Positions 1 through 64,000 of a stretch of DNA of 64,000 nucleotides are shown here, piece after piece (positions within the stretch are counted from its first letter, which is position 1; each line of letters opens with the position of its first letter). This stretch comes from Rhodobacter sp. SGA-6-6 (lineage in GTDB: Bacteria > Pseudomonadota > Alphaproteobacteria > Rhodobacterales > Rhodobacteraceae). Both the position numbers and the translations under genes were made by a program. Where the stretch lies: the NCBI RefSeq assembly GCF_011043545.1, contig NZ_JAAKGP010000007.1, positions 62,001 to 126,000 on the forward strand, given 5' to 3'. The notes under the pieces are model-generated. The model searched no databases and was not told where the DNA came from. It worked only from the letters and a program-made list of their open reading frames with translations.

Positions 1-293
1 CCCCGCGCCAGCGTCAGGCTTGCCCCAGCCAGACGGTCGGAGATCGCCGCGGCGATGGTCTTCGCCGCCAGGAACCCCGCGCCGTCGGAAATCACGCTGA
101 CCGCCAGCCGGTGCTCCGCCCCCGCACCGGAGTTGTCCGAGGCGTCCCGCACCTCCTCCGGTCCCACCAGCACGAAGGTCCCGGCAGGCCCGGGCGGCAC
201 CGCGTCATGCACCGCCACTCCCGCCAGCGCCGGGTCCTCCGTCAGATGTTGATAGACCGCCGCCTGCAAAGCAGCCGCTGCGCCATAGCTCAT
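1..293 (-). CDS. GTA tail terminator-like protein (g8, DUF3168), 3' end outside window
   Basis: This is the N-terminal 97 residues of a DUF3168 protein. In the Rhodobacter capsulatus GTA and related siphophages this family closes the head-proximal end of the tail tube. The protein starts MSGYGAAAAL-like (read here as MSYGAAAALQAAVYQHL) and continues through a hydrophobic segment near VLVGPEEV and an alanine-rich helix. The ATG overlaps the TGA of g7 as ATGA, so translational coupling is likely. Its position directly after g6 and g7 matches the fixed GTA gene order and is the strongest evidence for the call. The major tail protein and later tail genes should follow beyond position 1. Confidence 0.82.
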   Translation of the reverse strand, partial: MSYGAAAALQAAVYQHLTEDPALAGVAVHDAVPPGPAGTFVLVGPEEVRDASDNSGAGAEHRLAVSVISDGAGFLAAKTIAAAISDRLAGASLTLAR

Positions 294-628
294 CTCGGCT
301 CCTCCTCGCGGCAGAAACAGGTCAGGTAGCGCCCCGCCGGATCGCGCTCGGCCACCGCCAGCACGGCGAAGACCCGCTCCCCCTCGCGCAGCCGCTGCCC
401 CGGCTTCGGCCGCCCCGCCGCCCCCGCCGGCGCCGCGCGCACGGTGATCCGATAGGGCACCGAGGCCAGCACCACCTCCTCCCCCGCCGGATCGCGCCCC
501 GCTCCCGGCACCACCTCGGCCCAGAGCGTGCCCAGCGTCGTCCAGACCTCCGAGAAGCCCCCGGCCCCGTCCGGCCCGCGCACCGCCTCCTGCAACTCCA
601 GCGCCCGGTTCAGATGCGGCGCCCTCAT
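290..628 (-). CDS. GTA head closure / head-tail adaptor protein (g7)
   Basis: A 112-residue protein of the phage head-tail joining family, which forms the ring between the portal-adaptor stack and the tail. The start chosen is the ATG that overlaps the g6 stop as ATGA; this gives MRAPHLNRALELQEAV, typical of the family (a short N-terminal helix with LNR). The conserved core runs through SEVWTTLGTLWAEVVPG and YRITVRAAP, and it ends GRYLTCFCREEEPR. The longer open frame upstream of this ATG lies inside g6 and is a shadow. It overlaps g8 by 4 nt at its end, so g6-g7-g8 form a tightly coupled block. Confidence 0.83.
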   Translation of the reverse strand: MRAPHLNRALELQEAVRGPDGAGGFSEVWTTLGTLWAEVVPGAGRDPAGEEVVLASVPYRITVRAAPAGAAGRPKPGQRLREGERVFAVLAVAERDPAGRYLTCFCREEEPR

Positions 629-1218
629 CTGCGGCCCCCGCCGAGGATGCGCACCTGCCGCCAACGCTCGATCAGCGCCGCCACGCCCAGAGGCAACCCG
701 GCGCCCCAAGACCCGTCGTCGTGCCGGTGCTCGTAGAACTCCGCCGCCAGCAGCAGCACCGCCTGCCGCAGGTCGGCCGGCACATCCGTCCACCCCGGCC
801 CGAAGCCCGCGTCGAACTCCACCTCCGCCCGGCCCTCCGCCGGCACCTCCGGCAAGGCCCCGCCGCGCCCCGCCAACCGCGGCCGGTGCATGTCGGCCAC
901 CAGCCGCCAGCGCGCCGCCGGTACCGCCACCGCCGCGCCCGCCGCATCCACCAGCGTCACGCCATGGACCTCGGCCACGGGCGCCAGCGGCAACGCCACC
1001 GGATCGCGCCAGCAGCCCGCGACCCAGCGGAACCGCCGCCGGATCAGCGCCTTGGCGATCCGCCCCTCGATCGCCGCCATCGCCGCGCGCAGGTGGCTCT
1101 CCAGCAGCGCCTCCTGCCCCTCGGCCAGCGCGAAGCCCGATCCCATCCGCAGATGGTCCCGCAACTCCGCCACCGGCAGCGCCGCCCCCGGCACCGCCGT
1201 CAGTTCGGTCAACATCAT
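625..1218 (-). CDS. GTA head-tail connector/adaptor protein (g6)
   Basis: A 197-residue protein of the phage gp6-like connector family, which binds the portal and starts the neck of the particle. It begins MMLTELTAVPGAALPV; either of the two adjacent ATGs could be used. The N-terminal helical half (EALLESHLRAAMAAIEGR, then ALIRRRF) is the usual family signature. The C-terminal half ends in a helix around ADLRQAVLLLAAEFYEHR. It is separated from the capsid gene by 142 nt with no open frame on this strand, and it is coupled to g7 by a 4-nt overlap. The assignment rests on this fold signature plus position between capsid and g7. Confidence 0.82.
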   Translation of the reverse strand: MMLTELTAVPGAALPVAELRDHLRMGSGFALAEGQEALLESHLRAAMAAIEGRIAKALIRRRFRWVAGCWRDPVALPLAPVAEVHGVTLVDAAGAAVAVPAARWRLVADMHRPRLAGRGGALPEVPAEGRAEVEFDAGFGPGWTDVPADLRQAVLLLAAEFYEHRHDDGSWGAGLPLGVAALIERWRQVRILGGGRR

Positions 1219-1360
1219 CCTGGTCTCCGATGCCGCAAGAATGGGGTGGGCGCGCGCCTCTCCCGCTCCGCTCGGACGGAAGGGGGAGCAGCTAGACGGA
1301 ACGGAAGTCCGGCGCGCGCCCGTCCCGGCCCCGCAAGGGACCGGGATCGCGTCGGCCGCC

Positions 1361-2557
1361 TTACGAGGTGGCGACCTTCAAGAGCTTGATCGCCGCGTAA
1401 TCGGTGATGTCGCCGCCCACGCGCTTCGACGCGTAGAACAGCACATGCGGCTTGGCCGAGAACGGATCGCGCAGGATGCGCAGGTCCGGCCGCTCCGCCA
1501 CCGTATAGCCGGCGGCGAAATCGCCGAAGGCGATGGGATAGGCATTCGCCGCCACATCCGGCATGTCCTCGCAGACCAGCACCGGATAGCCCATCAGCCG
1601 CGCCGGCTCGCCCGCCTGCAGGCTGTCGCCCCACATGAAGCGGCCGTCGGCATCCTTCATCTTCCGCACCGCGCCCGCGGTCTTCGAGTTCATCACGAAG
1701 GCGCCGTTGGCGCGGTAGTCGGCGCCCAGCGCATAGACCAGGTTGACGATGCAGTCGCTGGCATTGGCGGTGGCGAAATCCGCCGCCGCGCCGGTCGGCA
1801 CATAGCCGAGGCTGCCCCAGGTCCAGCTGGCATTCGCCACCTTGGCCGGCAGCAGGATGCCCTTCGGCTTATCCACCCCGTCGCCGTTGACGAAGGCCGC
1901 CGATTCCGCCCGGATGAAGCGGGTGGCGATCTTGTTCGCCAGCCACCCCTCCACGTCGAAGGCGCTGTCGTCCAGAAGCCGCTGGCTGGCCTTCGGCATC
2001 GCCGACAGCTCATGCAGCTTGATCGAGATCCGCTCGATGGTCGGCGTCGACGTCTCCGCCTGCGCCGTCGCCTCGGTGGCCCAGCCCGATCCCACCTCCG
2101 AGCGGTCGATCAGCACGTCGAAGGAGGTCGCCTCGACCTGCACCACATTGGCCACCGCCCGAAGGCTGGAGGTGGAGACCAGCATCGACCGGATGGTGTC
2201 CGCCGTCTGCGGGTCGACCAGATAGCCGCCGTCCGCCGCCACCGCGGTGGACATCGCCTTGCCCTCCAGCACCAGCCCGCGCAGCCCGTCGTCGTCGCCC
2301 GACCGCAGATAGGCGTCGAAGGCCTTCCGGTGCGGCGCCTCCGTCTCCGCCGCGGCCGAAAGGGCCGGGCGGCCGTAGCTCATGGTTTTCCGATCCAGCA
2401 TGGTCATCCGCTCTTCCTGATGTTGCAGCGATTGTTTCACTTCTTCCTGAAAGCCCTTCAGTTCCTTCAGGAAACCGGCCATCGCGGCTTTCGCCTCCGC
2501 CGCCGGCGACAGGTCCGGGGACAAGCCTTCCCCGGCCCGAGCCTCTCTCTCGGTCAT
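1361..2557 (-). CDS. GTA major capsid protein, HK97 fold (g5)
   Basis: Major capsid protein of about 398 residues. The N-terminal 90 residues form a charged helical delta domain (MTEREARAGEGLSPDL, then MAGFLKELKGFQEEVKQSL), which the g4 protease is expected to remove. The mature shell domain follows, with HK97-type features such as GGYLVDPQTADTIRSML and a long spine helix region. It ends YAAIKLLKVATS. The frame extends to a GTG at 2578 and an ATG at 2566, but the ATG at 2557 lies 9 nt after an AGGAAAGGG Shine-Dalgarno and is preferred. It lies 37 nt downstream of the protease gene, as expected for an HK97-type head module. Confidence 0.88.
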   Translation of the reverse strand: MTEREARAGEGLSPDLSPAAEAKAAMAGFLKELKGFQEEVKQSLQHQEERMTMLDRKTMSYGRPALSAAAETEAPHRKAFDAYLRSGDDDGLRGLVLEGKAMSTAVAADGGYLVDPQTADTIRSMLVSTSSLRAVANVVQVEATSFDVLIDRSEVGSGWATEATAQAETSTPTIERISIKLHELSAMPKASQRLLDDSAFDVEGWLANKIATRFIRAESAAFVNGDGVDKPKGILLPAKVANASWTWGSLGYVPTGAAADFATANASDCIVNLVYALGADYRANGAFVMNSKTAGAVRKMKDADGRFMWGDSLQAGEPARLMGYPVLVCEDMPDVAANAYPIAFGDFAAGYTVAERPDLRILRDPFSAKPHVLFYASKRVGGDITDYAAIKLLKVATS

Positions 2558-2594
2558 CACGTCCATCCCTTTCCTCACGAAAATCCCCGGCGCG

Positions 2595-3149
2595 TCAGCG
2601 TCCGGCCAGGCTCCGGCGCGCGTCCTCGAAGACCGCGGCCAGGGCGCGGAAGGCGTCGGAGGCCGGGTCCGATTTCGCCGCCACCCGCGCCTCGGGAAGC
2701 ATGGGAAAGGTGACCAGCGACACCTCCCACAACTCCAGCTCCTGCAGGAGGCGCCGCCCCTTGCCGTCGCGCTCCGCCCTGACGGTGCGGTAACCGATCG
2801 ACAGCCCGTCGATCGCCCCCGCCGCCAGCAGGGCCGCCGCCTCGCGGCCCTTCTCCACCTCGGTCAGGAGGCGCCCCTTGACCCAGAGGCCGCGGCCGTC
2901 CTCCCGCACCTCGTCCCAGACGCCGATGGGCTGCGCCGGGTCGTGCTGCCACAGCATCCTGACCCGCTCGCCCTTGCCGCCCAGCTTGGCCAGCGAGGCC
3001 GCATAGGCCCCCGGCGCCACCACGTCGCCGCCCTGGTCCTTCACCCCGAACAGCGAGGCATAGCCCGCCACCACCCGGCCTTCCGTCACCGTCAGCCCGG
3101 CCTCCGGGCGGTGGTATTTCCGCTCCGGCGCCCCGTAATCCCCGATCAT
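2595..3149 (-). CDS. GTA prohead protease, HK97 family (g4)
   Basis: A 184-residue maturation protease of the HK97 prohead protease family (peptidase U35), which cleaves the capsid delta domain during head assembly. The family landmarks are visible: VVAGYASLFGVKDQGGDVV near the N-terminus, the catalytic His in MLWQHDPAQPIG around residue 68, and the catalytic Ser in AIDGLSIGYRT around residue 115. ELWEVSLVTFPMLPEA then closes the fold. It starts 4 nt after the g3.5 stop. The length is normal for GTA versions, and both catalytic residues are intact, which argues against decay of this cluster. Confidence 0.9.
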   Translation of the reverse strand: MIGDYGAPERKYHRPEAGLTVTEGRVVAGYASLFGVKDQGGDVVAPGAYAASLAKLGGKGERVRMLWQHDPAQPIGVWDEVREDGRGLWVKGRLLTEVEKGREAAALLAAGAIDGLSIGYRTVRAERDGKGRRLLQELELWEVSLVTFPMLPEARVAAKSDPASDAFRALAAVFEDARRSLAGR

Positions 3150-3153
3150 CGCC

Positions 3154-3381
3154 TCACCTCATCGCCGCCTTGATCAGTGCCTCCGCCCCCTGCGCCAGCA
3201 GGAAGGCCGCCACGCCATAGACCCCCAGCCAGATCCGCCGCTCCAGCCGCTCCAGGCTGGCGTCGATCTGCGCCAGCCGGAACTCCAGCGCGGTCCAGCG
3301 CTCCGCCATCACCCGCTCGTTCGCCTCGATCCGCGCCTGCGCCGCGTCGAAGCTGTCGAAAAGGAACCGCGACCCGCTCAT
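3154..3381 (-). CDS. GTA head formation protein, RCAP_rcc01685 family (g3.5)
   Basis: A small 75-residue protein. It is almost entirely a charged amphipathic helix (RIEANERVMAERWTALEFRL, then DASLERLERRI) followed by one C-terminal hydrophobic segment (WLGVYGVAAFLLAQGAEAL). This matches the small protein always found between portal and protease in Rhodobacterales GTAs, reported as needed for head formation. The ATG overlaps the portal TGA as ATGA, so the start is secure. The open frame that extends upstream is inside the portal gene and is not coding. Its molecular role is not evident from sequence; a membrane-anchored scaffold or coiled coil would fit. Confidence 0.8.
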   Translation of the reverse strand: MSGSRFLFDSFDAAQARIEANERVMAERWTALEFRLAQIDASLERLERRIWLGVYGVAAFLLAQGAEALIKAAMR

Positions 3382-4556
3382 TCCTCCTCCTGCAGCCGCG
3401 GCAGGCCCAGCAACACCCGCTTCTCCGCCACCGTCAGGAAATCCGCCGCCCCCACCCGCGCCCATTGCTGGTCGCGCTCGGCCGCCAGCGCGGCGATCTG
3501 GTCGAGGTCGGGCTTCAGTTCCACCGCCTCGCCGGTGAACTGCGCCAGCCAATGCGACAGCGCCGCCAGCACCCGCGTCGCCAGCGGCAGCACCGTCAGC
3601 CGGTAGAAGGCCCGGTTGGCCTCCTGGTAATTGGCATAGGTCGCGTCGCCCGGAATGCCGACCAGCATCGGCGGCACCCCGAAGGCGATGGCGATCTCCC
3701 GCGCCGCCGCCTGCTTGGTCTCGTGAAACTCCATGTCCGACGGCGAGAACCCCATCGGCTTCCAGTCCAGGCCCCCCTCCAGCAGCATCGGTCGCCCGGC
3801 GTTCCGCGCGCCTTGGTGATGGGTCTCGATCTCGCTCACCAGCCGGTCGTATTGGTCCGGCGACAGGTTCGACTGCCCGTCCGCCCCCTTGTAGACGATG
3901 GCCCCGCTCGGCCGCGCCGCATTGTCCAAGAGCGCCTTCGACCAGGCCGAGGCAGAGTTGTGCACATCCACCGCCACCGCCGCCGCCTGCATCGGCGACA
4001 GCCCGTAATGGTCGTCGGTCGGATGGAACGCCTTCACATGGCAGATCGGTCCCGGCCCCTCCGCCACCGGAAAGCGATGCACCCGGCCGCCGACCGAATA
4101 GTCATAGGCCACCGGCCAGCCGTCCGGCCCCGGCACCAGCGCCATCCGGTCCGAGCGCAGCACATGCAGCTCCCCCGGCAGCTTCCCCGCCCCCGGCACC
4201 GCCTCCAGATAGGCATTGCCGGAAAGCAGCAGGAAGCCGTAGACCGACTCCAGCAGCTCCGCCCGCCCCTGCCCGGCATTCGGCCGCGCCAGCAGCCCCA
4301 GCAGCGGATGCACCTCATAGCGCCGCCCGGCGTCCTGGCAGACCACCGGCAGCGCCGCCGCCGCCTCGGCGATCAGCTTCACCGCCCGGAACCCCACCGG
4401 ATTGCCCTGAAAACCCCCCTTCGTCAGCGACACCACGTCGCGCGGGCTCCAGGCCACCCGGCCCGAGCCGCCCCAGGCCACCACCCGCCCGGTGGCGCTG
4501 GCCTTCCTCTCCGCCGGAGCATCCGCCCGCCCGGCCCGTTTCAGGAAATCGAACAC
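3378..4556 (-). CDS. GTA phage portal protein, HK97 family (g3)
   Basis: A 392-residue portal protein, the dodecameric DNA channel at the head vertex. Typical HK97-family features are SLTKGGFQGNPVGFRAVKLI near the N-terminus, the pocket around LLGLLARPNAGQGRAELLES, the clip/stem region with LKAFHPTDDHYGLSPMQ (seen as VKAFHPTDDHYGLSPMQ), and the C-terminal FGVPPMLVGIPGDATYANY motif. The start is a GTG (VFDFLKRAG) because an AGAGGAG sequence lies 8-9 nt upstream and the length then matches GTA portals. Upstream ATGs in frame lie in non-coding sequence or inside the terminase end. About 90 nt separate it from the terminase stop. Confidence 0.88.
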   Translation of the reverse strand: MFDFLKRAGRADAPAERKASATGRVVAWGGSGRVAWSPRDVVSLTKGGFQGNPVGFRAVKLIAEAAAALPVVCQDAGRRYEVHPLLGLLARPNAGQGRAELLESVYGFLLLSGNAYLEAVPGAGKLPGELHVLRSDRMALVPGPDGWPVAYDYSVGGRVHRFPVAEGPGPICHVKAFHPTDDHYGLSPMQAAAVAVDVHNSASAWSKALLDNAARPSGAIVYKGADGQSNLSPDQYDRLVSEIETHHQGARNAGRPMLLEGGLDWKPMGFSPSDMEFHETKQAAAREIAIAFGVPPMLVGIPGDATYANYQEANRAFYRLTVLPLATRVLAALSHWLAQFTGEAVELKPDLDQIAALAAERDQQWARVGAADFLTVAEKRVLLGLPRLQEEE

Positions 4557-4648
4557 CCTCGCCGCTCCTCTTCTCTCCGGCCGCAGGCAAGCCCCGGCCG
4601 CGCCGCGGGTTGAAGACCCGGGCCATGACATCCAGCATTTCCATGCAG

Positions 4649-6064
4649 TTACAGCGTCCGCAGTCCCGGCCGCCCCTGCCCGGCCCGGTCCACCATCAGC
4701 TCGGTCAGCGCCCAGACCAGCGCGTCCAGCCGGTCGGGCGACCCTTGCCCCTTCCACCCTGTCCGCGCCATCTGCAGCATCTGCGCCTCCAGCGCCTCCA
4801 ACCCGCGGACATGCGCCACCCGGCCCTGTTCATACAGCGCCGCCACCGGCTCCGCCCGCAGCATCTTCGACCGCATCGCCCGCACCGCCCGGACCGGCGC
4901 CAGCGGGTCGACCTGCCGGATCACCCCCTGCACCAGATCGCCGCCCTGGTTGACCTCGGCCACCAGCCGCTCGGCCCCGAACTCCTCCATCGCCGCCAGC
5001 GCCGCCCGCGCCCAGCCGTCCGGCGAAGCCCCGCGGACCGAGCGGTCCGCCAGCACCACCGCCCGCCAGCGCGCCGGATCGCCCCGCGTGTCGGCCCCCA
5101 CCACCACGATGCCGCATTCGTCCGACACCTTGGTCGCCGTCACCGGCGGGTCCACCGCCACCACCACCCGCACCGGCTCCACCGCCGCCGCCCCCTGCGC
5201 CGCCGCGATCATCGCCGGCGTCCAGAGGCCGTCCGGCACGTCCTCCACCAGCTCCCCCAGCAGCTCCTGCCGCCCCAGCAGCGTGCCGCCGAAGCGCGAC
5301 TGCACCTCGGCCAGGTAGCTTTCCGCCAGATAGGCCCGATTGGCCTCGGTCGGGGCATGGGTGATCACCGTCGAGGGATTGTTCAGGATCGCCTTCAGCA
5401 CCTCCACATTGCGCGGCGTCGTCGTCACCACCTGCTGCGGAGCCCTCCCCAGCCGCAACCCGAACTGCAGCTGATCCCAGGTCGCCTGCGCCTTCGGCCA
5501 TTTCGCCAGCTCGTCCGCCCAGGCCGCATCGAACTGCGGCCCCCGCAGGCTCTCCGGGTCATGGGCCGAGAACAGCCGCGCCTCCGCCCCGTTCGGCCAT
5601 TCCAGCGCGTTGCGCCCCGACACCCATTTCGGCCGCCGGTCGGGGGGCGAGCAGGCCAGGATGCCGCTGTCGCCCAGCACCATCACCTCGCGCCCCTGGT
5701 CGATGGTCTCGGCCACCAGCGCCACCCGGCGGGCGCGGCCCGGGTCCTCCGGCCGCGCCCCCTCCACCTGCGCCCGCACCCATTCGGCCCCGGCCCGGGT
5801 CTTGCCCGCGCCGCGCCCGCCCATCACCACCCAGGTGGTCCATTCCCCCTCCGGCGGCAGCTGGTGCGGCAGCGCCCAGAACTCGAACACCCAGGGCAGC
5901 GCCAGCAGCGCCGCCTCGCTCAGCGAGCCGATGAAGCCGTCAATCTCCCCGGGCAGCGCGGAGGCAAGCCAGACGGCGCCCGATTTCATCGCGCGCGGCC
6001 CCGAGATCGAGGTCGCGGCCGGTTCCGGCAGTCCCGGCAACCTGTTTGCGGAGTGCTTCGACAT
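4649..6064 (-). CDS. GTA terminase large subunit (g2)
   Basis: Large terminase of about 471 residues. It is an ATPase-nuclease that packages host DNA into GTA heads by a headful mechanism. The Walker A is GGRGAGKT at residues 82-89. A Walker B-like AAWADELAKW follows about 100 residues later, and the RNase H-like nuclease shows acidic positions in VVVAVDPPVTA, RLVAEVNQGGDLV and DRLDALVWALTEL. The ATG at 6064 was chosen because GGGAAAGGG sits 4-5 nt before it; the ATG at 5989 lacks a Shine-Dalgarno, and the frame up to 6244 is shadow inside g1. This start overlaps g1 by 125 nt, which is unusually long. Confidence 0.88.
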   Translation of the reverse strand: MSKHSANRLPGLPEPAATSISGPRAMKSGAVWLASALPGEIDGFIGSLSEAALLALPWVFEFWALPHQLPPEGEWTTWVVMGGRGAGKTRAGAEWVRAQVEGARPEDPGRARRVALVAETIDQGREVMVLGDSGILACSPPDRRPKWVSGRNALEWPNGAEARLFSAHDPESLRGPQFDAAWADELAKWPKAQATWDQLQFGLRLGRAPQQVVTTTPRNVEVLKAILNNPSTVITHAPTEANRAYLAESYLAEVQSRFGGTLLGRQELLGELVEDVPDGLWTPAMIAAAQGAAAVEPVRVVVAVDPPVTATKVSDECGIVVVGADTRGDPARWRAVVLADRSVRGASPDGWARAALAAMEEFGAERLVAEVNQGGDLVQGVIRQVDPLAPVRAVRAMRSKMLRAEPVAALYEQGRVAHVRGLEALEAQMLQMARTGWKGQGSPDRLDALVWALTELMVDRAGQGRPGLRTL

Positions 6065-6266
6065 TTGCCCTTTCCCGAACCAGATCCTTGCCGATCTCGC
6101 GCAGGTCCCGGATGGCCGCCTTGGCCACCCTGGTCTCCCCCGGCGTGCCGGCCTTGAACGCCTCGATCGCGGCTTGCAGGTCCGCGATCGCCAGCCTGAA
6201 CAACTCTTCCGTGAACCCCACGACATCCGTGGGGATCGCGTCACCCTCAGAGAACCTGATGGTCAT
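5940..6266 (-). CDS. GTA g1, putative terminase small subunit
   Basis: A 108-residue mostly helical protein that opens the GTA cluster (MTIRFSEGDAIPTDVVGFTE). Its main feature is two consecutive long helices, FRLAIADLQAAIEAFKAG and AAIRDLREIGKDLVRERANV, with coiled-coil character. In R. capsulatus the equivalent orf g1 product acts as a small terminase that binds the large terminase. The match here rests on position, length and helical pattern rather than a catalytic motif. Its 3' end overlaps the terminase gene. The ribosome binding site is weak (GGGCAGG right at the ATG), so translation may be limited. Confidence 0.75.
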   Translation of the reverse strand: MTIRFSEGDAIPTDVVGFTEELFRLAIADLQAAIEAFKAGTPGETRVAKAAIRDLREIGKDLVRERANVEALRKQVAGTAGTGRDLDLGAARDEIGRRLACLRAARGD

Positions 6267-6313
6267 CCTGCCCGCCCGCCTCTCATGCCATCTTCCGCAC
6301 GAGCGAAATGCAA

Positions 6314-6343
6314 AAGCGGCACGGGGGTCGCCCCCCGGCCGCT
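6314..6343 (-). terminator. Terminator-like hairpin in the GTA leader (possible attenuator)
   Basis: On the minus strand AAGCGGC and GCCGCTT flank an inner GGGGG/CCCCC stem with a CGA loop. The 3' arm runs straight into TTTTGCATTT, the form of an intrinsic terminator. It lies 47 nt before g1 and downstream of the candidate promoter. It may terminate mltG transcripts, attenuate GTA transcription, or both. Confidence 0.6.
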
Positions 6344-6370
6344 TCCGACACTTCTTCTAGCATGTCCCAA

Positions 6371-6399
6371 GTCCTACATCGGACCGGGCGCAAGGTCAA
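6371..6399 (-). promoter_or_regulatory. Candidate promoter for the GTA cluster
   Basis: On the minus strand a TTGACC (6394-6399) and a TAGGAC (6371-6376) are separated by exactly 17 nt, which fits a sigma-70 type promoter reading toward g1. It lies about 105 nt upstream of the g1 start and 43 nt downstream of a CtrA-type box. The -10 is a weak match, as expected for an activated promoter. No experimental start site is implied. Confidence 0.4.
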
Positions 6400-6441
6400 G
6401 AGGAAAATCCAGCGATCCCAACAGGTTATGCGACCGCCGCG

Positions 6442-6456
6442 TTAACCTGCCGTTAA
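6442..6456. promoter_or_regulatory. CtrA-type binding box TTAA-N7-TTAA upstream of the GTA cluster
   Basis: The sequence TTAACCTGCCGTTAA matches the full CtrA consensus TTAA-N7-TTAA with exact spacing. It lies between the mltG stop (6465) and the candidate GTA promoter. CtrA is a known regulator of GTA gene expression in Rhodobacterales, although in R. capsulatus much of its effect is indirect. The position, about 45 nt upstream of the -35 hexamer, suits an activator. Confidence 0.5.
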
Positions 6457-6464
6457 CCCCCGGC

Positions 6465-7631
6465 TCAGTCGCCGCCGCCGCCCGCCGCCGCCTCCAGCGC
6501 CCGGAAGACCTCGACATTGCGGTTGTGCTCTTCCAGCGTGGCGGCGAAGACATGGCCGTCGGCCGGGTTCAGGGTCTTGGCCACAAAGAACAGGTAATCG
6601 GTCTCGGCCGGGTTCAGCGCCGCCGCGATGGCGTCGCGGCCCGGGTTGGCGATCGGTCCCGCCGGCAGCCCATCGATGACATAGGTGTTGTAGGGCGTCT
6701 CGCGCCGCAGCTCGCTCTGCCGCAGGCCCCGCCCCAGCACGCCCTCGCCCTTGGTGATGCCATAGATCACCGTCGGGTCGGTCTGCAACTTCATCCCGCT
6801 GTTCAGCCGGTTGACGAAGACGCTCGCCACCAGCGCCCGCTCCCCGGCGATGCCGGTCTCCTTCTCGACGATGGAGGCCATGGTCATCGCCTCCTCCGGC
6901 GTGTCGTAGGGCAGGTCCGCCGCCCGCTGCGGCCACAGTTCGGCCAGCACCGCCGCCTGGTCCGCCTGCATCTTCGCCAAGAGATCGGGCCGCGACGCCC
7001 CCTTGGTCACCTCATAGGCCTTGGGCGCCAGCGATCCCTCGGGCGGAACCGCCGCGATCTCGCCCTCCAGGAACGGCACCTTCCGCAGCCCCTCCACCAC
7101 CTGCCAGCTGGTCGCGCCCTCGACCACCGTCACGTTGTAGCGCAGGTCCGGCTCGGCCGTGGCCTCGGTATATTCCGGCGGCGGCTCGGTGGAGGGATCG
7201 AACTTCGCCACCTCGACGAATTTCTGCGTCTCCGGGTCCAGCTCGCGCAGCACCACCTCCAGCGCGGCGACGCCGATGCGGAAGTTCACCTCCTTGCCGC
7301 AGGTCGAGGCCCCGCCGGCGGTGATCGCCTGCAGCACCTCCTCCATCGAGGTGCCCGGCCGGATCAGGTAGGAGCCGAACTTCAGGTTCCCCGACCGCCC
7401 CGAATAATCCGCCCCGATGCGGAAGATGCGGGCGTCGCTGATCGCGCCCCGCTCCTCCAGGTTGCGGCTGACCCCGCTCATCGAGGCGCCCTGCTCCACC
7501 CGCAGGCAGATCGACGCCTCCAGCGGCCCGGGCTTGGTGAACTCGTTACGGCCCCAGGCGACGACGCCGGCCGCCGCGATCAGCAGCACGATGAACAGCG
7601 TCAGCGCGTTCGAGGCGATGCTCTTCCACAT
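6465..7631 (-). CDS. mltG: Endolytic murein transglycosylase MltG (YceG family)
   Basis: A 388-residue inner-membrane lytic transglycosylase that cuts nascent glycan strands and is thought to end peptidoglycan polymerisation. A single N-terminal membrane segment (LTLFIVLLIAAAGVVAW) anchors it in the inner membrane with the catalytic domain in the periplasm. A LysM-like region follows, then the YceG catalytic core with the conserved Glu in MASIVEKETGIAGERALVAS, plus VFVNRLNSGMKLQTDPTVIY and TPYNTYVIDGLPAGPIANPG, all diagnostic. It starts 3 nt after the fabF stop, so the two genes are almost certainly one transcript. The length is normal for the family. Confidence 0.95.
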   Translation of the reverse strand: MWKSIASNALTLFIVLLIAAAGVVAWGRNEFTKPGPLEASICLRVEQGASMSGVSRNLEERGAISDARIFRIGADYSGRSGNLKFGSYLIRPGTSMEEVLQAITAGGASTCGKEVNFRIGVAALEVVLRELDPETQKFVEVAKFDPSTEPPPEYTEATAEPDLRYNVTVVEGATSWQVVEGLRKVPFLEGEIAAVPPEGSLAPKAYEVTKGASRPDLLAKMQADQAAVLAELWPQRAADLPYDTPEEAMTMASIVEKETGIAGERALVASVFVNRLNSGMKLQTDPTVIYGITKGEGVLGRGLRQSELRRETPYNTYVIDGLPAGPIANPGRDAIAAALNPAETDYLFFVAKTLNPADGHVFAATLEEHNRNVEVFRALEAAAGGGGD

Positions 7632-7634
7632 GCC

Positions 7635-8894
7635 CTACTTCACCCGGCCCAGCAGCAGGCTGGCATTGGTGCCGCCGAAGCCGAAGCTGTTCGACAGCGC
7701 CACGTCGATCTTGCGCTTCACCGCCGTGTTGGGGGCGAGGTCCAGCTTCGGCTGCACCGCGGGATTGTCCAGGTTGATCGTCGGCGGCGCGATCTGGTCG
7801 CGGATCGCCAGCACGCAGAAGATCGCCTCCACCGCGCCCGCCGCCCCCAGAAGGTGGCCGATGGAGGATTTGGTGGAACTCATCGTCGCCTTCTCCGCCG
7901 CATCGCCCAGAAGCCGCTCCACCGCGCCCAGCTCGATGGTATCCGCCATCGTGCTGGTGCCATGGGCGTTGATGTAATCCACATCGGCCGGCGTCAGCCC
8001 GGCCCGCTTCAACGCCGCGGACATGCTGCGGAAGCCGCCATCGCCATCCTCCGACGGCGCGGTGATGTGATAGGCGTCGCCCGACAGCCCGTATCCCAGC
8101 ACCTCGGCATAGATCTTCGCGCCGCGGGCCTTGGCGTGCTCGTATTCCTCCAGCACCACCACGCCCGCGCCCTCGCCCATGACGAATCCGTCGCGGTCGG
8201 CGTCATAGGGCCGGCTCGCCTTGGTCGGATCATCCGCCCGCTTGGTCGACAGCGCCTTGCAGGCGTTGAACCCGGCGATGCCGATCTCGCTGATCGGGCT
8301 CTCCGCCCCGCCCGCCACCATCACGTCGGCATCGCCCAGCATGATCAGCCGCGCCGCATCGCCGATGGCGTGCGCCCCGGTGGAACAGGCCGTCACCACC
8401 GCATGGTTCGGCCCCTTGAAGCCGAACTTGATGCTCACCTGGCCCGAGACCAGGTTGATCAGCGACCCCGGGATGAAGAAGGGCGACACCCGCTTCGGCC
8501 CCTTCTCCTTGATCAGCACTGCGGTCTCCGCGATCGTCGTCAGCCCGCCTATCCCTGAGCCGATCATCACCCCCGTCCGCTCGCGGTCTTCCTCCGACTG
8601 CGGCTCCCAGCCGGCGTCCTTCACCGCCTGCGTCGCCGCCGCGATGCCGTAGAGGATGAAGTCGTCCACCTTGCGGCGGTCCTTCGGCTCCATCCAGTCG
8701 TCGGGGTTGAAGCTGCCGTTACTGCCATCGCCGAAGGGGATCTCGCAGGCATAGGTGGTGGTCACGTTCGAGGTGTCGAAGCGGGTGATCGGCCCCGCGC
8801 CCGACTGCCCGGCCAGAAGGCGGCTCCAGGTCTCCTCCACCCCGCAGGCCAGCGGCGTGACCATCCCCAGACCCGTGACGACAACGCGGCGCAT
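7635..8894 (-). CDS. fabF: 3-oxoacyl-[acyl-carrier-protein] synthase II FabF
   Basis: A beta-ketoacyl-ACP synthase of 419 residues that elongates acyl chains in type II fatty acid synthesis, condensing malonyl-ACP with acyl-ACP. The Cys-His-His triad is present: VVTACSTGAHAI (Cys near residue 168), NAHGTST and SIGHLLGAAGAVE. The start at MRRVVVTGLGMVTPL is preceded by GGGGAGAAG; the longer upstream frame has no support. Here acpP does not directly precede fabF, as it does in many bacteria: a 195-nt gap with a repeat element and a PhnA-type gene lies upstream. It is coupled to mltG downstream, a common alphaproteobacterial arrangement. Confidence 0.96.
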   Translation of the reverse strand: MRRVVVTGLGMVTPLACGVEETWSRLLAGQSGAGPITRFDTSNVTTTYACEIPFGDGSNGSFNPDDWMEPKDRRKVDDFILYGIAAATQAVKDAGWEPQSEEDRERTGVMIGSGIGGLTTIAETAVLIKEKGPKRVSPFFIPGSLINLVSGQVSIKFGFKGPNHAVVTACSTGAHAIGDAARLIMLGDADVMVAGGAESPISEIGIAGFNACKALSTKRADDPTKASRPYDADRDGFVMGEGAGVVVLEEYEHAKARGAKIYAEVLGYGLSGDAYHITAPSEDGDGGFRSMSAALKRAGLTPADVDYINAHGTSTMADTIELGAVERLLGDAAEKATMSSTKSSIGHLLGAAGAVEAIFCVLAIRDQIAPPTINLDNPAVQPKLDLAPNTAVKRKIDVALSNSFGFGGTNASLLLGRVK

Positions 8895-9032
8895 ATGGCT
8901 TCTCCCCAGCAAGGCGATCACTTCCAGCGGGTGATACACGGGGGGCCATCACCGCGCAACCACAGGGCTGCGCCGCGGGCGGCGGCCTGCCGGAAGACAA
9001 GGACCGCAGTCCCCGGCGACCTTTCATCTTGG

Positions 9033-9074
9033 CTCAAATATCCTCTGGGGGTTCGGGGGGCGAAGCGCCCCCGG
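9033..9074 (-). terminator. Hairpin with GGATATTTGAG tail, first copy
   Basis: On the minus strand a GGGGGCG/CGCCCCC stem with a CTT loop is followed by a C-rich spacer and then GGATATTTGAG. It lies between the yjdM-type gene and fabF, both on this strand. The same hairpin plus GGATATTTGAG arrangement recurs at 15829-15866. It probably ends the upstream transcript; the conserved tail suggests a dispersed element rather than a chance hairpin. Confidence 0.5.
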
Positions 9075-9089
9075 CGGCCAACCGCCGGG

Positions 9090-9428
9090 CTACTCCGCCA
9101 CCTTCTTCACGAACTGCGACTTCAGCCCCATCTGGCCGATGCCGGGGATCTTGCAGTCGATGTCATGGTCGCCGTCCACCAGCCTGATGCCGCGCACCTT
9201 GGTGCCGACCTTCACCACCAGCGAGGACCCCTTGACCTTCAGGTCCTTGATCACCGTCACCGTATCGCCGTCGCGCAGAACATTGCCCACGCTGTCGCGC
9301 ACTTCCACACCTGCCTCCGCCTCTCCCGGCTGCCATTCATGGCCGCATTCGGGGCAGGTCAGCAGGGCATCCGCCCGATAGACATAGACGGATCGGCATT
9401 CGGGGCACGGCGGCAAGGTCTCGGTCAT
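9090..9428 (-). CDS. YjdM/PhnA family zinc-ribbon protein
   Basis: A 112-residue protein matching the small YjdM (formerly PhnA) family, once named for alkylphosphonate use but of uncertain function. Residues 1-40 form a zinc ribbon with CPECRSVYVY and LTCPECGHEW (two CPEC knuckles). The C-terminal half is the family core VRDSVGNVLRDGDTVTVIKD, with KVKGSSLVVKVGTKV, ending GLKSQFVKKVAE. No phosphonate genes are nearby, so the old phosphonate label is not supported by context. It is a single gene followed by a terminator-like hairpin. Identification of the family is firm; the function is not known. Confidence 0.9.
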   Translation of the reverse strand: MTETLPPCPECRSVYVYRADALLTCPECGHEWQPGEAEAGVEVRDSVGNVLRDGDTVTVIKDLKVKGSSLVVKVGTKVRGIRLVDGDHDIDCKIPGIGQMGLKSQFVKKVAE

Positions 9429-9467
9429 GCCCCGCCATAGCGCGCCACCCGTCCCGGGTCCAGCCCC

Positions 9468-10400
9468 CTACCCCTGCCGCGCCGCCACCCCCATCGCCGC
9501 GGTCAGCAGCTGCGCCGCCAGCGTCGCGCCCTGGCCGTCGATGTCGCGGCCCGGCATGAACTCCACCATGGCGAAGCCGGCGATCCGGGCCTTCTCGGCC
9601 ACCGCCCCCGCCAGCTCCAGCACCTGCCAGTAGCTCAGGCCCCCCGCCGTCCGCGCGATCACCGCCGGCATCGCCGCAGGGTCCAGCGCGTCAAGGTCGA
9701 GGCTGAGGATCACCTCCGCCCCTTCCGGGATCAGGTCCGCCGCCCGCCAGACCCCGTCGCGCGCCACCTCGCCCGCCGGCACGAATTCCACCCCCCAGTC
9801 CAGCGCATCCTGCAATTCGCCCGGGCGGGCCGAGCCGATGCCGCGGCAGCCCACCTGCACCATCCGCTCGACATGGCCCATCTCGGACGCCCGCCGCATG
9901 GCGGAAGAGAGACCGAGCCGCTCTCCCCCCACCTCGTCGCGCCAGTCGATATGGGCGTCGATCTGCAGGATGGTATAGGTCTTCCCGCGCGCCCCGAAGG
10001 CCTCGATCATCGGGATCGGCACGGAATCGTCGCCGCCCAGCAGGAAAGGCACCCCGCCGCGGTCCAGCACCTGGCTGACCGCGCCGAAGATGCGGGCGCG
10101 GTTGCCGGCGGGATCGCCCTCCTCCTGCGGCAGGTCGCCCGCGTCGACGGCATCCACCGCGCCGGGGAAGACCGGGCCGCCGAGGTCGAAGTTCACATGC
10201 GACAGATCGGCGCCCGAGGCCGCCGCCGCGGCGCGGATCGCGGCCGGGCCGCCGGCACAGTGGAAGCCCTCGCCGGGATAGGGCGTGCAGCCCTCCGCCC
10301 CGATCAGCGCGATCTTCGCCGGCAGGCGCGACAGGTCGCGGCAGCGCGGCAGGCCGAGGAAGGTCCCCGTCTCGCCCGCGCCGAACATCCTGCCCGCCAT
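9468..10400 (-). CDS. Arginase/agmatinase family hydrolase with GGDDS metal motif
   Basis: A 310-residue ureohydrolase-family protein. These binuclear metal enzymes hydrolyse guanidino groups (agmatine, guanidinobutyrate, arginine, guanidine) to release urea. DAHIDWRDE, SLDLDALDPAAMP and VEFMPGRD supply the usual Asp and Glu ligands. The first ligand motif, normally GGDHS, is GGDDS here (LLGGDDSVPIP), replacing a metal-binding His by Asp; the substrate is therefore uncertain. The ATG at 10400 follows GGGAGGG and is preferred; the frame further upstream is non-coding. It is transcribed away from yceI. A guanidinium-type exporter lies about 0.9 kb away, so a guanidino substrate is plausible but unproven. 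Confidence 0.85.
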   Translation of the reverse strand: MAGRMFGAGETGTFLGLPRCRDLSRLPAKIALIGAEGCTPYPGEGFHCAGGPAAIRAAAAASGADLSHVNFDLGGPVFPGAVDAVDAGDLPQEEGDPAGNRARIFGAVSQVLDRGGVPFLLGGDDSVPIPMIEAFGARGKTYTILQIDAHIDWRDEVGGERLGLSSAMRRASEMGHVERMVQVGCRGIGSARPGELQDALDWGVEFVPAGEVARDGVWRAADLIPEGAEVILSLDLDALDPAAMPAVIARTAGGLSYWQVLELAGAVAEKARIAGFAMVEFMPGRDIDGQGATLAAQLLTAAMGVAARQG

Positions 10401-10618
10401 GCCCCGCCCTCCCTGCCGCCGATGCGGGCAGGATGGCGCGGAACCGGCCCGCCGGGCAAGCGCGGCGGCACGGCTCGGCGGCTCCGCGCCGGGTCCGCTC
10501 CCCGCGGGATCGTGATGTTCGCCGGCGCGCAGCCGCTGTTCGCCCGCGCCGGATTGTGCAGCCGCAGCATTGCCCGCAGCCTGTGCCAGGTATCGCAACC
10601 CCTTCCGAGGACTGACAA

Positions 10619-11197
10619 ATGATCCGCCACGCCCTCCTGTCCGCTGCCGCTCTCGCGCTTCTTTCCGCGCCTGCACTGGCCGAGGCCGAGACCTATGTGC
10701 TCGACCCCGGCCACAGCCAGATCGTGTTCTCCTACAACCACCTCGGCTTCTCCACCTCGACCGGCATGTTCTCGGGCTTCGAGGGCGAGATCGCCTTCGA
10801 CCGGCAGAATCCTGCCGCCTCCTCGGTGACGGTCGCCTTCCCGGTCCGCACCATGCTGACCGGCTGGCAGGCCCGCTTCGACCACCTGATGGGCCCCGAC
10901 TTCTTCGACGCCGCCGAGGACGAAACCGTCAGCTTCGCCTCCACCGCCATCGAGGTGACCGGCGAGACCACCGCCCGCATCACCGGCGACCTGACGCTGA
11001 ACGGGGTGACCAAGCCGGTGGTGCTGGAGGCGGTGCTGAACCAGGCCGGCGAGCATCCGATGGAACAGAAACCCTGGGCCGGCTTCTCCGCCACCACCAC
11101 GGTCCTGCGCTCCGACTACAACCTCGGCGCCTTCGCCCCCTTCATCGGCGACGAGGTGGCGGTAGCGATCTCCATCGAGGCGATGAAGGCGGAATGA
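10619..11197 (+). CDS. YceI family periplasmic lipid-binding protein
   Basis: A 192-residue secreted protein with a clear signal peptide (LLSAAALALLSAPALAEA, with cleavage likely after ALA). The YceI domain fills the rest: YVLDPGHSQIVFSYNHLG at its start, then VTVAFPVRTMLTGW, LTLNGVTKPVVLEAVL and the final FIGDEVAVAISIEAMKAE. The fold is a lipocalin-like barrel that binds isoprenoid or other amphiphilic lipids in the periplasm. The physiological role varies, and nothing in the neighbourhood narrows it. It is divergent from the ureohydrolase gene, with a 218-nt shared upstream region, and is followed by a hairpin. Confidence 0.92.
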   Translation: MIRHALLSAAALALLSAPALAEAETYVLDPGHSQIVFSYNHLGFSTSTGMFSGFEGEIAFDRQNPAASSVTVAFPVRTMLTGWQARFDHLMGPDFFDAAEDETVSFASTAIEVTGETTARITGDLTLNGVTKPVVLEAVLNQAGEHPMEQKPWAGFSATTTVLRSDYNLGAFAPFIGDEVAVAISIEAMKAE

Positions 11198-11223
11198 CCT
11201 GATCGCCGAAGCCGATCACGCCA

Positions 11224-11249
11224 GGGCCGTCCGGGTTGCCGGGCGGCCC
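11224..11249. terminator. Hairpin between convergent yceI and SMR genes
   Basis: GGGCCGTCCGG and CCGGGCGGCCC form an 11-bp stem with one mismatch and a short loop. It lies between the yceI stop and the convergent stop of the SMR exporter gene, so it could serve both. There is no long T tract, so it is a weak intrinsic terminator at best. Confidence 0.45.
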
Positions 11250-11274
11250 TTCGGCTTGCGGGGCAAGGCCGCCG

Positions 11275-11589
11275 CTACCCCGCCAGCTTCATCAGCACGA
11301 TCCCCGACAGGATCAGCCCCGCCGCGCCAAGCCGCATCGCGGTGGCGGGCTCTCCCATCGCCACGATGCCCAACGCGAAGGAGCCGAGCGCGCCGATCCC
11401 GGTCCAGACCGCATAGGCCGTCCCCAGCGGCAGCGACCGCATCGCGTGGGCCAGAAGTGCGAAGCTCAGCGCCATGGTCACCACCATCAGCACCACCGGC
11501 CAGGGCCGGGTGAATCCGTCCGAGGCCTTCATGGCACTCGCCCAGACGATCTCGAAAATACCTGCAAGAAAAAGCGAAACCCAGGCCAT
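11275..11589 (-). CDS. SMR family guanidinium exporter-like protein (Gdx/SugE subtype)
   Basis: A 104-residue four-helix inner-membrane transporter of the small multidrug resistance family. Helix 1 has the conserved Glu in LFLAGIFEIVWASAM (Glu13), the proton/substrate site, and TAYAVWTGIGALGSF is the Gdx/SugE-type signature. Gdx subtypes export guanidinium in exchange for protons. The call to that subtype is supported by a probable guanidine-II riboswitch immediately upstream (11597-11653). The ATG at 11589 lies 7 nt after GGAAGGGG; the open frame beyond it overlaps the riboswitch and is not coding. It acts as an antiparallel homodimer, so a single gene suffices. Confidence 0.9.
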   Translation of the reverse strand: MAWVSLFLAGIFEIVWASAMKASDGFTRPWPVVLMVVTMALSFALLAHAMRSLPLGTAYAVWTGIGALGSFALGIVAMGEPATAMRLGAAGLILSGIVLMKLAG

Positions 11590-11596
11590 CACGGCA

Positions 11597-11653
11597 CCCC
11601 TTCCGGTCAAAGGCGCCGGGCCGTCCCGGTCTTCTGCCCTCGTGGAAAGGGGG
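11597..11653 (-). promoter_or_regulatory. Probable guanidine-II (mini-ykkC) riboswitch
   Basis: On the minus strand two adjacent hairpins carry the diagnostic ACGR loops: CTTTCC-ACGA-GGGCAG (11634-11649, one mismatch) and CCGGG-ACGG-CCCGG (11616-11629, perfect). A Shine-Dalgarno GGAAGGGG (11597-11604) follows, 7 nt before the exporter ATG. CCCCCTTTCC (11644-11653), which includes the 5' strand of the first hairpin, is complementary to that Shine-Dalgarno. Ligand-stabilised hairpin 1 would therefore free it, giving translational ON control. The first hairpin is the weaker one. Confidence 0.62.
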
Positions 11654-11780
11654 AGGACGTTGCCTCGCGCCGCCGATCTGGCGCTTCCGCCGCCCGGGGT
11701 CAAGACCGGGCCCGCATCAGGCCGACGATGGTTGCCGCCGGGCAACCCCTGCCCGGCAATCGGCAGTTGACCGGAAGGCG

Positions 11781-11802
11781 GGTTCCCGTTTAACCGGGAA
11801 CC
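11781..11802. promoter_or_regulatory. Inverted repeat upstream of the iron-binding protein gene
   Basis: GGTTCCCG and CGGGAACC are perfect 8-bp arms around TTTAAC, 25 nt before the start of the fbpA-like gene. It could be an operator or a leader hairpin. It does not resemble a Fur or Irr box I can name, so no regulator is assigned. Confidence 0.35.
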
Positions 11803-11827
11803 GGAAACCCTAGAAAAGGAGTCAGAA

Positions 11828-12841
11828 ATGCACCATGCCTCGCTTCGCATGACCCTCGCCGCGCTCGCCGTGACGACCGCCCTGCCCGTCCTGGCCGAGG
11901 AGGTGAACGTCTACTCCCACCGCCAGCCCGAGCTGCTGCAGCCCCTGGTCGATGCCTTCACCGCCGACACCGGCATCGCCGTCAACGTCGCCTTCGTCGA
12001 CAAGGGCATGGCCGAGCGGCTGCAGGCCGAAGGCGACCGCTCCCCCGCCGACATCGTGATGACAGTGGACATCGCCCGCCTGCAGCAGATCGTCGATGCC
12101 GGCGTGACCCAGGCGGTCGAATCCGAGGTGCTGTCGGCCAACGTGCCCGAGGCCCTGCGCGACCCCGCCGGCCACTGGTTCGGCCTGACCACCCGCGCCC
12201 GCATCGTCTATGCCTCGAAGGACCGCGTGGCGGCCGGCGAGGTGACCACCTACGAGGACCTCGCCTCCGACAAGTGGAAGGGCCGGCTCTGCACCCGCTC
12301 GGGCCTGCACGACTACAACGTCGCCCTGCTCGGCGCCTATATCGCCCATCACGGCGAAGAGGCGGCCAGCCAATGGGCCGCCGGGCTGAAGGCCAACCTC
12401 GGCAAGAAGCCCGACGGCGGCGACCGCGACCAGGTGAAGGCCATCGCCGCCGGCGAATGCGACATCGCGCTCGGCAACACCTATTATATGGGCCAGATGC
12501 TGGCCGACCCGGAGCAGAAGGCCTGGGCCGAGGCGGTGAACATCGTCTTCCCGGTGTTCGAGGGCGGCGGGACGCACGTCAACATCTCGGGTGTGGCGAT
12601 GACCAAGGCGGCGCCCAACCACGACGCGGCGCTGAAGTTCATGGAATGGCTGTCCTCGGACCATGCCCAGCAGATCTATGCCGAGACCAACCACGAATTC
12701 CCGGTGAAGCCCGGCGTGCCGCGGTCGGAACTGGTCGCCAGCTGGGGCGAGTTCACCCCCGACGCCCTGCCGCTGGCCGAGGTCGCCAGCCACCGCGCGG
12801 CAGCGCTGAAGATCATGGAGACGGTCGACTTCGACGGCTGA
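11828..12841 (+). CDS. Fe(3+) ABC transporter periplasmic substrate-binding protein (FbpA/FutA-like)
   Basis: A 337-residue periplasmic ferric-iron-binding protein. The signal peptide is MTLAALAVTTALPVLAEE-like, cleaved near Ala-Glu-Glu. The mature protein opens VNVYSHRQPELLQPLVDAF, the FutA/FbpA start with iron-contacting His and Tyr positions. Late family motifs are LGNTYYMGQM (the Tyr-Tyr iron ligand pair), HVNISGVAMTKAAPNHDAAL and ETNHEFPVKPGV. A strong AAAAGGAG precedes the ATG. The permease and ATPase genes are not adjacent, so it is an orphan binding protein whose partners must lie elsewhere. A GC hairpin follows the stop. Confidence 0.92.
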   Translation: MHHASLRMTLAALAVTTALPVLAEEVNVYSHRQPELLQPLVDAFTADTGIAVNVAFVDKGMAERLQAEGDRSPADIVMTVDIARLQQIVDAGVTQAVESEVLSANVPEALRDPAGHWFGLTTRARIVYASKDRVAAGEVTTYEDLASDKWKGRLCTRSGLHDYNVALLGAYIAHHGEEAASQWAAGLKANLGKKPDGGDRDQVKAIAAGECDIALGNTYYMGQMLADPEQKAWAEAVNIVFPVFEGGGTHVNISGVAMTKAAPNHDAALKFMEWLSSDHAQQIYAETNHEFPVKPGVPRSELVASWGEFTPDALPLAEVASHRAAALKIMETVDFDG

Positions 12842-12848
12842 CCGGGCC

Positions 12849-12876
12849 GGGGCGGGTGCGAGCCCGCCCCTTCTCT
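12849..12876 (+). terminator. Intrinsic terminator after the iron-binding protein gene
   Basis: GGGGCGGG and CCCGCCCC form an 8-bp GC stem with a short loop, followed by TTCTCT. It lies 8 nt after the stop codon of the fbpA-like gene and before the nucleoside hydrolase gene. Confidence 0.6.
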
Positions 12877-12925
12877 GGACAAGCCGGGCGGCATGGTCTT
12901 AGCTCCGCCCGAACAGGAGCGCCGC

Positions 12926-13867
12926 ATGACCCATCGCCGCAAGATCATCATCGACACCGACCCCGGCCAGGACGATGCCGTGGCGATCCTGCTGGCCCTG
13001 GCCTCGCCGGAGGAGATCGAGGTCCTCGGCATCACCGCCGTCGCCGGCAACGTGCCGCTGGCGCTGACCGAGCGGAACGCCCGCATCGTCGTCGAACTCT
13101 CCGGCCGGCCGGTGCCGGTCTTCGCCGGCTGCGACGCGCCCCTGCGCCGCAAGCTGGTGACGGCCGAGCATGTCCACGGCAAGACCGGCCTCGACGGCAT
13201 CCCGCTGCCCGAGCCGACCCTGCCGCTGCAATCCCAGCACGGGGTGGACTTCATCATCGAGACCCTGCGGCGCGAGCCTCCGGGGATGGTGACGCTCTGC
13301 CCCCTGGGCCCGCTGACCAACATCGCCGCCGCCTTCCAGCGCGCGCCCGACGTTGCGGGCCGGGTGGCCGAGATCGTGCTGATGGGCGGGGCCTATTTCG
13401 AGGTCGGCAACATCACCCCGGCGGCCGAGTTCAACATCTACGTCGACCCGGAAGCCGCGGAAATCGTGTTCAGATCCGGCGTGCCGCTGGTGGTGATGCC
13501 GCTGGACGTGACCCACAAGGCGCTGACCTCGCGCGACTGGGTGGAGGAGATGCGCTCGCTCGGCACCGAGGTCGGCCGCGCCGTCGCCAGCTGGACCGAT
13601 TTCTTCGAGCGCTTCGACACCGAGAAATACGGCAGCGCCGGCGCGCCGCTGCACGACCCGACGGTGATCGCCTACCTGCTGCGCCCCGGCCTGTTCTCCG
13701 GCCGCCACATCAACGTCGAGATCGAGACGCAGTCCGAACTGACCCTCGGCATGACCGTCGCCGACTGGTGGCGGGTGACCGACCGGCCGGTCAACGCGCT
13801 GTTCGTGGGCGGGGTGGACCGCGACGGCTTCTACGCCCTGCTGAGCGAACGCCTCGCCCGCCTGTAG
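12926..13867 (+). CDS. Inosine/uridine-preferring nucleoside hydrolase
   Basis: A 313-residue nucleoside N-ribohydrolase that cleaves ribonucleosides to base and ribose for salvage. The N-terminal calcium-binding motif DTDPGQDDA (residues 10-18) is intact. LCPLGPLTNIAAAFQRAP, VLMGGAYFEVGNITP, AEFNIYVDPEAA and PLDVTHKAL are all standard. The C-terminus has the Asp of LHDPTVIAYLL. The ATG at 12926 follows CAGGAGC; the earlier in-frame start lies in the leader. It stands alone and ends in a double palindrome shared with the convergent kinase gene. Exact nucleoside preference cannot be read from sequence. Confidence 0.93.
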   Translation: MTHRRKIIIDTDPGQDDAVAILLALASPEEIEVLGITAVAGNVPLALTERNARIVVELSGRPVPVFAGCDAPLRRKLVTAEHVHGKTGLDGIPLPEPTLPLQSQHGVDFIIETLRREPPGMVTLCPLGPLTNIAAAFQRAPDVAGRVAEIVLMGGAYFEVGNITPAAEFNIYVDPEAAEIVFRSGVPLVVMPLDVTHKALTSRDWVEEMRSLGTEVGRAVASWTDFFERFDTEKYGSAGAPLHDPTVIAYLLRPGLFSGRHINVEIETQSELTLGMTVADWWRVTDRPVNALFVGGVDRDGFYALLSERLARL

Positions 13868-13869
13868 CC

Positions 13870-13919
13870 CTGATTTTCGCCGAAAATCAGTATCTCACGC
13901 GTTTTCGACGAAAACGCGT
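13870..13919. terminator. Pair of perfect TTTTCG-N-CGAAAA palindromes between convergent genes
   Basis: Two perfect dyads sit side by side: CTGATTTTCG/CGAAAATCAG around C (13870-13890), and ACGCGTTTTCG/CGAAAACGCGT around A (13897-13919). They separate the convergent nucleoside hydrolase and histidine kinase genes, and the second touches the kinase stop codon. The T and A runs inside the arms suit bidirectional termination. They belong to a family found at six sites in this window. Confidence 0.65.
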
Positions 13920-14941
13920 CACCCCCGCGGCAGGATCACGCTGAAGGTCGACCCCTCGCCCTTCACGCTGTCGATCTTCAGCCAGCCCCTGTGCCGCTGG
14001 ACGATGTGCTTGACGATGGCCAGCCCCAGCCCGGTGCCGCCCTTCTCGCGGCTCCGGTGGCTGTCGACGCGGTAGAAGCGTTCGGTCAGCCGGGCGATGT
14101 GGACCGCGTCGATTCCCTCGCCGCGATCGATGACCGAGACCCGCACCGCAGGCCCGCGGATGCTGTCCTCTGCCGTGGCGCGGATGCGCAGCTCCTGCCC
14201 TGCCGCGCCGTATTTCAGCCCGTTCTCCACCAGGTTGGTGAAGACCTGCACCAGCTGGTCGGCGTCGCCCGGCACCACCAGCGGCGCCTCCAGCCCCTCC
14301 AGCACCATGCGCGCGCCGGCGGCCTCGGCCACCGGCTTCAGGCTGCCGGCGACCTGCCGCAGCAGCGCGGCCAGATCGACGGAGGCGGCCGGGCGCATCC
14401 GCTCCTCGGCCTCGACCCGGCTCAGCTGCAAGAGGTCCTGCACCAGCCGGACCATGCGGCCGGCCTCGCGCTCCATGATGCTCAGGAAGCGGTCGCGGGC
14501 GGCGGGGTCGTCCTTGGCCGCGCCCTTCAGCGTCTCGATGAAGCCGATCAGCGCGGTCAGCGGCGTGCGCAGCTCGTGGCTGACATTGGCGACGAAATCG
14601 CGGCGCATCTGGCTGGCCAGCACCTCCTCCGACAGGTCGCGGAAGACGCAGAGCGCCAGCCTGCCCTCCGGCCCCGCCACCGGCCCGACCGAGACCTGCC
14701 ATTGCCGCTCCGTCCCGTCGCGGGTCAGGGCGAAGCGCGGCTCCTCCGCCGGCGCCTGCCCCCGCAGCGCCGCGGCAACCGCGGTCAGGAAGGCCGGCGC
14801 CCGCAGGGCCAGGGCGACGTTGCGGCCCTCGGCCAGGCCGGGCAGCGCCTCGCGGGCGCGGGCGTTGGTGTGCAGCACCCGCTCGTCGGCGCCGATCGCC
14901 AGCGCCGGCAGGGGAATGGCATCGAGGACATCCTGCAGCAT
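13919..14941 (-). CDS. PhoR-like PAS sensor histidine kinase
   Basis: A 340-residue histidine kinase. A PAS-like domain occupies residues 1-105 (LDAIPLPALAIGADERVLHT). The HisKA dimerisation domain carries the phospho-acceptor His122 in VANVSHELRTPLTALIG. The ATPase domain has the N box NLVENGLKYG, G1 VIDRGEGID and G2 GGTGLGLAIVKHI. The overall layout resembles PhoR of phosphate control, but no transmembrane segment is seen, so sensing would be cytoplasmic. No response regulator or pst/phoU gene is adjacent inside the window, so PhoR itself is only a best guess. It is transcribed in the same direction as the inositol genes upstream. Confidence 0.82.
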   Translation of the reverse strand: MLQDVLDAIPLPALAIGADERVLHTNARAREALPGLAEGRNVALALRAPAFLTAVAAALRGQAPAEEPRFALTRDGTERQWQVSVGPVAGPEGRLALCVFRDLSEEVLASQMRRDFVANVSHELRTPLTALIGFIETLKGAAKDDPAARDRFLSIMEREAGRMVRLVQDLLQLSRVEAEERMRPAASVDLAALLRQVAGSLKPVAEAAGARMVLEGLEAPLVVPGDADQLVQVFTNLVENGLKYGAAGQELRIRATAEDSIRGPAVRVSVIDRGEGIDAVHIARLTERFYRVDSHRSREKGGTGLGLAIVKHIVQRHRGWLKIDSVKGEGSTFSVILPRG

Positions 14942-14998
14942 GGCGCCCTTCTAGCGCCGATCCGCCGCCCGGGCCAGAGCCCGTCAGGTCCCGGGCCC

Positions 14999-15823
14999 TC
15001 AGACACGGGGATTATCGCGGCGCCAGATCCAGTCGTGGTCGGGGTCGTTGCCGAAGCGCCATTTGCGCAGCGGCCCGGCCATGACGTTCAGGTAATACAT
15101 CTCGTAGCCATAGGGGGCGCCGCAGGGATGATGGCCCTTCGGCACCAGCACCAGGTCGTGGTCCTTCACCGCCATGGTCTCGTCCAGGCTGCCGTCCTCG
15201 GTATAGACCCGCTGGACGCCGAAGCCCTGCGGCGGGTTCAGCCGGTGGTAGTAGGTTTCCTCCAGATAGGTCATGCGGGGGAAGTCGTCCTCGTCATGGC
15301 GATGGCTCGGATAGCTGGACCAGTTGCCCTGCGGAGTGAAGACCTCGGTCACCAGCAGGCTGTCGGCCACGTCGCGGGCCTCCATGGCGATGTTGTGGAC
15401 ATGGCGGGTATTGGCCCCCGTCCCGCGCGGGGTCAGTTCGATCCCCTCCGGCCCCAGCCGCCGCGCCGGATGGCTGCCCTTGCCGGGGGCCAGGCAGACC
15501 GCCAGCGTGCAGGGGGTGGTGGCCACGGCCCTCCAGTCGCAGCCGTCCGGCAGGTAGAGGCAATGCGGCGGCGTCTTCTCGAAGACGTTCATCCGCCCGC
15601 CCATCTCGCCCCAGTCCTGCCCGGCGCCGGTGATCCGCGCGCGGCCCTCGACCAGCACCAGGATCGCCTCGTTGCCGCCGGTAGCCTCCTCGGCCACGTC
15701 GCCCGGCTCCAGCCGGTAGAGGTTGAAGCCAACGTAACCCCAGCCCGCATCCGCGGCAGAAACCGCGTGGACCCTGCCCCGCACCCCATCGGGTTTCCTC
15801 AGCAAACCGGCCATGGCTTTCAT
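14999..15823 (-). CDS. iolB: 5-deoxy-glucuronate isomerase IolB
   Basis: A 274-residue double-cupin enzyme. It converts 5-deoxy-D-glucuronate to 2-deoxy-5-keto-D-gluconate, the step before IolC in myo-inositol catabolism. Family motifs include GWGYVGFNLYRLEPGD, NTRHVHNIAMEA, the metal-binding SSYPSHRHDEDDFP, YLEETYYHRLNPPQGFG, and HHPCGAPYGYEMYYLNVMAG near the end. The Shine-Dalgarno GAGGACAG before the ATG at 15823 lies within the conserved GGATATTTGAG element. It lies downstream of iolD on the same strand with a hairpin between them. The usual iolE between iolD and iolB is absent. Confidence 0.96.
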   Translation of the reverse strand: MKAMAGLLRKPDGVRGRVHAVSAADAGWGYVGFNLYRLEPGDVAEEATGGNEAILVLVEGRARITGAGQDWGEMGGRMNVFEKTPPHCLYLPDGCDWRAVATTPCTLAVCLAPGKGSHPARRLGPEGIELTPRGTGANTRHVHNIAMEARDVADSLLVTEVFTPQGNWSSYPSHRHDEDDFPRMTYLEETYYHRLNPPQGFGVQRVYTEDGSLDETMAVKDHDLVLVPKGHHPCGAPYGYEMYYLNVMAGPLRKWRFGNDPDHDWIWRRDNPRV

Positions 15824-15828
15824 CTGTC

Positions 15829-15866
15829 CTCAAATATCCCGGGGGGCCCGGGGGGCTGGCCCCCGG
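15829..15866 (-). terminator. Hairpin with GGATATTTGAG tail, second copy
   Basis: On the minus strand a CCGGGGG/CCCCCGG hairpin just after the iolD stop is followed by a C-rich stretch and GGATATTTGAG, as at 9033-9074. Here the element ends in GAGGACAG, which is the iolB ribosome binding site. The same module may therefore both reduce read-through and supply translation signals. Confidence 0.5.
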
Positions 15867-15872
15867 CCGCCG

Positions 15873-17699
15873 TCAGTTCACCAGCCGCTGCCGCCGGACA
15901 CCCTCTTCATAGCCCTTCCGGGCCTCCCTCACCTCGGCTCTAGAGGAAACCTCCGGCACCGCCACATCCCACCAATGCCCGCCCGCCCCGGTGCCCGGCC
16001 CGGGATCGGTGTCGATCACGATCACGGTGGGGATGGCCGCGGCCTTGGCCTTGCGCATCTCCTCCTCCAGCCCGGCGATGCCGGAGACCTTCACCGCATT
16101 GGCCCCCATACCGCGGGCATGGGAAACGAAATCCAGATGCAGCGCGTTGACGTGGCGGCTGTCGTCCAGCAGGTTGTTGAACGGCGCCCCGCCGGTAGCC
16201 TGCTGCAGCCGGTTGATGCAGCCATAGCCGCGGTTGTCGGTCAGCACCACGGTGAAGGGGATGCCCATCATCACCGCCGTCGCCAGTTCGGAATTCGCCA
16301 TCATGTAGCTGCCGTCGCCGACCATGCAGATCACGTCGCGGTCAGGGAGCGCCATCTTGATCCCCATCGCCCCGGCGATCTCGTATCCCATGCAGGAATA
16401 GCCGTATTCCATGTGATAGCCTCCTCTCGCCGCCCGCCACAGCACATGCAGCGCGCCGGGCATGGTGCCGGCGGCGCACATGATCACGCTCTGCTTGCCG
16501 GCATTGCGGTCCACCGCGCCGATCACCTGCGCATCGGTGGGCAGTTCGTTGCCCTTCGGTGCGGCGAACAGGGCGTCGGTGGTGCGGAACCAGTCCTCGC
16601 GGGCCTTGAAGTCCGGGTCGGCGAAGCGATGCCCACCGAGAGCGGCGGATATCCTTTCCAGCGCGACCCCGGCATCCGACACCAGCGGCTGCGCGCCGCG
16701 CTTGCCGGCGTCGTAGCCGTGGATGTTGATCGACAGCAGCCGGCGGCCGGGGGCGCTGAACACCGTCCAACTGCCGGTGGTGAAGTCCTGGAAGCGGGTG
16801 CCGACGCCGATCACCAGATCGGCCTCCGCCGCCAGCCTGTTGCCGCAGCCGGTGCCGGTGACGCCGGGGGAGCCGAAGTGCAGAGGCTCCTCCCAGTCCA
16901 CCGCGCCCTTGCCGGCCTGGGTCTCCACCAGCGGGATGTTGTGCATCCTGGCGAAGTCCAGCAGGGTCTGCTCGGCCCCCGAGTAGATCACCCCGCCCCC
17001 GGCCACGATCAGCGGGCGCTGTGCGGCACGGATCGCCGCCACGGCCTCGGCCAGTTCGCGGGCGTCGGGCTCGGGGCGGCGGATGTGCCAGACCCGCGGC
17101 TCGAAGAATTCCGCCGGGTAGTCATAAGCTTCCGCCTGGGTGTCCTGGCAGAAGGCCAAACACACCGGCCCGCAATCCGCCGGATCGGTCATCACCCGCA
17201 AGGCGCGGGGCAAAGCGGTCAGCAGATGCTCGGGGCGGGAGATCCGGTCGAAATAGCGCACCACCGGGCGGAAGCAGTCGTTGGCCGAGACGGTGGCGTC
17301 GTCGAAATCCTCGATCTGCTGCAAGACCGGATCGGGCGCACGATTGGCGAAGACATCGCCCGGCACGAACAGCACCGGCAGCCGGTTGACATGCGCCAGC
17401 GCCGCGGCGGTGACCATGTTGGTCGCCCCCGGGCCGATGGAGGAGGTGACCGCCATCGCCTTCCGCCGCGCCTTCGCCTTGGCATAGGCGATGGCGGCAT
17501 GGGCCATGGTCTGCTCGTTCTGGCCGCGCCATGTCGGCAGCGCCTCGCCGATGCCGTGCAGCGCCTCGCCCAGGCCCGCCACGTTGCCGTGGCCGAAGAT
17601 CGCCCAGACCCCTTCGATGAAGCGGTCCCCTTCGGGCGTCCTCTGCACCGAAAGCCATTTCACCATGGCCTGCGCCGCCGTAAGCCGGATCACCGTCAT
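15873..17699 (-). CDS. iolD: 3D-(3,5/4)-trihydroxycyclohexane-1,2-dione hydrolase IolD
   Basis: A 608-residue thiamine diphosphate enzyme that opens the inositol ring by hydrolysing trihydroxycyclohexane-1,2-dione to 5-deoxy-glucuronate. The N-terminal ThDP-binding domain begins IRLTAAQAMVKWLSVQ and contains SSIGPGATNMVTAAALAH. The central domain has LIVAGGGVIYSGAEQ. The C-terminal domain carries the ThDP motif GDGSYMMANSELATAV ending in LTDNRGYG. The ATG at 17699 overlaps the iolC stop as ATGA, which fixes the start; the long open frame beyond it lies inside iolC. Length is normal for the family. Confidence 0.97.
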   Translation of the reverse strand: MTVIRLTAAQAMVKWLSVQRTPEGDRFIEGVWAIFGHGNVAGLGEALHGIGEALPTWRGQNEQTMAHAAIAYAKAKARRKAMAVTSSIGPGATNMVTAAALAHVNRLPVLFVPGDVFANRAPDPVLQQIEDFDDATVSANDCFRPVVRYFDRISRPEHLLTALPRALRVMTDPADCGPVCLAFCQDTQAEAYDYPAEFFEPRVWHIRRPEPDARELAEAVAAIRAAQRPLIVAGGGVIYSGAEQTLLDFARMHNIPLVETQAGKGAVDWEEPLHFGSPGVTGTGCGNRLAAEADLVIGVGTRFQDFTTGSWTVFSAPGRRLLSINIHGYDAGKRGAQPLVSDAGVALERISAALGGHRFADPDFKAREDWFRTTDALFAAPKGNELPTDAQVIGAVDRNAGKQSVIMCAAGTMPGALHVLWRAARGGYHMEYGYSCMGYEIAGAMGIKMALPDRDVICMVGDGSYMMANSELATAVMMGIPFTVVLTDNRGYGCINRLQQATGGAPFNNLLDDSRHVNALHLDFVSHARGMGANAVKVSGIAGLEEEMRKAKAAAIPTVIVIDTDPGPGTGAGGHWWDVAVPEVSSRAEVREARKGYEEGVRRQRLVN

Positions 17700-19609
17700 G
17701 CCGCAAGCTCCTGTCTTTTCCGCGCGTCGTCCCAGATCGCGCAGAGCCGCGCGTATTTCCCGGCCATGGCCGCCACCGCCTCGTCGTCGCCGATCTCGCC
17801 CCTCAGCCAGCCGCGGGCAGCCTCGCCGAAGATGGTGCGGCCGATGGCGAAGCCTTTCACCAGCGGATGGCCGGCGGCAAGGTCCAGGCTGGCGGCCAGC
17901 TCCGCCTCGCTGGCGTCGAGGCCGAGCACCACCACGCCGCGGACATGCGGGTCGTTCTCCTCGATCGCCGCACAGGACAGGCGCCAGGCGGCATCGGTGG
18001 CGAAGGGCTCCAGCTTCCACCAGTCGGGATAGACGCCGATCTCGTAGAAGCGCCGGATCGCCCGGGCCGAGGTGTCGTCCTCCACCGGGCCGACCTTGGA
18101 GGGGATGATTTCCAGAAGCATCTCCAGACGGTTGCGGCGGCAGGCGTGGAACAGGTGGGTTACGGTCTCCTCCTGCCGCCGCCGCATCGCTTCGTCGTCG
18201 TCGGGGTGGTAGAAGCACAGCACCTTGACCACATGCTCCAGCGGCCATTCGGACAGGCCGCCGAAATCCGGTCCGATCTCCGGCTCCAGCTCCAGCGGGC
18301 GGGAGCCGGGCCATTCCACCGGATGGCCGATCCAGAGGCCGGTGCCGGCGGCCCGATACAGCGCCTCGCGCCCCAGGCGCGAGTCGCAGAGGATGCCGTG
18401 GCCGGGTCTGCCGCCGGCCACCTGCAGGGCCGCTTGCAGGCAAAGCTTCTTGAAGGCGCCGATCCTTTCCGGCGTCGCGCCCTCCATCGCCTCCAGCTGC
18501 ATCCGGTGGTCGAAGGCGAAGACCCGCATGGTGGACCAGTCGCCGCCGTTGCGCCGGTTGGTGGACCAATGCACCTGCTCCAGCGCCGCGTCCTTGCGCA
18601 AGGCCGGGGTCTTCACCCCGCGCGACAGGAAGAACTGCAACTCGGTCCAGCTGGGGTAGCTGGGGGTGCAGCCGTGGCGCGAAACCGCGAAGGCCCCGCA
18701 GGCATTGGCATAGGTCAGCGCCACCTGCCAGCTTTCACCATCGAGCCAGCCCTTCAACAGGCCAGACATGAAGCCGTCGCCGGCGCCGAGGACGTTGAAC
18801 ACCTCGATGGGAAAACCGGGGCCGGACTGGCCTTCCTCCAGCGTCTCCGGGATGGCGCCGGTGAAGGCCACCGCGCCCATCGGCCCGCGCTTGCAGACCA
18901 GCGTGGCCTTCGACACCGCCCGCACCGCCCGCAGCGCCGCGAGGGTGTCGGTGGAGCCGCCGGCGATGTGGAACTCCTCCTCCGTCCCGACGATCAGGTC
19001 GAACAGCGGCAGCGTCGCTTGCAGCCTGGCGGTGACGGCGGCGCTTGCGATGAAGCGGTTCTCGCCATCGCCATGGCCGGAGAGGCCCCAGAGGTTCGGC
19101 CGGTAGTCGATGTCCAGCGCCGTCTGCGCGCCATGCTTGCGGGCCAGGGTCAGCGCCTTCAGCACCGCCGCCTCGGTCCGCGGATGGGACAGGTGGGTGC
19201 CGGTCGCCACCACCGCCCGGGCCTCGGCGATGAAGCCCTCGTCGATGTCGCCCTCGCACAGCGCCATGTCGGCGCAGTTCTCGCGGTAGAAGATCAGCGG
19301 GAACTGCTTGTCGTCGCGGATGCCCAAGAGGACCAGCGCCGTCAGCCGCTCCGGGTCGGTCTTCACGCCCCGCACATCCACGCCCTCGCGCGCCAGTTCC
19401 TCGCGGATGAAGCGGCCCATATGCTCGTCGCCGACCCTCGTGATCAGCGCCGATTTCAGCCCCAGCCTTGCGGTGCCTGCGGCGATGTTGCACGGGCTGC
19501 CGCCGATGTATTTCTGGAACGAGCCCATGTCCTCCAGCCGCCCGCCGACCTGCGCGCCGTAAAGATCCACCGAGGACCGGCCGATGGTGATGACATCGAG
19601 CGTCTTCAT
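17696..19609 (-). CDS. iolC: Bifunctional-type IolC: 5-dehydro-2-deoxygluconokinase fused to DUF2090
   Basis: A 637-residue fusion. Residues 1-325 form a PfkB-type kinase (TIGRSSVDLYGAQVGGRLED, GGSPCNIAAGTARLG, and the catalytic GAGDGFMSGLLKGW), which phosphorylates 2-deoxy-5-keto-gluconate. Residues about 330-637 are a DUF2090 domain, a TIM-barrel resembling class I aldolases (DHRMQLEAMEG, GILCDSRLGREALYRA). DUF2090 could supply the following aldolase step; that is inference. The fusion is common in alphaproteobacteria. The ATG at 19609 follows GGGGAG. A GGAA-N6-TTCC operator lies 54 nt upstream. It is translationally coupled to iolD. Confidence 0.93.
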   Translation of the reverse strand: MKTLDVITIGRSSVDLYGAQVGGRLEDMGSFQKYIGGSPCNIAAGTARLGLKSALITRVGDEHMGRFIREELAREGVDVRGVKTDPERLTALVLLGIRDDKQFPLIFYRENCADMALCEGDIDEGFIAEARAVVATGTHLSHPRTEAAVLKALTLARKHGAQTALDIDYRPNLWGLSGHGDGENRFIASAAVTARLQATLPLFDLIVGTEEEFHIAGGSTDTLAALRAVRAVSKATLVCKRGPMGAVAFTGAIPETLEEGQSGPGFPIEVFNVLGAGDGFMSGLLKGWLDGESWQVALTYANACGAFAVSRHGCTPSYPSWTELQFFLSRGVKTPALRKDAALEQVHWSTNRRNGGDWSTMRVFAFDHRMQLEAMEGATPERIGAFKKLCLQAALQVAGGRPGHGILCDSRLGREALYRAAGTGLWIGHPVEWPGSRPLELEPEIGPDFGGLSEWPLEHVVKVLCFYHPDDDEAMRRRQEETVTHLFHACRRNRLEMLLEIIPSKVGPVEDDTSARAIRRFYEIGVYPDWWKLEPFATDAAWRLSCAAIEENDPHVRGVVVLGLDASEAELAASLDLAAGHPLVKGFAIGRTIFGEAARGWLRGEIGDDEAVAAMAGKYARLCAIWDDARKRQELAA

Positions 19610-19662
19610 GCGTCGTCTCCCCTTCGCCGCCCGGGCGCGAGACTCGGGTGCAGGCATGGTTT

Positions 19663-19678
19663 TGGAATTTTTATTCCA
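19663..19678. promoter_or_regulatory. IolR-type operator upstream of iolC
   Basis: TGGAATTTTTATTCCA is a perfect 6-bp dyad around TTTT and fits GGAA-N6-TTCC, the motif described for the RpiR-type IolR of Sinorhizobium meliloti. It lies 54 nt upstream of the iolC start, in the leader of the iolC-iolD-iolB transcript, with a further TTGTTCC half-site next to it. A near-identical copy lies upstream of iolR. Confidence 0.65.
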
Positions 19679-19720
19679 TTTGTTCCGGCGGGGGAAGCGG
19701 AATCTCGGCGCAGGCGGGAT

Positions 19721-20569
19721 TTATCCGTTGCGCGCCGACCCCACCGCCACCGCCAGAGAGATCGCCATGGCGATGGTGGCGGAGAGCGAGCGGAAGGCGC
19801 CGAAATCCACCTCGGGCACGGTCAGCACCGCATCGGCGCTGCGGGCCAGCGGGCTGGTCATCCGGTCGGTCAGCGCCACCACCGGCAGGCCGCGGTCGCG
19901 GGCGTCCTGAGCGAGCGCGATGGTCTCCTCGGAATAGGGCGCGAAGGTGATCGCCAGCAGCGCATCGCCCGACCGCAGCGCGAAACGGTGGTCCAGCTTG
20001 CCGACGCCGTCGTGCAGCATGGCGGGAACCTGCATCTTCTCGAACACATAGGCCAGGTAGCTGGCGACCGGAAAGGCGCGCCTCAACCCGACCAGATGCA
20101 CGGTATCGGCCCGGGCCAGCACCTGCACCGCCGCATTCAGCGCCGCCTCGTCCACCGATTTCGCCAGCGCCTCCAGCGACAGCCGCCCGGCCTCGACGAA
20201 TTCCGCCAGCAGGGCCGAGGGGCTGCCCTGCCCGCCCTCCTTCAGGTTCTTCAGCCTTGTGGAATAGTCGGGCCAGCCCGGGGCGAAGGCCTCGCGGAAA
20301 AGCTTCTGCATCTCGGAAAAGCCGGAAAACCCCATGATCTGGCAGAAGCGCATCAGCGCGCTCGGCGGCACGTCGGCGCCTGCCGCCAGTTCGGCCACGG
20401 TGGACACGGCGATGCGGTCGGTGTTGGCGGCGATATGCTCGGCGCATTGCCGCAGCCGCTTCGGCAGGTCGTCCAGCTGCGCCGACAGCCTTTCGCGGAA
20501 TTCCTCGACCGAGGCCGGGGGGGCGGCGGGAGCAACCTCGGGCGCGGCCAGGGACTCGGGCAGGTCCAT
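19721..20569 (-). CDS. iolR: RpiR family transcriptional regulator IolR of inositol catabolism
   Basis: A 282-residue regulator of the MurR/RpiR family. An N-terminal HTH (residues about 20-95, with AVSTVAELAAGADVPPSALM and FCQIMGFSGFSEMQKLF) is followed by a SIS sugar-phosphate-binding domain (RADTVHLVGLRRAFPVA, ITFAPYSEETIALAQDA). The S. meliloti homologue represses iol genes until an inositol pathway intermediate appears. The ATG at 20569 is preferred because AAGGA lies upstream; an ATG at 20593 in the same frame has no ribosome site. It is divergent from the Idh-type gene, with one operator between them, and is followed by iolC on the same strand, whose promoter region carries the second operator. 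Confidence 0.9.
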   Translation of the reverse strand: MDLPESLAAPEVAPAAPPASVEEFRERLSAQLDDLPKRLRQCAEHIAANTDRIAVSTVAELAAGADVPPSALMRFCQIMGFSGFSEMQKLFREAFAPGWPDYSTRLKNLKEGGQGSPSALLAEFVEAGRLSLEALAKSVDEAALNAAVQVLARADTVHLVGLRRAFPVASYLAYVFEKMQVPAMLHDGVGKLDHRFALRSGDALLAITFAPYSEETIALAQDARDRGLPVVALTDRMTSPLARSADAVLTVPEVDFGAFRSLSATIAMAISLAVAVGSARNG

Positions 20570-20613
20570 CGGATTTTCCTTGACAGGAGACATGGGGTTC
20601 AGGCTAGCACGCA

Positions 20614-20629
20614 TGGAACAAATATTCCA
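20614..20629. promoter_or_regulatory. IolR-type operator in the iolR/dehydrogenase divergent region
   Basis: TGGAACAAATATTCCA fits GGAA-N6-TTCC, with arms matching the site at 19663-19678 except for one base. It lies 45 nt before iolR and 18 nt before the divergent Idh-type gene, so one site could control both and give autoregulation. Confidence 0.62.
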
Positions 20630-20646
20630 AGCGGAAAGGCGGGGCG

Positions 20647-21777
20647 ATGGCGGGGTTGGGGGTCGGTCTGATCGGCACGGGCTTCATGGGCAAGACCCAT
20701 GCTCTGGCCTGGCGGAATGTCAAGGCGGTGCTCGGCGGCGTGATGGGCGCGGTCCCCGCCCCGCGGCTGGAGGTCCTGTGCGACACGCCCGGCCGGGCCG
20801 GGCCGATGGCCGACCAGTTCGGCTTCGCCCGGGCGACCTCCGACTGGCAGGCGCTCTGCGCCGATCCGGGTGTCGATGTGGTCTCGATCACCACGCCGAA
20901 CGGACTGCATCACCCGATGGCGCTGGAGGCGATCCGCCACGGCAAGCATGTCTGGTGCGAGAAGCCGATGGCGCTGACGCTGGCGCAGGCCGAGGAGATG
21001 GCGGCGGCGGCCGAGGCCGCGGGCGTGGTGACGATGGTCGGCTACAACTACCTGAAGAACCCCGCCTTCGCCCATGCGCAGCGGTTGGTGGCCGAGGGCG
21101 CCATCGGCCGGGTGTTCCAGTTCCGCGGCTGGGTGGACGAGGATTACCAGGCCGACCCCGACCTGCCCTGGAGCTGGCGGGCGAAACTGGCGGAGGCGGG
21201 GCTTGGCGCGCTCGGCGACATCGGCTCGCATCTGGTTTCCATGGCGCATGGCCTCATGGGCGGGATCGACAGCCTGGTCGCCGACATGCAGACGGTCTAT
21301 CCGACCCGGCCCCTGCCGGACGGCTCGGGCGTCGCGCCGGTGGAGAACGAGGACACCGCCGGGGTGCTGCTGCGCTTCGCTTCGGGGGCGCAGGGGTCGC
21401 TGGTGATCTCGCGCGCGGCCTGGGGGCGGAAAAGCCGGCTGGGGTTCGAGGTGCACGGGACGAAGGGCATGATCGTCTACGACCAGGAGCGGATGAACGA
21501 GCTGCAGCTTTACCTCAACGAGGGCGACCGGGCCACCCAGGGCTTCCGCACCCTCCTGACCGGCCCGGCGCACCCGCCCTATGGCGAATTCTGCCCGGCC
21601 CCGGGGCATCAGCTGGGCTTCAACGACCTCAAGGTTATCGAATGCGCCGCCCTGCTGCGCGGCATCGCCAGGCTGGAACCGGCGGCACCTTCCTTTGCGG
21701 ATGCGCTCAGGATCGAGCGGGTGATCCATGCCATCGCCGACAGCGCCAGGGCCGGGGGCAAGCGGGTTTCGCCCTGA
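20647..21777 (+). CDS. Gfo/Idh/MocA family oxidoreductase (inositol dehydrogenase-like)
   Basis: A 376-residue NAD(P)-dependent dehydrogenase. The Rossmann motif is VGLIGTGFMGKTHALAW (residues 6-22), the family Lys sits in VWCEKPMALT (near residue 100), and DIGSHLVSMAHGLMGGI carries the catalytic His helix. The C-terminal alpha/beta sheet domain ends FADALRIERVIHAIADSA. Context (divergent from iolR, shared operator) points to an inositol or inositol-derivative 2-dehydrogenase, such as an IolG or IolX type acting on myo- or scyllo-inositol. The sequence alone does not decide the isomer. No inositol transporter is seen in this window. Confidence 0.88.
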   Translation: MAGLGVGLIGTGFMGKTHALAWRNVKAVLGGVMGAVPAPRLEVLCDTPGRAGPMADQFGFARATSDWQALCADPGVDVVSITTPNGLHHPMALEAIRHGKHVWCEKPMALTLAQAEEMAAAAEAAGVVTMVGYNYLKNPAFAHAQRLVAEGAIGRVFQFRGWVDEDYQADPDLPWSWRAKLAEAGLGALGDIGSHLVSMAHGLMGGIDSLVADMQTVYPTRPLPDGSGVAPVENEDTAGVLLRFASGAQGSLVISRAAWGRKSRLGFEVHGTKGMIVYDQERMNELQLYLNEGDRATQGFRTLLTGPAHPPYGEFCPAPGHQLGFNDLKVIECAALLRGIARLEPAAPSFADALRIERVIHAIADSARAGGKRVSP

Positions 21778-21779
21778 GG

Positions 21780-21814
21780 CTCCTCGGGAACTTCGTTCCT
21801 CGTCGCGAGGAGCG
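21780..21814 (+). terminator. Nested hairpin after the Idh-type dehydrogenase gene
   Basis: GCTCCTCG and CGAGGAGC enclose an inner GGAAC-TTC-GTTCC hairpin, starting 3 nt after the stop codon. No T tract follows. It separates this gene from the convergent gamma carbonic anhydrase gene. Confidence 0.5.
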
Positions 21815-21839
21815 CACGGGATGCGACGACGAGCCGCCG

Positions 21840-22358
21840 TCAGACCTGCCGCAGCCCCGCCCGGAACCGCGCCGCATTGGCGCGGTAGCCCTCGGCCGAT
21901 TTCAGCAGCCGCGCCTGCGCCGCCTCGTCCAGCTGCCGCACCACCCGTCCCGGGCTGCCCATCACCAGCGACCCGTCGGGGATTTCCTTCCCCTCGGTGA
22001 TCAGCGCGCAGGCGCCGATCAGGCAGCCCTTGCCGATCCTTGCCCCGTTCAGCACCGTCGCCCCCATGCCGATCAGCGTGCCCTCGCCGATGGTGCAGCC
22101 GTGCAGCATCGCCTTGTGGCCGATGGTGCAGTTCGCACCGATGGTCAGCGGATAGCCCATGTCGGTGTGCAGGACCGAATTCTCCTGGATGTTGGTGGCC
22201 TCGCCGACCGCGATCCATTCGTTATCGCCGCGCAGCACCGCGCCGAACCAGATGCCCACCCCGGGGCCGAGCCGCACCCGCCCCATCACCTGCGCCCCCG
22301 GCGCCACCCAGGCGTCGGCGTCGATTTCCGGCGCGATGCCGTCCAGCGTATAGATCAT
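21840..22358 (-). CDS. Gamma carbonic anhydrase family protein
   Basis: A 172-residue left-handed beta-helix protein of hexapeptide repeats (repeating patterns such as [16 protein letters not shown] and [15 protein letters not shown]). The three zinc-ligand histidines of the gamma-CA/YrdA/CaiE group are visible in SVLHTD and [10 protein letters not shown]. The family includes true carbonic anhydrases and related proteins without proven activity, so enzyme activity is inferred. The ATG at 22358 overlaps the gmk stop as ATGA, so the start is firm. It is the last gene of the yicC-gmk-CA run. Confidence 0.9.
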
Positions 22359-23008
22359 CTCGCCTCGAACTCCCTGTTCAGCCCGCGCACGAAGTCCGAC
22401 AGCCCGGGCTGGCGGTCGCGCCGCATCCGCTCGGCCTCCAGCACCTTCAGCAGGCGGGCGAAGGTCTCCTCCAGATCGTCGTTGACCAGCACGTAGTCGT
22501 ATTCCGCCCAATGGCTGATCTCGGCCTGGCTCTTCGCCATCCGGCCGCGGATCACCTCTTCCGAATCCTGCCCGCGCGCGCGCAGCCGCCGGTCCAGTTC
22601 GGTGATCGAGGGCGGCAGGATGAAGACCGAGACCACGTCGCGGCCGAGCGCCGAGTTGCGGATCTGCTGGCCGCCCTGCCAGTCGATGTCGAAGAGAGTG
22701 TCGCGGCCCTCGGCCATCGCCGCCTCGACCGGCGCGCGGGGGGAGCCGTAGAGATTGCCGAAGACCTCGGCATGTTCCAGCATCTGGCCGCCGGCCACCA
22801 TCGCCTCGAACTCGGCCCGCGGCTTGAAATAGTATTCGCGCCCCTCCACTTCGCCCGGGCGCGGCGCGCGGGTGGTGGCCGAGACGGAAAAGCGGATGGC
22901 CGGGTCCCAGTCCATCAGCCTGCGGGCCAGCGTCGATTTCCCTGCCCCCGAGGGCGAGGACAGGATCAGGAGAAGGCCGCGGCGGCTTGGCGAGGGGGGC
23001 ATGGTCAT
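22355..23008 (-). CDS. gmk: Guanylate kinase
   Basis: A 217-residue guanylate kinase that phosphorylates GMP to GDP. The P-loop is [16 protein letters not shown] (residues about 16-31). The GMP-binding region shows [20 protein letters not shown], and [12 protein letters not shown] is standard. It is translationally coupled on both sides: its ATG overlaps the yicC stop and its stop overlaps the gamma-CA start, each as ATGA. Either of two ATGs two codons apart could be used. The yicC-gmk pairing is conserved in proteobacteria and supports the start. Confidence 0.96.
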
Positions 23009-23898
23009 TCCACGTTCTGGACCTGCTCGCGCATCTGGTCGATCACGGTCTTGAGGTCAAGCCCCGTGCGGGTCAGCGCCAGGTCCTGGGATTTCGACAA
23101 CAGCGTGTTGGCCTCGCGCAGGAATTCCTGCATCAGGAAGTCGAACCTGCGACCGACCGGGGCGGTTTCCGCCAAGAGCGCCCGCGCCGCGGCGACATGG
23201 GCGGCCAGGCGGTCGGTCTCCTCGGTCACGTCCTGCTTCACCGCCAGCAGCGCCAGTTCCTGCGCCACCCGGGTCTCGTCGACGCCCTCGGCATTGTCCA
23301 GCAGCCGCGCCAGCGCGGTGCGCAGCGCCTCGCCCGCCTTCTCCTTCCGCGCTTCGGCCAGAAGGCGCGCCTCGGCCACCAGCGCCCCGATCCGGTCCAG
23401 CTGGCCGGCGATCACCGCGGCCAGCGCCGCGCCCTCGGCCTCGCGCATGGCGTGGAACTCGGACAAGAGCGCCGGCAGATCGGCCAGGATCGCCGCGCGC
23501 AGGGGGGCGGTGTCCTCCTCGGCCGCGCCGGTCTCCAGCACGCCGCGCATCGCCAGCACATCCGCCGCCGTGGCCTGTGCCAAAGTGACGCCCGCCGCCA
23601 TCGCCGCCTGCTCGGCCCGGGCCAGCGCGGCCAGCACCCCGGCCAGCATCTCTTCGTTCAGTCGCAGCGCCTCGGCGCCCCCGGCCTCGCGCGACAGCTT
23701 CAGCGACAGGCTGACATTGCCGCGGCCCATGGCCTTCTGCAGCTCCGCCCGCAAGGCGACCTCCAGCCCGTCCACCCAGTCCGGCACCCGGAGCCGCAGC
23801 TCCAGCCCCTTGCCGTTGACCGAGCGGATGTCCCAGGTCCAGCCGAAGCCCGCCCCCGCGCCCCGGCGGGCGGCGAAGCCCGTCATCGAAACCGTCAT
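23005..23898 (-). CDS. yicC: YicC family endoribonuclease
   Basis: A 297-residue YicC-like protein (YicC_N plus DUF1732). It begins [13 protein letters not shown], with [18 protein letters not shown] as the family hallmark. The long helical middle ends in the conserved C-terminus [23 protein letters not shown]. coli YicC is an endoribonuclease implicated in small RNA turnover; the assignment here is by family. It heads the yicC-gmk-CA operon and is divergent from a PAS protein gene, with a 180-nt region between them that is AT-richer than its surroundings and likely holds both promoters. Confidence 0.93.
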
Positions 23899-24078
23899 CG
23901 CATCCCCTTCCCTGCGCCCGCTGCCCCCGGGCGATGTTTACCATTTGTCGAGATTTTCGACCGAATCCGCCGCATCGGCGCTATGTTCACCCATCGGTAA
24001 CACATCTTGCCGCAGCATTAACCGAAGCCCGCCGCCGAGGCCATGGGCGGAAGGCGTCGGCCTCTGGAGGGAATTGCG

Positions 24079-24684
24079 ATGGTGTTTTCATTTCCCGGCG
24101 GCCCGAGACCGTCCCCCCTGCCCCCGCGGGGCCCCGCCGAGCTGCGCGCCTATTGGGAAGGGCTGCGCCGCGGCGGCGCCCTTCCCGCCCGCGCCGACCT
24201 CGACCCGCGCGGCATGGCCGGGGTGCTGGACCGGGTCTTCGTCGGTGAAAGGATCGGCGCGGGGCTGGTGCGGCTGCGCATCGCCGGCATGGCGCTGGCG
24301 GACATCGCCGGGCTGGAGATGAAGGGCCTGCCGCTGTCGGTGCTGGTCCTGCCCGAGGCGCGCGACCGGCTGGCGCAGGTGGTGCAGCGGGTGCTGGACC
24401 TGCCGCAGGCGGCGGAGCTGGAGCTGGAGGCCGAGCGCGGCATCGGCCGCCCGGCGCTGCGCGGCCGGCTGCTGCTGCTGCCGCTGCGGTCCGGCGGCGG
24501 CGGCCGCGACCTGGTGCTGGGATGCCTCGCAACCGAGGGCGAGACCGGCCGCGCGCCCCGCCGCTTCGCCATCGCCCGGGCGGTGGAGGAGCGGCTGGTG
24601 CTGCCGGAGGCCGCACCCGCCGGGCCGCCCGCGGCTCTGCGGCCCGGCCGCGCCCATCTGCGGCTGGTGCATTCCGCCGATTGA
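24079..24684 (+). CDS. PAS domain-containing protein (PAS_5 family)
   Basis: A 201-residue protein whose first 140 residues match the PAS_5 family common in alphaproteobacteria (PRGPAELRAYWEGLRRG, GVLDRVFVGERIGAGLVRLR, SVLVLPEARDRLAQVV). The C-terminal 50 residues are proline/alanine-rich and low complexity. These proteins carry a sensor fold without an attached output domain. Some regulate cell envelope or cell-cycle processes, but no function can be assigned here. The ATG at 24079 follows GGAGGG and is preferred over the in-frame ATG at 24043. It converges on the DAHP synthase gene with two palindromes between them. Confidence 0.8.
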   Translation: MVFSFPGGPRPSPLPPRGPAELRAYWEGLRRGGALPARADLDPRGMAGVLDRVFVGERIGAGLVRLRIAGMALADIAGLEMKGLPLSVLVLPEARDRLAQVVQRVLDLPQAAELELEAERGIGRPALRGRLLLLPLRSGGGGRDLVLGCLATEGETGRAPRRFAIARAVEERLVLPEAAPAGPPAALRPGRAHLRLVHSAD

Positions 24685-24694
24685 ACGAGGCGCC

Positions 24695-24743
24695 CCGAGT
24701 TTTCGCCAAAACTCGGAACCTGCGGATTTTCGGCGAAAATCCG
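24695..24743. terminator. Pair of TTTTCG-type palindromes between convergent genes
   Basis: First dyad: CCGAGTTTT/AAAACTCGG around CGCC (24695-24716, one inner base missing from the usual core). Second dyad: CGGATTTTCG/CGAAAATCCG around G (24723-24743), ending 2 nt before the DAHP synthase stop. The layout repeats the pair at 13870-13919. Confidence 0.62.
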
Positions 24744-24745
24744 GC

Positions 24746-26116
24746 TTACAGCGCCACGCGCCGCGCCGCCTCGCGCTGTGCCGACAGTTCTTCGGCCACC
24801 AGGAAGGCCAGTTCCAGCGACTGGCTGGCGTTCAGCCGCGGGTCGCAGGCGGTGTGGTAGCGGTCCGACAGATCCTCGTCCGTCACCGCGCGCAACCCGC
24901 CGGTGCATTCGGTCACGTCCTTGCCGGTCATCTCGAAATGCACGCCGCCGGGGACGGTGCCCTCGGCCTTGTGGATCTGGAAGAACTCGCGCACCTCGCG
25001 CAGCACGCTGTCGAACGGCCGGGTCTTGTAGCCGGTCGAGGACTTGATGGTGTTGCCGTGCATCGGGTCGCAGGACCACAGCACCTTGGCCCCCTCTTCC
25101 TGCACGGTGCGGATCAGCCGCGGCAGGTGTTCGCCGACCTTGCCGGCGCCGAAGCGGGCGATCAGGGTCAGCCGCCCGGGCTCGTTGGCCGGGTTCAGCT
25201 TCGCCATCAGCACCTTCAGGTCCTCGGCAGTGGTCGAGGGCCCACATTTCAGCCCGATCGGGTTCAGCACGCCGCGGCAGAACTCCACATGCGCGCCGTC
25301 GGGCTGGCGGGTGCGGTCGCCGATCCAGATCATGTGGCCCGACCCCGCCACCGGCTGGCCGGTGATCGAGTCGATCCGGCACAAAGCCTCCTCGTATTCC
25401 AAGAGCAGCGCCTCGTGGCTGGTATAGAAGTCCACCGCCGCCAGCGAGGGCGCGGTCTCGCTGGTGATGCCGGCGGCCTTCATGAAGTCCAGCGCATCGG
25501 AGATGCGGTTCGACAGCTCGCGGTAGCGCTCGGCCTTGTCGTGCTCGGCAAAGCCCAGGGTCCAGCTGTGAACCCGGTTGATGTCGGCGAAACCGCCGGT
25601 CGAGAAGGCGCGCAGCAGGTTCAGGCTGGCCGCGGCCTGGGTATAGGCCTGCAGCATCCGCTGCGGGTCGGGCCGGCGCGCCGCCTCGGTCGCGTCGAAG
25701 CCGTTGATGATGTCGCCCTTGTAGCTGGGCAGTTCCACCCCGTTCACCACCTCGGTGGGGGCGCTGCGCGGCTTGGCGAATTGCCCGGCCATCCGGCCGA
25801 CCTTGATCACCGGCACCTTGGCGCCGTAGGTCAGCACCACCGCCATCTGCAGCATCACCCGGAAGGTGTCGCGGATGTTGTCGGCGCTGAACTCGGCGAA
25901 GCTTTCGGCGCAGTCGCCGCCCTGCAGCAGGAAGGCCCGGCCCTCCGCCGCCTCGGCCAGCTGCTTCTTCAGCCGCCGCGCCTCGCCGGCGAAGACCAGA
26001 GGAGGATATTTCGCCAGCTGCGCCTCGGCCGCGGCCAGCGCGGCGGCGTCGGGATAATCGGGCATCTGGATCCGCGGTTTCGCGCGCCAGTCCGATTTCA
26101 TCCAGCCCTTGGTCAT
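24746..26116 (-). CDS. Class II 3-deoxy-7-phosphoheptulonate synthase (DAHP synthase)
   Basis: A 456-residue plant-type (AroH/AroAII) DAHP synthase, the entry enzyme of the shikimate pathway, joining phosphoenolpyruvate and erythrose 4-phosphate. Hallmarks are [79 protein letters not shown] and [18 protein letters not shown]. The Cys of GGDC and the Glu/Asp positions of the metal site are present. The ATG at 26116 was chosen because it gives the normal family N-terminus ([14 protein letters not shown]); upstream frame is leader. No other aromatic biosynthesis gene is adjacent. Confidence 0.95.
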
Positions 26117-26273
26117 GGCTTCCTCCGGGTCGTTTGCGGTAACGGCACGGCTATACGCCTGCCCGCCCCGGAAGCAAAGGCGAAAAGGGCCGCGAAATGG
26201 CGGGACCCGCCCCTTGCGGAAGCAGGGGATTCGGGTATCCATGATCCGCTAACGACGCGAACAGGTCGCAGAC

Positions 26274-27302
26274 ATGCCCAGCCTCCCCCGCAAGGCCACC
26301 CAGACCGAGAAGGCGGCGCCCGCCCGGCGCTTCGTCTTCCTGTTGCTGGAGCGCTTCACCATGCTGTCCTTCGCGGGCGCGGTGGAGCCTTTGCGCATCG
26401 CCAACCGGGTGTCGGGCAAGACCCTCTACAGCTGGGTCCTGGCCGGCGAGCCGGGCGCGGGCGGTTTCATGGCCTGCTCGAACGGCGCGGCCTTCCGGCT
26501 GGACATCGGGCTGGACGAGATCGACCGCGACGACATCGTGCTGGTCTGCGGCGGCATCGACGTGGGCCGCGCCACCACCAAGCCGGTGCTGAACTGGCTG
26601 CGGCGCGAGGCGCGGCGCGGTGTCACCATGGGCGGGCTTTGCACCGGGGCCCATGCGCTGGCCAAGGCGGGGCTGCTGGACGGGCGCAAGGCCACCATCC
26701 ATTGGGAGAACCAGGACGGCTTCCTGGAGGAATTCGAGGAGGTCCGGCTGACCAAATCCGTCTTCGTGATGGACGGCAACCGCTGGAGCACCGCCGGCGG
26801 CACCTCGTCCCTGGACCTGATGCTGAAGGTGATCGCCGCCGATCATGGCGAGGACCTGGCCAATACCGTCGCCGACCAGCTGATCTATTCCACCATCCGC
26901 ACCGACCAGGACACCCAGCGGCTGTCGATCCCGACCCGGATCGGCGTGCGCCACCCCAAGCTGTCCCAGGTCATCCAGATGATGGAGGGCAACATCGAGG
27001 ACCCGATGTCCCCCGCCGACCTGGCCGAGGAGGTGGGCATGTCCACCCGCCAGCTGGAGCGGCTGTTCCGCCGCTACCTCAACCGCAGCCCCAAGCGCTA
27101 TTACATGGAACTGCGGCTGCAGAAGGCCCGCAACCTGCTGATGCAGACCGACATGTCGGTGATCAACGTGGCACTGGCCTGCGGCTTCGCCAGCCCGTCG
27201 CATTTCTCGAAATGCTACCGCAGCCACTACAACACCACCCCCTACCGCGAGCGCGGGACGCAGGGGATGCCGGGCGCGGTGCCGGTGCGGCTGTCGATCT
27301 GA
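26274..27302 (+). CDS. GlxA family AraC-type transcriptional regulator
   Basis: A 342-residue regulator with an N-terminal DJ-1/PfpI-like domain (residues about 20-190, including LLLERFTMLSFAGAVEPLRI, DDIVLVCGGIDV and MGGLCTGAHALAKAGLL with a nucleophile-elbow Cys) and a C-terminal AraC HTH (MSPADLAEEVGMSTRQLERL and NVALACGFASPSHFSKCY). Relatives include GbdR and CdhR, regulators of glycine betaine and carnitine catabolism. That fits the dimethylglycine dehydrogenase-like gene 7 kb downstream, but the link is only suggestive. It is divergent from DAHP synthase and convergent with the DUF805 gene. Confidence 0.92.
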   Translation: MPSLPRKATQTEKAAPARRFVFLLLERFTMLSFAGAVEPLRIANRVSGKTLYSWVLAGEPGAGGFMACSNGAAFRLDIGLDEIDRDDIVLVCGGIDVGRATTKPVLNWLRREARRGVTMGGLCTGAHALAKAGLLDGRKATIHWENQDGFLEEFEEVRLTKSVFVMDGNRWSTAGGTSSLDLMLKVIAADHGEDLANTVADQLIYSTIRTDQDTQRLSIPTRIGVRHPKLSQVIQMMEGNIEDPMSPADLAEEVGMSTRQLERLFRRYLNRSPKRYYMELRLQKARNLLMQTDMSVINVALACGFASPSHFSKCYRSHYNTTPYRERGTQGMPGAVPVRLSI

Positions 27303-27321
27303 CGGCAGGCGCGCGCCTCCC

Positions 27322-27744
27322 TCAGAACACGTTGGCGGGCGATCCCAGCGGATCGGGGCCGAAGCGGTTGTCGCCGGCGGTGCCCCTGGTGCAGAAGAAC
27401 ACCAGCAGCACGATGGCGCCGATCAGCGGCACGAAGACGATCAGATACCACCAGCCCGAACGGTCGGTGTCGTGCAGCCGCCGCACGCCCACCGCGATGC
27501 CGGGCAGAAGATGCGCCAGCGCCCAGATGATCGACAGCGGCCCGCCGGCAAAGCTGGCCGACACCCCGCCGTCGACCGTCTCCACCGTGCCGGTGCCCAG
27601 GCCCAGGACGCCCTCGACGATGCCGACGACGATGCTGGTCAGGATGATGTAGAGGAACCACCACCAGTATTCGGACCGGCTGGCCCGTCCGCCGAAGGTG
27701 ACGTATTTGCGATAGGCGCTGCCGATGGCCTGGGTGAAATTCAT
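27322..27744 (-). CDS. DUF805 family inner-membrane protein
   Basis: A 140-residue membrane protein of the DUF805 (YhaH/YiiR) family. It begins MNFTQAIGSAYRKYVTFGGR and has the signature GRASRSEYWWWFLY, then membrane segments around IILTSIVVGIVEGVLGL, LSIIWALAHLLPGIAVG and LIVFVPLIGAIVLLVFF. VRRLHDTDRSGWW is the second family hallmark. Function of the family is unknown. The ATG at 27744 gives the standard N-terminus; upstream in-frame starts lie in the leader region. It is a single gene, divergent from the ABC transporter operon. Confidence 0.9.
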   Translation of the reverse strand: MNFTQAIGSAYRKYVTFGGRASRSEYWWWFLYIILTSIVVGIVEGVLGLGTGTVETVDGGVSASFAGGPLSIIWALAHLLPGIAVGVRRLHDTDRSGWWYLIVFVPLIGAIVLLVFFCTRGTAGDNRFGPDPLGSPANVF

Positions 27745-27998
27745 CGCGCTCTCCAAAGGTTTTCGTGGTGCGAAATCGGCCGCCCCGCGGGGCGCCGGCC
27801 GCATCATCGCGCAGGACCCGCCGTTTCCAAAGCGGAGTTTGCAGGAGGTCCGGTATTCCCTGCGCCCCGGCGCGGCCACGGCAGCCCCCGCGCCGGGGCG
27901 CCAAGGAGCCCGGCGCCCCCGCTTCAAGGCGCTTTTCTTTTGATCATACTGCCTTTAGGGTCGCTGCAGGATTGCGATCCAAACCAGGGAGATCACCA

Positions 27999-29201
27999 AT
28001 GAAAAAACTGCTGCTGGCCGCTTCGGCCTTCGCGCTGACCGCAGGCGCCGCCGCGGCCGAGGACGTGAAAATCGGCACCCTTCTCGGCGCGACCGGCCCG
28101 ATCGAGAGCATCGCGCCCAACATGTTCACCGCCGTGGACATGGCGGTCAAGGAAGCCAACGACTCCGGCAAGGCCGCCAACGGCTGGGTGTTCCAGAGCG
28201 TCCGCGCCGATTCGACCTGCATCGACAGCGCCGTGGCCCAGGCCGCGGCCGAGCGTCTGGTCACCTCGGACGGGGTGAAGGGCATCGTCGGCGCCGACTG
28301 CTCGGGCGTGACCCGCGCCGTGCTGACCAACGTCGCCATGCCGAACGGCATCGTGATGATCTCGCCCTCGGCCACCTCGCCGGCGCTGTCGACCGACCCG
28401 GACGACGGCCTGTTCTTCCGCACCGTGCCCTCGGACGCGCGCGAAGGCGTGATCATGTGCGAGGTGCTGCGCGACCGCGGCATCAAGTCGATCGCGATCT
28501 CCTATTCCAACTCGGACTACGGCAAGGGCCAGGCCGAGGCGATCGACACCAACTGCAAGGAGATGGGCATCACGGTGACCATCAACGCCAGCCATGACGA
28601 CGGCAAGGCGGATTACTCGGCCGAAGTGGCGGCGCTGGCCGCGGCGGGCGGCGACGTTCTGGTGGTCGCGGGCTACATCGACCAGGGCGGCAAGGGCATC
28701 ATCCAGGCCGCGCTGGACACCGGGGCCTTCTCGGTCTTCGGGCTTCCGGCCGGCATGTATGGGCAAAGCCTGCCCGACAACATCGGCCCGGGGCTGAACG
28801 GCTCCTTCGGCCAGCACCCGACCTCGACCGCCGAGGGCTACCAGATCTACCTCGACATGGCGACGGCCTTCGACCCGTCCTTCGACGGCTCGACCAACTT
28901 CGCGGCGCAATCCTACGACGCGGCGGCGCTGCTGATGCTGGCGATGCAGGCTGCGAATTCCACCGACGGCAAGGTCTACAAGGACAAGATCATGGAAGTC
29001 GCCAACGGCCCCGCCGACGGCTCGGGCGTCAAGATCAAGGCGGGCGAGATCGGCAAGGCGCTGGAACTGATCGCCGCCGGCACCGCCATCGACTACGACG
29101 GCGCCACCGGGGTGCAGTTCCTGGACAACGGCGATTCGAGCGGCACCTATTCCGAGGACGAGGTGAAGGACGGCAAGTTCGAAAGCGTCGGCATCCGCTG
29201 A
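27999..29201 (+). CDS. Branched-chain amino acid type ABC transporter substrate-binding protein
   Basis: A 400-residue periplasmic binding protein of the Peripla_BP_6 / LivK type. The signal peptide is MKKLLLAASAFALTAGAAAA. The mature protein starts EDVKIGTLLGATGPIESIAP, with a two-lobe fold (GIVGADCSGVTRAVLTNVA, SYSNSDYGKGQAEAIDTNCK, VVAGYIDQGGKGIIQAAL). GGGAG lies 8 nt before the ATG. It heads a six-gene operon (27999-33611). The substrate cannot be read directly; neighbouring demethylase-like and GlxA-type genes make a methylated amino acid or another small amide possible. A strong hairpin follows the stop, typical where the binding protein must be made in excess. Confidence 0.92.
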   Translation: MKKLLLAASAFALTAGAAAAEDVKIGTLLGATGPIESIAPNMFTAVDMAVKEANDSGKAANGWVFQSVRADSTCIDSAVAQAAAERLVTSDGVKGIVGADCSGVTRAVLTNVAMPNGIVMISPSATSPALSTDPDDGLFFRTVPSDAREGVIMCEVLRDRGIKSIAISYSNSDYGKGQAEAIDTNCKEMGITVTINASHDDGKADYSAEVAALAAAGGDVLVVAGYIDQGGKGIIQAALDTGAFSVFGLPAGMYGQSLPDNIGPGLNGSFGQHPTSTAEGYQIYLDMATAFDPSFDGSTNFAAQSYDAAALLMLAMQAANSTDGKVYKDKIMEVANGPADGSGVKIKAGEIGKALELIAAGTAIDYDGATGVQFLDNGDSSGTYSEDEVKDGKFESVGIR

Positions 29202-29230
29202 TCCCCTGGTCCTGCCAGTGAAGACGATCC

Positions 29231-29256
29231 CGGCCGGAAAGCTTGCTTTCCGGCCG
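29231..29256 (+). terminator. Intra-operon hairpin after the binding-protein gene
   Basis: CGGCCGGAAAG and CTTTCCGGCCG form a perfect 11-bp stem with a 4-nt CTTG loop, 29 nt after the binding-protein stop. There is no T run. Such hairpins commonly stabilise the binding-protein mRNA or partly terminate, lowering expression of the downstream ATPase and permease genes. Confidence 0.6.
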
Positions 29257-29323
29257 TGAACAATCAATACGACCGCCGGCGCGGGCCAGACAGGCAGGCG
29301 AACCGGCGGCAGAAGGGGAAAAC

Positions 29324-30115
29324 ATGATCAGGGTCGAAGGGCTGCACAAGCATTTCGGCGGCTTCCATGCCGTCGATGGCGCCTCGCTCGAAATCGCCAC
29401 GGGGTCGATCACCGGGCTGATCGGGCCGAACGGCGCCGGCAAGACCACACTCTTCAACGTCATCGCCGGGCGCCTGCCGCCGACCTCGGGCCGGGTCCTG
29501 ATGGACGGCGAGGACATCACCGGCCTGCCGCCGCATGTGCTGTTCGGCAAGGGCCTGTTGCGCACCTTCCAGATCGCGCATGAGTTCAGCTCGATGACGG
29601 TGCGCGAGAACCTGATGATGGTGCCGCCGAACCAGTCGGGCGAAAGGCTGTGGAACGCGCTGTTCTCGCGCGGGGAGATCGCGGCGGAAGAGGAACGCAT
29701 CCGCGCCAAGGCCGACGAGGTGCTGGAGTTCCTGACCATCTCCCACATCGCCGACCAGAAGGCCGGCAACATCTCCGGCGGGCAGAAGAAGCTGGTGGAA
29801 CTGGGGCGCACCATGATGGTGGACGCCAAGATTGTCTTCCTGGACGAGGTGGGCGCCGGGGTGAACCGCACGCTGCTGAACACCATCGGCGACGCCATCG
29901 TGCGGCTGAACAAGGAACGCGGCTACACCTTCTGCGTGATCGAGCACGACATGGATTTCATCGCGCGCCTGTGCAACCCGGTGATCTGCATGGCCGAGGG
30001 CAAGGTTCTGGCGCAGGGCACGGTGGACGAGGTCAAGAACGACGAAAGGGTGATCGAGGCCTATCTCGGCACCGGGCTGAAGAACAAGGTCATGGAGGAG
30101 CACGCCCATGGCTGA
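29324..30115 (+). CDS. ABC transporter ATP-binding protein, LivG type
   Basis: A 263-residue ATPase of the branched-chain amino acid transporter group. Walker A is GLIGPNGAGKTTLFNVIAG (residues about 31-49), the ABC signature is ISGGQKKLVELGR, Walker B is IVFLDEVGAG and the switch His is in CVIEHDMDFI. LivG-type insertion features such as LRTFQIAHEFSSMTVREN are present. The Walker B continuation EVGAGVNR differs from the usual EPxAGLN, though the catalytic Glu is kept. The ATG at 29324 follows AAGGGG. The next gene, the LivF-type ATPase, begins 83 nt later, after two palindromes. Confidence 0.93.
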   Translation: MIRVEGLHKHFGGFHAVDGASLEIATGSITGLIGPNGAGKTTLFNVIAGRLPPTSGRVLMDGEDITGLPPHVLFGKGLLRTFQIAHEFSSMTVRENLMMVPPNQSGERLWNALFSRGEIAAEEERIRAKADEVLEFLTISHIADQKAGNISGGQKKLVELGRTMMVDAKIVFLDEVGAGVNRTLLNTIGDAIVRLNKERGYTFCVIEHDMDFIARLCNPVICMAEGKVLAQGTVDEVKNDERVIEAYLGTGLKNKVMEEHAHG

Positions 30116-30127
30116 GCGCGCAAAGCC

Positions 30128-30174
30128 CGAGTTTTCGCCGAAAACTCGAAACCCGGATTTTCGGCGAAAATCCG
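30128..30174. repeat. Pair of TTTTCG-type palindromes inside the transporter operon
   Basis: Two perfect dyads with 10-bp arms: CGAGTTTTCG/CGAAAACTCG around C (30128-30148), and CGGATTTTCG/CGAAAATCCG around G (30154-30174). They lie between the co-transcribed LivG- and LivF-type genes, not at an operon end. Their second member is identical to that at 24723-24743. Confidence 0.7.
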
Positions 30175-30198
30175 TGACCGCCGCAGCGGAGGCGCGTC

Positions 30199-30912
30199 AT
30201 GGCTGAGCCCTTCCTGATCGGCGAGAACATGACCGGCGGCTACGGCCCGGTCGACATCCTGCATTCCTGCACCATCGCGGTGGAACCGGGCGAGATCGCG
30301 GTGATCGTCGGCCCGAACGGCGCCGGCAAGTCCACCGCGATGAAGGCGGTGTTCGGGATGCTGACCCTGCGCCAGGGCACGGTGCGGCTGGCGGGCGAGG
30401 ACATCACCGGCCTGACCCCGCAGGCCCGGGTGCGCAAGGGCATGGGCTTCGTGCCGCAGACCTCGAACATCTTCACCTCGATGACGGTCGAGGAGAACCT
30501 GGAGATGGGCGCCTTCATCCGCGAGGACGGCCAGGTCGCCGAGACGATGGAGCAGGTCTACGGCCTCTTCCCCATCCTGCGGGAAAAGCGCCACCAGCCG
30601 GCGGGCCAGCTTTCGGGCGGCCAGCGGCAGCAGGTCGCCGTGGGCCGCGCGCTGATGACCCGGCCGAAGGTGCTGATGCTGGACGAACCCACCGCCGGCG
30701 TCTCGCCCATCGTGATGGACGAGCTGTTCGACCGCATCATCGAGATCGCCCGCACCGGCATCTCCATCCTGATGGTGGAACAGAACGCCCGCCAGGCGCT
30801 GGAGATCGCCCACAAGGGCTATGTCCTGGTGCAGGGCGCCAACCGCTACACCGACACCGGCAAGGCGCTTCTGGCCGACCCCGACGTCCGCAAGTCGTTC
30901 CTGGGGGGCTGA
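30199..30912 (+). CDS. ABC transporter ATP-binding protein, LivF type
   Basis: A 237-residue ATPase, the second nucleotide-binding subunit of the transporter. Walker A is VIVGPNGAGKSTAMKAVFG, the Q-loop region is GFVPQTSNIFTSMTVEENL, the signature is QLSGGQRQQVAVGRAL, Walker B is VLMLDEPTAGVSP and the switch region is LMVEQNARQALEI. These are the standard LivF landmarks. Its start is the ATG at 30199, 25 nt after the palindrome pair. The stop is 1 nt before the start of the small secreted protein gene. The pair of unequal ATPases confirms a HAAT-family importer. Confidence 0.94.
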   Translation: MAEPFLIGENMTGGYGPVDILHSCTIAVEPGEIAVIVGPNGAGKSTAMKAVFGMLTLRQGTVRLAGEDITGLTPQARVRKGMGFVPQTSNIFTSMTVEENLEMGAFIREDGQVAETMEQVYGLFPILREKRHQPAGQLSGGQRQQVAVGRALMTRPKVLMLDEPTAGVSPIVMDELFDRIIEIARTGISILMVEQNARQALEIAHKGYVLVQGANRYTDTGKALLADPDVRKSFLGG

Positions 30913-30913
30913 G

Positions 30914-31303
30914 ATGAGGCAGGGATTGCGAACCGGGCTTGCGGCGCTGCTTCTGGCGGCCCCTGCCCCGCTGGCGGCCGAAAGCCTCGACTGCCTGATG
31001 CAGCACCATTGCATGACCGGCGACGGCTGCGCCGATCTGGCCGAAGCGGCGGCGATGCGGCTGGAACTGGCCGCCGACCGCGCCTCGGGCCGGCTGGGTG
31101 TCGGCGAGGTCCAGATGGAGCTGAGGCTGCTCGCCCGGCACGAACGGGGCGACACCTTCCTTGCCGAGGCACCGGGCGGCGGCTCGATCGGGGTGCTGAC
31201 GCTGGCCCCCGACGGCCGCTTCCTGACCAGCTCGCACGAGTTCGGGATGGAGCCGATCCTTGTCACCGCCGGAACCGGCACCTGCACGCCGAGGAATGGC
31301 TGA
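30914..31303 (+). CDS. Small secreted protein of unknown function in the transporter operon
   Basis: A 129-residue protein I do not recognise. It has a signal peptide (LRTGLAALLLAAPAPLAAES) and a mature part of about 107 residues. The mature part opens with three closely spaced cysteines (SLDCLMQHHCMTGDGCADL), has a fourth in TAGTGTCTPRNG at the end, and is otherwise rich in beta-strand-like stretches (GGGSIGVLTLAPDGRFL). Four cysteines suggest two periplasmic disulfides. It starts 1 nt after the LivF-type stop, and its TGA overlaps the ATG of the LivH-type gene, so it is translated as part of the operon. A role in substrate handling or transporter assembly is possible but not shown. Confidence 0.78.
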   Translation: MRQGLRTGLAALLLAAPAPLAAESLDCLMQHHCMTGDGCADLAEAAAMRLELAADRASGRLGVGEVQMELRLLARHERGDTFLAEAPGGGSIGVLTLAPDGRFLTSSHEFGMEPILVTAGTGTCTPRNG

Positions 31304-32310
31304 TGGATTTCCTGAACGCCCTCACCGCCTTCGCCAATTTCATCCTCGTCCCCGGGCTGGCCTACGGCAGCCAGTTGGCGCTCGGCGCGCTCGGGGTGAC
31401 GTTGGTCTTCGGCGTGCTGCGGTTCTCCAACTTCGCCCATGGCGACACCATGGCCTTCGGCACCGCCTTCGCCATCCTGATCACCTGGTGGTTCCAGTCG
31501 ATGGGGATCGGCTTCGGCCCGCTGCCGACCGCCCTTCTGGCGCTGCCCTTCGCCATCGCGATCACCGCCGCCCTGGTGCTGGCCACCGACCGGGTGGTCT
31601 ACCGCTTCTACCGCCGGCAGAAGGCCAAGCCGATCGTGCTGGTCATCGTCTCGGCCGGGGTGATGTTCGTGATGAACGGGCTGGTGCGAATGATCATCGG
31701 CACCTCGGAGAAGATCTTCGCCGACGGCGCGCGGATGGCGCTGAACCCGCAGGACTTCAAGGCCTGGACCGGGCTGACCGAGCCCCTGGCGATCAAGACC
31801 ACCGCCCTGGTCTCGGTGGTGGTGGCGGTGATCTGCGTGGCGCTCCTGTTCTGGTTCCTGCAGAAGACCCGCACCGGCAAGTCGATGCGGGCCTATTCCG
31901 ACAACGAGGATCTGGCGCTCCTGTCCGGCATCAACCCCGACAAGGTGGTGGCGGTGACCTGGATCATCACCGCGGCGCTGGCGACCATCGCCGGCACGCT
32001 CTACGGCCTGGACAAGAGCTTCCGCGTCTTCGTCTACTTCGGCCTGTTGCTGCCGATCTTCGCCGCCGCCATCGTCGGCGGCCTCGGCAGCCCGCTGGGC
32101 GCCATCGTCGGCGGCTATGTCATCGCCTTCTCGGAGCTGATCGTCACCTATGCCTGGCGCAAGATCGCCGGCTACGTCCTGCCCGAAAGCTGGCTGGGCG
32201 ACGGGCTCTACCAGGCGCTCTCGACCGACTACAAGGTGGCGGTCAGCTTCGTCATCCTGATCATCGTCCTCTTGTTCAAGCCCACCGGCATCTACGGAGC
32301 GAAGACATGA
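31303..32310 (+). CDS. Branched-chain amino acid type ABC transporter permease, LivH type
   Basis: A 335-residue inner-membrane permease. It begins MDFLNALTAFANFILVPG and has about eight membrane segments, with the LivH hallmarks ALGALGVTLVFGVLRFSNFA, GDTMAFGTAFAI, MRAYSDNEDLALLSGINPDK (EAA-like coupling loop) and AAAIVGGLGSPLGAIVGGYV. The start ATG overlaps the preceding TGA (TGATG), and its own stop overlaps the next ATG, so coupling is tight. Compared with typical LivH of about 300 residues it is slightly longer, with extra sequence near LPESWLGDGLYQALS. Confidence 0.93.
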   Translation: MDFLNALTAFANFILVPGLAYGSQLALGALGVTLVFGVLRFSNFAHGDTMAFGTAFAILITWWFQSMGIGFGPLPTALLALPFAIAITAALVLATDRVVYRFYRRQKAKPIVLVIVSAGVMFVMNGLVRMIIGTSEKIFADGARMALNPQDFKAWTGLTEPLAIKTTALVSVVVAVICVALLFWFLQKTRTGKSMRAYSDNEDLALLSGINPDKVVAVTWIITAALATIAGTLYGLDKSFRVFVYFGLLLPIFAAAIVGGLGSPLGAIVGGYVIAFSELIVTYAWRKIAGYVLPESWLGDGLYQALSTDYKVAVSFVILIIVLLFKPTGIYGAKT

Positions 32311-33611
32311 CCCTGCACCGCAACGTGTTCCTCTTCGCCGGGGTCGGCCTGCTGTTCCTGCTGACCGGGGCGCTGCAAAGCTGGAACCTCAGCCTGAACA
32401 TCCTGAACCTGGCGCTCTTGTCCGCCATCATGGCGGTTGGGGTGAACATCCAGTGGGGCTATGCCGGCCTGTTCTCCACCGGCATCGTCGGCTCGGTCGC
32501 GCTCGGCGGGCTGGCGGTGGTGCTGGTCTCCGGCAAGCCGGTGCCCGAGGGATGGGCGGCGGGCGGCCCGCGCATCGCCGCCGCGCTGGCCTTCGCCGCG
32601 CTGGCCATCGCGCTGGCGGTCTGGCTCTACCGCCGGCTGAAGCCGGGCGCCGCCCGCGCGCTGGCGCTGGCGCTGTTCCTGCTGGTGGCCTTCTTCATCT
32701 ACCGCGGCCTCCTCGACCCCGCCGTGCTGGCGGTGGAAGCGAACAACCCCGCCCAGGCCGGCCATATCGGCGGGCTGGGGCTGAACTCCCTCTGGGCCTG
32801 GCCGGTGGGCGCGCTTCTCGCCGCCGCTGCGGCCTGGGTGATCGGCAAGATCGCCCTCGGCCTGCGCGAGGACTACCTGGCCATCGCCACCCTCGGCATC
32901 GCCGAGATCATCGTCGCGCTGATGCGCAACGAGGACTGGCTGGACCGCGGCGTCAAGAACCTGATCGACCTGCCCCGCCCCTGGCCGGTGCCGAAGGAGA
33001 TCGACCTGCAGGTCAACCCCGCCTTCCTGGAGCCGGTGGCGGCCATGGGCCTGGACCCGGTTGCAACCTCGACCATCTTCGTCAAGCTGCTCTACGCCGC
33101 CCTCTTCGGCGCGGTGCTGGTTCTGCTGATCTGGCTGACCGAGCGGGCGCTGAACAGCCCCTGGGGCCGCACCGTCCGCGCCATCCGCGACAACGAGGTC
33201 TCGGCCGCCGCCATGGGCAAGGACGTGAAATACCGCCACTTGCAGATCTTCATCATCGGCTCGGCCGTGGTGGGGCTGGCGGGGGCGATGATGACCTCGA
33301 TGGACGGGCAGCTGACCCCGGGCAGCTATGTGCCGCTGCGCTTCACCTTCCTGATCTGGGTGATGGTGATCGTCGGCGGCTCGGGCAACAACTGGGGCTC
33401 GGTCCTCGGCGGGCTGCTGATCGGCTGGCTCTACCTGGCGGCGGAGTCGCTCGGGCCCAGCATCCTGCGCCATGTCACATCGGTCCTGCCCTTCGGGGTC
33501 ACCGAGGACGACCTGAAGGAGTTCTCGGCCCATACCCGGCTGATGACGCTGGGGGTGGTGCTGCTCCTGGTGATGCGCTTCGCGCCGAAGGGGCTGATCC
33601 CGGAGAAGTGA
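32307..33611 (+). CDS. Branched-chain amino acid type ABC transporter permease, LivM type
   Basis: A 434-residue inner-membrane permease completing the importer. Characteristic regions are AIMAVGVNIQWGYAGLFSTG, GLREDYLAIATLGIAEII, SPWGRTVRAIRDNEVSAAAM (coupling loop) and WVMVIVGGSGNNWGSVLGG. It has extra length between the first and second halves (ALALALFLLVAFFIYRG and the region around LQVNPAFLEPVAAMG), as in other long alphaproteobacterial LivM proteins. The ATG overlaps the LivH stop as ATGA. It is the last gene of the operon, followed by a reverse copy of the 210-bp repeat. Confidence 0.93.
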   Translation: MTLHRNVFLFAGVGLLFLLTGALQSWNLSLNILNLALLSAIMAVGVNIQWGYAGLFSTGIVGSVALGGLAVVLVSGKPVPEGWAAGGPRIAAALAFAALAIALAVWLYRRLKPGAARALALALFLLVAFFIYRGLLDPAVLAVEANNPAQAGHIGGLGLNSLWAWPVGALLAAAAAWVIGKIALGLREDYLAIATLGIAEIIVALMRNEDWLDRGVKNLIDLPRPWPVPKEIDLQVNPAFLEPVAAMGLDPVATSTIFVKLLYAALFGAVLVLLIWLTERALNSPWGRTVRAIRDNEVSAAAMGKDVKYRHLQIFIIGSAVVGLAGAMMTSMDGQLTPGSYVPLRFTFLIWVMVIVGGSGNNWGSVLGGLLIGWLYLAAESLGPSILRHVTSVLPFGVTEDDLKEFSAHTRLMTLGVVLLLVMRFAPKGLIPEK

Positions 33612-33634
33612 GCGCCCGGCTTCCACGGTCGTCT

Positions 33635-33845
33635 TGGCGAAGGCGCGTGCCTTCGCCATAGCGCACCGTTTCAATTGGGACCGGCCGGGCCTCAAAGGCC
33701 CGGCCAGCGCCCGCCCGCCCCTCGGCGGGCGCTTCTCGCCCGCCCGGGCGGGCGCTGGCCTCTCGGCGTTATGTGCCACTACCGTCTCTGTTTGATCCGC
33801 CGCGCACGGGCGGGGGCGAGGCAGTGCCTCGCCTGTTCCCGCCCC
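33635..33845 (-). repeat. 210-bp structured repeat, copy 1 (reverse orientation)
   Basis: It reads on the minus strand and has the four stem-loops of the family: GCGAGGCA/TGCCTCGC, the long GGCCAGCGCCCG/CGGGCGCTGGCC arm pair, GGCCGGGCC/GGCCCGGCC, and GGCGAAGGC/GCCTTCGCC. The stretch between the first and second stem-loops is the least conserved part. It fills most of the gap between the LivM-type gene and the dehydrogenase. It is the only copy in this orientation. Confidence 0.85.
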
Positions 33846-34000
33846 GGCCAAGCCGCGAGTCTTCCGCTGCTGCATATCACCCCCGGGGGGACCAAGATGA
33901 AATCCGCAACACATCCCCGACATTTCCTGTCGCAAATCTTCATGCCTTCCCTGCCCCGTCCCGCCATGGTGCCGAAAACGGAATGCAGGGAGTTCCCGGA

Positions 34001-36421
34001 ATGAAAAGCCATGCGCGTGTGGTGGTGATCGGCGGCGGCGTCGTCGGTTGCTCGGTCCTCTATCACCTAACCAAGCTCGGCTGGTCGGACGTGATGCTGA
34101 TCGAAAGGTCCGAGCTGACCTCGGGCTCCACCTGGCACGCGGCGGGCGGCTTCCACACCCTGAACGGCGACACCAACATGGCCGCCCTGCAGGGCTACAC
34201 CATCCGGCTGTATAAAGAGCTGGAAGAGATCACCGGCATGTCCTGCGGCCTCCACCACGTCGGCGGGGTGACGCTGGCCGACAACCAGGCGCGTTTCGAC
34301 CAACTGGTCGCCGAACGGGCCAAGCACCGCTACATGGGGCTGGACACCGAGATCGTCGGGCCCGAGGAAATCCGCAAGCTGACCGACGGGCTGGTCAATC
34401 TGGAGGGCATCATCGGCGGGCTCTACGACCCGCTGGACGGCCACCTCGACCCCTCGGGCACCACCCATGCCTATGCCAAGGCCGCGCGGATGGGCGGGGC
34501 CGAGATCGTGCTGCACAACCGGGTGCTGGAGACGCGGCCCACCAAAGACGGCTGGGAGGTCGTCACCGAGAAGGGCACCGTGACCTGCGAGCATCTGGTC
34601 AACGCCGGCGGCCTCTGGGCGCGCGAGATCGGGGCGATGGCGGGGGTCTACCTGCCCCTGCTGCCGATGGCGCACCAGTATCTGGTCACCGACGACATCC
34701 CGGAAATCATGGAGATCCTGAAATCCGGCCGCGAATTCCCCCATGTGATGGACCCCGGCGGCGAGTCCTACCTGCGGCAGGAAGGCCGCGGCCTCTGCAT
34801 CGGCTTCTACGAGAAGCCCTGCGAGCCGTGGAGCGTGGACGGCACCCCCTGGGACTTCGGCCATGAGCTGCTGAACGAGCAGTTCGACAAGATCGAGGAT
34901 TCGGTGAATTTCGCCTACCGCCGCTTCCCGGTGCTGGAACGCTCCGGCGTCAAGCGGGTGATCCACGGCCCCTTCACCTTCGCCCCCGACGGCAACCCGC
35001 TGGTCGGCCCGGTCCAGGGCCTGCGCAACTACTGGTCGGCCTGCGCGGTGATGGCGGGCTTCTCCCAAGGCGGCGGCATGGGCCTCGCGCTGGCGCAATG
35101 GATGGTCGAGGGCGAGGTCGAGCGCGATCCCCGCGGCTTCGACGTGTCGCGCTTCGGCACCTGGACCAGCCCGGGCTATACCGTGCCGAAGGTGATCGAG
35201 AACTACCAGATGCGCTTCTCGGTCAGCTACCCGAACGAGGAACGCCCCGCCGCCCGGCCGTTCCGGCAGACGCCGATGTATGACACCTTCGACGCCATGG
35301 GCGCGGTCTGGGGCCAGCAATACGGGCTGGAGGTGGTGAACTACTTCGCCCTGCCCGGCGAGCCGCGGCACGAGGCGCCGACCTTCAAGCGCTCCAACGC
35401 CTGGGAGGCGACGAAACAGGAGGTGCGGGCGCTGCGCGAGGGCGTCGGCATCAACGAATTGCAGAACTTCGGCAAGTATCTGGTCAAGGGGATCGGCGCC
35501 CGCGCCTGGCTGGACCGGATCATGGCCGGCCGCATCCCCAAGCCCGGGCGGCTGTCGCTGACCCCGATGCTGGCGCATTCCGGCAAGATCATCGGCGATT
35601 TCACCGTCTCCTGCCTCAGCGAGACCGAATTCCAGCTGACCGCCAGCTACGGCGCCCAAGGCTGGCACATGCGCTGGTTCGAGCAGAACGCAGGCCCGGG
35701 GGTGACGGTCGAGAACATCTCCGACAGCCGCACCGGCTTCACCATCGCCGGCCCCGGCGCGCGCGACCTGCTGGCGAAGGTCACCCGGTCGGATGTCTCG
35801 GCACAGGCGTTCCGCTTCATGGACGTGAAGCGGCTGACCGTCGGCATGGCCAATTGCATCGTCCAGCGCGTCAGCTACACCGCCGACCTGGGCTACGAGA
35901 TCTTCTGCGATGCGATGAGCGTGCAGCACCTGTGGAAGGTGCTGAACGAGGCCGGCAAGGACATGGGCCTGCGCGCCTTCGGGATGCGGGCCATGATGTC
36001 GCTGCGGCTGGACAAGTGGTTCGGCAGCTGGGGCCGCGAGTTCAGCCCGGACTACACCCCGATGGAAACCGGCCTCGACCGCTTCGTCGCCTGGAACAAG
36101 GCCGCCGACTGGATCGGCAAGGCCGCCGCGGTGGCAGAGAAGGCCAGCGGGCCGAAGCGGCGGCTGGTCTCCTTCGTGGTCGACGCCAAGGATGCCGACG
36201 TGGTGGCCTGGGAGCCGATCTGGCTGGACGGCGCGGTGGTCGGCTTCTGCACCTCGGGCGGCTTCAGCCATTGGACCGGCAAGTCGGTGGCGCAGGGCTT
36301 CCTGCCGGCGGAGGCCGTGAAGGACGGGCTGGAGTGCGAGATCGAGATCCTGGGCGAACGCCGCAAGGCCACCGTCCACCTGGCGCCGATCTGGGACGAC
36401 GGCGGCCGGATGCGCGACTGA
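34001..36421 (+). CDS. Dimethylglycine/sarcosine dehydrogenase-like FAD protein with GcvT domain
   Basis: An 806-residue flavoprotein. The N-terminal DAO-type FAD domain (VVVIGGGVVGCSVLYHLTK at residues 6-24; SGSTWHAAGGFHTLNGDTN, whose His is the usual site of covalent FAD attachment) is followed from about residue 430 by a folate-binding GcvT-like domain (FGKYLVKGIGARAWLDRIM, GYEIFCDAMSVQHLWKVL, GMRAMMSLRLDKWFG). Such enzymes demethylate dimethylglycine, sarcosine or related N-methyl compounds, passing the methyl to tetrahydrofolate. The ATG at 34001 follows AGGGAG. It stands alone between the transporter operon and a MobA-like gene. Exact substrate is unknown. Confidence 0.9.
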   Translation: MKSHARVVVIGGGVVGCSVLYHLTKLGWSDVMLIERSELTSGSTWHAAGGFHTLNGDTNMAALQGYTIRLYKELEEITGMSCGLHHVGGVTLADNQARFDQLVAERAKHRYMGLDTEIVGPEEIRKLTDGLVNLEGIIGGLYDPLDGHLDPSGTTHAYAKAARMGGAEIVLHNRVLETRPTKDGWEVVTEKGTVTCEHLVNAGGLWAREIGAMAGVYLPLLPMAHQYLVTDDIPEIMEILKSGREFPHVMDPGGESYLRQEGRGLCIGFYEKPCEPWSVDGTPWDFGHELLNEQFDKIEDSVNFAYRRFPVLERSGVKRVIHGPFTFAPDGNPLVGPVQGLRNYWSACAVMAGFSQGGGMGLALAQWMVEGEVERDPRGFDVSRFGTWTSPGYTVPKVIENYQMRFSVSYPNEERPAARPFRQTPMYDTFDAMGAVWGQQYGLEVVNYFALPGEPRHEAPTFKRSNAWEATKQEVRALREGVGINELQNFGKYLVKGIGARAWLDRIMAGRIPKPGRLSLTPMLAHSGKIIGDFTVSCLSETEFQLTASYGAQGWHMRWFEQNAGPGVTVENISDSRTGFTIAGPGARDLLAKVTRSDVSAQAFRFMDVKRLTVGMANCIVQRVSYTADLGYEIFCDAMSVQHLWKVLNEAGKDMGLRAFGMRAMMSLRLDKWFGSWGREFSPDYTPMETGLDRFVAWNKAADWIGKAAAVAEKASGPKRRLVSFVVDAKDADVVAWEPIWLDGAVVGFCTSGGFSHWTGKSVAQGFLPAEAVKDGLECEIEILGERRKATVHLAPIWDDGGRMRD

Positions 36422-36438
36422 TTTTCGCCGAAAATCAG
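36418..36438. repeat. TTTTCG-type palindrome overlapping a stop and a start codon
   Basis: CTGATTTTCG/CGAAAATCAG around C, identical in sequence to the dyad at 13870-13890. The TGA of the dehydrogenase (36419-36421) is inside the left arm, and the last base is the G of the GTG start of the next gene. Confidence 0.7.
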
Positions 36439-37043
36439 TGTCTTCCGCCTCGATCCTGATCCTCGCCGCCGGAGCCTCCGCCCGGATGGGCGGGCGGGAC
36501 AAGCTGCTGGAGCCGGTGGCGGGCCGGCCGCTCTTGCGGCTGATGGCGGAACGCGCCCTCGCCACCGGCGCGCCGGTCCTCGTGGTGCTGCCGCCGGACC
36601 GGCCCGCACGGGCCGCGGCGCTGGCCGGTCTGGCGCTGCGGAGCATCATCGCGGAGGACGCGGCGGAGGGGATGGCGGCCAGCCTGCGGGCCGGGATCGC
36701 CGCCCTGCCCCCGGATGCGCCGGGGGCAATGATCCTGCCGGCCGACATGCCGGGGATCACCGCCGAGGACATGGCGCGGATGCTGGACCGATGGGCCGGG
36801 GCGCCGGACACGATCCTGCGCGGGGCCGATGAACAGGGACGGGAGGGCCACCCGGTGCTCTTCCCCGCCGACCTGTTCCCGGCGCTCATGGCGCTGACCG
36901 GCGACCGGGGCGCCCGCTCCGTGCTGGCAGCCAACCGCGCCCGGCTGCGGACCATCGCCCTGCCCGGCGACCATGCCCTGCTGGACATCGACACGCCGGA
37001 GGACTGGGCCGCCTTCCGGGCCGGGGAAGGCTCAGGCGGCTAG
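36438..37043 (+). CDS. MobA-like NTP transferase (molybdenum cofactor cytidylyl/guanylyltransferase type)
   Basis: A 201-residue nucleotidyltransferase of the NTP_transf_3 group. The nucleotide-binding motif [20 protein letters not shown] (residues 5-24) is at the very N-terminus, followed by [19 protein letters not shown] with the metal-binding Asp, and [17 protein letters not shown]. It resembles MocA-type enzymes that add CMP to molybdopterin for xanthine dehydrogenase-family proteins. The GTG at 36438 must be used, as the first ATG lies inside the binding motif. No Shine-Dalgarno is visible: the start abuts a palindrome, so reinitiation after the upstream stop is likely. The 3' end overlaps a convergent gene by 12 nt. 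Confidence 0.86.
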
Positions 37044-39461
37044 CAGCACCCGCGCCTCATGCGCCTTCAGCACCATCCGCGCCGCCGGGAAGGCGACGGC
37101 GGTTTGCTCCAGCTCGGGGAAAAGCGCCAGGATCTCGGCCTGCTGCGCCCGGTCCATGCCGCCGACCATCCGGCTGGCGGGCTGGAAGCTCTCGCTCCAG
37201 ATGCCGTCCGAGCACAGGATCTGATGCTGCTCGAACATGACATGGATATAGTCGATGCCGGGGCTCAGCTCCTGCCTTATGCCCATGCGGCCGCAGAGGT
37301 GGAGGGCGGCGACCAGCACCTCGGGCTCGCCGAACAGCATCTCGGCGCGCGGGCCCTCCAGCAGCAGGCGGTGCTGCGGCGAGACCCGCATGTCGCGGGC
37401 GGGCAGGCCCGGGCCGAAGGCGCCGGCCGGGATCAGCACCGGCCTCAGCGCCGGGTTCACCACCAGATGCGCGAGGCTCAGCCGCTTGCGGCCCACCCAG
37501 GCGACGCGCTGCATCCCGCCGTCGCGGGTGGCGACCAGATCGCCGACGCGCAGGGCCTCCACCCGCCGCTCGCCCCGCTCGGTCAGGATGCGGGTGCCGG
37601 GGGTGAAGCAGGGGATGATCGTCTCGATGTCGGTGAACTGCAGCGTGCCGATCACCGCGCCCATGCCGTCGAGGAACTCGACATAGCCGTTCTCGGGGTT
37701 CAGCGGGTCGCGGTAGATGTTGGTCAGCGCCCAGCCCCAGTCGGACAGGTCCAGCACGTCCTGGTCGGTGCCGGTGCTGCCGCCGTCGACGGTATCGCCG
37801 AGGCCGCCGTAGATGGTGTCCTGGTCGGCGCCGCCGTAGACCAGGCTGTTGCCGCCGCCGGTCAGCGCATCCCGCCCGGCCCCGCCGTAAAGCGTGTCGG
37901 TGCCGGTGCCGCCATACAGCACGTCGTCGCCGGTGCCGCCGTCCAGGCTGTCGTCGCCGGCGCCGCCGTAGAGGGTGTCGTCGCCATCCTCGCCGTAAAG
38001 CCGGTCGTTGCCCTCGTCGCCGTGCAGCACGTCGTTGCCGAGGCCGGACCAGACGGTGTCGTTGCCGAGGCCGCCGTAGACCAGATCGTTGCCGGACAGC
38101 AGGCTGCCGGTGATGTCGTCGATGGTGTCGTCGCCCGCCCCGCCGTAGACGGTATCGTCGCCATCGCCGAAGAAGAGCGAGTCGGCGCCGTCGGCGCCGT
38201 AGAGGATGTCGTTGCCCGCCCCGCCGTAGAGCAGGTCGTTCTCCGTTCCGCCATCCAGCAGGTCGTTGCCGTCGCCGCCCGTCAGCGTGTCGATCCCGGC
38301 GCCGCCGTAAAGCGCGTCGTTGCCGATGCCGCCGTCCAGACTGTCCGCGCCGTCGCCGCCGAGAAGGGTATCGTCGCCCGCCCCGCCGATAAGCTGGTCG
38401 TTCTCCGTCCCGCCGTCCAGCAGGTCGTTGCCGTCGCCGCCCGTCAGGGTGTCGATGCCCGCACCGCCGTAGAGCGCATCGTCGTCGGCGCCGCCGTCCA
38501 GACTGTCGGCGCCGTCGACGCCGAGAAGCGTGTCGTTGCCCGTCCCGCCGGCAAGCTGGTCGTTGCCGATACCGCCGTCCAGGCTGTCGGCCCCGGCGCC
38601 GCCCGTCAGGGTGTCGTTGCCGGCATCGCCGTAAAGCGTGTCGTCGCCGTCGCCGCCCTCCAGGCTGTCCTGCGCGGCCCCGCCGTAAAGCAGGTCGTTG
38701 CCGGCACCGCCGAACAGCCGGTCGTTGCCGTCCTCGCCATAAAGGGTGTCGTGCCCGGCCTCGCCCAGCAGGCTGTCGTTGCCGGTGCCGCCGTAGACGA
38801 GGTCGTTGCCGAGGCCCGCCTGAACCGTGTCGTTGCCCGCGCCGGCGCGGATGCTGTCGTCGTTCAGGCCTGAGGGGTTGATGCCGTCGTTGTTGTCGAT
38901 CCGGTCCGAGCCGTTGGCCACCGGCTCGACATAGGAGGCGTTGATCAGGTTGTTGCCGCTGGTGCCCTCGACCCAGCCGTCGTCCCAGCCGGTGGGCTGG
39001 CGGTCGGCGGCGAAGTTGGTGTTGGTCGAGGTCTCCACCCCGGTCAGGGTGATCGAGAGGATCGGCTTGGCCTCGAAGGCCGCGGTGTCGGCATTCGCCG
39101 TCATCTCGGGGGCGAGGAACAACTCGCCGGTGGTGGATTGCGCGATCACCGCCGTCACCGTGGCGGTGGTGCCGTCGGCATAGGTGATCGTCGCGTGATA
39201 GGCGGTCAGCGCGTCGAAGGTGTAGGTGGTGCCGCCCGAGGTGAACTGGTCGGGCAGAAACGCGCTGTTGTTCATGTCCAGATCGGCGGTGCCGCTCCGG
39301 TTGATCATCGTCGCGCTGGCGATGTGCCCGTAAAGCGGGTCGCCGGAGGACCCGTAGGTGTTCCCCACCAGGGCCGAGGCGTTCTCGGCGTTGGAATTGC
39401 CCTCGGTCGGGTCGATGGCAGGCCCGGTTCCGAGAAAGATCCAGTTGAAAGTCGTCGCCAT
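37032..39461 (-). CDS. RTX calcium-binding repeat protein with C-terminal Hint_2 domain (Hint-RTX 1)
   Basis: An 809-residue secreted protein. Residues 1-170 are an N-terminal domain I do not recognise ([20 protein letters not shown]). Residues about 185-590 hold dense RTX nonapeptides (GGAGNDTLLGG type), which bind calcium and fold outside the cell after type I secretion. Residues about 617-755 form a Hint_2 intein-like domain with the splicing Cys in [11 protein letters not shown] and the block with [10 protein letters not shown]. The tail ends [19 protein letters not shown] precedes the ATG. No T1SS genes are nearby. It is downstream of two paralogues and overlaps the MobA-like gene end. 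Confidence 0.9.
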
Positions 39462-39650
39462 GGCTCAGCCCTCCGCTTCCGCGCGGCGCGGCGGGGCCGG
39501 AGGCGGGAGACGGGTCCCTCCCAGGGCGATTCTCGGCAGTTCCGATACCATTGCGAGCCTTCGCGGAAAACTTTGCGATGACCCGGGATTAGTCGCCCGA
39601 CATGGCAGCATCGGGGCATGATTGGGGCTTGTTTCGGATCGGTAAACAAA

Positions 39651-39675
39651 CCGCAGCCCGGATTCCGGGCTGCGG
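39651..39675 (-). terminator. Intrinsic terminator after Hint-RTX 2
   Basis: CCGCAGCCCGG and CCGGGCTGCGG form a perfect 11-bp stem with a 3-nt loop, followed on the minus strand by TTTGTTTACC. It lies 27 nt after the stop of the 1949-residue gene and makes it a separate transcript from Hint-RTX 1. Confidence 0.82.
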
Positions 39676-39702
39676 CGGCAGGATCGTGGCGAAGACGTGG
39701 CG

Positions 39703-42700
39703 TCAGGCCGCGGTCAGCAGCAGCGCTTCGTGCTTCTTCAGGCTCAGCCTTGCGGCGGGGAACAAGAGGCCCAGCTTCAGGTCGGGGAACAGCGTCAGCA
39801 GTTCGCGGCGCAGGTCATCCTCCATCCCCGCCAGCGTCAGCGCGCCGGGCTGGTAGCTTTCCGACCAGGCACCGTTCGCCCGCACGATCTCATGCCGGTC
39901 GAAGAGGAGATGGATGTAGCCCACCCCATCCGCCGCATCCTCCTGCGCGATGCCGGGGCGGCCGGCCAGGTGGGTGGCGGCGACCAGCACCTCCTGCTCG
40001 CCGAACAGCAGTTCCGCGCGGCTGCCGGTGATCAGCATCCGGTGCTGCGGCGAGACCACCAGGTCGCGTTCCGGCAAGTTGAGGCCGAGCGCGCCCTTGC
40101 GGATGCGCACCGGGTTCAGCTGCGGCGCGGCGGCCAGCTCGTCGGCGGAAAGGTCGCGGCGGCCGATCCAGCGAATTTCCTGATAGCCGCTGTCGCGGGT
40201 CAGCACCCGGTCGCCCTCGCGCAGCTTCTCGACCCGGACCTCGCCGCGGTCGGTGGCGATCAGCGTGCCGGGGGTGAAGCAGGGCACGATGACATTCTCG
40301 ATGTTCGAGAACGACAGCGTGCCCACCACCGCGCCGCTGCCGTCGAGGAATTCGACGGTGCCGTTCTCGGGGTTGGCCGAGTCGTAGATGACGTTGACAT
40401 CGCCGAGGCCGGTCAGGTCCAGCGTGTCGTAATCGTCGCCGCCCTCGCCGCCGTCGATCACGTCGCCGATGCCGCCGAGGAACAGGTCGCGGTCGTCGCC
40501 GCCCTCCAGCGTGTCGGCCCCGCCGCCGCCGATCAGGGTGTCGTTGCCGGTGCCGCCGTAGACGATGTCGTCACCCGCCCCGGCCTCCACCAGGTCGTTG
40601 CCGCCCTCGGCAAGGATCAGGTCGTCGTCGCTGCCGTCGGCGGCGTCGCCCGCATCCACCCGGTCGCCCTCCGGGTCGCCGGTGTAGCCGGCGTCGATGA
40701 CATCGTCGCCCGCGCCGCCCTCGACCACATGGTCCGGCTGCTGGCCGTAGAGCACGCCGTCGACGTAGAGGTTCTCGATGTTGTAGAATTCCAGCGTGCC
40801 GCCGTCGTTGAAGAAGACGGTGCCGTTCTCCGGGTTGCCGGGGTCGAGACTGACCGAGGCGACATCCTCGACATAGAGGGTGTCGTCGTCCTCGCCGGTG
40901 GTGGTGCTTTCGTAGCCGTCGACATAATCGCCGGCGCCACCGTAGAAGGTGTCGGCATCCTCCTCGCCCAGCATGGTGTCGGCGCCCGCGCCGCCGATCA
41001 GGGTATCGGCGCCGTTCGAGCCCTGGATGAAGTCGTCGCCGTCGCCGCCGTAGACCAGGTCGTTCTCGCCCGATCCGGTGACGGTGTCGTTGCCCCCGCC
41101 GCCATAGACGGTGTCGTCGCCATAACCGCCGTAGACATGGTCGTGGCCGTCGCCGCCGTAGACCTCGTCATTGCCGGCGCCGCCATAGACCGAGTCGTCT
41201 CCTGCGCCGCCGTAGACGAAGTCGTTGCCGGCATCGCCGCGCAGGAAATCGTCGCCCTCGCCGCCGTAAAGCGTGTCGTCGTCCTCGTCGCCCTGGGCGT
41301 AGTCGTTGCCCGCGCCGGTCTCGATCAGGTCGTTGCCGGTGCCGCCATAGGCGCGGTCGTCGCCCTCCAGCGCATGGATGGCGTCGTTGCCGCCGAGGGC
41401 ATAGATCTCGTCGTCGTCCGAGCCGGGATTGGACAGGATGGCGTCGTTGTTGTCGATCACGTCGCCGTTGGCGTCGATATAGCCGGCGCCGATCAGGTCG
41501 CCGCCGCCGGTGCCCCAGATCAGCCCGTCCGGGGTGGCGCCCGCCAGCTGGATCTGCTCGATCCCGGTGAAGGCGACGGTGCTGCCGTCGCTGCGGGTGA
41601 CCACGCCGCTTTCGCCGTCCTCGCCATAGGCGATGCTGTCGATGCCGTCGACCACCAGGATGTCGAAATCGTCGCCGCCCTCGCCGCCGTCCACCGTGTC
41701 GGTGCCGGTGGCGTGGATCACGTCGCGGTCGTCGCCGCCTTCCAGCAGGTTGGCCCCGGCGCCGCCGTGCAGGGTGTCGTTGCCGCTGCCGCCGCGGACG
41801 GTGTCGTCGCCGTCGCCGGCCTGGACGCTGTCGGCGCCGTCGCCCGCCTCGATCACGTCGTCCGGCCCGTCGGAGCCGTCGATCACGTCGCCATTGGCGT
41901 CGGTATAGCCCGGCAGCATGGTGTCGGCGCCGGCGGTGCCCTGGACCACGCCGTCGCCGGTGCCGTGGCTGACGCCATCGACCACCAGCACCTCGATGTT
42001 CTGGAAGGTCAGGGTGGAGCCGTCGTTGAAGGTGACGGTGCCGGATTCGTTGTTGCCGCCGCCATAGACGAAAGAGGCGACATCGTTCACCACCAGCGTG
42101 TCGTGGTCGTCGCCCTCCTCGCCGCCGTCCACCACGTCGCCGCCGCCGCCGTGGATCAGGTCGCGGTCGCCGCCGCCGGACAGCACATCCGCGCCGTCGC
42201 CGCCGTCCAGCGTGTCGTTGCCGGCGTCGCCCGCAAGCGTGTCGTCGCCCGAGCCGCCGGCGATCAGGTCGTCGCCCGCGCCGCCCGACAGGCTGTCGGC
42301 ATCGTCGGGGATCACCTCCCAGGCCGGGGTGGTGTCGACGGAGAGTTCGTAGAAGACGCCGCCGGAATCGGAGGAGAGGTTCTCGACCGAGACCGAGGTC
42401 ATCGGGCCGTGGATCACCAGCACCGCGGGCTGGAACGGTCCCGGCGCATCGGCACCGGCGGCCAGGTGGCCATCGGCGTCGATGTAGTAGGAGGTGGTGC
42501 CGGAGGCGAATTCCACCAGCCCCAAGGCCATCGCCTGGTTCAGGTCCAGCGGCTGGCCGTCCACCCAGATCACCAGGGTCTCGGCGGTGTTCAGCCCGGT
42601 GAGCCGCAGCTGGACGCTGCCGACATCGGCCGAGAAGACATGGGTATGGGTCTCGTGCGGGGTGTCGCCGCCGCCCACCCGATAGCCGGCGGCAAGCTCG

Positions 42701-45552
42701 GTCCCGCCGTCCGCCAGCGCGAAGGTGCCGGTCTCCCCGGTCAGCGCGCCCTGGTCGGAACTGGCGGCATGGCCGAAATCGGGGTTGCCGCCGGTGCCGG
42801 CGACGGTGCCGGAGGCGCCGGTGACCAGGGCGAACTCGGGCGGCATCCAGTTGGGGGTCTGCAGGTCCTCGCCGCCGTGAAGCGTGTCGTTGCCCGCCCC
42901 GCCGAGAATCGTGTCCTGCCCCAGCCCGCCGTCGAGGCTGTCGTCGCCGCCGCCCGCCTCGATCAGGTCGTCGCCGTCGCCGCCCGACAGCGTGTCGTCG
43001 CCGTCGCCGGTGGTGATGCTGTCGTTGCCCGCGCCGCCCTCGGCCAGCGTCGCGCCGTCCAGGTCGATCAGGCTGTCGTCGCCCTCGCCGCCGTCCAGCG
43101 TGTCGGCCCCGGCCCCGCCGTAAAGCGTGTCCTCGCTGCCGCCGCCCAGCAGGCTGTCGTCGCCGGCGTCGCCCTGGATCAGGTCCTGATCGTCGCCGCC
43201 GTCGATGGTGTCGTGGCCTTCGCCGCCCGACAGGCTGTCGTTGCCCGAATTGCCGAAGAGATCATCGTCGCCCGCATCGCCGCTGGCGCTGTCGTCGCCG
43301 AAGCCCGCGTCGATCTGGTCGTTGCCCGCGCCGCCGGTGATGCTGTCGGCGCCGATGCCGCCGAAGATGACATCATCGCCCAGGCCGCCGTCGATGCTGT
43401 CGTCGTCGGCGAGATAGGCATCGGCCGGGTTGGTGTCGACCAGCAGCGAATAGATCGTGCCGTTGCCCATGCCGGTGGACGAAAGGTTCTGCACCGACAG
43501 GGTGGTGAAGGGTTGCAGAATGGTCAGCGTGGCGGGATCGGGCTCGGCGACCGGCGGCTGGGTGGCGGCCAGCGCGCCGCTGCCGTCGATGACGAAGCCG
43601 GTGCTGCCCGGGGTGAACTCGACCAGCCCGGCGGCGATGGCGTCGTTCAGGTCGATGGCCACGCCGTCCAGCCAGATCACCAGCGTCTCGGAGGGGTCGA
43701 TGGCAGCGATCACCAGCACCGCCCCCGCGACCTCCTGCCCGAAGCTGTGGGTGTGGGTCTCGTTGGCGTTGCTGCCGTTGCCGACATGGTAGCCGGTCAT
43801 CTCGCCGCCGCCCTCCAGCGCGACGGTCCAGCTGTCGACCGAGGCGCCGGTGGTGGCGACGCTGTGGTCGAAGTCGGCGTTGCCGTTGCTGCCGGTCAGG
43901 GTCTGGGTCAGGCCGGTGATCTCGGCATATTCCTGCCAGACGGTGTATTCGGCGCCGCCGCCGATGGTGTCGTCGCCCGCGCCGCCGATCAGCGTATCGG
44001 ACCCTCCGTTGCCCGACAGGTCGTCGTTGCCCTCGTCGCCCTCGATCCGGTCGTTGCCGGCCCCGCCGGCCAGCGTGTCGTCGCCATCGCCGCCGGAGAC
44101 CTGCACCCCGCCTTCGGTGGCGGTGGCGTCCAGATGGTCGTCCCCGCCGGTCAGGGTGACCGTCTCCATGCCGGTGAAGGTGCCGCCGCCGTCGCCCGAG
44201 ACGAAGCCGTAATCGCCCGCGCCGTCGCCGGTGAATTGCACCTCCACCCCCGTCTCGCCGGTGAAGACCAGCGAATCCGTGCCGGCCCCGCCGTGCAGCG
44301 CGTCCTCGCCCTCGCCTTCGCCGGTGACGAAGCTGTCGTCGCCGGTGCCGCCGTAGACGGTGTCGTCGCCCTGCCCGGCATGGATGGTGTCGTTGCCGCT
44401 ATAGCCGAAGATCAGGTCGGCCTCGCCGCCGGTCTGGTTGTCGGCATGGTCCACCCTGTCGCCGTCGGGATCGCCGGTATAGGCGCCGTCGATCACATCG
44501 CCCGCGGCGGTGCCCTGGACCACATAATCCGGCCCCGGGGCGGCGGTGGTGATGGTCAGATAGCCGGTGTCGACGTTCCCCGCCCCGTCCAGGATGGTAT
44601 AGGTCACCACGTTGGAGCCGATGTCGCCGTCGGCGGTGATGGTCAGCGTGCCGTCGGGGTTCAGCGTCACCTGCTCGCCGGTGGCCAGGGTCACGGTCTG
44701 GCCGGGCGCCACGTCCTGGCCCATGATCTCGGTGATGGTCAGGCCGGTGCCGGTCAGGTCGCGGTCGTTGGCCAGCACCTCGACCAGGCGGGTGGAATTG
44801 GCGGTCAGCTGCACCTCGTCGTCGAAGGCCAGCGCGATGGTCTGGATGCTGTCGCCCGAGATCAGCACGTTGGAATCATAGACCGCATCGCCGCCGTCGG
44901 CGATGCCGATCTTGATGGTGTTGACCTCACCCGCATTCACCGGCGCCTTGAAGGACAGCACATAGGTCAGCCCGTCCATCTCGGTGTTGAACTGGTCGGC
45001 GCCGTTGTCGCGGTAGAGGTTCTGGTTCGAGGCGGCGTTGACGTTGTCGATGGCGATGTTGCCGCTGGCGGTGACGGTGGCCTCGACGAATTCCCCGTTC
45101 ACCCAGACGCCGAAACTGTCGTTGACGTTGGAATTGACGTATTCGGGATATTCTTCCGAGGTGAAGACGAAGCGCATCGTCAGATAGTCGCCTTCGGGGA
45201 TGAAGCTGGCCTCGAAGATGGCGGCGTCGAAGGTCTGCTGGCCCGCGACCGCGTTCATAGCGGGGTCGCCGTCGATGCCGGCGGTGTCGGTGCCGGTGCC
45301 CTGGTTTATGTTGGTGTTGGTGGTGCCGGAACTGTTGGTGAAGTCGGCCGCGCGGCCGGTGGACAGGATCACGCCGCTGTCGCTGTCGGTGACGCCGGGG
45401 ATGGTGGAAAGCGCGCCGCTGTAGACCCCCGCCGCCCCGGCCGCGCCGGTGTAGCTGGCCGAGACGATCTGGATGCCGTCGCCGAAGATGGTTTCCGCCA
45501 TCTGCATGGCAGAGGCATTGGTGTCGATCGTCAACTCGTTCGCGATGGCCAT
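39703..45552 (-). CDS. Very large RTX protein with anchor-type N-terminus and Hint_2 domain (Hint-RTX 2)
   Basis: A 1949-residue secreted protein. Residues 10-250 match the choice-of-anchor L type domain (ETIFGDGIQIVSASYTGAAG, FTSEEYPEYVNSNVNDSFGV). A beta-rich Ig/cadherin-like segment follows to about 345 (LVEVLANDRDLTGTGLTI). RTX blocks fill about 350-1740, interrupted by two copies of a roughly 180-residue module (about 534-712 and 897-1084). The Hint_2 domain starts near 1756 (VPCFTPGTLIATDRG, SPQHRMLITG), and the tail is SLKKHEALLLTAA. GGAAGGG precedes the ATG. An adhesin or surface-layer role is likely; Hint would cleave or crosslink it. Confidence 0.9.
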   Translation of the reverse strand: MAIANELTIDTNASAMQMAETIFGDGIQIVSASYTGAAGAAGVYSGALSTIPGVTDSDSGVILSTGRAADFTNSSGTTNTNINQGTGTDTAGIDGDPAMNAVAGQQTFDAAIFEASFIPEGDYLTMRFVFTSEEYPEYVNSNVNDSFGVWVNGEFVEATVTASGNIAIDNVNAASNQNLYRDNGADQFNTEMDGLTYVLSFKAPVNAGEVNTIKIGIADGGDAVYDSNVLISGDSIQTIALAFDDEVQLTANSTRLVEVLANDRDLTGTGLTITEIMGQDVAPGQTVTLATGEQVTLNPDGTLTITADGDIGSNVVTYTILDGAGNVDTGYLTITTAAPGPDYVVQGTAAGDVIDGAYTGDPDGDRVDHADNQTGGEADLIFGYSGNDTIHAGQGDDTVYGGTGDDSFVTGEGEGEDALHGGAGTDSLVFTGETGVEVQFTGDGAGDYGFVSGDGGGTFTGMETVTLTGGDDHLDATATEGGVQVSGGDGDDTLAGGAGNDRIEGDEGNDDLSGNGGSDTLIGGAGDDTIGGGAEYTVWQEYAEITGLTQTLTGSNGNADFDHSVATTGASVDSWTVALEGGGEMTGYHVGNGSNANETHTHSFGQEVAGAVLVIAAIDPSETLVIWLDGVAIDLNDAIAAGLVEFTPGSTGFVIDGSGALAATQPPVAEPDPATLTILQPFTTLSVQNLSSTGMGNGTIYSLLVDTNPADAYLADDDSIDGGLGDDVIFGGIGADSITGGAGNDQIDAGFGDDSASGDAGDDDLFGNSGNDSLSGGEGHDTIDGGDDQDLIQGDAGDDSLLGGGSEDTLYGGAGADTLDGGEGDDSLIDLDGATLAEGGAGNDSITTGDGDDTLSGGDGDDLIEAGGGDDSLDGGLGQDTILGGAGNDTLHGGEDLQTPNWMPPEFALVTGASGTVAGTGGNPDFGHAASSDQGALTGETGTFALADGGTELAAGYRVGGGDTPHETHTHVFSADVGSVQLRLTGLNTAETLVIWVDGQPLDLNQAMALGLVEFASGTTSYYIDADGHLAAGADAPGPFQPAVLVIHGPMTSVSVENLSSDSGGVFYELSVDTTPAWEVIPDDADSLSGGAGDDLIAGGSGDDTLAGDAGNDTLDGGDGADVLSGGGDRDLIHGGGGDVVDGGEEGDDHDTLVVNDVASFVYGGGNNESGTVTFNDGSTLTFQNIEVLVVDGVSHGTGDGVVQGTAGADTMLPGYTDANGDVIDGSDGPDDVIEAGDGADSVQAGDGDDTVRGGSGNDTLHGGAGANLLEGGDDRDVIHATGTDTVDGGEGGDDFDILVVDGIDSIAYGEDGESGVVTRSDGSTVAFTGIEQIQLAGATPDGLIWGTGGGDLIGAGYIDANGDVIDNNDAILSNPGSDDDEIYALGGNDAIHALEGDDRAYGGTGNDLIETGAGNDYAQGDEDDDTLYGGEGDDFLRGDAGNDFVYGGAGDDSVYGGAGNDEVYGGDGHDHVYGGYGDDTVYGGGGNDTVTGSGENDLVYGGDGDDFIQGSNGADTLIGGAGADTMLGEEDADTFYGGAGDYVDGYESTTTGEDDDTLYVEDVASVSLDPGNPENGTVFFNDGGTLEFYNIENLYVDGVLYGQQPDHVVEGGAGDDVIDAGYTGDPEGDRVDAGDAADGSDDDLILAEGGNDLVEAGAGDDIVYGGTGNDTLIGGGGADTLEGGDDRDLFLGGIGDVIDGGEGGDDYDTLDLTGLGDVNVIYDSANPENGTVEFLDGSGAVVGTLSFSNIENVIVPCFTPGTLIATDRGEVRVEKLREGDRVLTRDSGYQEIRWIGRRDLSADELAAAPQLNPVRIRKGALGLNLPERDLVVSPQHRMLITGSRAELLFGEQEVLVAATHLAGRPGIAQEDAADGVGYIHLLFDRHEIVRANGAWSESYQPGALTLAGMEDDLRRELLTLFPDLKLGLLFPAARLSLKKHEALLLTAA
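42300..42860 (-). repeat. Second copy of a duplicated module inside Hint-RTX 2
   Basis: It encodes about residues 897-1084, starting near TPNWMPPEFALVTG. It shares with the first copy the order HETHTHVF, then ETLVIWVDGQPLDLN, then LGLVEFASGTTSYYID and VSVENLSSD. RTX repeats lie on both sides. Divergence between copies is substantial, so the duplication is old. Confidence 0.7.
43415..43950 (-). repeat. First copy of a duplicated module inside Hint-RTX 2
   Basis: It encodes about residues 534-712, starting near WQEYAEITGLTQTLTG. Landmarks are NETHTHSFGQEV, SETLVIWLDGVAIDLNDAI, AGLVEFTPGSTGFVID and LSVQNLSST, then YSLLVDTNPAD. It has no RTX nonapeptides itself. I do not recognise the domain. 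Confidence 0.7.
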
Positions 45553-45768
45553 TCGTTACCCTTCCGTCGATCCGCTTCCGCCGCAGGGGAAGCGGCGCAC
45601 CAGCCACGACCGCCCTGGCGGAATCTCCTCCTCCAGCGCGGTTTATCGGATCGAAGGGTTAAGCTTGCATTGCGGCGAAACCGCGGGGCGACCGTGGCGG
45701 CCCCGCGCGGAATTATGTCGAATGCACGGCATTTCATGCCGCCGGGCGGGGCGGGGCGGCGCAAATGA

Positions 45769-45795
45769 AAAGGGCCCCCGAGACGGAGGCCCTTT
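45769..45795 (-). terminator. Intrinsic terminator after Hint-RTX 3
   Basis: On the minus strand GGGCCTCCG and CGGGGGCCC form a stem with a TCT loop, flanked by AAA and TTT and followed by TTTTCATTTG. It is a textbook intrinsic terminator 54 nt after the Hint-RTX 3 stop, upstream of Hint-RTX 2. Confidence 0.85.
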
Positions 45796-45848
45796 CCCTT
45801 GCGACCGGAGTGCCTTGCAGGCGGACCCGGTCCGCGCTGCATAACCCG

Positions 45849-48626
45849 TTACTTGACCAGAAGCCGCGCCTCGTGCCGCTTCAGCGTGCGGCGGGCGGCC
45901 TGGTAATCCTCGATCCCCTTGTCGCTCTTCAACTCGGGGAAAAGCTCGAAGATCTCGCTCCTCTGGGCGTTGCCCAACCCTTTCAGCGTGTAATCGCCGG
46001 GCTGGAAGCTTTCGGTCCAGGCGCCGTTCGACAGCACCACCTCGTGCCGGTCGAACATGAAGTGGATATAGGTCACGCCGATCGCCTCGACCGCATGGAC
46101 GCCCTGGGTGCCGGCCAGGTGCTTCGCCGCCACCAGCACCTCGTGCTCGTCGAAGTAGAGCTGGGTCCGGTCGTTCGCCACCAGCAGCCGGTGGTTGGGC
46201 GAGACCATCATGTCCTGCTCCGGCAACCCGTTGCCGAGCGCGCCGCGCTTGATGAAGACCGGCTGCAGGTGGCTGTTCAGCCGCAGTTCCTGCCCCGTCA
46301 GCGCCTTCTCGCCCACCCAGCGGATTTCCTGGATGCCGTTGTCGCGGGTCACCACCTTGTCGCCCGGCCGCAGGCTTTCCACCGGCATCTCGCCGCGCGG
46401 GGTGGCGATCAGGGTGCCGGGGGTGAAGCAGGGGATGACGTTCTCGATGTTGACGAAGGTCAGCGTCCCGGTCTCGTTGCCGTCGTCGTCGAGGAAATGG
46501 ACAACGCCGTTCTCGGGGTTGGTCGGGTCGTAGTCGATCCGCAGCGGGCCGGCGCCGGAGAGGTCCAGCGTGTCGTAGTCGTCGCCGCCCTCGCTGCCGT
46601 CGATCACGTCGCCGCTGCCGTCGGCGCCGCTGCCGACGATGAAGACGTCGCGGTCGTCGCCGCCGGTCATGGTGTCGCTGCCCTGGCCGCCGACCAGCGT
46701 GTCGTTGCCGGCGCCGCCGAACAGCGAGTCCTCGTCCACGCCGCCGTCGAGGTAGTCGTCGCCCTCGTCGCCGTAGAGGGTGTCGTCGTCGTCGCGGCCG
46801 TAGATGGTGTCGTTGCCCTCGCCGCCGAACATCAGGTCGCGGTTGTTGTCGGGCCGCAGGTCGCCGGCCTCGTCGGGGATGTCCAGCGCGTCGCCGATCA
46901 CGTCGTTCAGGCCGCCGTAGATCAGGTCGTCGCCGGTGCCGCCGTGGATGGTGTCGCTGCCCTCGCTGCCGACCAGGGTGTCGTCCCCGTCGCCGCCGAA
47001 GACCAGGTCGGCGTCGATGCCGGCATCGACCAGGTCGTTGCCGTCGCCGCCGTGGATGGTGTCGGCATCGTCGCCGGTGCGGATGGTGTCGTTGCCGGTG
47101 CCGCCGAAGACCAGGTCGCGGTCGTTGTTCGGATCGGCATCGGCCGGGTAGACGCCGGGATAGTCGATGTCGGGCAGCGGAAGGCCGCCGCCGCCGGTGG
47201 TGTCGATCACGTCGTCGCCGTCGCCGCCGAAGACGGTGTCGTTGCCCTGGCCCGAGACGATGGTGTCGTTGCCGCCGCCGGCCACCACGCGGTCGTCGTT
47301 CGGCCCGTCGCCGCCGATGATCGCATCGTTGGCGTCGATGCGGTCGCCGTCGAACGGGTCGACGTAGCCGGTGTCGATCAGATCGCCACCCTCGGTGCCG
47401 CGGACGATGCCGTCGCGGCCCGGGCCGCCGCTGCCGACGGTGACCACGACCTGCGCCGTGTCGGTGCCGCCGTTGCCGTCCGAGATCTCGTAGTCGATGG
47501 TGGCGGTGCCGGTGAAGCCGGCCGCAGGGGTGAAGGTCAGGGTGCCGTCCGGGTTGACCGTGACGGTGCCGTCGGCCGAGGTGGGCGTGCCGACCACCGC
47601 CAGCGTGTCGCCGTCGACATCGGTGTCGTTCGCCAGCACCGGGATCACCACCGGCACGTTGACCGTGGTGGTCGCGGTGTCGTCATTGGCGTCCGGCGCG
47701 TCGTTCACCGGGGTCACGTTCACCGTGACGGTCGAGGTGGCGGTGTTGCCGTCCGGGTCCGTCACCACATAGGTGATGGTGTCCGGCCCGTGGTAGTTGC
47801 CGTCCGGCGTATAGGTGAGGGTGCCGTCCGGGTTCACCGTCACCGTGCCGTGGTCGGCGGTCGGGGTGCCGTCGATGGCCAGCGGATCGCCGTTCGGGTC
47901 GGTGTCGTTGCCGAGGACGTCGATCACCACCGGGGTGTCTTCCGGGGTCTCGGCGGTGTCCGGGTTGGCGACCGGGTCCTCGTCGGGGACGATGTTGTCC
48001 ACCGTGTCCGACAGCGAGAAGAAATCGACCGTGCCCAGGAAGTTGTCGCCGATGTTGTTCAGCATGTCGGGGTCGGAATTGGCCTGACCGGCGCCGACGA
48101 TCCAAGGCTGGCTCTGGTCGGCCATGTCCATGGTCAGTCCGGGCGGCACGTCGGCGCTGTAGTCGGCGCCGGAGGTCTGGTTCTCGATCGCCAGTTGGCC
48201 GCCCGCGCCGCCCTCGTCCCAGGAATAGCTGAGGTTGATGGTGTCGCCCGGCTGGTAGAAGTCCGGCCCGGTCGAGAAGGTGGTGGAGCCGCCCTCGGTC
48301 TCGTGCGTGATCTGGACCGAGCCGTCGGGGAAGACCTCGACCCGGTAGCTGCCCTGGTTCTCGCCCGTGCTGTCGCGGGACAGCACGGTCTGCGGGCCGT
48401 CCATGTCGCCGTCGGTGGGGCGGAAGTTGATCTCCAGAGTGCCGCGATCCATCTGGAACTGCGACGCGGGGTAGATCTTGGCGAAGTCGTTGACACCGTC
48501 GAGGACGAGGTCGCCCCCGACAGCGGAAGCGCCATTCAGGTAGATCCCGTTCTGGATCCCGTTGATCGGCGCATCATCGACAACCGTGGTGTTGTCGTCG
48601 AAATTGTAAAGCGCGAAAACCGGCAT
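45849..48626 (-). CDS. RTX protein with LamG-like and Ig-like domains and Hint_2 domain (Hint-RTX 3)
   Basis: A 925-residue secreted protein. Residues 1-200 are a concanavalin/LamG-like domain (PVFALYNFDDNTTVVDD, GTLEINFRPTDGDMDG). Two tandem cadherin/Ig-like repeats follow at about 215-310 and 313-400 (VLGNDTDPNGDPLAIDGTPT and VLANDTDVDGDTLAVVGTPT). RTX repeats cover about 405-700. The Hint_2 domain begins near residue 731 ([27 protein letters not shown]). The tail is RTLKRHEARLLVK. The ATG at 48626 is preceded by GAGGGAACAAG. Its own terminator lies at 45769-45795, so each of the three Hint-RTX genes is probably a separate unit. Confidence 0.9.
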   Translation of the reverse strand: MPVFALYNFDDNTTVVDDAPINGIQNGIYLNGASAVGGDLVLDGVNDFAKIYPASQFQMDRGTLEINFRPTDGDMDGPQTVLSRDSTGENQGSYRVEVFPDGSVQITHETEGGSTTFSTGPDFYQPGDTINLSYSWDEGGAGGQLAIENQTSGADYSADVPPGLTMDMADQSQPWIVGAGQANSDPDMLNNIGDNFLGTVDFFSLSDTVDNIVPDEDPVANPDTAETPEDTPVVIDVLGNDTDPNGDPLAIDGTPTADHGTVTVNPDGTLTYTPDGNYHGPDTITYVVTDPDGNTATSTVTVNVTPVNDAPDANDDTATTTVNVPVVIPVLANDTDVDGDTLAVVGTPTSADGTVTVNPDGTLTFTPAAGFTGTATIDYEISDGNGGTDTAQVVVTVGSGGPGRDGIVRGTEGGDLIDTGYVDPFDGDRIDANDAIIGGDGPNDDRVVAGGGNDTIVSGQGNDTVFGGDGDDVIDTTGGGGLPLPDIDYPGVYPADADPNNDRDLVFGGTGNDTIRTGDDADTIHGGDGNDLVDAGIDADLVFGGDGDDTLVGSEGSDTIHGGTGDDLIYGGLNDVIGDALDIPDEAGDLRPDNNRDLMFGGEGNDTIYGRDDDDTLYGDEGDDYLDGGVDEDSLFGGAGNDTLVGGQGSDTMTGGDDRDVFIVGSGADGSGDVIDGSEGGDDYDTLDLSGAGPLRIDYDPTNPENGVVHFLDDDGNETGTLTFVNIENVIPCFTPGTLIATPRGEMPVESLRPGDKVVTRDNGIQEIRWVGEKALTGQELRLNSHLQPVFIKRGALGNGLPEQDMMVSPNHRLLVANDRTQLYFDEHEVLVAAKHLAGTQGVHAVEAIGVTYIHFMFDRHEVVLSNGAWTESFQPGDYTLKGLGNAQRSEIFELFPELKSDKGIEDYQAARRTLKRHEARLLVK

Positions 48627-49418
48627 CTCTTGTTCCCTCGATCCTTTGGCGTCGCCGCCACACCCCGTTACATCCCGTCCCGGCCCCAAGGCCGGAAGGA
48701 AGACGCCACGAAGCCCGCTTGCGCAGGTTCCATGCGGACCGATCGAGCAGGTGATGTGAGGAGGGGGATGCCCAGGCCAGAAAAGGCCATTCGCCAGCAT
48801 GGCGTTCGCCGGTGATCCGGCAGCGGCAGCACTCTCGTCACTGTATCCGCGCCTCGCGGCGCGTCACCAACATACGACCGCCCCCACGGCCCATACGTCT
48901 TCAGCAGACCCTTTCCTGATACCTTCCGTTCACCTTGGCGCAAAGGGAAAAACGGCAAATTTCTGTCAAAGTGAAACCGCCGGGTGGGGGACGCCGCGGG
49001 GTTCGCCGCAGGGTTGTGGAGGGGATTGTTTCCGGTCCGGCATCGATCCGGCGGGGCATCGGCGGCGAACCGCGGCAAACCGGCCGATTTCGGCCGGTTC
49101 GGGCCAGCGCCCGGCCGGGAATGTTCACCATCCTGAAACTTGGGCAGCCCTGCCCCGATCCGTTAACCCTCGCCCGCAATCGCGGCAGGATTGCGGCCGA
49201 GCGCTGCCCGCCTGTTCGGAATCCGGAACCAATCGCGCGGAATTTCCGGCATCGGCGCCTGCCGGCCGACGGTCAGGGTTAACGGGTGCCGAATCACACC
49301 GGGGTTTCGCCGGCTGGACAGGGCTGTCCGGGGCCGCGATTCGGGATGTTGAGCGCGAGTGATGGGCCGCAGCGCCCGATTGACGGCCGGAGCAGCGGCG
49401 GATACACCGCGCGGCGTG
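48627..49418. other. Gene-free region upstream of Hint-RTX 3
   Basis: About 790 nt without a convincing gene. The stretch 48890-48990 is AT-richer, with a TTGACA on the minus strand at 48964-48969 that could be a -35 element for Hint-RTX 3, but no good -10 is visible at the right distance. Open frames here have no family resemblance or ribosome sites. The tRNA-Leu gene bounds it on the right. Confidence 0.5.
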
Positions 49419-49502
49419 GCCCGAGTGGCGGAACGGTAGACGCAGCGGATTCAAAATCCGTCGCCGCAAGGCATGAGAGTTCGAATCTCTCCTCGGGCAC
49501 CA
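49419..49502 (+). tRNA. tRNA-Leu (anticodon CAA)
   Basis: The acceptor arms GCCCGAG and CTCGGGC pair perfectly. The anticodon loop TTCAAAA gives anticodon CAA, reading UUG. The long variable arm (TCGCCGCAAGGCATG) is class II, as for leucine. The T arm GAGAGTTCGAATCTCTC is standard, and CCA is encoded at 49500-49502. Confidence 0.96.
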
Positions 49503-49570
49503 CTTTCTGGCGAACTCCTTGCCAGAGTTTGATCCTCCCAATTACCCGCTGATCCCGCGACTTTTCTCCG

Positions 49571-49779
49571 GGCGGGAAAAGGCGAGGCACTGCCTCGCCC
49601 CCGCCCGTGCGCGACATGTCAACCGGAGACCTGTCGGCACGAGACCCCGGAAGGCCAGCGCCCGACCGGGCGGGCGAGAAGCGCCCGCCGAGGGGCGGGC
49701 GGGCGCTGGCCGGGCCATTGAGGCCCGGCCGGGACAAGGTGCAGCCGTTGCGCCATGGCGAAGGCACGCGCCTTCGCCA
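49571..49779 (+). repeat. 210-bp structured repeat, copy 2
   Basis: It carries the four family stem-loops in order, opening with GCGAGGCA/TGCCTCGC and closing with GGCGAAGGC-ACGC-GCCTTCGCC. It begins 68 nt after the tRNA-Leu gene and ends before the convergent zinc peptidase gene. Confidence 0.87.
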
Positions 49780-49812
49780 GGACACCGGCAGAGCGGCGGC
49801 GCGGCTCCCGCC

Positions 49813-50670
49813 CTACAGATCGTCCGTCGAGAAGGTGTCGCAATCGGCGATGCGGCCGGATTGCAGCCCGGTCACGAACCAGCGCGACCGCTGCTCCGAG
49901 GTGCCGTGGGTGAAGGTATGCGGCATCGGCCGCCGGCCGGCGTTCCGTTGCAGCGTGTCGTCGCCGATCTGGCGCGCCGCCGCCACCGCCTCTTCCAGGT
50001 CGCCCGGCTCGATCGTGCCCAGCTCCTGCGCCGCCGCCCGCGCCCAGATGCCCGACAGGCAATCCGCCTGCAGTTCGATCCGCACCGAGATCTCGTTCGA
50101 TTCCGCCTCGCTCACCTGCTGGCGGATCTGGTTGGCCTTGCCGAGGATGCCGAGTTCGTCCTGCACATGATGGCCCACCTCATGCGCCACCACATAGGCG
50201 GCGGCGAAATCGCCGTTCGCCCCCAGCCGCTGCGACAGCGTGGTGAAGAAGGCGGTGTCGAGATAGACCTTCTTGTCCGCCGGGCAGTAGAACGGCCCCG
50301 TCGCCTCGGACGCGCCGCCGCAGGCCGAGGGAGTGTGGTCCTTGAACAGCACCAGCGTGGTGGGCTTGTAGGTCCGGTTCAGCTGGTCGCGGAACACCGC
50401 GGTCCAGATCTCCTCGGTATCGGCCAGGGTGACGGCGACGAATTCGCCGGCCTGGCGGTCGGCCTCGGTCAGCTCCACCGGGCCCTCCTGCCCGCCCTCC
50501 ATCCCGCCGGGGCCGAGCAGCTGGCTGGGGTCCACCCCCAGGAACAGCGCCAGCAGGACCACGACGATGGCCCCTGCCCCGCCGACCGAGGCGGTGCGCC
50601 CGCCCATCCGCCCGCCCATCTGGCGGCGGTCCTCGATGTTGCGGCTCTGGCGGCGACCCTTCCATTCCAT
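49813..50670 (-). CDS. Neutral zinc metallopeptidase, YpfJ/KPN_02809 family
   Basis: A 285-residue membrane-anchored protein of the putative neutral zinc metallopeptidase family. The N-terminus is a short basic region (MEWKGRRQSRNIEDRR), then one membrane segment (GAGAIVVVLLALFLGV). The catalytic motif is VAHEVGHHVQDELG (HExxH), followed by IELQADCLSGIWA, where the Glu/Asp supplies the third ligand. The ATG at 50670 gives the standard start; the longer upstream frame is leader. It is divergent from the dsbB-like gene. Peptidase activity of this family has little direct proof. Confidence 0.9.
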   Translation of the reverse strand: MEWKGRRQSRNIEDRRQMGGRMGGRTASVGGAGAIVVVLLALFLGVDPSQLLGPGGMEGGQEGPVELTEADRQAGEFVAVTLADTEEIWTAVFRDQLNRTYKPTTLVLFKDHTPSACGGASEATGPFYCPADKKVYLDTAFFTTLSQRLGANGDFAAAYVVAHEVGHHVQDELGILGKANQIRQQVSEAESNEISVRIELQADCLSGIWARAAAQELGTIEPGDLEEAVAAARQIGDDTLQRNAGRRPMPHTFTHGTSEQRSRWFVTGLQSGRIADCDTFSTDDL

Positions 50671-50837
50671 CCCGGCACCCTTTCTCGACAGCGTTGGTGA
50701 CTTTGGGCCGCGGCCCGGATGGGGAAAGCCTAGCCCCTTGCCCGCCGCCCCGGAAGGGGGAGCTTTCACCATGGCGTGTCTTCCGCCTGCCGGGACCCGG
50801 CGCTATGGTCGCGCCGCAACGGCGAAGGATGGGCGAC

Positions 50838-51308
50838 ATGGCTGACACCGCGACACGGGCGATGACGCTGGCGGGCCTCGGCTCGGCGGCGCTGCTGGCC
50901 GGGGCCTTCGGCTTCCAGTATATCGGCGGCATGGCGCCCTGCCAGCTGTGCCTCTGGCAGCGCTGGCCCCATGCGGCGGCGGTGCTGATCCTCGGGCTGG
51001 CGCTGGCGACCGGCTGGCGGTGGCTTGCCTGGCTGGGCGCGCTGGCGGCGCTGGCGACGGCGGGGATCGGCCTCTTCCACGCGGGGGTGGAGCAGGGCTG
51101 GTGGGAGTTCGTCTCTTCCTGCACCCAAGGCTCGATCTCCGGCCTCTCCGGCGCCGAACTGCTGGACCCCAGCCTCGCCACCGCCCCGCCGGTGCGCTGC
51201 GACGCGATCCCCTGGTCGCTGATGGGAATCTCCATGGCCGGCTGGAACGCCATCGCCTCCGCCGGGCTGGCGCTGGTCTGGGTGTTCGCGGCGGTGCGAC
51301 CGCGCTGA
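50838..51308 (+). CDS. Disulfide bond formation protein B (DsbB-like)
   Basis: A 156-residue inner-membrane quinone reductase-like protein with four membrane segments. The first periplasmic Cys pair is in MAPCQLCLWQRWPH (CxxC), and the second is formed by FVSSCTQG and PPVRCDAIPW, as in the DsbB family that reoxidises DsbA. Lengths and spacing are normal. The ATG at 50838 follows GAAGGA; a second in-frame ATG at 50829 is possible. It is a single gene, followed by the 210-bp repeat and a palindrome before the convergent dgt gene. Confidence 0.9.
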   Translation: MADTATRAMTLAGLGSAALLAGAFGFQYIGGMAPCQLCLWQRWPHAAAVLILGLALATGWRWLAWLGALAALATAGIGLFHAGVEQGWWEFVSSCTQGSISGLSGAELLDPSLATAPPVRCDAIPWSLMGISMAGWNAIASAGLALVWVFAAVRPR

Positions 51309-51353
51309 GAAGCCTACAGTTTACCGCAACAGGCCGATCCGGGACCTGTGGCC

Positions 51354-51561
51354 GGGCGGGATCAGGCGAGGCACTGCCTCGCCCCGCCCGTGCGCGAGGG
51401 TTCGACCGGAGACTGTGGCAGCACGAAACCGGGAGAGGCCAGCGCCCGCCCGGGCGGGCGAGAAGCGCCCGCCGAGGGGCGGGCGGGCGCTGGCCGGGCC
51501 TTGGGGGCCCGGCCGGGAGGGTTGACAGGTTGCGCTATGGCGAAGGCGACGGCCTTCGCCA
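51354..51561 (+). repeat. 210-bp structured repeat, copy 3
   Basis: All four stem-loops are present: GCGAGGCA/TGCCTCGC, GGCCAGCGCCCG/CGGGCGCTGGCC, GGCCGGGCC/GGCCCGGCC, and a closing GGCGAAGGC/GCCTTCGCC with a different loop. It starts 46 nt after the dsbB-like gene. Confidence 0.87.
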
Positions 51562-51602
51562 GGGAAGCCGAGCAAGAAGGCGTGCCGGCGCTGCGAAGCC
51601 TC

Positions 51603-51623
51603 CGATTTTTCGCCGAAAAATCG
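51603..51623. terminator. TTTTCG-type palindrome before the dgt stop
   Basis: CGATTTTTCG/CGAAAAATCG around C, a perfect dyad with a T5/A5 run. It abuts the stop codon of the convergent dgt gene, the usual placement for this family. Confidence 0.65.
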
Positions 51624-52820
51624 CTACCCCGCCCGCACCACCGGCTCCACGCCCATCAGCCTGGCATGTTCCTGGATGGCGAAGCGATCGGTCATCCCGG
51701 CGACGTAATCCGCCACGACCCGCGCCAGTTGCGTCTCGTCCGCCGCCGCCTCGACATCGGCGCGCCATTCCTGCGGCAGCAGGCCCGGCTCCTTCAGGAA
51801 CAGCGGGAACAGGTCGTCCACCACCCGCGTCACCTGCGCCCGCACCTCCATCACCGTGGGGGCGCGATACATGCGGTGGAACAGGAAACTGCGCACCGCC
51901 TTCAGCTCCTGATACAGCGGCTTGGAGAAGCGGATGATCGTCGTCCCCATCTGGCGGATGTCGTCCACCGACTGCGGCTGCGCCGCCGCCAGCCGGTTCT
52001 GCGCCACCGCGATCACGTCCTCGACCATCCGGCCGAACACCCGCCGCAAGGCCTCGTGCCGCCGCCGCATCTTCTCCAGCCCGGGATAGAGCCGGTCGAC
52101 CTCCTCGAAGGCGGGGCCGGAGACCGGCAGTTCCATCAGGTCCTCCTCGGTGAAGAGGCCCGAGCGCAAGCCGTCGTGCAGGTCGTGGTGGGAATAGGCC
52201 ACGTCGTCGGCGATGGCGGCCACCTGCGCCTCGGCGCTGGCATGGGTGTCCAGCTCCAGATCCCAGGCCGCATTCACCTCGGCCAGGGCATAGGGCAGGT
52301 CGTCCGGGTCGTGGGCGTGCTTGGCGTCCGCATTGGGGCCGATGACCGGGCCGTTGTGCTTGGCGATGCCTTCCAGCGTTTCCCAGGTCAGGTTCAGCCC
52401 GTCGAAATCGGCATAATGCCGTTCCAGCCGCGTCACGATCCGCAACGCCTGTGCATTGTGGTCGAAGCCGCCATAGGGCGCCATCAGCCGGGCCAGCGCA
52501 TCCTCGCCGGTGTGGCCGAAGGGGGTGTGGCCGAGGTCGTGGGCCAGCGCCACCGCCTCGGCCAGGTCGGTGTTCAGCCCCAGCACCCCGGCGATGGTGC
52601 GCGCCACCTGCGCCACCTCGATCGAATGCGTCAGCCGGGTGCGGTAGTAATCGCCCTCATGCTCGACGAAGACCTGGGTCTTGTGCTTCAGCCGCCGGAA
52701 GGCCGAGGAATGGATGATCCGGTCGCGGTCGCGCTGGAACGGGCTGCGGAACGAGGACATGCCCTCGGGGAAGAGCCGCCCGCGCGAGGCGGAGGGCTGG
52801 CAGGCGAAGGGGGCGAGCAT
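51624..52820 (-). CDS. Deoxyguanosinetriphosphate triphosphohydrolase-like protein (Dgt, HD family)
   Basis: A 398-residue HD-domain dNTPase that hydrolyses dGTP (and in this group often other dNTPs) to nucleoside and triphosphate. Motifs are SPFQRDRDRIIHSSAFRRLK, YRTRLTHSIEVAQVAR, the HD core ALAHDLGHTPFGHTGEDAL, FDHNAQALRIVTRLE and AIADDVAYSHHDLHD, the last providing the final metal Asp. The ATG at 52820 fits the family start (MLAPFACQPSASRGRLFPE). It is divergent from erpA, a conserved pair in Rhodobacterales. Length fits the shorter alphaproteobacterial type. Confidence 0.93.
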   Translation of the reverse strand: MLAPFACQPSASRGRLFPEGMSSFRSPFQRDRDRIIHSSAFRRLKHKTQVFVEHEGDYYRTRLTHSIEVAQVARTIAGVLGLNTDLAEAVALAHDLGHTPFGHTGEDALARLMAPYGGFDHNAQALRIVTRLERHYADFDGLNLTWETLEGIAKHNGPVIGPNADAKHAHDPDDLPYALAEVNAAWDLELDTHASAEAQVAAIADDVAYSHHDLHDGLRSGLFTEEDLMELPVSGPAFEEVDRLYPGLEKMRRRHEALRRVFGRMVEDVIAVAQNRLAAAQPQSVDDIRQMGTTIIRFSKPLYQELKAVRSFLFHRMYRAPTVMEVRAQVTRVVDDLFPLFLKEPGLLPQEWRADVEAAADETQLARVVADYVAGMTDRFAIQEHARLMGVEPVVRAG

Positions 52821-52930
52821 CGGTCGGGTCCTCAGGGCACGCGCCGCTGCCGGGTGCGATCCGGGGGCGCTTGTCGTTTGCGTCTTTCTCCATATATGGG
52901 CAGAATGCAGGAAAGCCCACGGGAACAGCC

Positions 52931-53263
52931 ATGGAACTGACACTTCCCCCCCGCGTCACCGACCGCGCCTTCGCCCGGCTGGCCGAGATCGCCGACCTGA
53001 CCGGCGATGCCCGCCCGCTGCGGGTGGGCGTTTCGGGCGGCGGCTGCTCGGGGTTCCAATACGACATAAGGCTGGACGAGCCGGCCGCCGACGACATGGT
53101 GCTGGAGAAGGACGGGCAGAAGGTGCTGGTCGATCCGGTCTCGCTGCCCTTCCTGCAGAACGCGGTGATCGACTTCACCGACGAGCTGATCGGCGCCCGC
53201 TTCGTGGTGGAAAACCCCAACGCCAGCAGCTCCTGCGGCTGCGGCACCAGCTTCTCGATCTAG
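52931..53263 (+). CDS. erpA: Iron-sulfur cluster insertion protein ErpA / A-type carrier
   Basis: A 110-residue A-type Fe-S carrier. The three cluster-ligand cysteines are conserved: SGGGCSGFQYD (residue about 39), then SSCGCGTSFSI at the C-terminus (CxC). FTDELIGARFVVENPNA is the usual preceding segment. Such proteins deliver Fe-S clusters to apo-enzymes. ErpA rather than IscA is chosen because no isc or suf genes are near and the neighbouring dgt gene is a common partner; IscA cannot be excluded. The ATG at 52931 is the first in a sensible position. Confidence 0.88.
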   Translation: MELTLPPRVTDRAFARLAEIADLTGDARPLRVGVSGGGCSGFQYDIRLDEPAADDMVLEKDGQKVLVDPVSLPFLQNAVIDFTDELIGARFVVENPNASSSCGCGTSFSI

Positions 53264-53308
53264 GATCGGCATCCGGCACCGGAAGGGTTCTCGGCTTGGC
53301 CGGGTCTT

Positions 53309-53376
53309 GGCGGGGAGAACCCCGCCCTACGGGAACAGCCCGGCGAATCCGTCGTAGGGCGGGGTTCACCCCGCCA
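53309..53376. repeat. Double-hairpin repeat R2, copy A
   Basis: Hairpin one is GGCGGGG-AGAA-CCCCGCC and hairpin two is GGCGGGG-TTCA-CCCCGCC. The CCTACG and CGTAGG flanks make the two halves inverted copies of each other, so a large cruciform is also possible. It lies 45 nt after erpA and 15 nt before 210-bp repeat copy 4. Confidence 0.8.
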
Positions 53377-53391
53377 TTCCTTCGTATCCGC

Positions 53392-53604
53392 GGGCGGGAG
53401 AAGGCGAGGCACTGCCTCGCCCCCGCCCGTGCGCGACGGTAGCACCCGGAGACGCTGGCAGCCCAAGACCCCGGGAGGCCAGCGCCCGCCCGGGCGGGCG
53501 AGAAGCGCCCGCCGAGGGGCGGGCGGGCGCTGGCCGGGTGCTTGGGGCACCCGGCCGGGACAAGGGGAAGCGTTGCGCTGTGGCGAAGGCACGTGCCTTC
53601 GCCA
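53392..53604 (+). repeat. 210-bp structured repeat, copy 4
   Basis: It has the family stem-loops, but the third reads GGCCGGGTGC/GCACCCGGCC in place of GGCCGGGCC/GGCCCGGCC. Both strands of the stem have changed together and pairing is kept, which is evidence for selection on structure. It lies just downstream of R2 copy A. Confidence 0.88.
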
Positions 53605-53641
53605 GGGAGGCAGGGCAGGGCAAATCGTATGCCGCCCTCCG

Positions 53642-54439
53642 TCACCCCCGCAGCCGGTCGGCGATGAAGCGGTAGTAGCTGCGCCCCGCGCCCTCGGCGA
53701 CGAAGGCGGCGTTCAGGGCGATCTTGGCGCGGAACACCTGCGCCGCCGCCCGCGCCATCTCCGGCGGCAGCATCGCATCGGCCTCCAGCCGGGCGACATG
53801 CTCCAGATAGGCGGCATGGACCCGGACCGGAAAATCCGCGGCCGCGGTCACCCCCTGCCCGTTCATCCGCAGCCGATAGGGCGCGGCCCCGACCGGCAGG
53901 CAGCCGCCCCTCTGCGCCATCACCTGCAACATGTGAAGCACGTCCTGCGACAGCGCCTCGACGAAGGGCGGGCAGAGGCGCCGCGCCACCAGCCCGCGGA
54001 CCGAGGCGCCGCTGGCCGCCAGATCGGCGAAGCCGAGCCGCCGCAGGTCCTGCCACAGCTGCAGGATCACCGCGCCGCCCTCCTCCACCTCCAGCGCCGA
54101 GACCGCCGCGCCCTCCGCCCGCGCCTTCGGCAGCAGCGCGGCCAGCCAGCCCGGCGCCAGCAGGTCGTCGGCGTCGAGGCAGGCGACAAACGCCCCCCGC
54201 GCCCGCGCCAGCGCCCGGTTGCGTGCCGCGCCGGTGCCCGAGCCGACGATCCCGGTCACCGCCACCTGCACCGAGGGCAGGCCCGCCACCATGGCGCAGT
54301 CGCTGCCGTCGTCCGATTCGACCAGCACCTCCAGCCGCTCGGCCGGAAGCCCGCCCCGCAGGGCGGACTCCACGGCATCCCGCAGCGTGGCCCCGGCCCG
54401 GTAGGCCGGGATCAGCACCGAGACCAGCGGCTCCATCAT
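53642..54439 (-). CDS. Family 2 glycosyltransferase
   Basis: A 265-residue GT-A fold glycosyltransferase. The N-terminus is the GT2 start (PLVSVLIPAYRAGATLRDAV), the nucleotide-sugar region includes VESDDGSDCAMVAGL, and the metal motif is ACLDADDLLAPGW (DxD-type). The C-terminal third is helical (MARAAAQVFRAKIALNAAF). Acceptor and sugar are unknown, and no polysaccharide genes are near. The start is one of two adjacent ATGs (54439 or 54436) downstream of GGGAGGGG; an in-frame ATG at 54451 is also possible. It is divergent from exonuclease III. Confidence 0.85.
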   Translation of the reverse strand: MMEPLVSVLIPAYRAGATLRDAVESALRGGLPAERLEVLVESDDGSDCAMVAGLPSVQVAVTGIVGSGTGAARNRALARARGAFVACLDADDLLAPGWLAALLPKARAEGAAVSALEVEEGGAVILQLWQDLRRLGFADLAASGASVRGLVARRLCPPFVEALSQDVLHMLQVMAQRGGCLPVGAAPYRLRMNGQGVTAAADFPVRVHAAYLEHVARLEADAMLPPEMARAAAQVFRAKIALNAAFVAEGAGRSYYRFIADRLRG

Positions 54440-54516
54440 CCCCTCCCTCATGGCGGTGAACCTTGCCCTTCCCGGCCGCGCCCGGCAAGATGCGGGCCAG
54501 AACCGGAGCACAGCGC

Positions 54517-55308
54517 ATGAAGATCGCCACATTCAACATCAACGGCATCAAGGCGCGGATCGAGGCGCTGCCGCGCTGGCTGGAAGACGCGAAGCCCGAC
54601 GTGGCCTGCCTGCAGGAGATCAAGTGCCAGGACGAGGCCTTCCCGCGCGCGATGTTCGAGGACATGGGCTACAATGTGGAGACCCATGGCCAGAAAAGCT
54701 TCAACGGCGTGGCGATCCTGTCGCGATACCCGCTGGAGGACGTGGTGCGCGGCCTGCCCCCGCTTCATCCGGGCGACGACGGCGACGACCATGCCCGCTG
54801 GATCGAGGCCACGGTGACCGGCCGGCGGGCGGTGCGGGTCTGCGGGCTCTACCTGCCGAACGGCAACCCGGCGCCGGGGCCGAAATACGACTACAAGCTG
54901 GCCTGGATGGCGCGGATGGAGGCGCGGGTGCGCGCGCTGATGGCCGAGGAGATGCCCGTGGTCTTCCTCGGCGACTACAACGTCATCCCGCAGCCCGAGG
55001 ATGCCGCCCGGCCGCAGGCCTGGGTGACCGATGCGCTGTTCCTGCCGGAAAGCCGCGCCGCGCTGCGCCGGATGGTGAATCTCGGCCTGACCGACGCCAT
55101 CCGCAGCCGCGACCCGCGGCCGGGGGTCTATACCTTCTGGGACTACCAGGCCAATTCCTGGGAACGCGGCAACGGCATCCGCATCGACCACCTGATGCTG
55201 ACCCCGCAGGCAGCCGACCTGTTGCAGGAGGCCGGGGTCGACCGGCAGGTGCGGGCGGGCGACAAGCCCTCGGACCATGTGCCGGCCTGGGTCGAGCTGG
55301 ATGCCTGA
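54517..55308 (+). CDS. xth: Exodeoxyribonuclease III
   Basis: A 263-residue AP endonuclease/3'-exonuclease of the EEP superfamily for base excision repair. Motifs are IATFNINGIKARIEAL (Asn of the metal site), ACLQEIKCQDEAFP (catalytic Glu), LYLPNGNPAPGPKYDYKL, FLGDYNVIPQPEDA (Asp/Asn), FWDYQANSWERGNGIRIDHL, and the catalytic His in DKPSDHVPAWVELD. All active-site residues are present. The ATG at 54517 is 11 nt after GGAG and gives the standard start. It overlaps the next gene by 8 nt. Confidence 0.95.
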   Translation: MKIATFNINGIKARIEALPRWLEDAKPDVACLQEIKCQDEAFPRAMFEDMGYNVETHGQKSFNGVAILSRYPLEDVVRGLPPLHPGDDGDDHARWIEATVTGRRAVRVCGLYLPNGNPAPGPKYDYKLAWMARMEARVRALMAEEMPVVFLGDYNVIPQPEDAARPQAWVTDALFLPESRAALRRMVNLGLTDAIRSRDPRPGVYTFWDYQANSWERGNGIRIDHLMLTPQAADLLQEAGVDRQVRAGDKPSDHVPAWVELDA

Positions 55309-56149
55309 CCTGCCCCGCCCCGATCTTCCGCGCCCCGGCGCCGCGGTCTACCTGTCCGACTTGGCCGAGGTTCCCGGCCTGCGCCGCTGGATCGACGGGC
55401 GCGACGTGGAGATCCGCGATTTCATCGCCCTCGGCGCCTTGCAGGGCGACGGCTGGCGCGGGATCGCCGCCCGGGTGAGGGCGGAATTCGCCGGCCATTC
55501 CGGCCGGATCGGCCTGCACGGCCCCTTCCTCGGCTTCGCCCTCGACCAGCCGGACCCGGAGCTGCGCGCCATCGTGCAGGCCCGGATGCTGGCGGCGCTG
55601 GCGGCGCTGGAGGTCTTCTGCGGCGGGCGGCAGGGCCATATGGTGCTGCACAGCCCCTTCACCACCTGGTCCGGCTTCAACCGCGGCACCGAGATGGACG
55701 ACCAGCGGGGCATCACCTCCCGCACGCTGGAGGTGCTGGCCCCGGTGGTGCGGCGGGCCGAGGAGACCGGCGCGACGCTGGTGATCGAGAACTGCGAGGA
55801 CCGCGACCCGATGGAGCGGGTCGACCTGGCCCGCGCCTTCGGATCGGCCGCGGTGCGGGTCTCGCTGGACACCGGGCACGCGGAATATGCCCATGGCTCC
55901 ACCGGGGCGCCGCCGGTCGATGCTTATGTCCGAGCGGCCGGGGCGCTGCTGGCGCATGTGCACCTGCAGGATGCCGATGGCGTGGCCGACCGGCATTGGG
56001 CGCTCGGCCGCGGCAGCATCCGCTGGCACGGGGTGTTCCTGGCGCTGCGGGAACTGCCGGAGATGCCGCGGCTGATCATCGAGATGGCGCAGGCAAAGGA
56101 CATCCTGGTCTCGGCCCGGTTCCTCGAAAGCGAGGGGCTGGCGGGCTGA
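55301..56149 (+). CDS. Sugar phosphate isomerase/epimerase-like TIM-barrel protein
   Basis: A 282-residue protein of the AP endonuclease 2 / xylose isomerase-like TIM-barrel superfamily. Likely metal ligands are the His of GLHGPFLGFALD and MVLHSPFTTW, the Glu of LVIENCEDRD, VSLDTGHAEYAHG (Asp, His), and HVHLQDADG. The first 20 residues (MPDLPRPDLPRPG) form a proline-rich leader. Overlap with exonuclease III suggests co-transcription, possibly a DNA repair link, but sugar isomerase members are far more numerous. Not recognised more closely; it is not IolE by visible motifs. A palindrome follows the stop. Confidence 0.8.
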   Translation: MPDLPRPDLPRPGAAVYLSDLAEVPGLRRWIDGRDVEIRDFIALGALQGDGWRGIAARVRAEFAGHSGRIGLHGPFLGFALDQPDPELRAIVQARMLAALAALEVFCGGRQGHMVLHSPFTTWSGFNRGTEMDDQRGITSRTLEVLAPVVRRAEETGATLVIENCEDRDPMERVDLARAFGSAAVRVSLDTGHAEYAHGSTGAPPVDAYVRAAGALLAHVHLQDADGVADRHWALGRGSIRWHGVFLALRELPEMPRLIIEMAQAKDILVSARFLESEGLAG

Positions 56150-56154
56150 GCGCA

Positions 56155-56175
56155 CGGATTTTCGTCGAAAATCCG
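56155..56175. terminator. TTTTCG-type palindrome between convergent genes
   Basis: CGGATTTTCG/CGAAAATCCG around T, a perfect 10-bp dyad. It lies 5 nt after the TIM-barrel gene stop and 4 nt before the convergent monooxygenase stop. The arms are identical to those at 24723 and 30154. Confidence 0.68.
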
Positions 56176-56179
56176 CCCC

Positions 56180-57367
56180 TTACCCGCCCTTGGTCACGTC
56201 GTGGCCGTAAAGCCAGTCGAACCGCGACAGCGCCGCCCCAGGGGCGACCTTGCCCATGATCCGCAGCCCGGTATGGGCCAGGCTGCGCATCGCCCCCGAC
56301 AGGTGATAGGCCCGGGCGTTGCTGTTCGCTGCCTCGACGATCCGCGCCGCCCGCGGCCCGCGGCCCGACTGGTAGACCCGCAGCGCCGCCGGCAGCGTCT
56401 CGTGCCGGGCCAGCGCATCGGCCAGCACCCAGGCATCCTCCAGCCCCATGCTGGCGCCCTGCGCCAGGAAGGGCAGCGTCGGATGGGCGGCGTCGCCGAG
56501 GATCGCCACCGCGCCCTCGGGCAGCACCCGGAACCAGCTTTTCGCCACCGGATGGCGGAACAGGCCCCAGAGCCAGACATCCTCCACCTGCTCCAGCCAG
56601 CCGCGCACCCGCGGGCCGAAGCGCTCGAAGGCCAGCCGCAGTTCCATCGGGTCGTCGCGCAGCGACCAGCCCTCCTCGGCCCAGCGGCGGCGCTCCTCGA
56701 CCGCGACGATGTTGCGCAGCGTGCCGCCGCGCAGGGGATAGCTGACCAGATGGCGCCCCGGGCCCATATGGACCTCGGCCACGGCTTCGGCCCCGGGCTC
56801 GCAGGGGATCAGCGCCCGCCAGGCGACCTGATGGGTGAAGAAGGGCGCGTCCTCGCCGTTCAGCGCCCGGCGGGTCGGCGACTGCAACCCGTCGGCGCCG
56901 AGCAGGAGGCCCGCCTCGATCTCGGCCCCGGTGGACATCACCAGCTTCGGCCGCGGGCCGGTGAGGTCCACCCGGTCGGCCTTCTGCAACAGCCGCAGTT
57001 CCGCCCCCGCCGCGCGGGCGCCGTCCAGCAAGAACTGGATCAGGTCGGCCCGGTGCAGGAAGTGATAGCCCTGGTCGGGCCGCAGCTTCGCCACCTCCAG
57101 CCGCGTCACCACCGCGCCGTCGCGGCCGTCGCGCAGTTCCACCGCCACCGCGCGGGTGGAGGCCGCCTCCAGCGCCTCGCCGAGGCCGAGCGCCTTCAGC
57201 ACCGCAGCACCATTGGGGCTGATCTGCAGCCCGGCGCCGACCTCGCGGACCGCATCCGCCTGTTCCAGAACCGTGACCTTCGCCCCGCGCAGCGCCAGCG
57301 CCCGCGCGGCGGCAAGCCCGGCGACGCCGGCGCCCAGGATGAAGACGGGTTGCCCGAGTGGCGTCAT
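56180..57367 (-). CDS. FAD-dependent monooxygenase (salicylate hydroxylase-like)
   Basis: A 395-residue class A flavin monooxygenase. FAD-binding motifs are VFILGAGVAGLAAARALALRG (residues 8-28, truncated here to the GxGxxG core GAGVAG), the DG motif in LLLGADGLQSPTRRAL, and the GD motif VAILGDAAHPTLPFLAQGA. ISPNGAAVLKALGL is typical of the salicylate/3-hydroxybenzoate hydroxylase group. No partner dioxygenase or reductase lies nearby, so the substrate is unknown. The ATG at 57367 follows a GGGG stretch. A strong terminator separates it from dksA upstream. Confidence 0.88.
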   Translation of the reverse strand: MTPLGQPVFILGAGVAGLAAARALALRGAKVTVLEQADAVREVGAGLQISPNGAAVLKALGLGEALEAASTRAVAVELRDGRDGAVVTRLEVAKLRPDQGYHFLHRADLIQFLLDGARAAGAELRLLQKADRVDLTGPRPKLVMSTGAEIEAGLLLGADGLQSPTRRALNGEDAPFFTHQVAWRALIPCEPGAEAVAEVHMGPGRHLVSYPLRGGTLRNIVAVEERRRWAEEGWSLRDDPMELRLAFERFGPRVRGWLEQVEDVWLWGLFRHPVAKSWFRVLPEGAVAILGDAAHPTLPFLAQGASMGLEDAWVLADALARHETLPAALRVYQSGRGPRAARIVEAANSNARAYHLSGAMRSLAHTGLRIMGKVAPGAALSRFDWLYGHDVTKGG

Positions 57368-57381
57368 GTTGCCCCGAAATG

Positions 57382-57407
57382 AAAACGCCGGGCCAAATCG
57401 CCCGGCG
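57382..57407 (-). terminator. Intrinsic terminator after dksA
   Basis: On the minus strand CGCCGGGC and GCCCGGCG form a perfect 8-bp stem with a 6-nt loop, followed directly by TTTTCATTTC. It lies 52 nt after the dksA stop and upstream of the monooxygenase gene. Confidence 0.85.
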
Positions 57408-57459
57408 CATGTTCCACAGCCGGCCCGCGCGGCGCAAGTCCCCGCGGTGCCGCATGAAT

Positions 57460-57933
57460 TCAATCGTCGCGGTGCACCTTCTCGCGCCGCTCGTGGCGCT
57501 CCTGCGCCTCCAGCGTCATGGTGGCGATGGGGCGGGCGTCCAGCCGCTTCAGGCTGATCGGCTCTCCGGTCATCTCGCAATAGCCGTATTCGCCGTTCTC
57601 GATCCGCCGCAGCGCCGCATCGATCTTGGCCACCAGCTTGCGCTGCCGGTCGCGGGTGCGCAGTTCCAGCGCGCGGTCGGTCTCCTCGCTGGCGCGGTCG
57701 GCCAGGTCGGGGACGTTGCGGGCCGAGTCCTGCAGGTTCTCGATGGTCTCCGACGATTGCTCCAGCAGTTCCTGCTTCCAGATGATCAGCTTGCGGCGGA
57801 AGTATTCGAGCTGTCTGTCGTTCATGAAGGGTTCGTCTTCGGCGGGACGGTAGTCGTCGGGCAGAAACACTTCCGGCTTCATCGCAGCACTCTCTCTCTT
57901 GTCGGGTCGCTCCGACAGGCTGGCATCTGTCAT
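57460..57933 (-). CDS. dksA: RNA polymerase-binding transcription factor DksA, single-cysteine type
   Basis: A 157-residue DksA/TraR-family regulator that binds the secondary channel of RNA polymerase and acts with ppGpp. The coiled coil carries the tip motif DLADRAS (DxxDxA), needed for function. The usual four-Cys zinc finger is reduced: YGYCEMTGEPISLKRLDARP keeps one Cys, and the second CxxC is replaced by MTLEAQ. Similar loss is known in Rhodobacter DksA. The start at 57933 follows AGGAG; the ATG at 57882 (MKPEVFLPDDY) is the N-terminus seen in many homologues and could be the real start. A strong terminator follows. Confidence 0.92.
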   Translation of the reverse strand: MTDASLSERPDKRESAAMKPEVFLPDDYRPAEDEPFMNDRQLEYFRRKLIIWKQELLEQSSETIENLQDSARNVPDLADRASEETDRALELRTRDRQRKLVAKIDAALRRIENGEYGYCEMTGEPISLKRLDARPIATMTLEAQERHERREKVHRDD

Positions 57934-58054
57934 GGCGCGCTCCTGTTGGGCCGGGCATGTAGCGCAAGCGCCGGGGATTGTCACTAGCGGTTGCGACAAA
58001 TTGAAGGCGCGGCTAGGGTCCGCCCCGCCTTCCCTCCAGAGCCCTGATGCACCG

Positions 58055-58894
58055 ATGAAATTCGCCTCCACCGATTCCTATGTCGCCGATGCCGCCCTTG
58101 CCGTGGCGGTGAACGCCGCCGTCACGCTGGAACGCCCGCTCCTGGTGAAGGGCGAGCCGGGGACGGGCAAGACCGAGCTGGCGCGGCAGGTCGCCGCTTC
58201 GCTGGGCCTGCCCTTCCTGGAGTGGAACGTGAAGTCCACCACCAAGGCGCAGCAGGGCCTCTATGAATATGACGCCGTGTCCCGCCTGCGCGACAGCCAG
58301 CTGGGCGAGGCCCGGGTCCACGACGTGGCCAACTACATCCGCAAGGGCAAGCTCTGGCAGGCCTTCGAGGCGCCGGGCCGGGTGGTGCTGCTGATCGACG
58401 AGATCGACAAGGCCGACATCGAGTTTCCCAACGACCTGCTGCAGGAACTGGACCGGATGGAATTCCACGTCTACGAGACCGGCGAGACGGTGAAAGCCCT
58501 GCACCGTCCGGTGGTCATCATCACCTCGAACAACGAGAAGGAGTTGCCCGACGCCTTCCTGCGCCGCTGCTTCTTCCACTACATCCGCTTCCCCGACCCC
58601 GAGGTGCTGGCCGCCATCGTCCGCCTGCATTTCCCCGGCATCAAGGAGAAGCTGCTGGCCACCGCGCTGGCGCAGTTCTTCGAGATCCGCGAGACGCCGG
58701 GGCTGAAGAAGAAGCCCTCCACCAGCGAGGTGCTGGACTGGCTGAAGCTGATCCTGGCCGAGGATCTGTCGCCCGAGGACCTGCGGCGGGATGCGAAGGA
58801 CGCCCTGCCCCGGCTGCACGGCGCGCTGCTGAAGAACGAGCAGGACGTGCAGCTGTTCGAGCGGCTGGCCTTCCTGGCCCGCGGGCAGCGGTAG
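58055..58894 (+). CDS. MoxR family AAA+ ATPase
   Basis: A 279-residue AAA+ ATPase of the MoxR group. Walker A is LLVKGEPGTGKTELARQVA (residues about 29-47), Walker B is VVLLIDEIDKADIEFPNDLL, sensor 1 is VVIITSNNEKELPDAFLRRC, which includes the arginine finger, and the C-terminal lid is helical. These ATPases work with VWA-domain partners to remodel or load metal into target complexes. The likely partner is the VWA gene at 61546-62727, which is separated by a repeat, a lipoprotein and a small membrane protein gene. The ATG at 58055 gives the standard MKFASTDSYV start. Confidence 0.92.
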   Translation: MKFASTDSYVADAALAVAVNAAVTLERPLLVKGEPGTGKTELARQVAASLGLPFLEWNVKSTTKAQQGLYEYDAVSRLRDSQLGEARVHDVANYIRKGKLWQAFEAPGRVVLLIDEIDKADIEFPNDLLQELDRMEFHVYETGETVKALHRPVVIITSNNEKELPDAFLRRCFFHYIRFPDPEVLAAIVRLHFPGIKEKLLATALAQFFEIRETPGLKKKPSTSEVLDWLKLILAEDLSPEDLRRDAKDALPRLHGALLKNEQDVQLFERLAFLARGQR

Positions 58895-58924
58895 GGCGGA
58901 CGGGCGGACGGACGAACGGCGGCC

Positions 58925-59134
58925 GGGCGGAAAAGGCGAGGCATTGCCTCGCCCCCCGCCCGTGCGAACGGGTTCGCCCGGAAACGCTGGCAGCCCTGAA
59001 CCCGGAGAGGCCAGCGCCCGACCCGGCGGGCGAGAAGCGCCCGCCGGGGGCGGGGCGGGCGCTGGCCGGGCCTTTGGGGCCCGGCCGGTCTAGGCTGAAC
59101 CGTTGCGCCGTGGCGAAGGCACACGCCTTCGCCA
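58925..59134 (+). repeat. 210-bp structured repeat, copy 5
   Basis: It has the four family stem-loops; the first has T instead of C in the centre (GCGAGGCATTGCCTCGC). The long second arm pair is slightly rearranged, as in copy 6. It starts 30 nt after the MoxR gene. Confidence 0.86.
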
Positions 59135-59195
59135 AGACAAGGTTAACTGTCATACCCCTGCAAGCGCCAATCCCCTTTCGGAGGCCGGCCGGAAC

Positions 59196-59251
59196 GGCGG
59201 GGTGAACCCCGCCCTACGGGTGGCCCGAGTAGGGCGGGGTTCACCCCGCCA
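59196..59251. repeat. Double-hairpin repeat R2, copy B
   Basis: Two hairpins, GGCGGGG-TGAA-CCCCGCC and GGCGGGG-TTCA-CCCCGCC, are joined by a short CTACGGG-to-TAGG linker. The halves are inverted copies of each other. It lies 61 nt after 210-bp repeat copy 5. Confidence 0.8.
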
Positions 59252-59919
59252 TCGCGCCTCCCTTGAACGGATCGAACCAGACCCGAATCGGGCGGGATTG
59301 CCGAAGTTCCGCCACAATCTTGACACGATTAGCTCACGGAATCCCAAAATTCAGTCACAATCTGTAATATTGCGTGACAATACCACCGCATATCTGGTTC
59401 CGGCCGCCCGGCCGACCTCTATCGCTGGTTCGGACACAATCGCCAAGATTCCGCGGAATTGACACAAGCGGGCCGCGATAAGGACACTCGGCATCTGTTG
59501 GATCGACCTCGAACGATCCCGGTTCCGAAAGCTGTCCGAATGCCCCGCACCCGCCCGACATCCCTTCCCGACAAGGCCGCCGCGCCTTGGGCGGGGGCGC
59601 ATGTCCCGGCGGCCCGGCAGACAGCTTTTGCAACCGGGATCCTTCGCCCGGGCGCTGCCGCGGCCTCTGCCGGCCAAAGGCATCCCGGGCCCTTCCACGC
59701 GCAACCCGGGCTGGTCCGCCCGGCAAGCACGCCTGACACGGACCTGCGGGGCACCACGTCTGCTCGCCCCCGCAGGCCCGGGTCCCGGGCAGCGTGGGCA
59801 CCGGACCACCGCGGTCCGCGGGCGGATGGCGATGCGGGGGCATCGCCGTCCGTCCGGGTCGGCGGGGCACCGCCCGGGGCCGCAAGCCCCGGCACACGCA
59901 TGAATCGAGCTGCCAGACA
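59252..59919. other. Gene-free region before the DUF2927 lipoprotein gene
   Basis: About 670 nt with no gene I can support. 59300-59400 is clearly AT-richer than its surroundings and contains a dyad: GTCACAAT and ATTGCGTGAC around CTGTAAT (59354-59378). This looks like an operator or promoter region. 59540-59900 is very GC-rich with open frames on both strands that have no family features. Confidence 0.5.
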
Positions 59920-61329
59920 ATGCGGACCCTTTCCTTCGCCGCGATCCTCGCGGTCCTTGCGACCGCCGCTTGCGTCCCCGCCTCCGAGACGGCGCCCGAC
60001 GCCCAGGTGACCAAGGCCCGCCCCGCCGCCCCGGCGGCGGAGGAGCCGGCCCTGCCCGCCATGGGCTTCCTGGCCAACCCCGATTTCGCCGCCCTGCCGC
60101 AGGGCGCCGGCCGCGGCAATGCCGCGCTGGCGCGCGATTTCCTCGACCTCGCCTTCCAGCTGGAAAGCGGCCGGGCCCTGCCGATCCTCTCGCGCTTCGA
60201 GGGGCCGGTGACGGTGGCGATGACCGGCGCCGTGCCCGCCTCGGCCCCCGCCGACCTGTCGCATCTGATCGCCCGCCTGCGCAGCGAGGCCGGGATCGAC
60301 ATCCGCCCCGCCGCCCCGGGCGAACCCGCCGCCATCACCGTGCATTTCGCCCCCCGCGCGCAACTGCGCCGGCTGGCGCCCTCGGCCGCCTGCTTCGTAG
60401 TGCCGAACGTCTCGACGCCCGAGGACTACCGGGCCAGCCGCGGCACCGCCACCGTCGACTGGGCCGCGGTGGTCGAGCGGCGGCAGGCCGGCATCTTCGT
60501 TCCCGCCGAGGCCAGCCCGCAGGAGGTGCGCGACTGCCTGAACGAGGAACTGGCCCAGGCCCTCGGCCCGCTGAACGACCTTTACCGGCTCACCGATTCC
60601 GTCTTCAACGACGACAACTTCCACTCGGTGCTGACCCGCTTCGACATGACCATCCTGCGCGCCTATTACGCGCCGGAGCTGCGCTCGGGCATGTCGCGCA
60701 AGGCGGTGGCGGCGGCGCTGCCCGCGGTCCTCGACCGGATCAACCCCGGCGGCGCCGGCATGGGCGGCGGCGACGTGTCGGACACGCCGAAATCCTGGAA
60801 GACGGCGATCGAGACCGCGCTCGGCGCCGGCGGCGGACAGGCCGCGCGCCGCGCCGCCGCCGACCGGGCGCTGATGATCGCCCGGGCCCAGGGCTGGACC
60901 GACGGGCGGCTGGCCTTCAGCCATTTCGCCATCGCCCGGCTCTACGTCGCCTCGGACCGCACCCGCGCCGTCGAGGAATTCTCGCGCGCGGCGAAGATCT
61001 ACCGCAGCCTGCCCGGCGCCGAGGTGCAGGTCGCCCATATCGACATGCAGCTGGCCGCCATCGCCGTCGCCTCCGGCCAGCCGGAGCAGGCGCTGGCCTT
61101 CGCCGACCGCGCCATCCCGGTGGTGCGGGGGGCGCAGAACTACGCCCTTCTCGCCACCGTGCAGCTGATCAAGGCCGAGGCGCTGGACCTGCTGGGCCGC
61201 AGCGCCGAGGCCGATGCCCTGCGGATGGACAGCCGCCGTTGGGCGGGCTATGGCTTCGGCTCGGATGCGCAGGTGCGGGCGCGCACGCGCGAGATCGCCG
61301 CGCTCGGGGCGCAGGGGTCGCGGGGCTGA
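59920..61329 (+). CDS. DUF2927 domain lipoprotein
   Basis: A 469-residue protein with a lipoprotein signal (FAAILAVLATAACVPAS; lipobox Cys at about residue 18) and an alanine/proline-rich linker to about residue 50. The DUF2927 domain follows (FLDLAFQLESGRALPILSRF, CFVVPNVSTPEDYRASRG, CLNEELAQALGPLNDLYRLT, and DSVFNDDNFHSVLTRFDMTIL with conserved Asp/Glu positions reminiscent of a metalloprotease-like fold). Residues about 300-469 are helical, TPR-like repeats. Function is unknown. It sits between the MoxR and VWA genes, so a link to that system is possible. Confidence 0.85.
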   Translation: MRTLSFAAILAVLATAACVPASETAPDAQVTKARPAAPAAEEPALPAMGFLANPDFAALPQGAGRGNAALARDFLDLAFQLESGRALPILSRFEGPVTVAMTGAVPASAPADLSHLIARLRSEAGIDIRPAAPGEPAAITVHFAPRAQLRRLAPSAACFVVPNVSTPEDYRASRGTATVDWAAVVERRQAGIFVPAEASPQEVRDCLNEELAQALGPLNDLYRLTDSVFNDDNFHSVLTRFDMTILRAYYAPELRSGMSRKAVAAALPAVLDRINPGGAGMGGGDVSDTPKSWKTAIETALGAGGGQAARRAAADRALMIARAQGWTDGRLAFSHFAIARLYVASDRTRAVEEFSRAAKIYRSLPGAEVQVAHIDMQLAAIAVASGQPEQALAFADRAIPVVRGAQNYALLATVQLIKAEALDLLGRSAEADALRMDSRRWAGYGFGSDAQVRARTREIAALGAQGSRG

Positions 61330-61370
61330 GGCCCGCCCCCTTCCCCGGCCGGCCGAAAGGGGATGAAGCG

Positions 61371-61535
61371 ATGCTGGTGATCGGCGGCCTTGTGATCGGG
61401 GCGCTCTGGGGCGGGTTCAGCGCGAAGCGGCGCGGCGGCAAGCCGGCCGACATCGCCCAGTATGCCGCGGTCTATGCCATCCTGCTCGGCCTCCTCGGCC
61501 TGTTCCTGACCATCGCCATCGAACGCCTGCTCTAG
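61371..61535 (+). CDS. Small two-helix membrane protein
   Basis: A 54-residue protein below usual annotation length. Two membrane segments (LVIGGLVIGALWGGFSA and YAAVYAILLGLLGLFLTIAI) flank a basic loop (KRRGGKPADIAQ), and it ends ERLL. The ATG follows AAGGGG at a good distance, and the gene fits precisely between the DUF2927 lipoprotein and the VWA gene, 10 nt before the latter, so it is probably expressed. The loop charge suggests the ends face the periplasm. No function can be assigned. Confidence 0.75.
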   Translation: MLVIGGLVIGALWGGFSAKRRGGKPADIAQYAAVYAILLGLLGLFLTIAIERLL

Positions 61536-61545
61536 GGGCCGGGGC

Positions 61546-62727
61546 ATGTTCCTGCCCTTTCTCGACCATCTGCGGCGCGAAGGCGTGCCGGTCTCCCTGC
61601 GCGAGTTCCTCACCTTCCTGCAGGCGCTGGAGGCCGGGCTGGCCACCCATGACGTCGAGGGATTCTACCACCTCGCCCGCACCGCCATGGTCAAGGACGA
61701 ACGCCATCTCGACCGTTTCGACCGCGCCTTCGCCGCCGCCTTCAAGGGGCTGGAGTCGCTCACCGCCGAGGACGTGCTGCAGGCGCTGGACCTGCCGGCC
61801 GACTGGCTGGCGAAGCTGGCCGAGAAGCACCTGACCGAGGAGGAACGCGCCGCGGTGCAGGCACTCGGCGGTTTCGACAAGCTGATGGAGGCGCTGAAGC
61901 AGCGGCTGGATGAGCAGAAGGGCCGCCACCAGGGCGGCAACAAGTGGATCGGCACCACCGGCACCTCGCCCTTCGGCGCCTATGGCTACAACCCGGAAGG
62001 GGTGAGGATCGGGCAGGAGGAAAGCCGCCACCGCCGCGCGGTGAAGGTCTGGGACCGGCGCGAGTTTCGCAACCTCGACGACCGGGTGGAGATCGGCACC
62101 CGCAACATCAAGGTCGCGCTCCGGGCGCTCCGCCGGTGGGCCCGCGACGGCGCGGCGGAGGAGCTGGACCTCGACGGCACCATCCGCGCCACCGCCGAGC
62201 ACGGCTGGCTGGACGTGCAGACCCGGCCCGAGCGGCGCAATGCGGTGAAGGTTCTCCTGTTCCTCGACGTCGGCGGCAGCATGGACCCGCATGTCAGGGT
62301 GATGGAGGAGCTGTTCTCGGCGGCGAAATCCGAATTCCGCCATCTGCAGCCGTTCTACTTCCACAACTGCCTCTATGAGGGGGTCTGGCGCGACAACGCC
62401 CGGCGGTGGAGCGCGCAGGTTCCGACCTGGGACGTGCTGCGCAGCCATGGCCCGGACTGGAAGGCGATCTTCGTCGGCGACGCGGCGATGAGCCCTTACG
62501 AGATCACCCATCCCGGCGGGGCCAACGAGCACTGGAACAAGGAGGCCGGGCAGGTCTGGCTCACGCGCGCCGCGGAGCAATGGCCCGGACATCTCTGGAT
62601 CAACCCGGTGCCGGAGAGCGGCTGGGGCTACAGTCCATCCACCGCGATGATCGCGCGCCTCTTCGGCGGCCGGATGGTGCCGATGACGGTGGAAGGGATC
62701 GCGCGCGGGGTGAAGCTGCTGCGGTGA
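61546..62727 (+). CDS. CoxE-like VWA domain-containing protein
   Basis: A 393-residue protein of the CoxE/YeaD-like VWA group that partners with MoxR ATPases. The N-terminal half is helical (FLPFLDHLRREGVPVSLREF; EEERAAVQALGGFDKLMEAL). The VWA domain carries a MIDAS-like DVGGSMDPH (DxGxS), with the later Asp in AIFVGDAAMSP. HPGGANEHWNKEAGQVW and GWGYSPSTAMIARLFGGRM are conserved in this group. It starts 10 nt after the small membrane protein gene. Its MoxR partner is most likely the gene at 58055-58894. Confidence 0.9.
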   Translation: MFLPFLDHLRREGVPVSLREFLTFLQALEAGLATHDVEGFYHLARTAMVKDERHLDRFDRAFAAAFKGLESLTAEDVLQALDLPADWLAKLAEKHLTEEERAAVQALGGFDKLMEALKQRLDEQKGRHQGGNKWIGTTGTSPFGAYGYNPEGVRIGQEESRHRRAVKVWDRREFRNLDDRVEIGTRNIKVALRALRRWARDGAAEELDLDGTIRATAEHGWLDVQTRPERRNAVKVLLFLDVGGSMDPHVRVMEELFSAAKSEFRHLQPFYFHNCLYEGVWRDNARRWSAQVPTWDVLRSHGPDWKAIFVGDAAMSPYEITHPGGANEHWNKEAGQVWLTRAAEQWPGHLWINPVPESGWGYSPSTAMIARLFGGRMVPMTVEGIARGVKLLR

Positions 62728-62772
62728 GGGGGTGCCCTTGGCCGTGGCATCGGGATTCTCCGCGGCCTGTTC

Positions 62773-62981
62773 GGGCGGGAGAAGGCGAGGCACTGCCTCG
62801 CCCCCGCCCGTGCGGATGGGCTCACCCGGAGACGGCAGTCACGAGAACCCCGAGAGGCCAGCGCCCGACCCGGCGGGCGAGAAGCGCCCGCCGAGGGCGG
62901 GGCGGGCGCTGGCCGGGCCATTGAGGCCCGGCCGGTCTGGTTGCAACCGTTGCATCGTGGCGAAGGCGATGGCCTTCGCCA
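62773..62981 (+). repeat. 210-bp structured repeat, copy 6
   Basis: All four stem-loops are present, with the closing GGCGAAGGC/GCCTTCGCC pair around a different loop from copies 1 and 2. It shares with copy 5 the variant form of the second arm. It lies 45 nt after the VWA gene stop. Confidence 0.87.
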
Positions 62982-62996
62982 GGGAGACCGGGGAAC

Positions 62997-63058
62997 GGTG
63001 GGATGAACCCCACCCTACGGCAGAGATGGCCTCGCCGTAGGGCGGGGGTCACCCCGCC
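62997..63058. repeat. Double-hairpin repeat R2, copy C
   Basis: The first hairpin is GGTGGGA-TGAA-CCCCACC instead of GGCGGGG/CCCCGCC: the C-G pair became T-A on both sides, keeping the helix. The second hairpin is GGCGGGG-GTCA-CCCCGCC. It lies 15 nt after 210-bp repeat copy 6. Confidence 0.8.
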
Positions 63059-63151
63059 GTCTGTCCCCCGGCAGTCTCCCGCGCAACACCCCTTGCCGAA
63101 GCCTCCCTCACAGCCCTGTTCCCCGCCCCCCGCGCATCCTATATCCGGCGC

Positions 63152-63835
63152 ATGGCACTCTGGCTTCCCCTCCTCCTCGCCGTCCTCTGGGCCGTCGTCT
63201 CGATGCGCTTCTCGGTCTGGCGGACGCAGAAGATGCTGGACGCGCAGTCCCGCCCGCTGCGCGACCCGGATCTGGAGCGGCTGACGGCGCGGATGGCCGC
63301 CGCGCTGGACATCCCCGAGATCCGCGTCCATGTCTTCGACGTGGAGCCGGTGAACGGCCTCGCCGCCCCCGACGGCCGCATCTTCCTGACCGAGGGCTTC
63401 CTGAAGAAATACCGGCAAGGCCTTGTCACCGATGAGGAACTGGCCTCGGTCATCGCCCATGAACTCGGCCATGTCAGCATGGGCCACGCCCGCCGGCGGA
63501 TGATCGACGTGACCGGGCAGAACGCGGTGTTCTTCCTGCTGACGGCCTTCCTGTCCCGCTTCGTGCCGATCATCGGGGTCTGGATCGCCAACATGATCTC
63601 CACCGCGGTGATGGCCCGGCTGTCGCGGCGCGACGAGTTCGAGGCGGATGCCTATGCCTCGGCGCTGCTGATCAAGTCCGGCATCGGCACCGCGCCGCAG
63701 AAGTCGCTGTTCCGCAAGCTGGGTGCGCTGACCCGCACCAGAACCGAGGGCATCCCGGCCTGGCTCCTCAGCCACCCCGCCGCCGAGGAGCGCATCAGCG
63801 CCATCGAGGCGAACGAGGCGCGCTGGCTGGGGTAG
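63152..63835 (+). CDS. M48 family metalloprotease (HtpX-like)
   Basis: A 227-residue membrane-linked zinc peptidase. One N-terminal membrane segment (LWLPLLLAVLWAVVSMRF) is followed by the M48 core: VFDVEPVNGLAAPDGRIFLT, the catalytic VIAHELGHVSMGHARRRM (HExxH plus the second His), a second hydrophobic region (VFFLLTAFLSRFVPIIGVWI) and the third ligand in RRDEFEADAYASALL. LLSHPAAEERISAIE ends the domain. It is shorter than E. coli HtpX, matching the small M48 group of Rhodobacterales. It stands alone between the repeats and the last gene. Confidence 0.9.
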   Translation: MALWLPLLLAVLWAVVSMRFSVWRTQKMLDAQSRPLRDPDLERLTARMAAALDIPEIRVHVFDVEPVNGLAAPDGRIFLTEGFLKKYRQGLVTDEELASVIAHELGHVSMGHARRRMIDVTGQNAVFFLLTAFLSRFVPIIGVWIANMISTAVMARLSRRDEFEADAYASALLIKSGIGTAPQKSLFRKLGALTRTRTEGIPAWLLSHPAAEERISAIEANEARWLG

Positions 63836-63838
63836 CCC

Positions 63839-64000
63839 CTATCCCGACAGCGCCTTCGCCAGCCGGAACAGCCGCACCCGTTTCAGCAGGGGCTTCAACT
63901 CCACCTTCTGCCCGGAAATCCGCTCCGCCTTGGCGCGGACCTCCTCCACCACCCGCGCCATCGTCTCGGGGTGGCGGGACAGCATCTCCCACAGGAAGCC
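63839..64000 (-). CDS. C-terminal end of an unidentified protein, 5' end outside window
   Basis: The frame ends in TAG at 63839-63841 and reads back to the window edge for 53 codons without a stop (LWEMLSRHPETMARVVEEV, then AERISGQKVELKPLLKRVR, ending RLFRLAKALSG). Composition is that of a normal coding region, helical and rich in Arg, Leu and Val. It converges on the M48 peptidase gene with only 3 nt between the stops. I cannot name the family from this fragment. Confidence 0.6.
   Translation of the reverse strand, partial: GFLWEMLSRHPETMARVVEEVRAKAERISGQKVELKPLLKRVRLFRLAKALSG

Follow-up and report, generated by a model that had tools for sequence, protein, structure and literature searches.

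The window, that is, the whole 64-kb stretch of DNA presented above, carries six copies of a 210-bp unit in which four hairpins follow one another in a fixed order. All six are present where a sequence-only reading of the window had placed them (Table 1). They score 161–190 bits with a covariance model that was built partly from copies 1 and 6 themselves, and their central hairpin occurs six times in the window against 0.02 occurrences expected from shuffles. The copies fall between called genes, and on the listing of open reading frames a protein-coding reading was set aside. As described earlier, five of the six share one orientation, copies 2–6 lying on the plus strand and copy 1 on the minus strand. 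A position downstream of a plus-strand gene applies to copies 3–6, and also to copy 2, which lies 3' of tRNA-Leu, but a larger sample shows no link between orientation and the gene upstream. Likewise, the suggested density of about one copy per 3 kb describes the end of the window (five copies in 13.4 kb) and not the genome, which averages about one per 22 kb.

Table 1 The six copies, the hairpins of copy 6 and neighbouring features, in window coordinates
Feature	Position	Strand	Description
Copy 1	33635..33844	-	Full four-hairpin core, between plus-strand genes 32307-33611 and 34019-36421
Copy 2	49571..49779	+	Between tRNA-Leu (49419-49502, +) and gene 49813-50670 (-)
Copy 3	51354..51561	+	Between convergent genes 50829-51308 (+) and 51624-52820 (-)
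Possible decayed left terminus of copy 4	53261..53278	+	TAGGATCGGCATCC...; overlaps TAG stop of gene 52931-53263; sequence inspection
GTAG-headed REP inverted pair	53308..53376	.	Between possible left terminus and hairpin 1 of copy 4; approximate limits
Copy 4	53392..53604	+	Between convergent genes 52931-53263 (+) and 53642-54439 (-)
Copy 5	58925..59134	+	Downstream of gene 58055-58894 (+)
Copy 6	62773..62981	+	Downstream of gene 61546-62727 (+)
Hairpin 1 of copy 6	62773..62809	+	Composite: GGGCGGG/CCCGCCC outside, GGCGAGGC/GCCTCGCC inside
Hairpin 2 of copy 6	62856..62914	+	Nested pair of hairpins: 12 bp outside, 8 bp inside
Hairpin 3 of copy 6	62911..62933	+	First GGCC is the end of hairpin 2
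Hairpin 4 of copy 6	62958..62981	+	TGGCGAAGGC/GCCTTCGCCA
GTAG-headed REP inverted pair	62996..63058	.	Just 3' of copy 6; approximate limits

Architecture and pairing of the unit

The four inverted repeats had been recognized in the same order in every copy. This picture stands, except that hairpin 2 is a nested double hairpin (Y-Y'-Y-Y'), whose last GGCC doubles as the first arm of hairpin 3. In copy 5, some outer pairs of hairpin 1 are broken in the alignment used, and hairpin 3 of copy 4 is of the GGGTGC/GCACCC type. The two-sided change noticed in the latter is borne out: the same type is found elsewhere in the genome, and one hairpin-3 pair is changed on both sides in 10 of 59 aligned copies. 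Across 13 Rhodobacteraceae genomes the stems change in sequence and pairing is kept, with two-sided changes in 24/49 stem pairs against 11.3 in shuffles and 148 covariation cells against 43 shuffled, so that covariation is found in a larger alignment as well.

A match to a named family was found neither in Rfam nor in phages, with the IMG/VR patterns or in the literature searched. In Rfam, only tRNA-Leu passed the gathering threshold over the whole window, and copy 6, with the cut-off relaxed to E 5, gave only weak sub-threshold matches. Integron attC sites, group II introns and the IS110 bridge RNA were considered as candidate identities and provisionally set aside. The six copies are members of an undescribed family of short intergenic repeats in the Rhodobacteraceae, a common family of bacteria.

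Conservation and distribution of the family

The 4.29-Mb source genome holds 193 core matches, against none in the control. Every one of the 50 copies in the 464 kb sampled is full-length and lies between genes, mostly at a gene's 3' end, with convergent gaps at 18/50 versus 45/377. The next-best model match after these 50 reaches 28 bits, and the model search returned no truncated or decayed copy in the 464 kb. Among the matches listed or sampled, only single units occur, and their ends are decayed. Partial and degenerate units exist in MAGs; intactness is a feature of the source genome.

In the source genome, paired columns vary by 0.47% and unpaired positions by 20.5%. Unpaired sequence has drifted by about 30% between copies, and the palindromes of the copies examined are near perfect. 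These palindromes are nearly uniform within the genome, that is, nearly identical in sequence and not merely paired, a uniformity beyond what selection for pairing by itself would demand. Among 87 distinct copies of about 193 (90 model matches, with three duplicate loci merged), the closest pair is 13.5% apart at unpaired positions, indels counted, and the median nearest neighbour lies at 18.3% in unpaired sequence; as this set includes copies picked by similarity, nearest neighbours would be expected to be closer, not further. The absence of any two copies within 13.5%, together with stems that are 0.5% variable, argues against a recent burst. Singleton changes in 59 copies go in the same direction (21 over 102 paired columns, 54 over 113 unpaired), but 30 of the 59 are best matches to copy 2, and since half of this set was thus chosen by likeness we rely on the 50-copy and 87-copy comparisons. 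The stems look maintained, or else only stem-intact copies were ever made. That hairpins are kept despite far-drifted spacers suggests that they still matter.

The family is present in at least 23 of 120 genomes, the source genome counted (model search with 20 candidates per genome scored), and copy numbers are uneven between related genomes. In one of them, G011, which may be Fuscovulum blasticum DSM 2131, the search gave three full copies and one weak partial match. Ten of 12 other same-genus genomes have no core match, and the remaining two have one and three. The stems, nearly uniform within the source genome, differ between genomes.

Modules, possible mobility and known systems

In sister Rhodobacter MAGs the unit forms tandem arrays with a period of about 240 bp, bounded by end modules that terminate in inverted repeats. 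The spacing was followed in three Rhodobacter MAGs: gaps between units measure 29–33 nt in 72 of 81 tandem gaps, the recognised left terminus starts 74–79 nt before hairpin 1 in 13/16, and the recognised right terminus ends 81–85 nt after hairpin 4 in 11/13. Discrete elements with one unit and with two units are both found in MAGs, and one orthologous site (L153/L159) differs by three versus two units. The MAG termini have no match in 464 kb of the source genome, whose own termini are decayed, unlike those of the MAGs. In the source genome, flanks resembling TAGGGCGGATCGGCATTC with at most 5 mismatches number 14/118 against 0.5 expected, for a motif that was derived from the same flanks and is hence not independent.

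Empty sites and target duplications had been proposed as things to look for. The site of copy 2 is empty in the syntenic relative L120, and those of copies 3, 5 and 6 are empty in syntenic relatives; a model search of 12 syntenic loci gave one weak match (19.6 bits, E 0.03). A close empty site was not obtained, the syntenic relatives being too diverged and the MAG loci examined showing no gap pattern; the flanks of L228 were not found in this search, and L232 is a site common to both sister MAGs. Visual inspection of seven bounded elements from one MAG showed no consistent target-site duplication; a 4-nt direct repeat was present at the ends of one of them (L233).

No transposase or parent IS sharing the termini was found. 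The one pair of termini scanned as a candidate parent IS, 2.5 kb wide, carries a peptidase/HTH gene, with no Pfam transposase in the four ORFs scanned; other wide pairs exist, among them the 3.9-kb L235. Mobilisation by IS200/IS605 or RAYT enzymes was rejected on the Y1 transposase family PF01797, which occurs in 0/21 genomes including the source, mostly draft assemblies, and in 5/14 control genomes; a more divergent enzyme is possible. Spread by plasmids was set aside as well: neither end module matched plasmids, hairpin 2 alone matched two Leisingera plasmids, and the MAG unit matched none. The phage searches, with two patterns in IMG/VR, likewise spoke against phage spread.

A GTAG REP occurs in the source genome, often adjoining the four-hairpin element. 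REPs of this kind are GTAG-tagged palindromes of 20–40 bp with RAYT transposases (PMC3733652). The present family resembles such REPs and REPINs in being palindromic, in lying downstream of genes in many cases and in its family-specific stems (PMC3733652), but its core consists of four other palindromes, the GTAG REPs being separate neighbours, and no Y1 transposase turned up in the 21 genomes searched. With a MITE of a known IS it shares structure, the lack of a plausible gene and, in MAG copies, inverted termini; it differs in its tandem internal units, in the lack of a parent IS or consistent target duplication in our searches, and in having no decayed copies in the source-genome sample.

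The BOX elements of Streptococcus pneumoniae and S. suis offer a likeness of architecture, with no shared sequence claimed. BOX end modules enclose central modules in tandem, in varying number, and in S. suis the same central module is flanked by different end modules (PMC3049150). Both families are short, structured, high-copy repeats whose number of central modules varies between genomes, and the same core bears different ends in the source genome and the MAGs, as in S. suis (PMC3049150). Tandem units between end modules and terminal inverted repeats occur in the sister MAGs, whereas the source genome has single units among the matches listed or sampled and decayed termini. The Rhodobacteraceae unit differs in its length of 240 bp, its four hairpins, its GC-richness and its phylum, in that neither a consistent target duplication nor a matching IS was found, and in source-genome copies that are old and intact. 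BoxB is much shorter than the 240-bp central unit.

Possible origin and role of the repeats

What could have spread these units and kept their hairpins? The sequence-only reading had offered a structured RNA, a nucleoid or gyrase-binding repeat and a non-autonomous element moved by an unseen enzyme. The last is the best supported, by uneven amplification, empty window sites and inverted termini in MAGs. On balance we lean slightly towards a BOX-like modular non-autonomous mobile element that is old in this genome and whose hairpins are kept by selection at gene ends. Its core would be the 210-bp unit plus a linker of about 30 bp between two end modules, single or tandem in the sister MAGs and seen only singly in the source genome. 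It may have spread by insertion beside gene 3' ends, probably through recognition of folded or cruciform DNA. Spreading in the source genome would have stopped long ago, allowing some 30% of unpaired drift, and the hairpins would be held in place by selection, most likely for a task they perform at gene ends, such as halting transcription that reaches them from one side or the other. Evidence for this role is weak: convergent gaps with a copy less often contain another hairpin (10/18 v 25/29, p=0.04, uncorrected over several tests), and tandem gaps with a copy show no such deficit; the genome's usual TTTTCG-CGAAAA hairpin shows no significant difference (convergent 1/18 v 6/29; tandem 0/27 v 6/133).

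It seems unlikely that the unit is instead a structured RNA, a 3'UTR or small RNA with one transcription direction that is selected for its fold. The strong covariation fits such an RNA, as do the hairpin-4 centre GGCGATGGCC, conserved in most genera aligned, and the fold of copy 6, which is far more stable than shuffles as RNA (z -6.3) and as DNA (z -7.4). G.U also exceeds A.C in two cross-species sets (34 v 14, p=0.006; 99 v 62, p=0.004), but in model-fitted alignments that lean to G.U and with changes repeated by ancestry. Within the source genome G.U and A.C mismatches are about equally rare (16 v 12, p=0.57), so the structure does not have to be that of an RNA. Copies in tandem gene pairs are antisense in 18 and sense in 9 cases (p=0.12), which gives no sign of a fixed transcript direction; with no T-run after hairpin 4 in the flanks examined, a sense 3'UTR or terminator of the upstream gene finds no support.

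A selfish miniature element that is still active would stay intact only through rapid turnover, each new copy carrying errors except in the stems, which integration requires. Uneven copy numbers, tandem arrays with end modules and stems that are uniform within but different between genomes could all be its mark. However, active elements usually leave near-identical pairs, and no pair among the 87 copies (of about 193) falls under 13.5% in unpaired sequence. The 464 kb without a truncated or decayed copy and the need to postulate an error-prone copying step also make this account decidedly unlikely.

The orientation of the copies could hint at sites that run with the replication fork and are bound by a protein organising the chromosome or taking part in replication. 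Among the matches listed, 82/100 lie on their contig's majority strand against 63.5 in permutations (0/20,000 reach 82); orientation follows the GC skew of the surrounding 20 kb in 35 v 15 of 50 (p=0.007), a single-contig genome of another genus shows the same trend (11/14, p=0.06), and near-uniform palindromes within the genome would suit a binding protein. The skew test is nevertheless weak with 3-kb surroundings (34 v 21, p=0.10), and neither two Rhodobacter MAGs (19 v 23 and 11 v 11, in loci of 8 kb or shorter) nor G038 (6 v 8) show a bias, so that orientation as a family-wide rule is not supported. Binding sites are very improbable, given that stems differ between species and that the core is absent from most same-genus genomes, which argues against a core function.

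Returning to the preferred reading of an old mobile element with hairpins kept at gene ends, one may tentatively go further: the ex-mobile element could possibly have been taken over genome-wide, with about 190 gene-end copies under DNA-level selection on four palindromes, in register with the replication fork, and with palindromes re-set per species. Repeats between bacterial genes are usually regarded as selfish DNA in decay. Such a takeover, if true, would mean a large set of domesticated bacterial repeats sharing a common function. Fifty full-length copies, no close siblings among 87 and diverged spacers point to either a lasting function or an unusual copying process, and across many Rhodobacteraceae the family supplies naturally varied versions of a single four-hairpin design, in which one core is combined with different ends.

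Architecture and distribution of the repeat

The six window copies of the intergenic element are real and share one architecture, with the four hairpins claimed by the sequence-only reading present in fixed order; copy 1 is inverted relative to the others. In plus-reading orientation, hairpin 1 pairs GGGCGGG with CCCGCCC outside and GGCGAGGC with GCCTCGCC inside, and is separated by ~45 nt from hairpin 2, a nested double hairpin whose arms are repeated as Y-Y'-Y-Y'. The last GGCC of hairpin 2 doubles as the first GGCC of hairpin 3, and hairpin 4, with the arms TGGCGAAGGC/GCCTTCGCCA, follows ~25 nt later. The central hairpin has 6 matches in the window versus 0.02 expected, and copy 6 folds far below shuffled sequence as single-strand DNA (z -7.4) and as single-strand RNA (z -6.3).

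Across this genome (67 contigs, 4.29 Mb) the core matches 193 times (109 forward, 84 reverse) when up to 3 mismatches are allowed, while a control pattern gives no match. A covariance model was applied to all sequence in a 464-kb sample, namely the window and 20 stretches of 20 kb, most of them chosen where copies were already known. It returned 50 full-length matches scoring 138–194 bits, the next best reaching 28 bits; the sample holds no truncated, decayed or tandem copies.

Among relatives, the core pattern is present in 6 of 194 genomes, this one included, and in two of 12 others of the genus (1 and 3 matches). The model detects the family in at least 23 of 120 genomes, again including this one; with scoring limited to 20 candidates per genome, this is a lower bound. 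A scan of named genomes yielded 75 stretches with the element, whose hosts include three Rhodobacter sp. MAGs (JADCDI, JADCEF, JADCEL), Fuscovulum blasticum DSM 2131, MAGs of Gemmobacter, Phaeovulum and Pseudorhodobacter, and two others. Hairpin-3 pattern matches number 123 in JADCDI, 72 in JADCEF, 55 in Gemmobacter and 19 here. Hairpin 2 has a much longer inner loop in a further genus (G015), where the copies read retain the Y-Y'-Y-Y' arrangement and the segment shared by hairpins 2 and 3. A locus in another relative (L117, G057) carries a long insert in this loop, with ACCTCTGCAT flanking the element on both sides. At L061 (G097) another intergenic repeat, reading GTCATTGCGAGG, adjoins a sequence that is a diverged relative of the element.

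Modular ends and proposed spread

The three Rhodobacter MAGs share regions at ~92–96% identity, and in them the unit is often repeated head-to-tail, with gaps of 29–33 nt in 72 of 81 cases. Where recognised, their left terminus reads CAGG(C/G)TGCTGAAA, and in 13 of 16 cases it precedes the first hairpin by 74–79 nt; the right terminus is its inverse, and in 11 of 13 it ends 81–85 nt beyond the final hairpin. Discrete elements with one unit and with two were read directly, one (L229) is without hairpins 2 and 3, and partial and degenerate units occur as well. An orthologous site with both flanks (L153/L159) holds arrays of 3 and 2 units. These termini have no match in 464 kb of this genome, where the ends are decayed and, unlike those of the MAGs, resemble TAGGGCGGATCGGCATTC, in the clearer cases ~44 nt before hairpin 1 or 23–42 nt after hairpin 4. 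This motif, itself derived from these flanks, is found within 5 mismatches in 14 of 118 flanks versus 0.5 expected.

The element represents a new family of modular, BOX-like repeats in Rhodobacteraceae, without a name in the literature searched. The likeness to the BOX elements of S. suis, which have differing end modules around one central module (PMC3049150), lies in this modular build with different ends around the same central unit. A match to an already named family, which could have overturned the proposal, did not emerge: Rfam gave no family at its threshold, and the literature searched, including the sections covered of PMC3049150 and PMC3733652, showed the family under no name.

Of the three readings proposed, a non-autonomous element moved by an unseen enzyme fares best. 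Amplification that differs between relatives, sites that are empty in some of them, modular ends and units in tandem suggest that such an enzyme may have spread it; against this, no parent IS was found. The window sites of copies 2, 3, 5 and 6 are indeed empty in at least one syntenic relative (~72–84% identity), and the model run on 12 syntenic loci of relatives gave one weak match (19.6 bits, E 0.03). Target-site duplications, also proposed as a check, showed no consistent form; a search of 21 genomes, among them this one, gave no match to PF01797, and neither a phage match nor a full-length plasmid match to the element was found.

Position and orientation

With genes called by a codon-usage caller, all 50 sampled copies are intergenic. 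Convergent gaps are enriched (18/50 copies vs 45/377, p=5e-5), and divergent gaps are not significantly depleted (5/50 vs 60/377, p=0.40). Other hairpins are rarer in convergent gaps holding a copy (10/18 vs 25/29, p=0.04, one of several tests), and not rarer in tandem gaps with a copy (15/27 vs 60/133). Position and the fewer other hairpins in convergent gaps suggest a possible role at gene ends. Among stops facing a copy, TAG accounts for 26 of 63 (vs 51/362 elsewhere, p=3e-6), an excess that would be compatible with a terminus starting with TAG.

GTAG-headed REPs are common in this genome, although it gave no PF01797 match: the 464 kb contain 133 half-sites when 1 mismatch is allowed. They are enriched in element-holding gaps (13/45 vs 5/162), and in 12 of 59 copies hairpin 4 is followed by a half-site after 27–31 nt. 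The recurrent short hairpins in the table are possibly a usual terminator of the lineage; the three large genes, judged by repeat pattern, look like RTX-type repeat proteins.

Features of the window and their positions
Feature	Position	Strand	Remarks
Element copies 1–6	33635, 49571, 51354, 53392, 58925, 62773		
Short intergenic hairpins	13870, 24723, 30154, 36418, 56155		GATTTTCGnCGAAAATC
Three large genes	37032-48626	minus	~810, 1950, 926 aa; rich in 27-bp repeats
GTAG-headed REPs	53308-53376, 62996-63058		GTAGGGCGGGGTTCACCCCGCC; also present beside copy 5

Orientation is coherent within contigs, with 82 of 100 among the places listed versus a permuted mean of 63.5. Copies lie on the strand of negative GC skew in 35/50 when 20-kb surroundings are taken (p=0.007) and in 34/55 with 3 kb (p=0.10). 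In G015, whose single contig consists of two halves of opposite skew, 11/14 copies follow skew (p=0.06); another relative (G038) has 6/14, and two large MAGs have 19/42 and 11/22. The bias is therefore not a family rule; it is supported for this genome.

Pairing, constraint and age

Covariation, on which the structural claim had been made to depend, is present in a larger alignment. It comprises 38 copies, taken from 13 genomes and fitted to the covariance model, so that the alignment leans towards the modelled structure. In it 96.8% of cells pair, and two-sided changes occur at 24 of 49 pairs, against 11.3 in shuffles and no more than 12 with slid structures; 148 cells carry them, versus 43 in shuffles. 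The same changes are visible by eye in a plain alignment. Stem sequences are nearly uniform inside this genome and differ between genomes; G011, a relative, has the stems of this genome in one copy and other stems in two.

For a structured RNA, then, covariation speaks in favour. Selection on one-strand RNA should also make G.U exceed A.C mismatches, and here the counts are 16 vs 12 (p=0.57). Two cross-species sets give 34 vs 14 (p=0.006) and 99 vs 62 (p=0.004); fitting to the model favours G.U in these alignments, and common ancestry makes some changes recur. We take this to mean that this genome gives no clear RNA signal and that the cross-species sets give a possible one.

Age was compared on 87 distinct copies of the ~193. 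Mean minor frequency is 0.47% in paired columns and 20.5% in unpaired ones; between copies, paired positions differ by 1.5% and unpaired positions by a mean of 30.8%, indels counted. The median nearest neighbour is 18.3% away in unpaired positions and the closest pair 13.5%, so none of these copies has a recent sibling within the set compared. Two explanations offer themselves: selection in place preserves the stems, or every copy arose with variation restricted to its unpaired parts. We favour selection in place; what pairing selection alone leaves unexplained is that the stems are nearly identical in sequence and not only alike in pairing. The most striking trait of the family is this combination of near-perfect stems with wide divergence of the copies in the remaining sequence.
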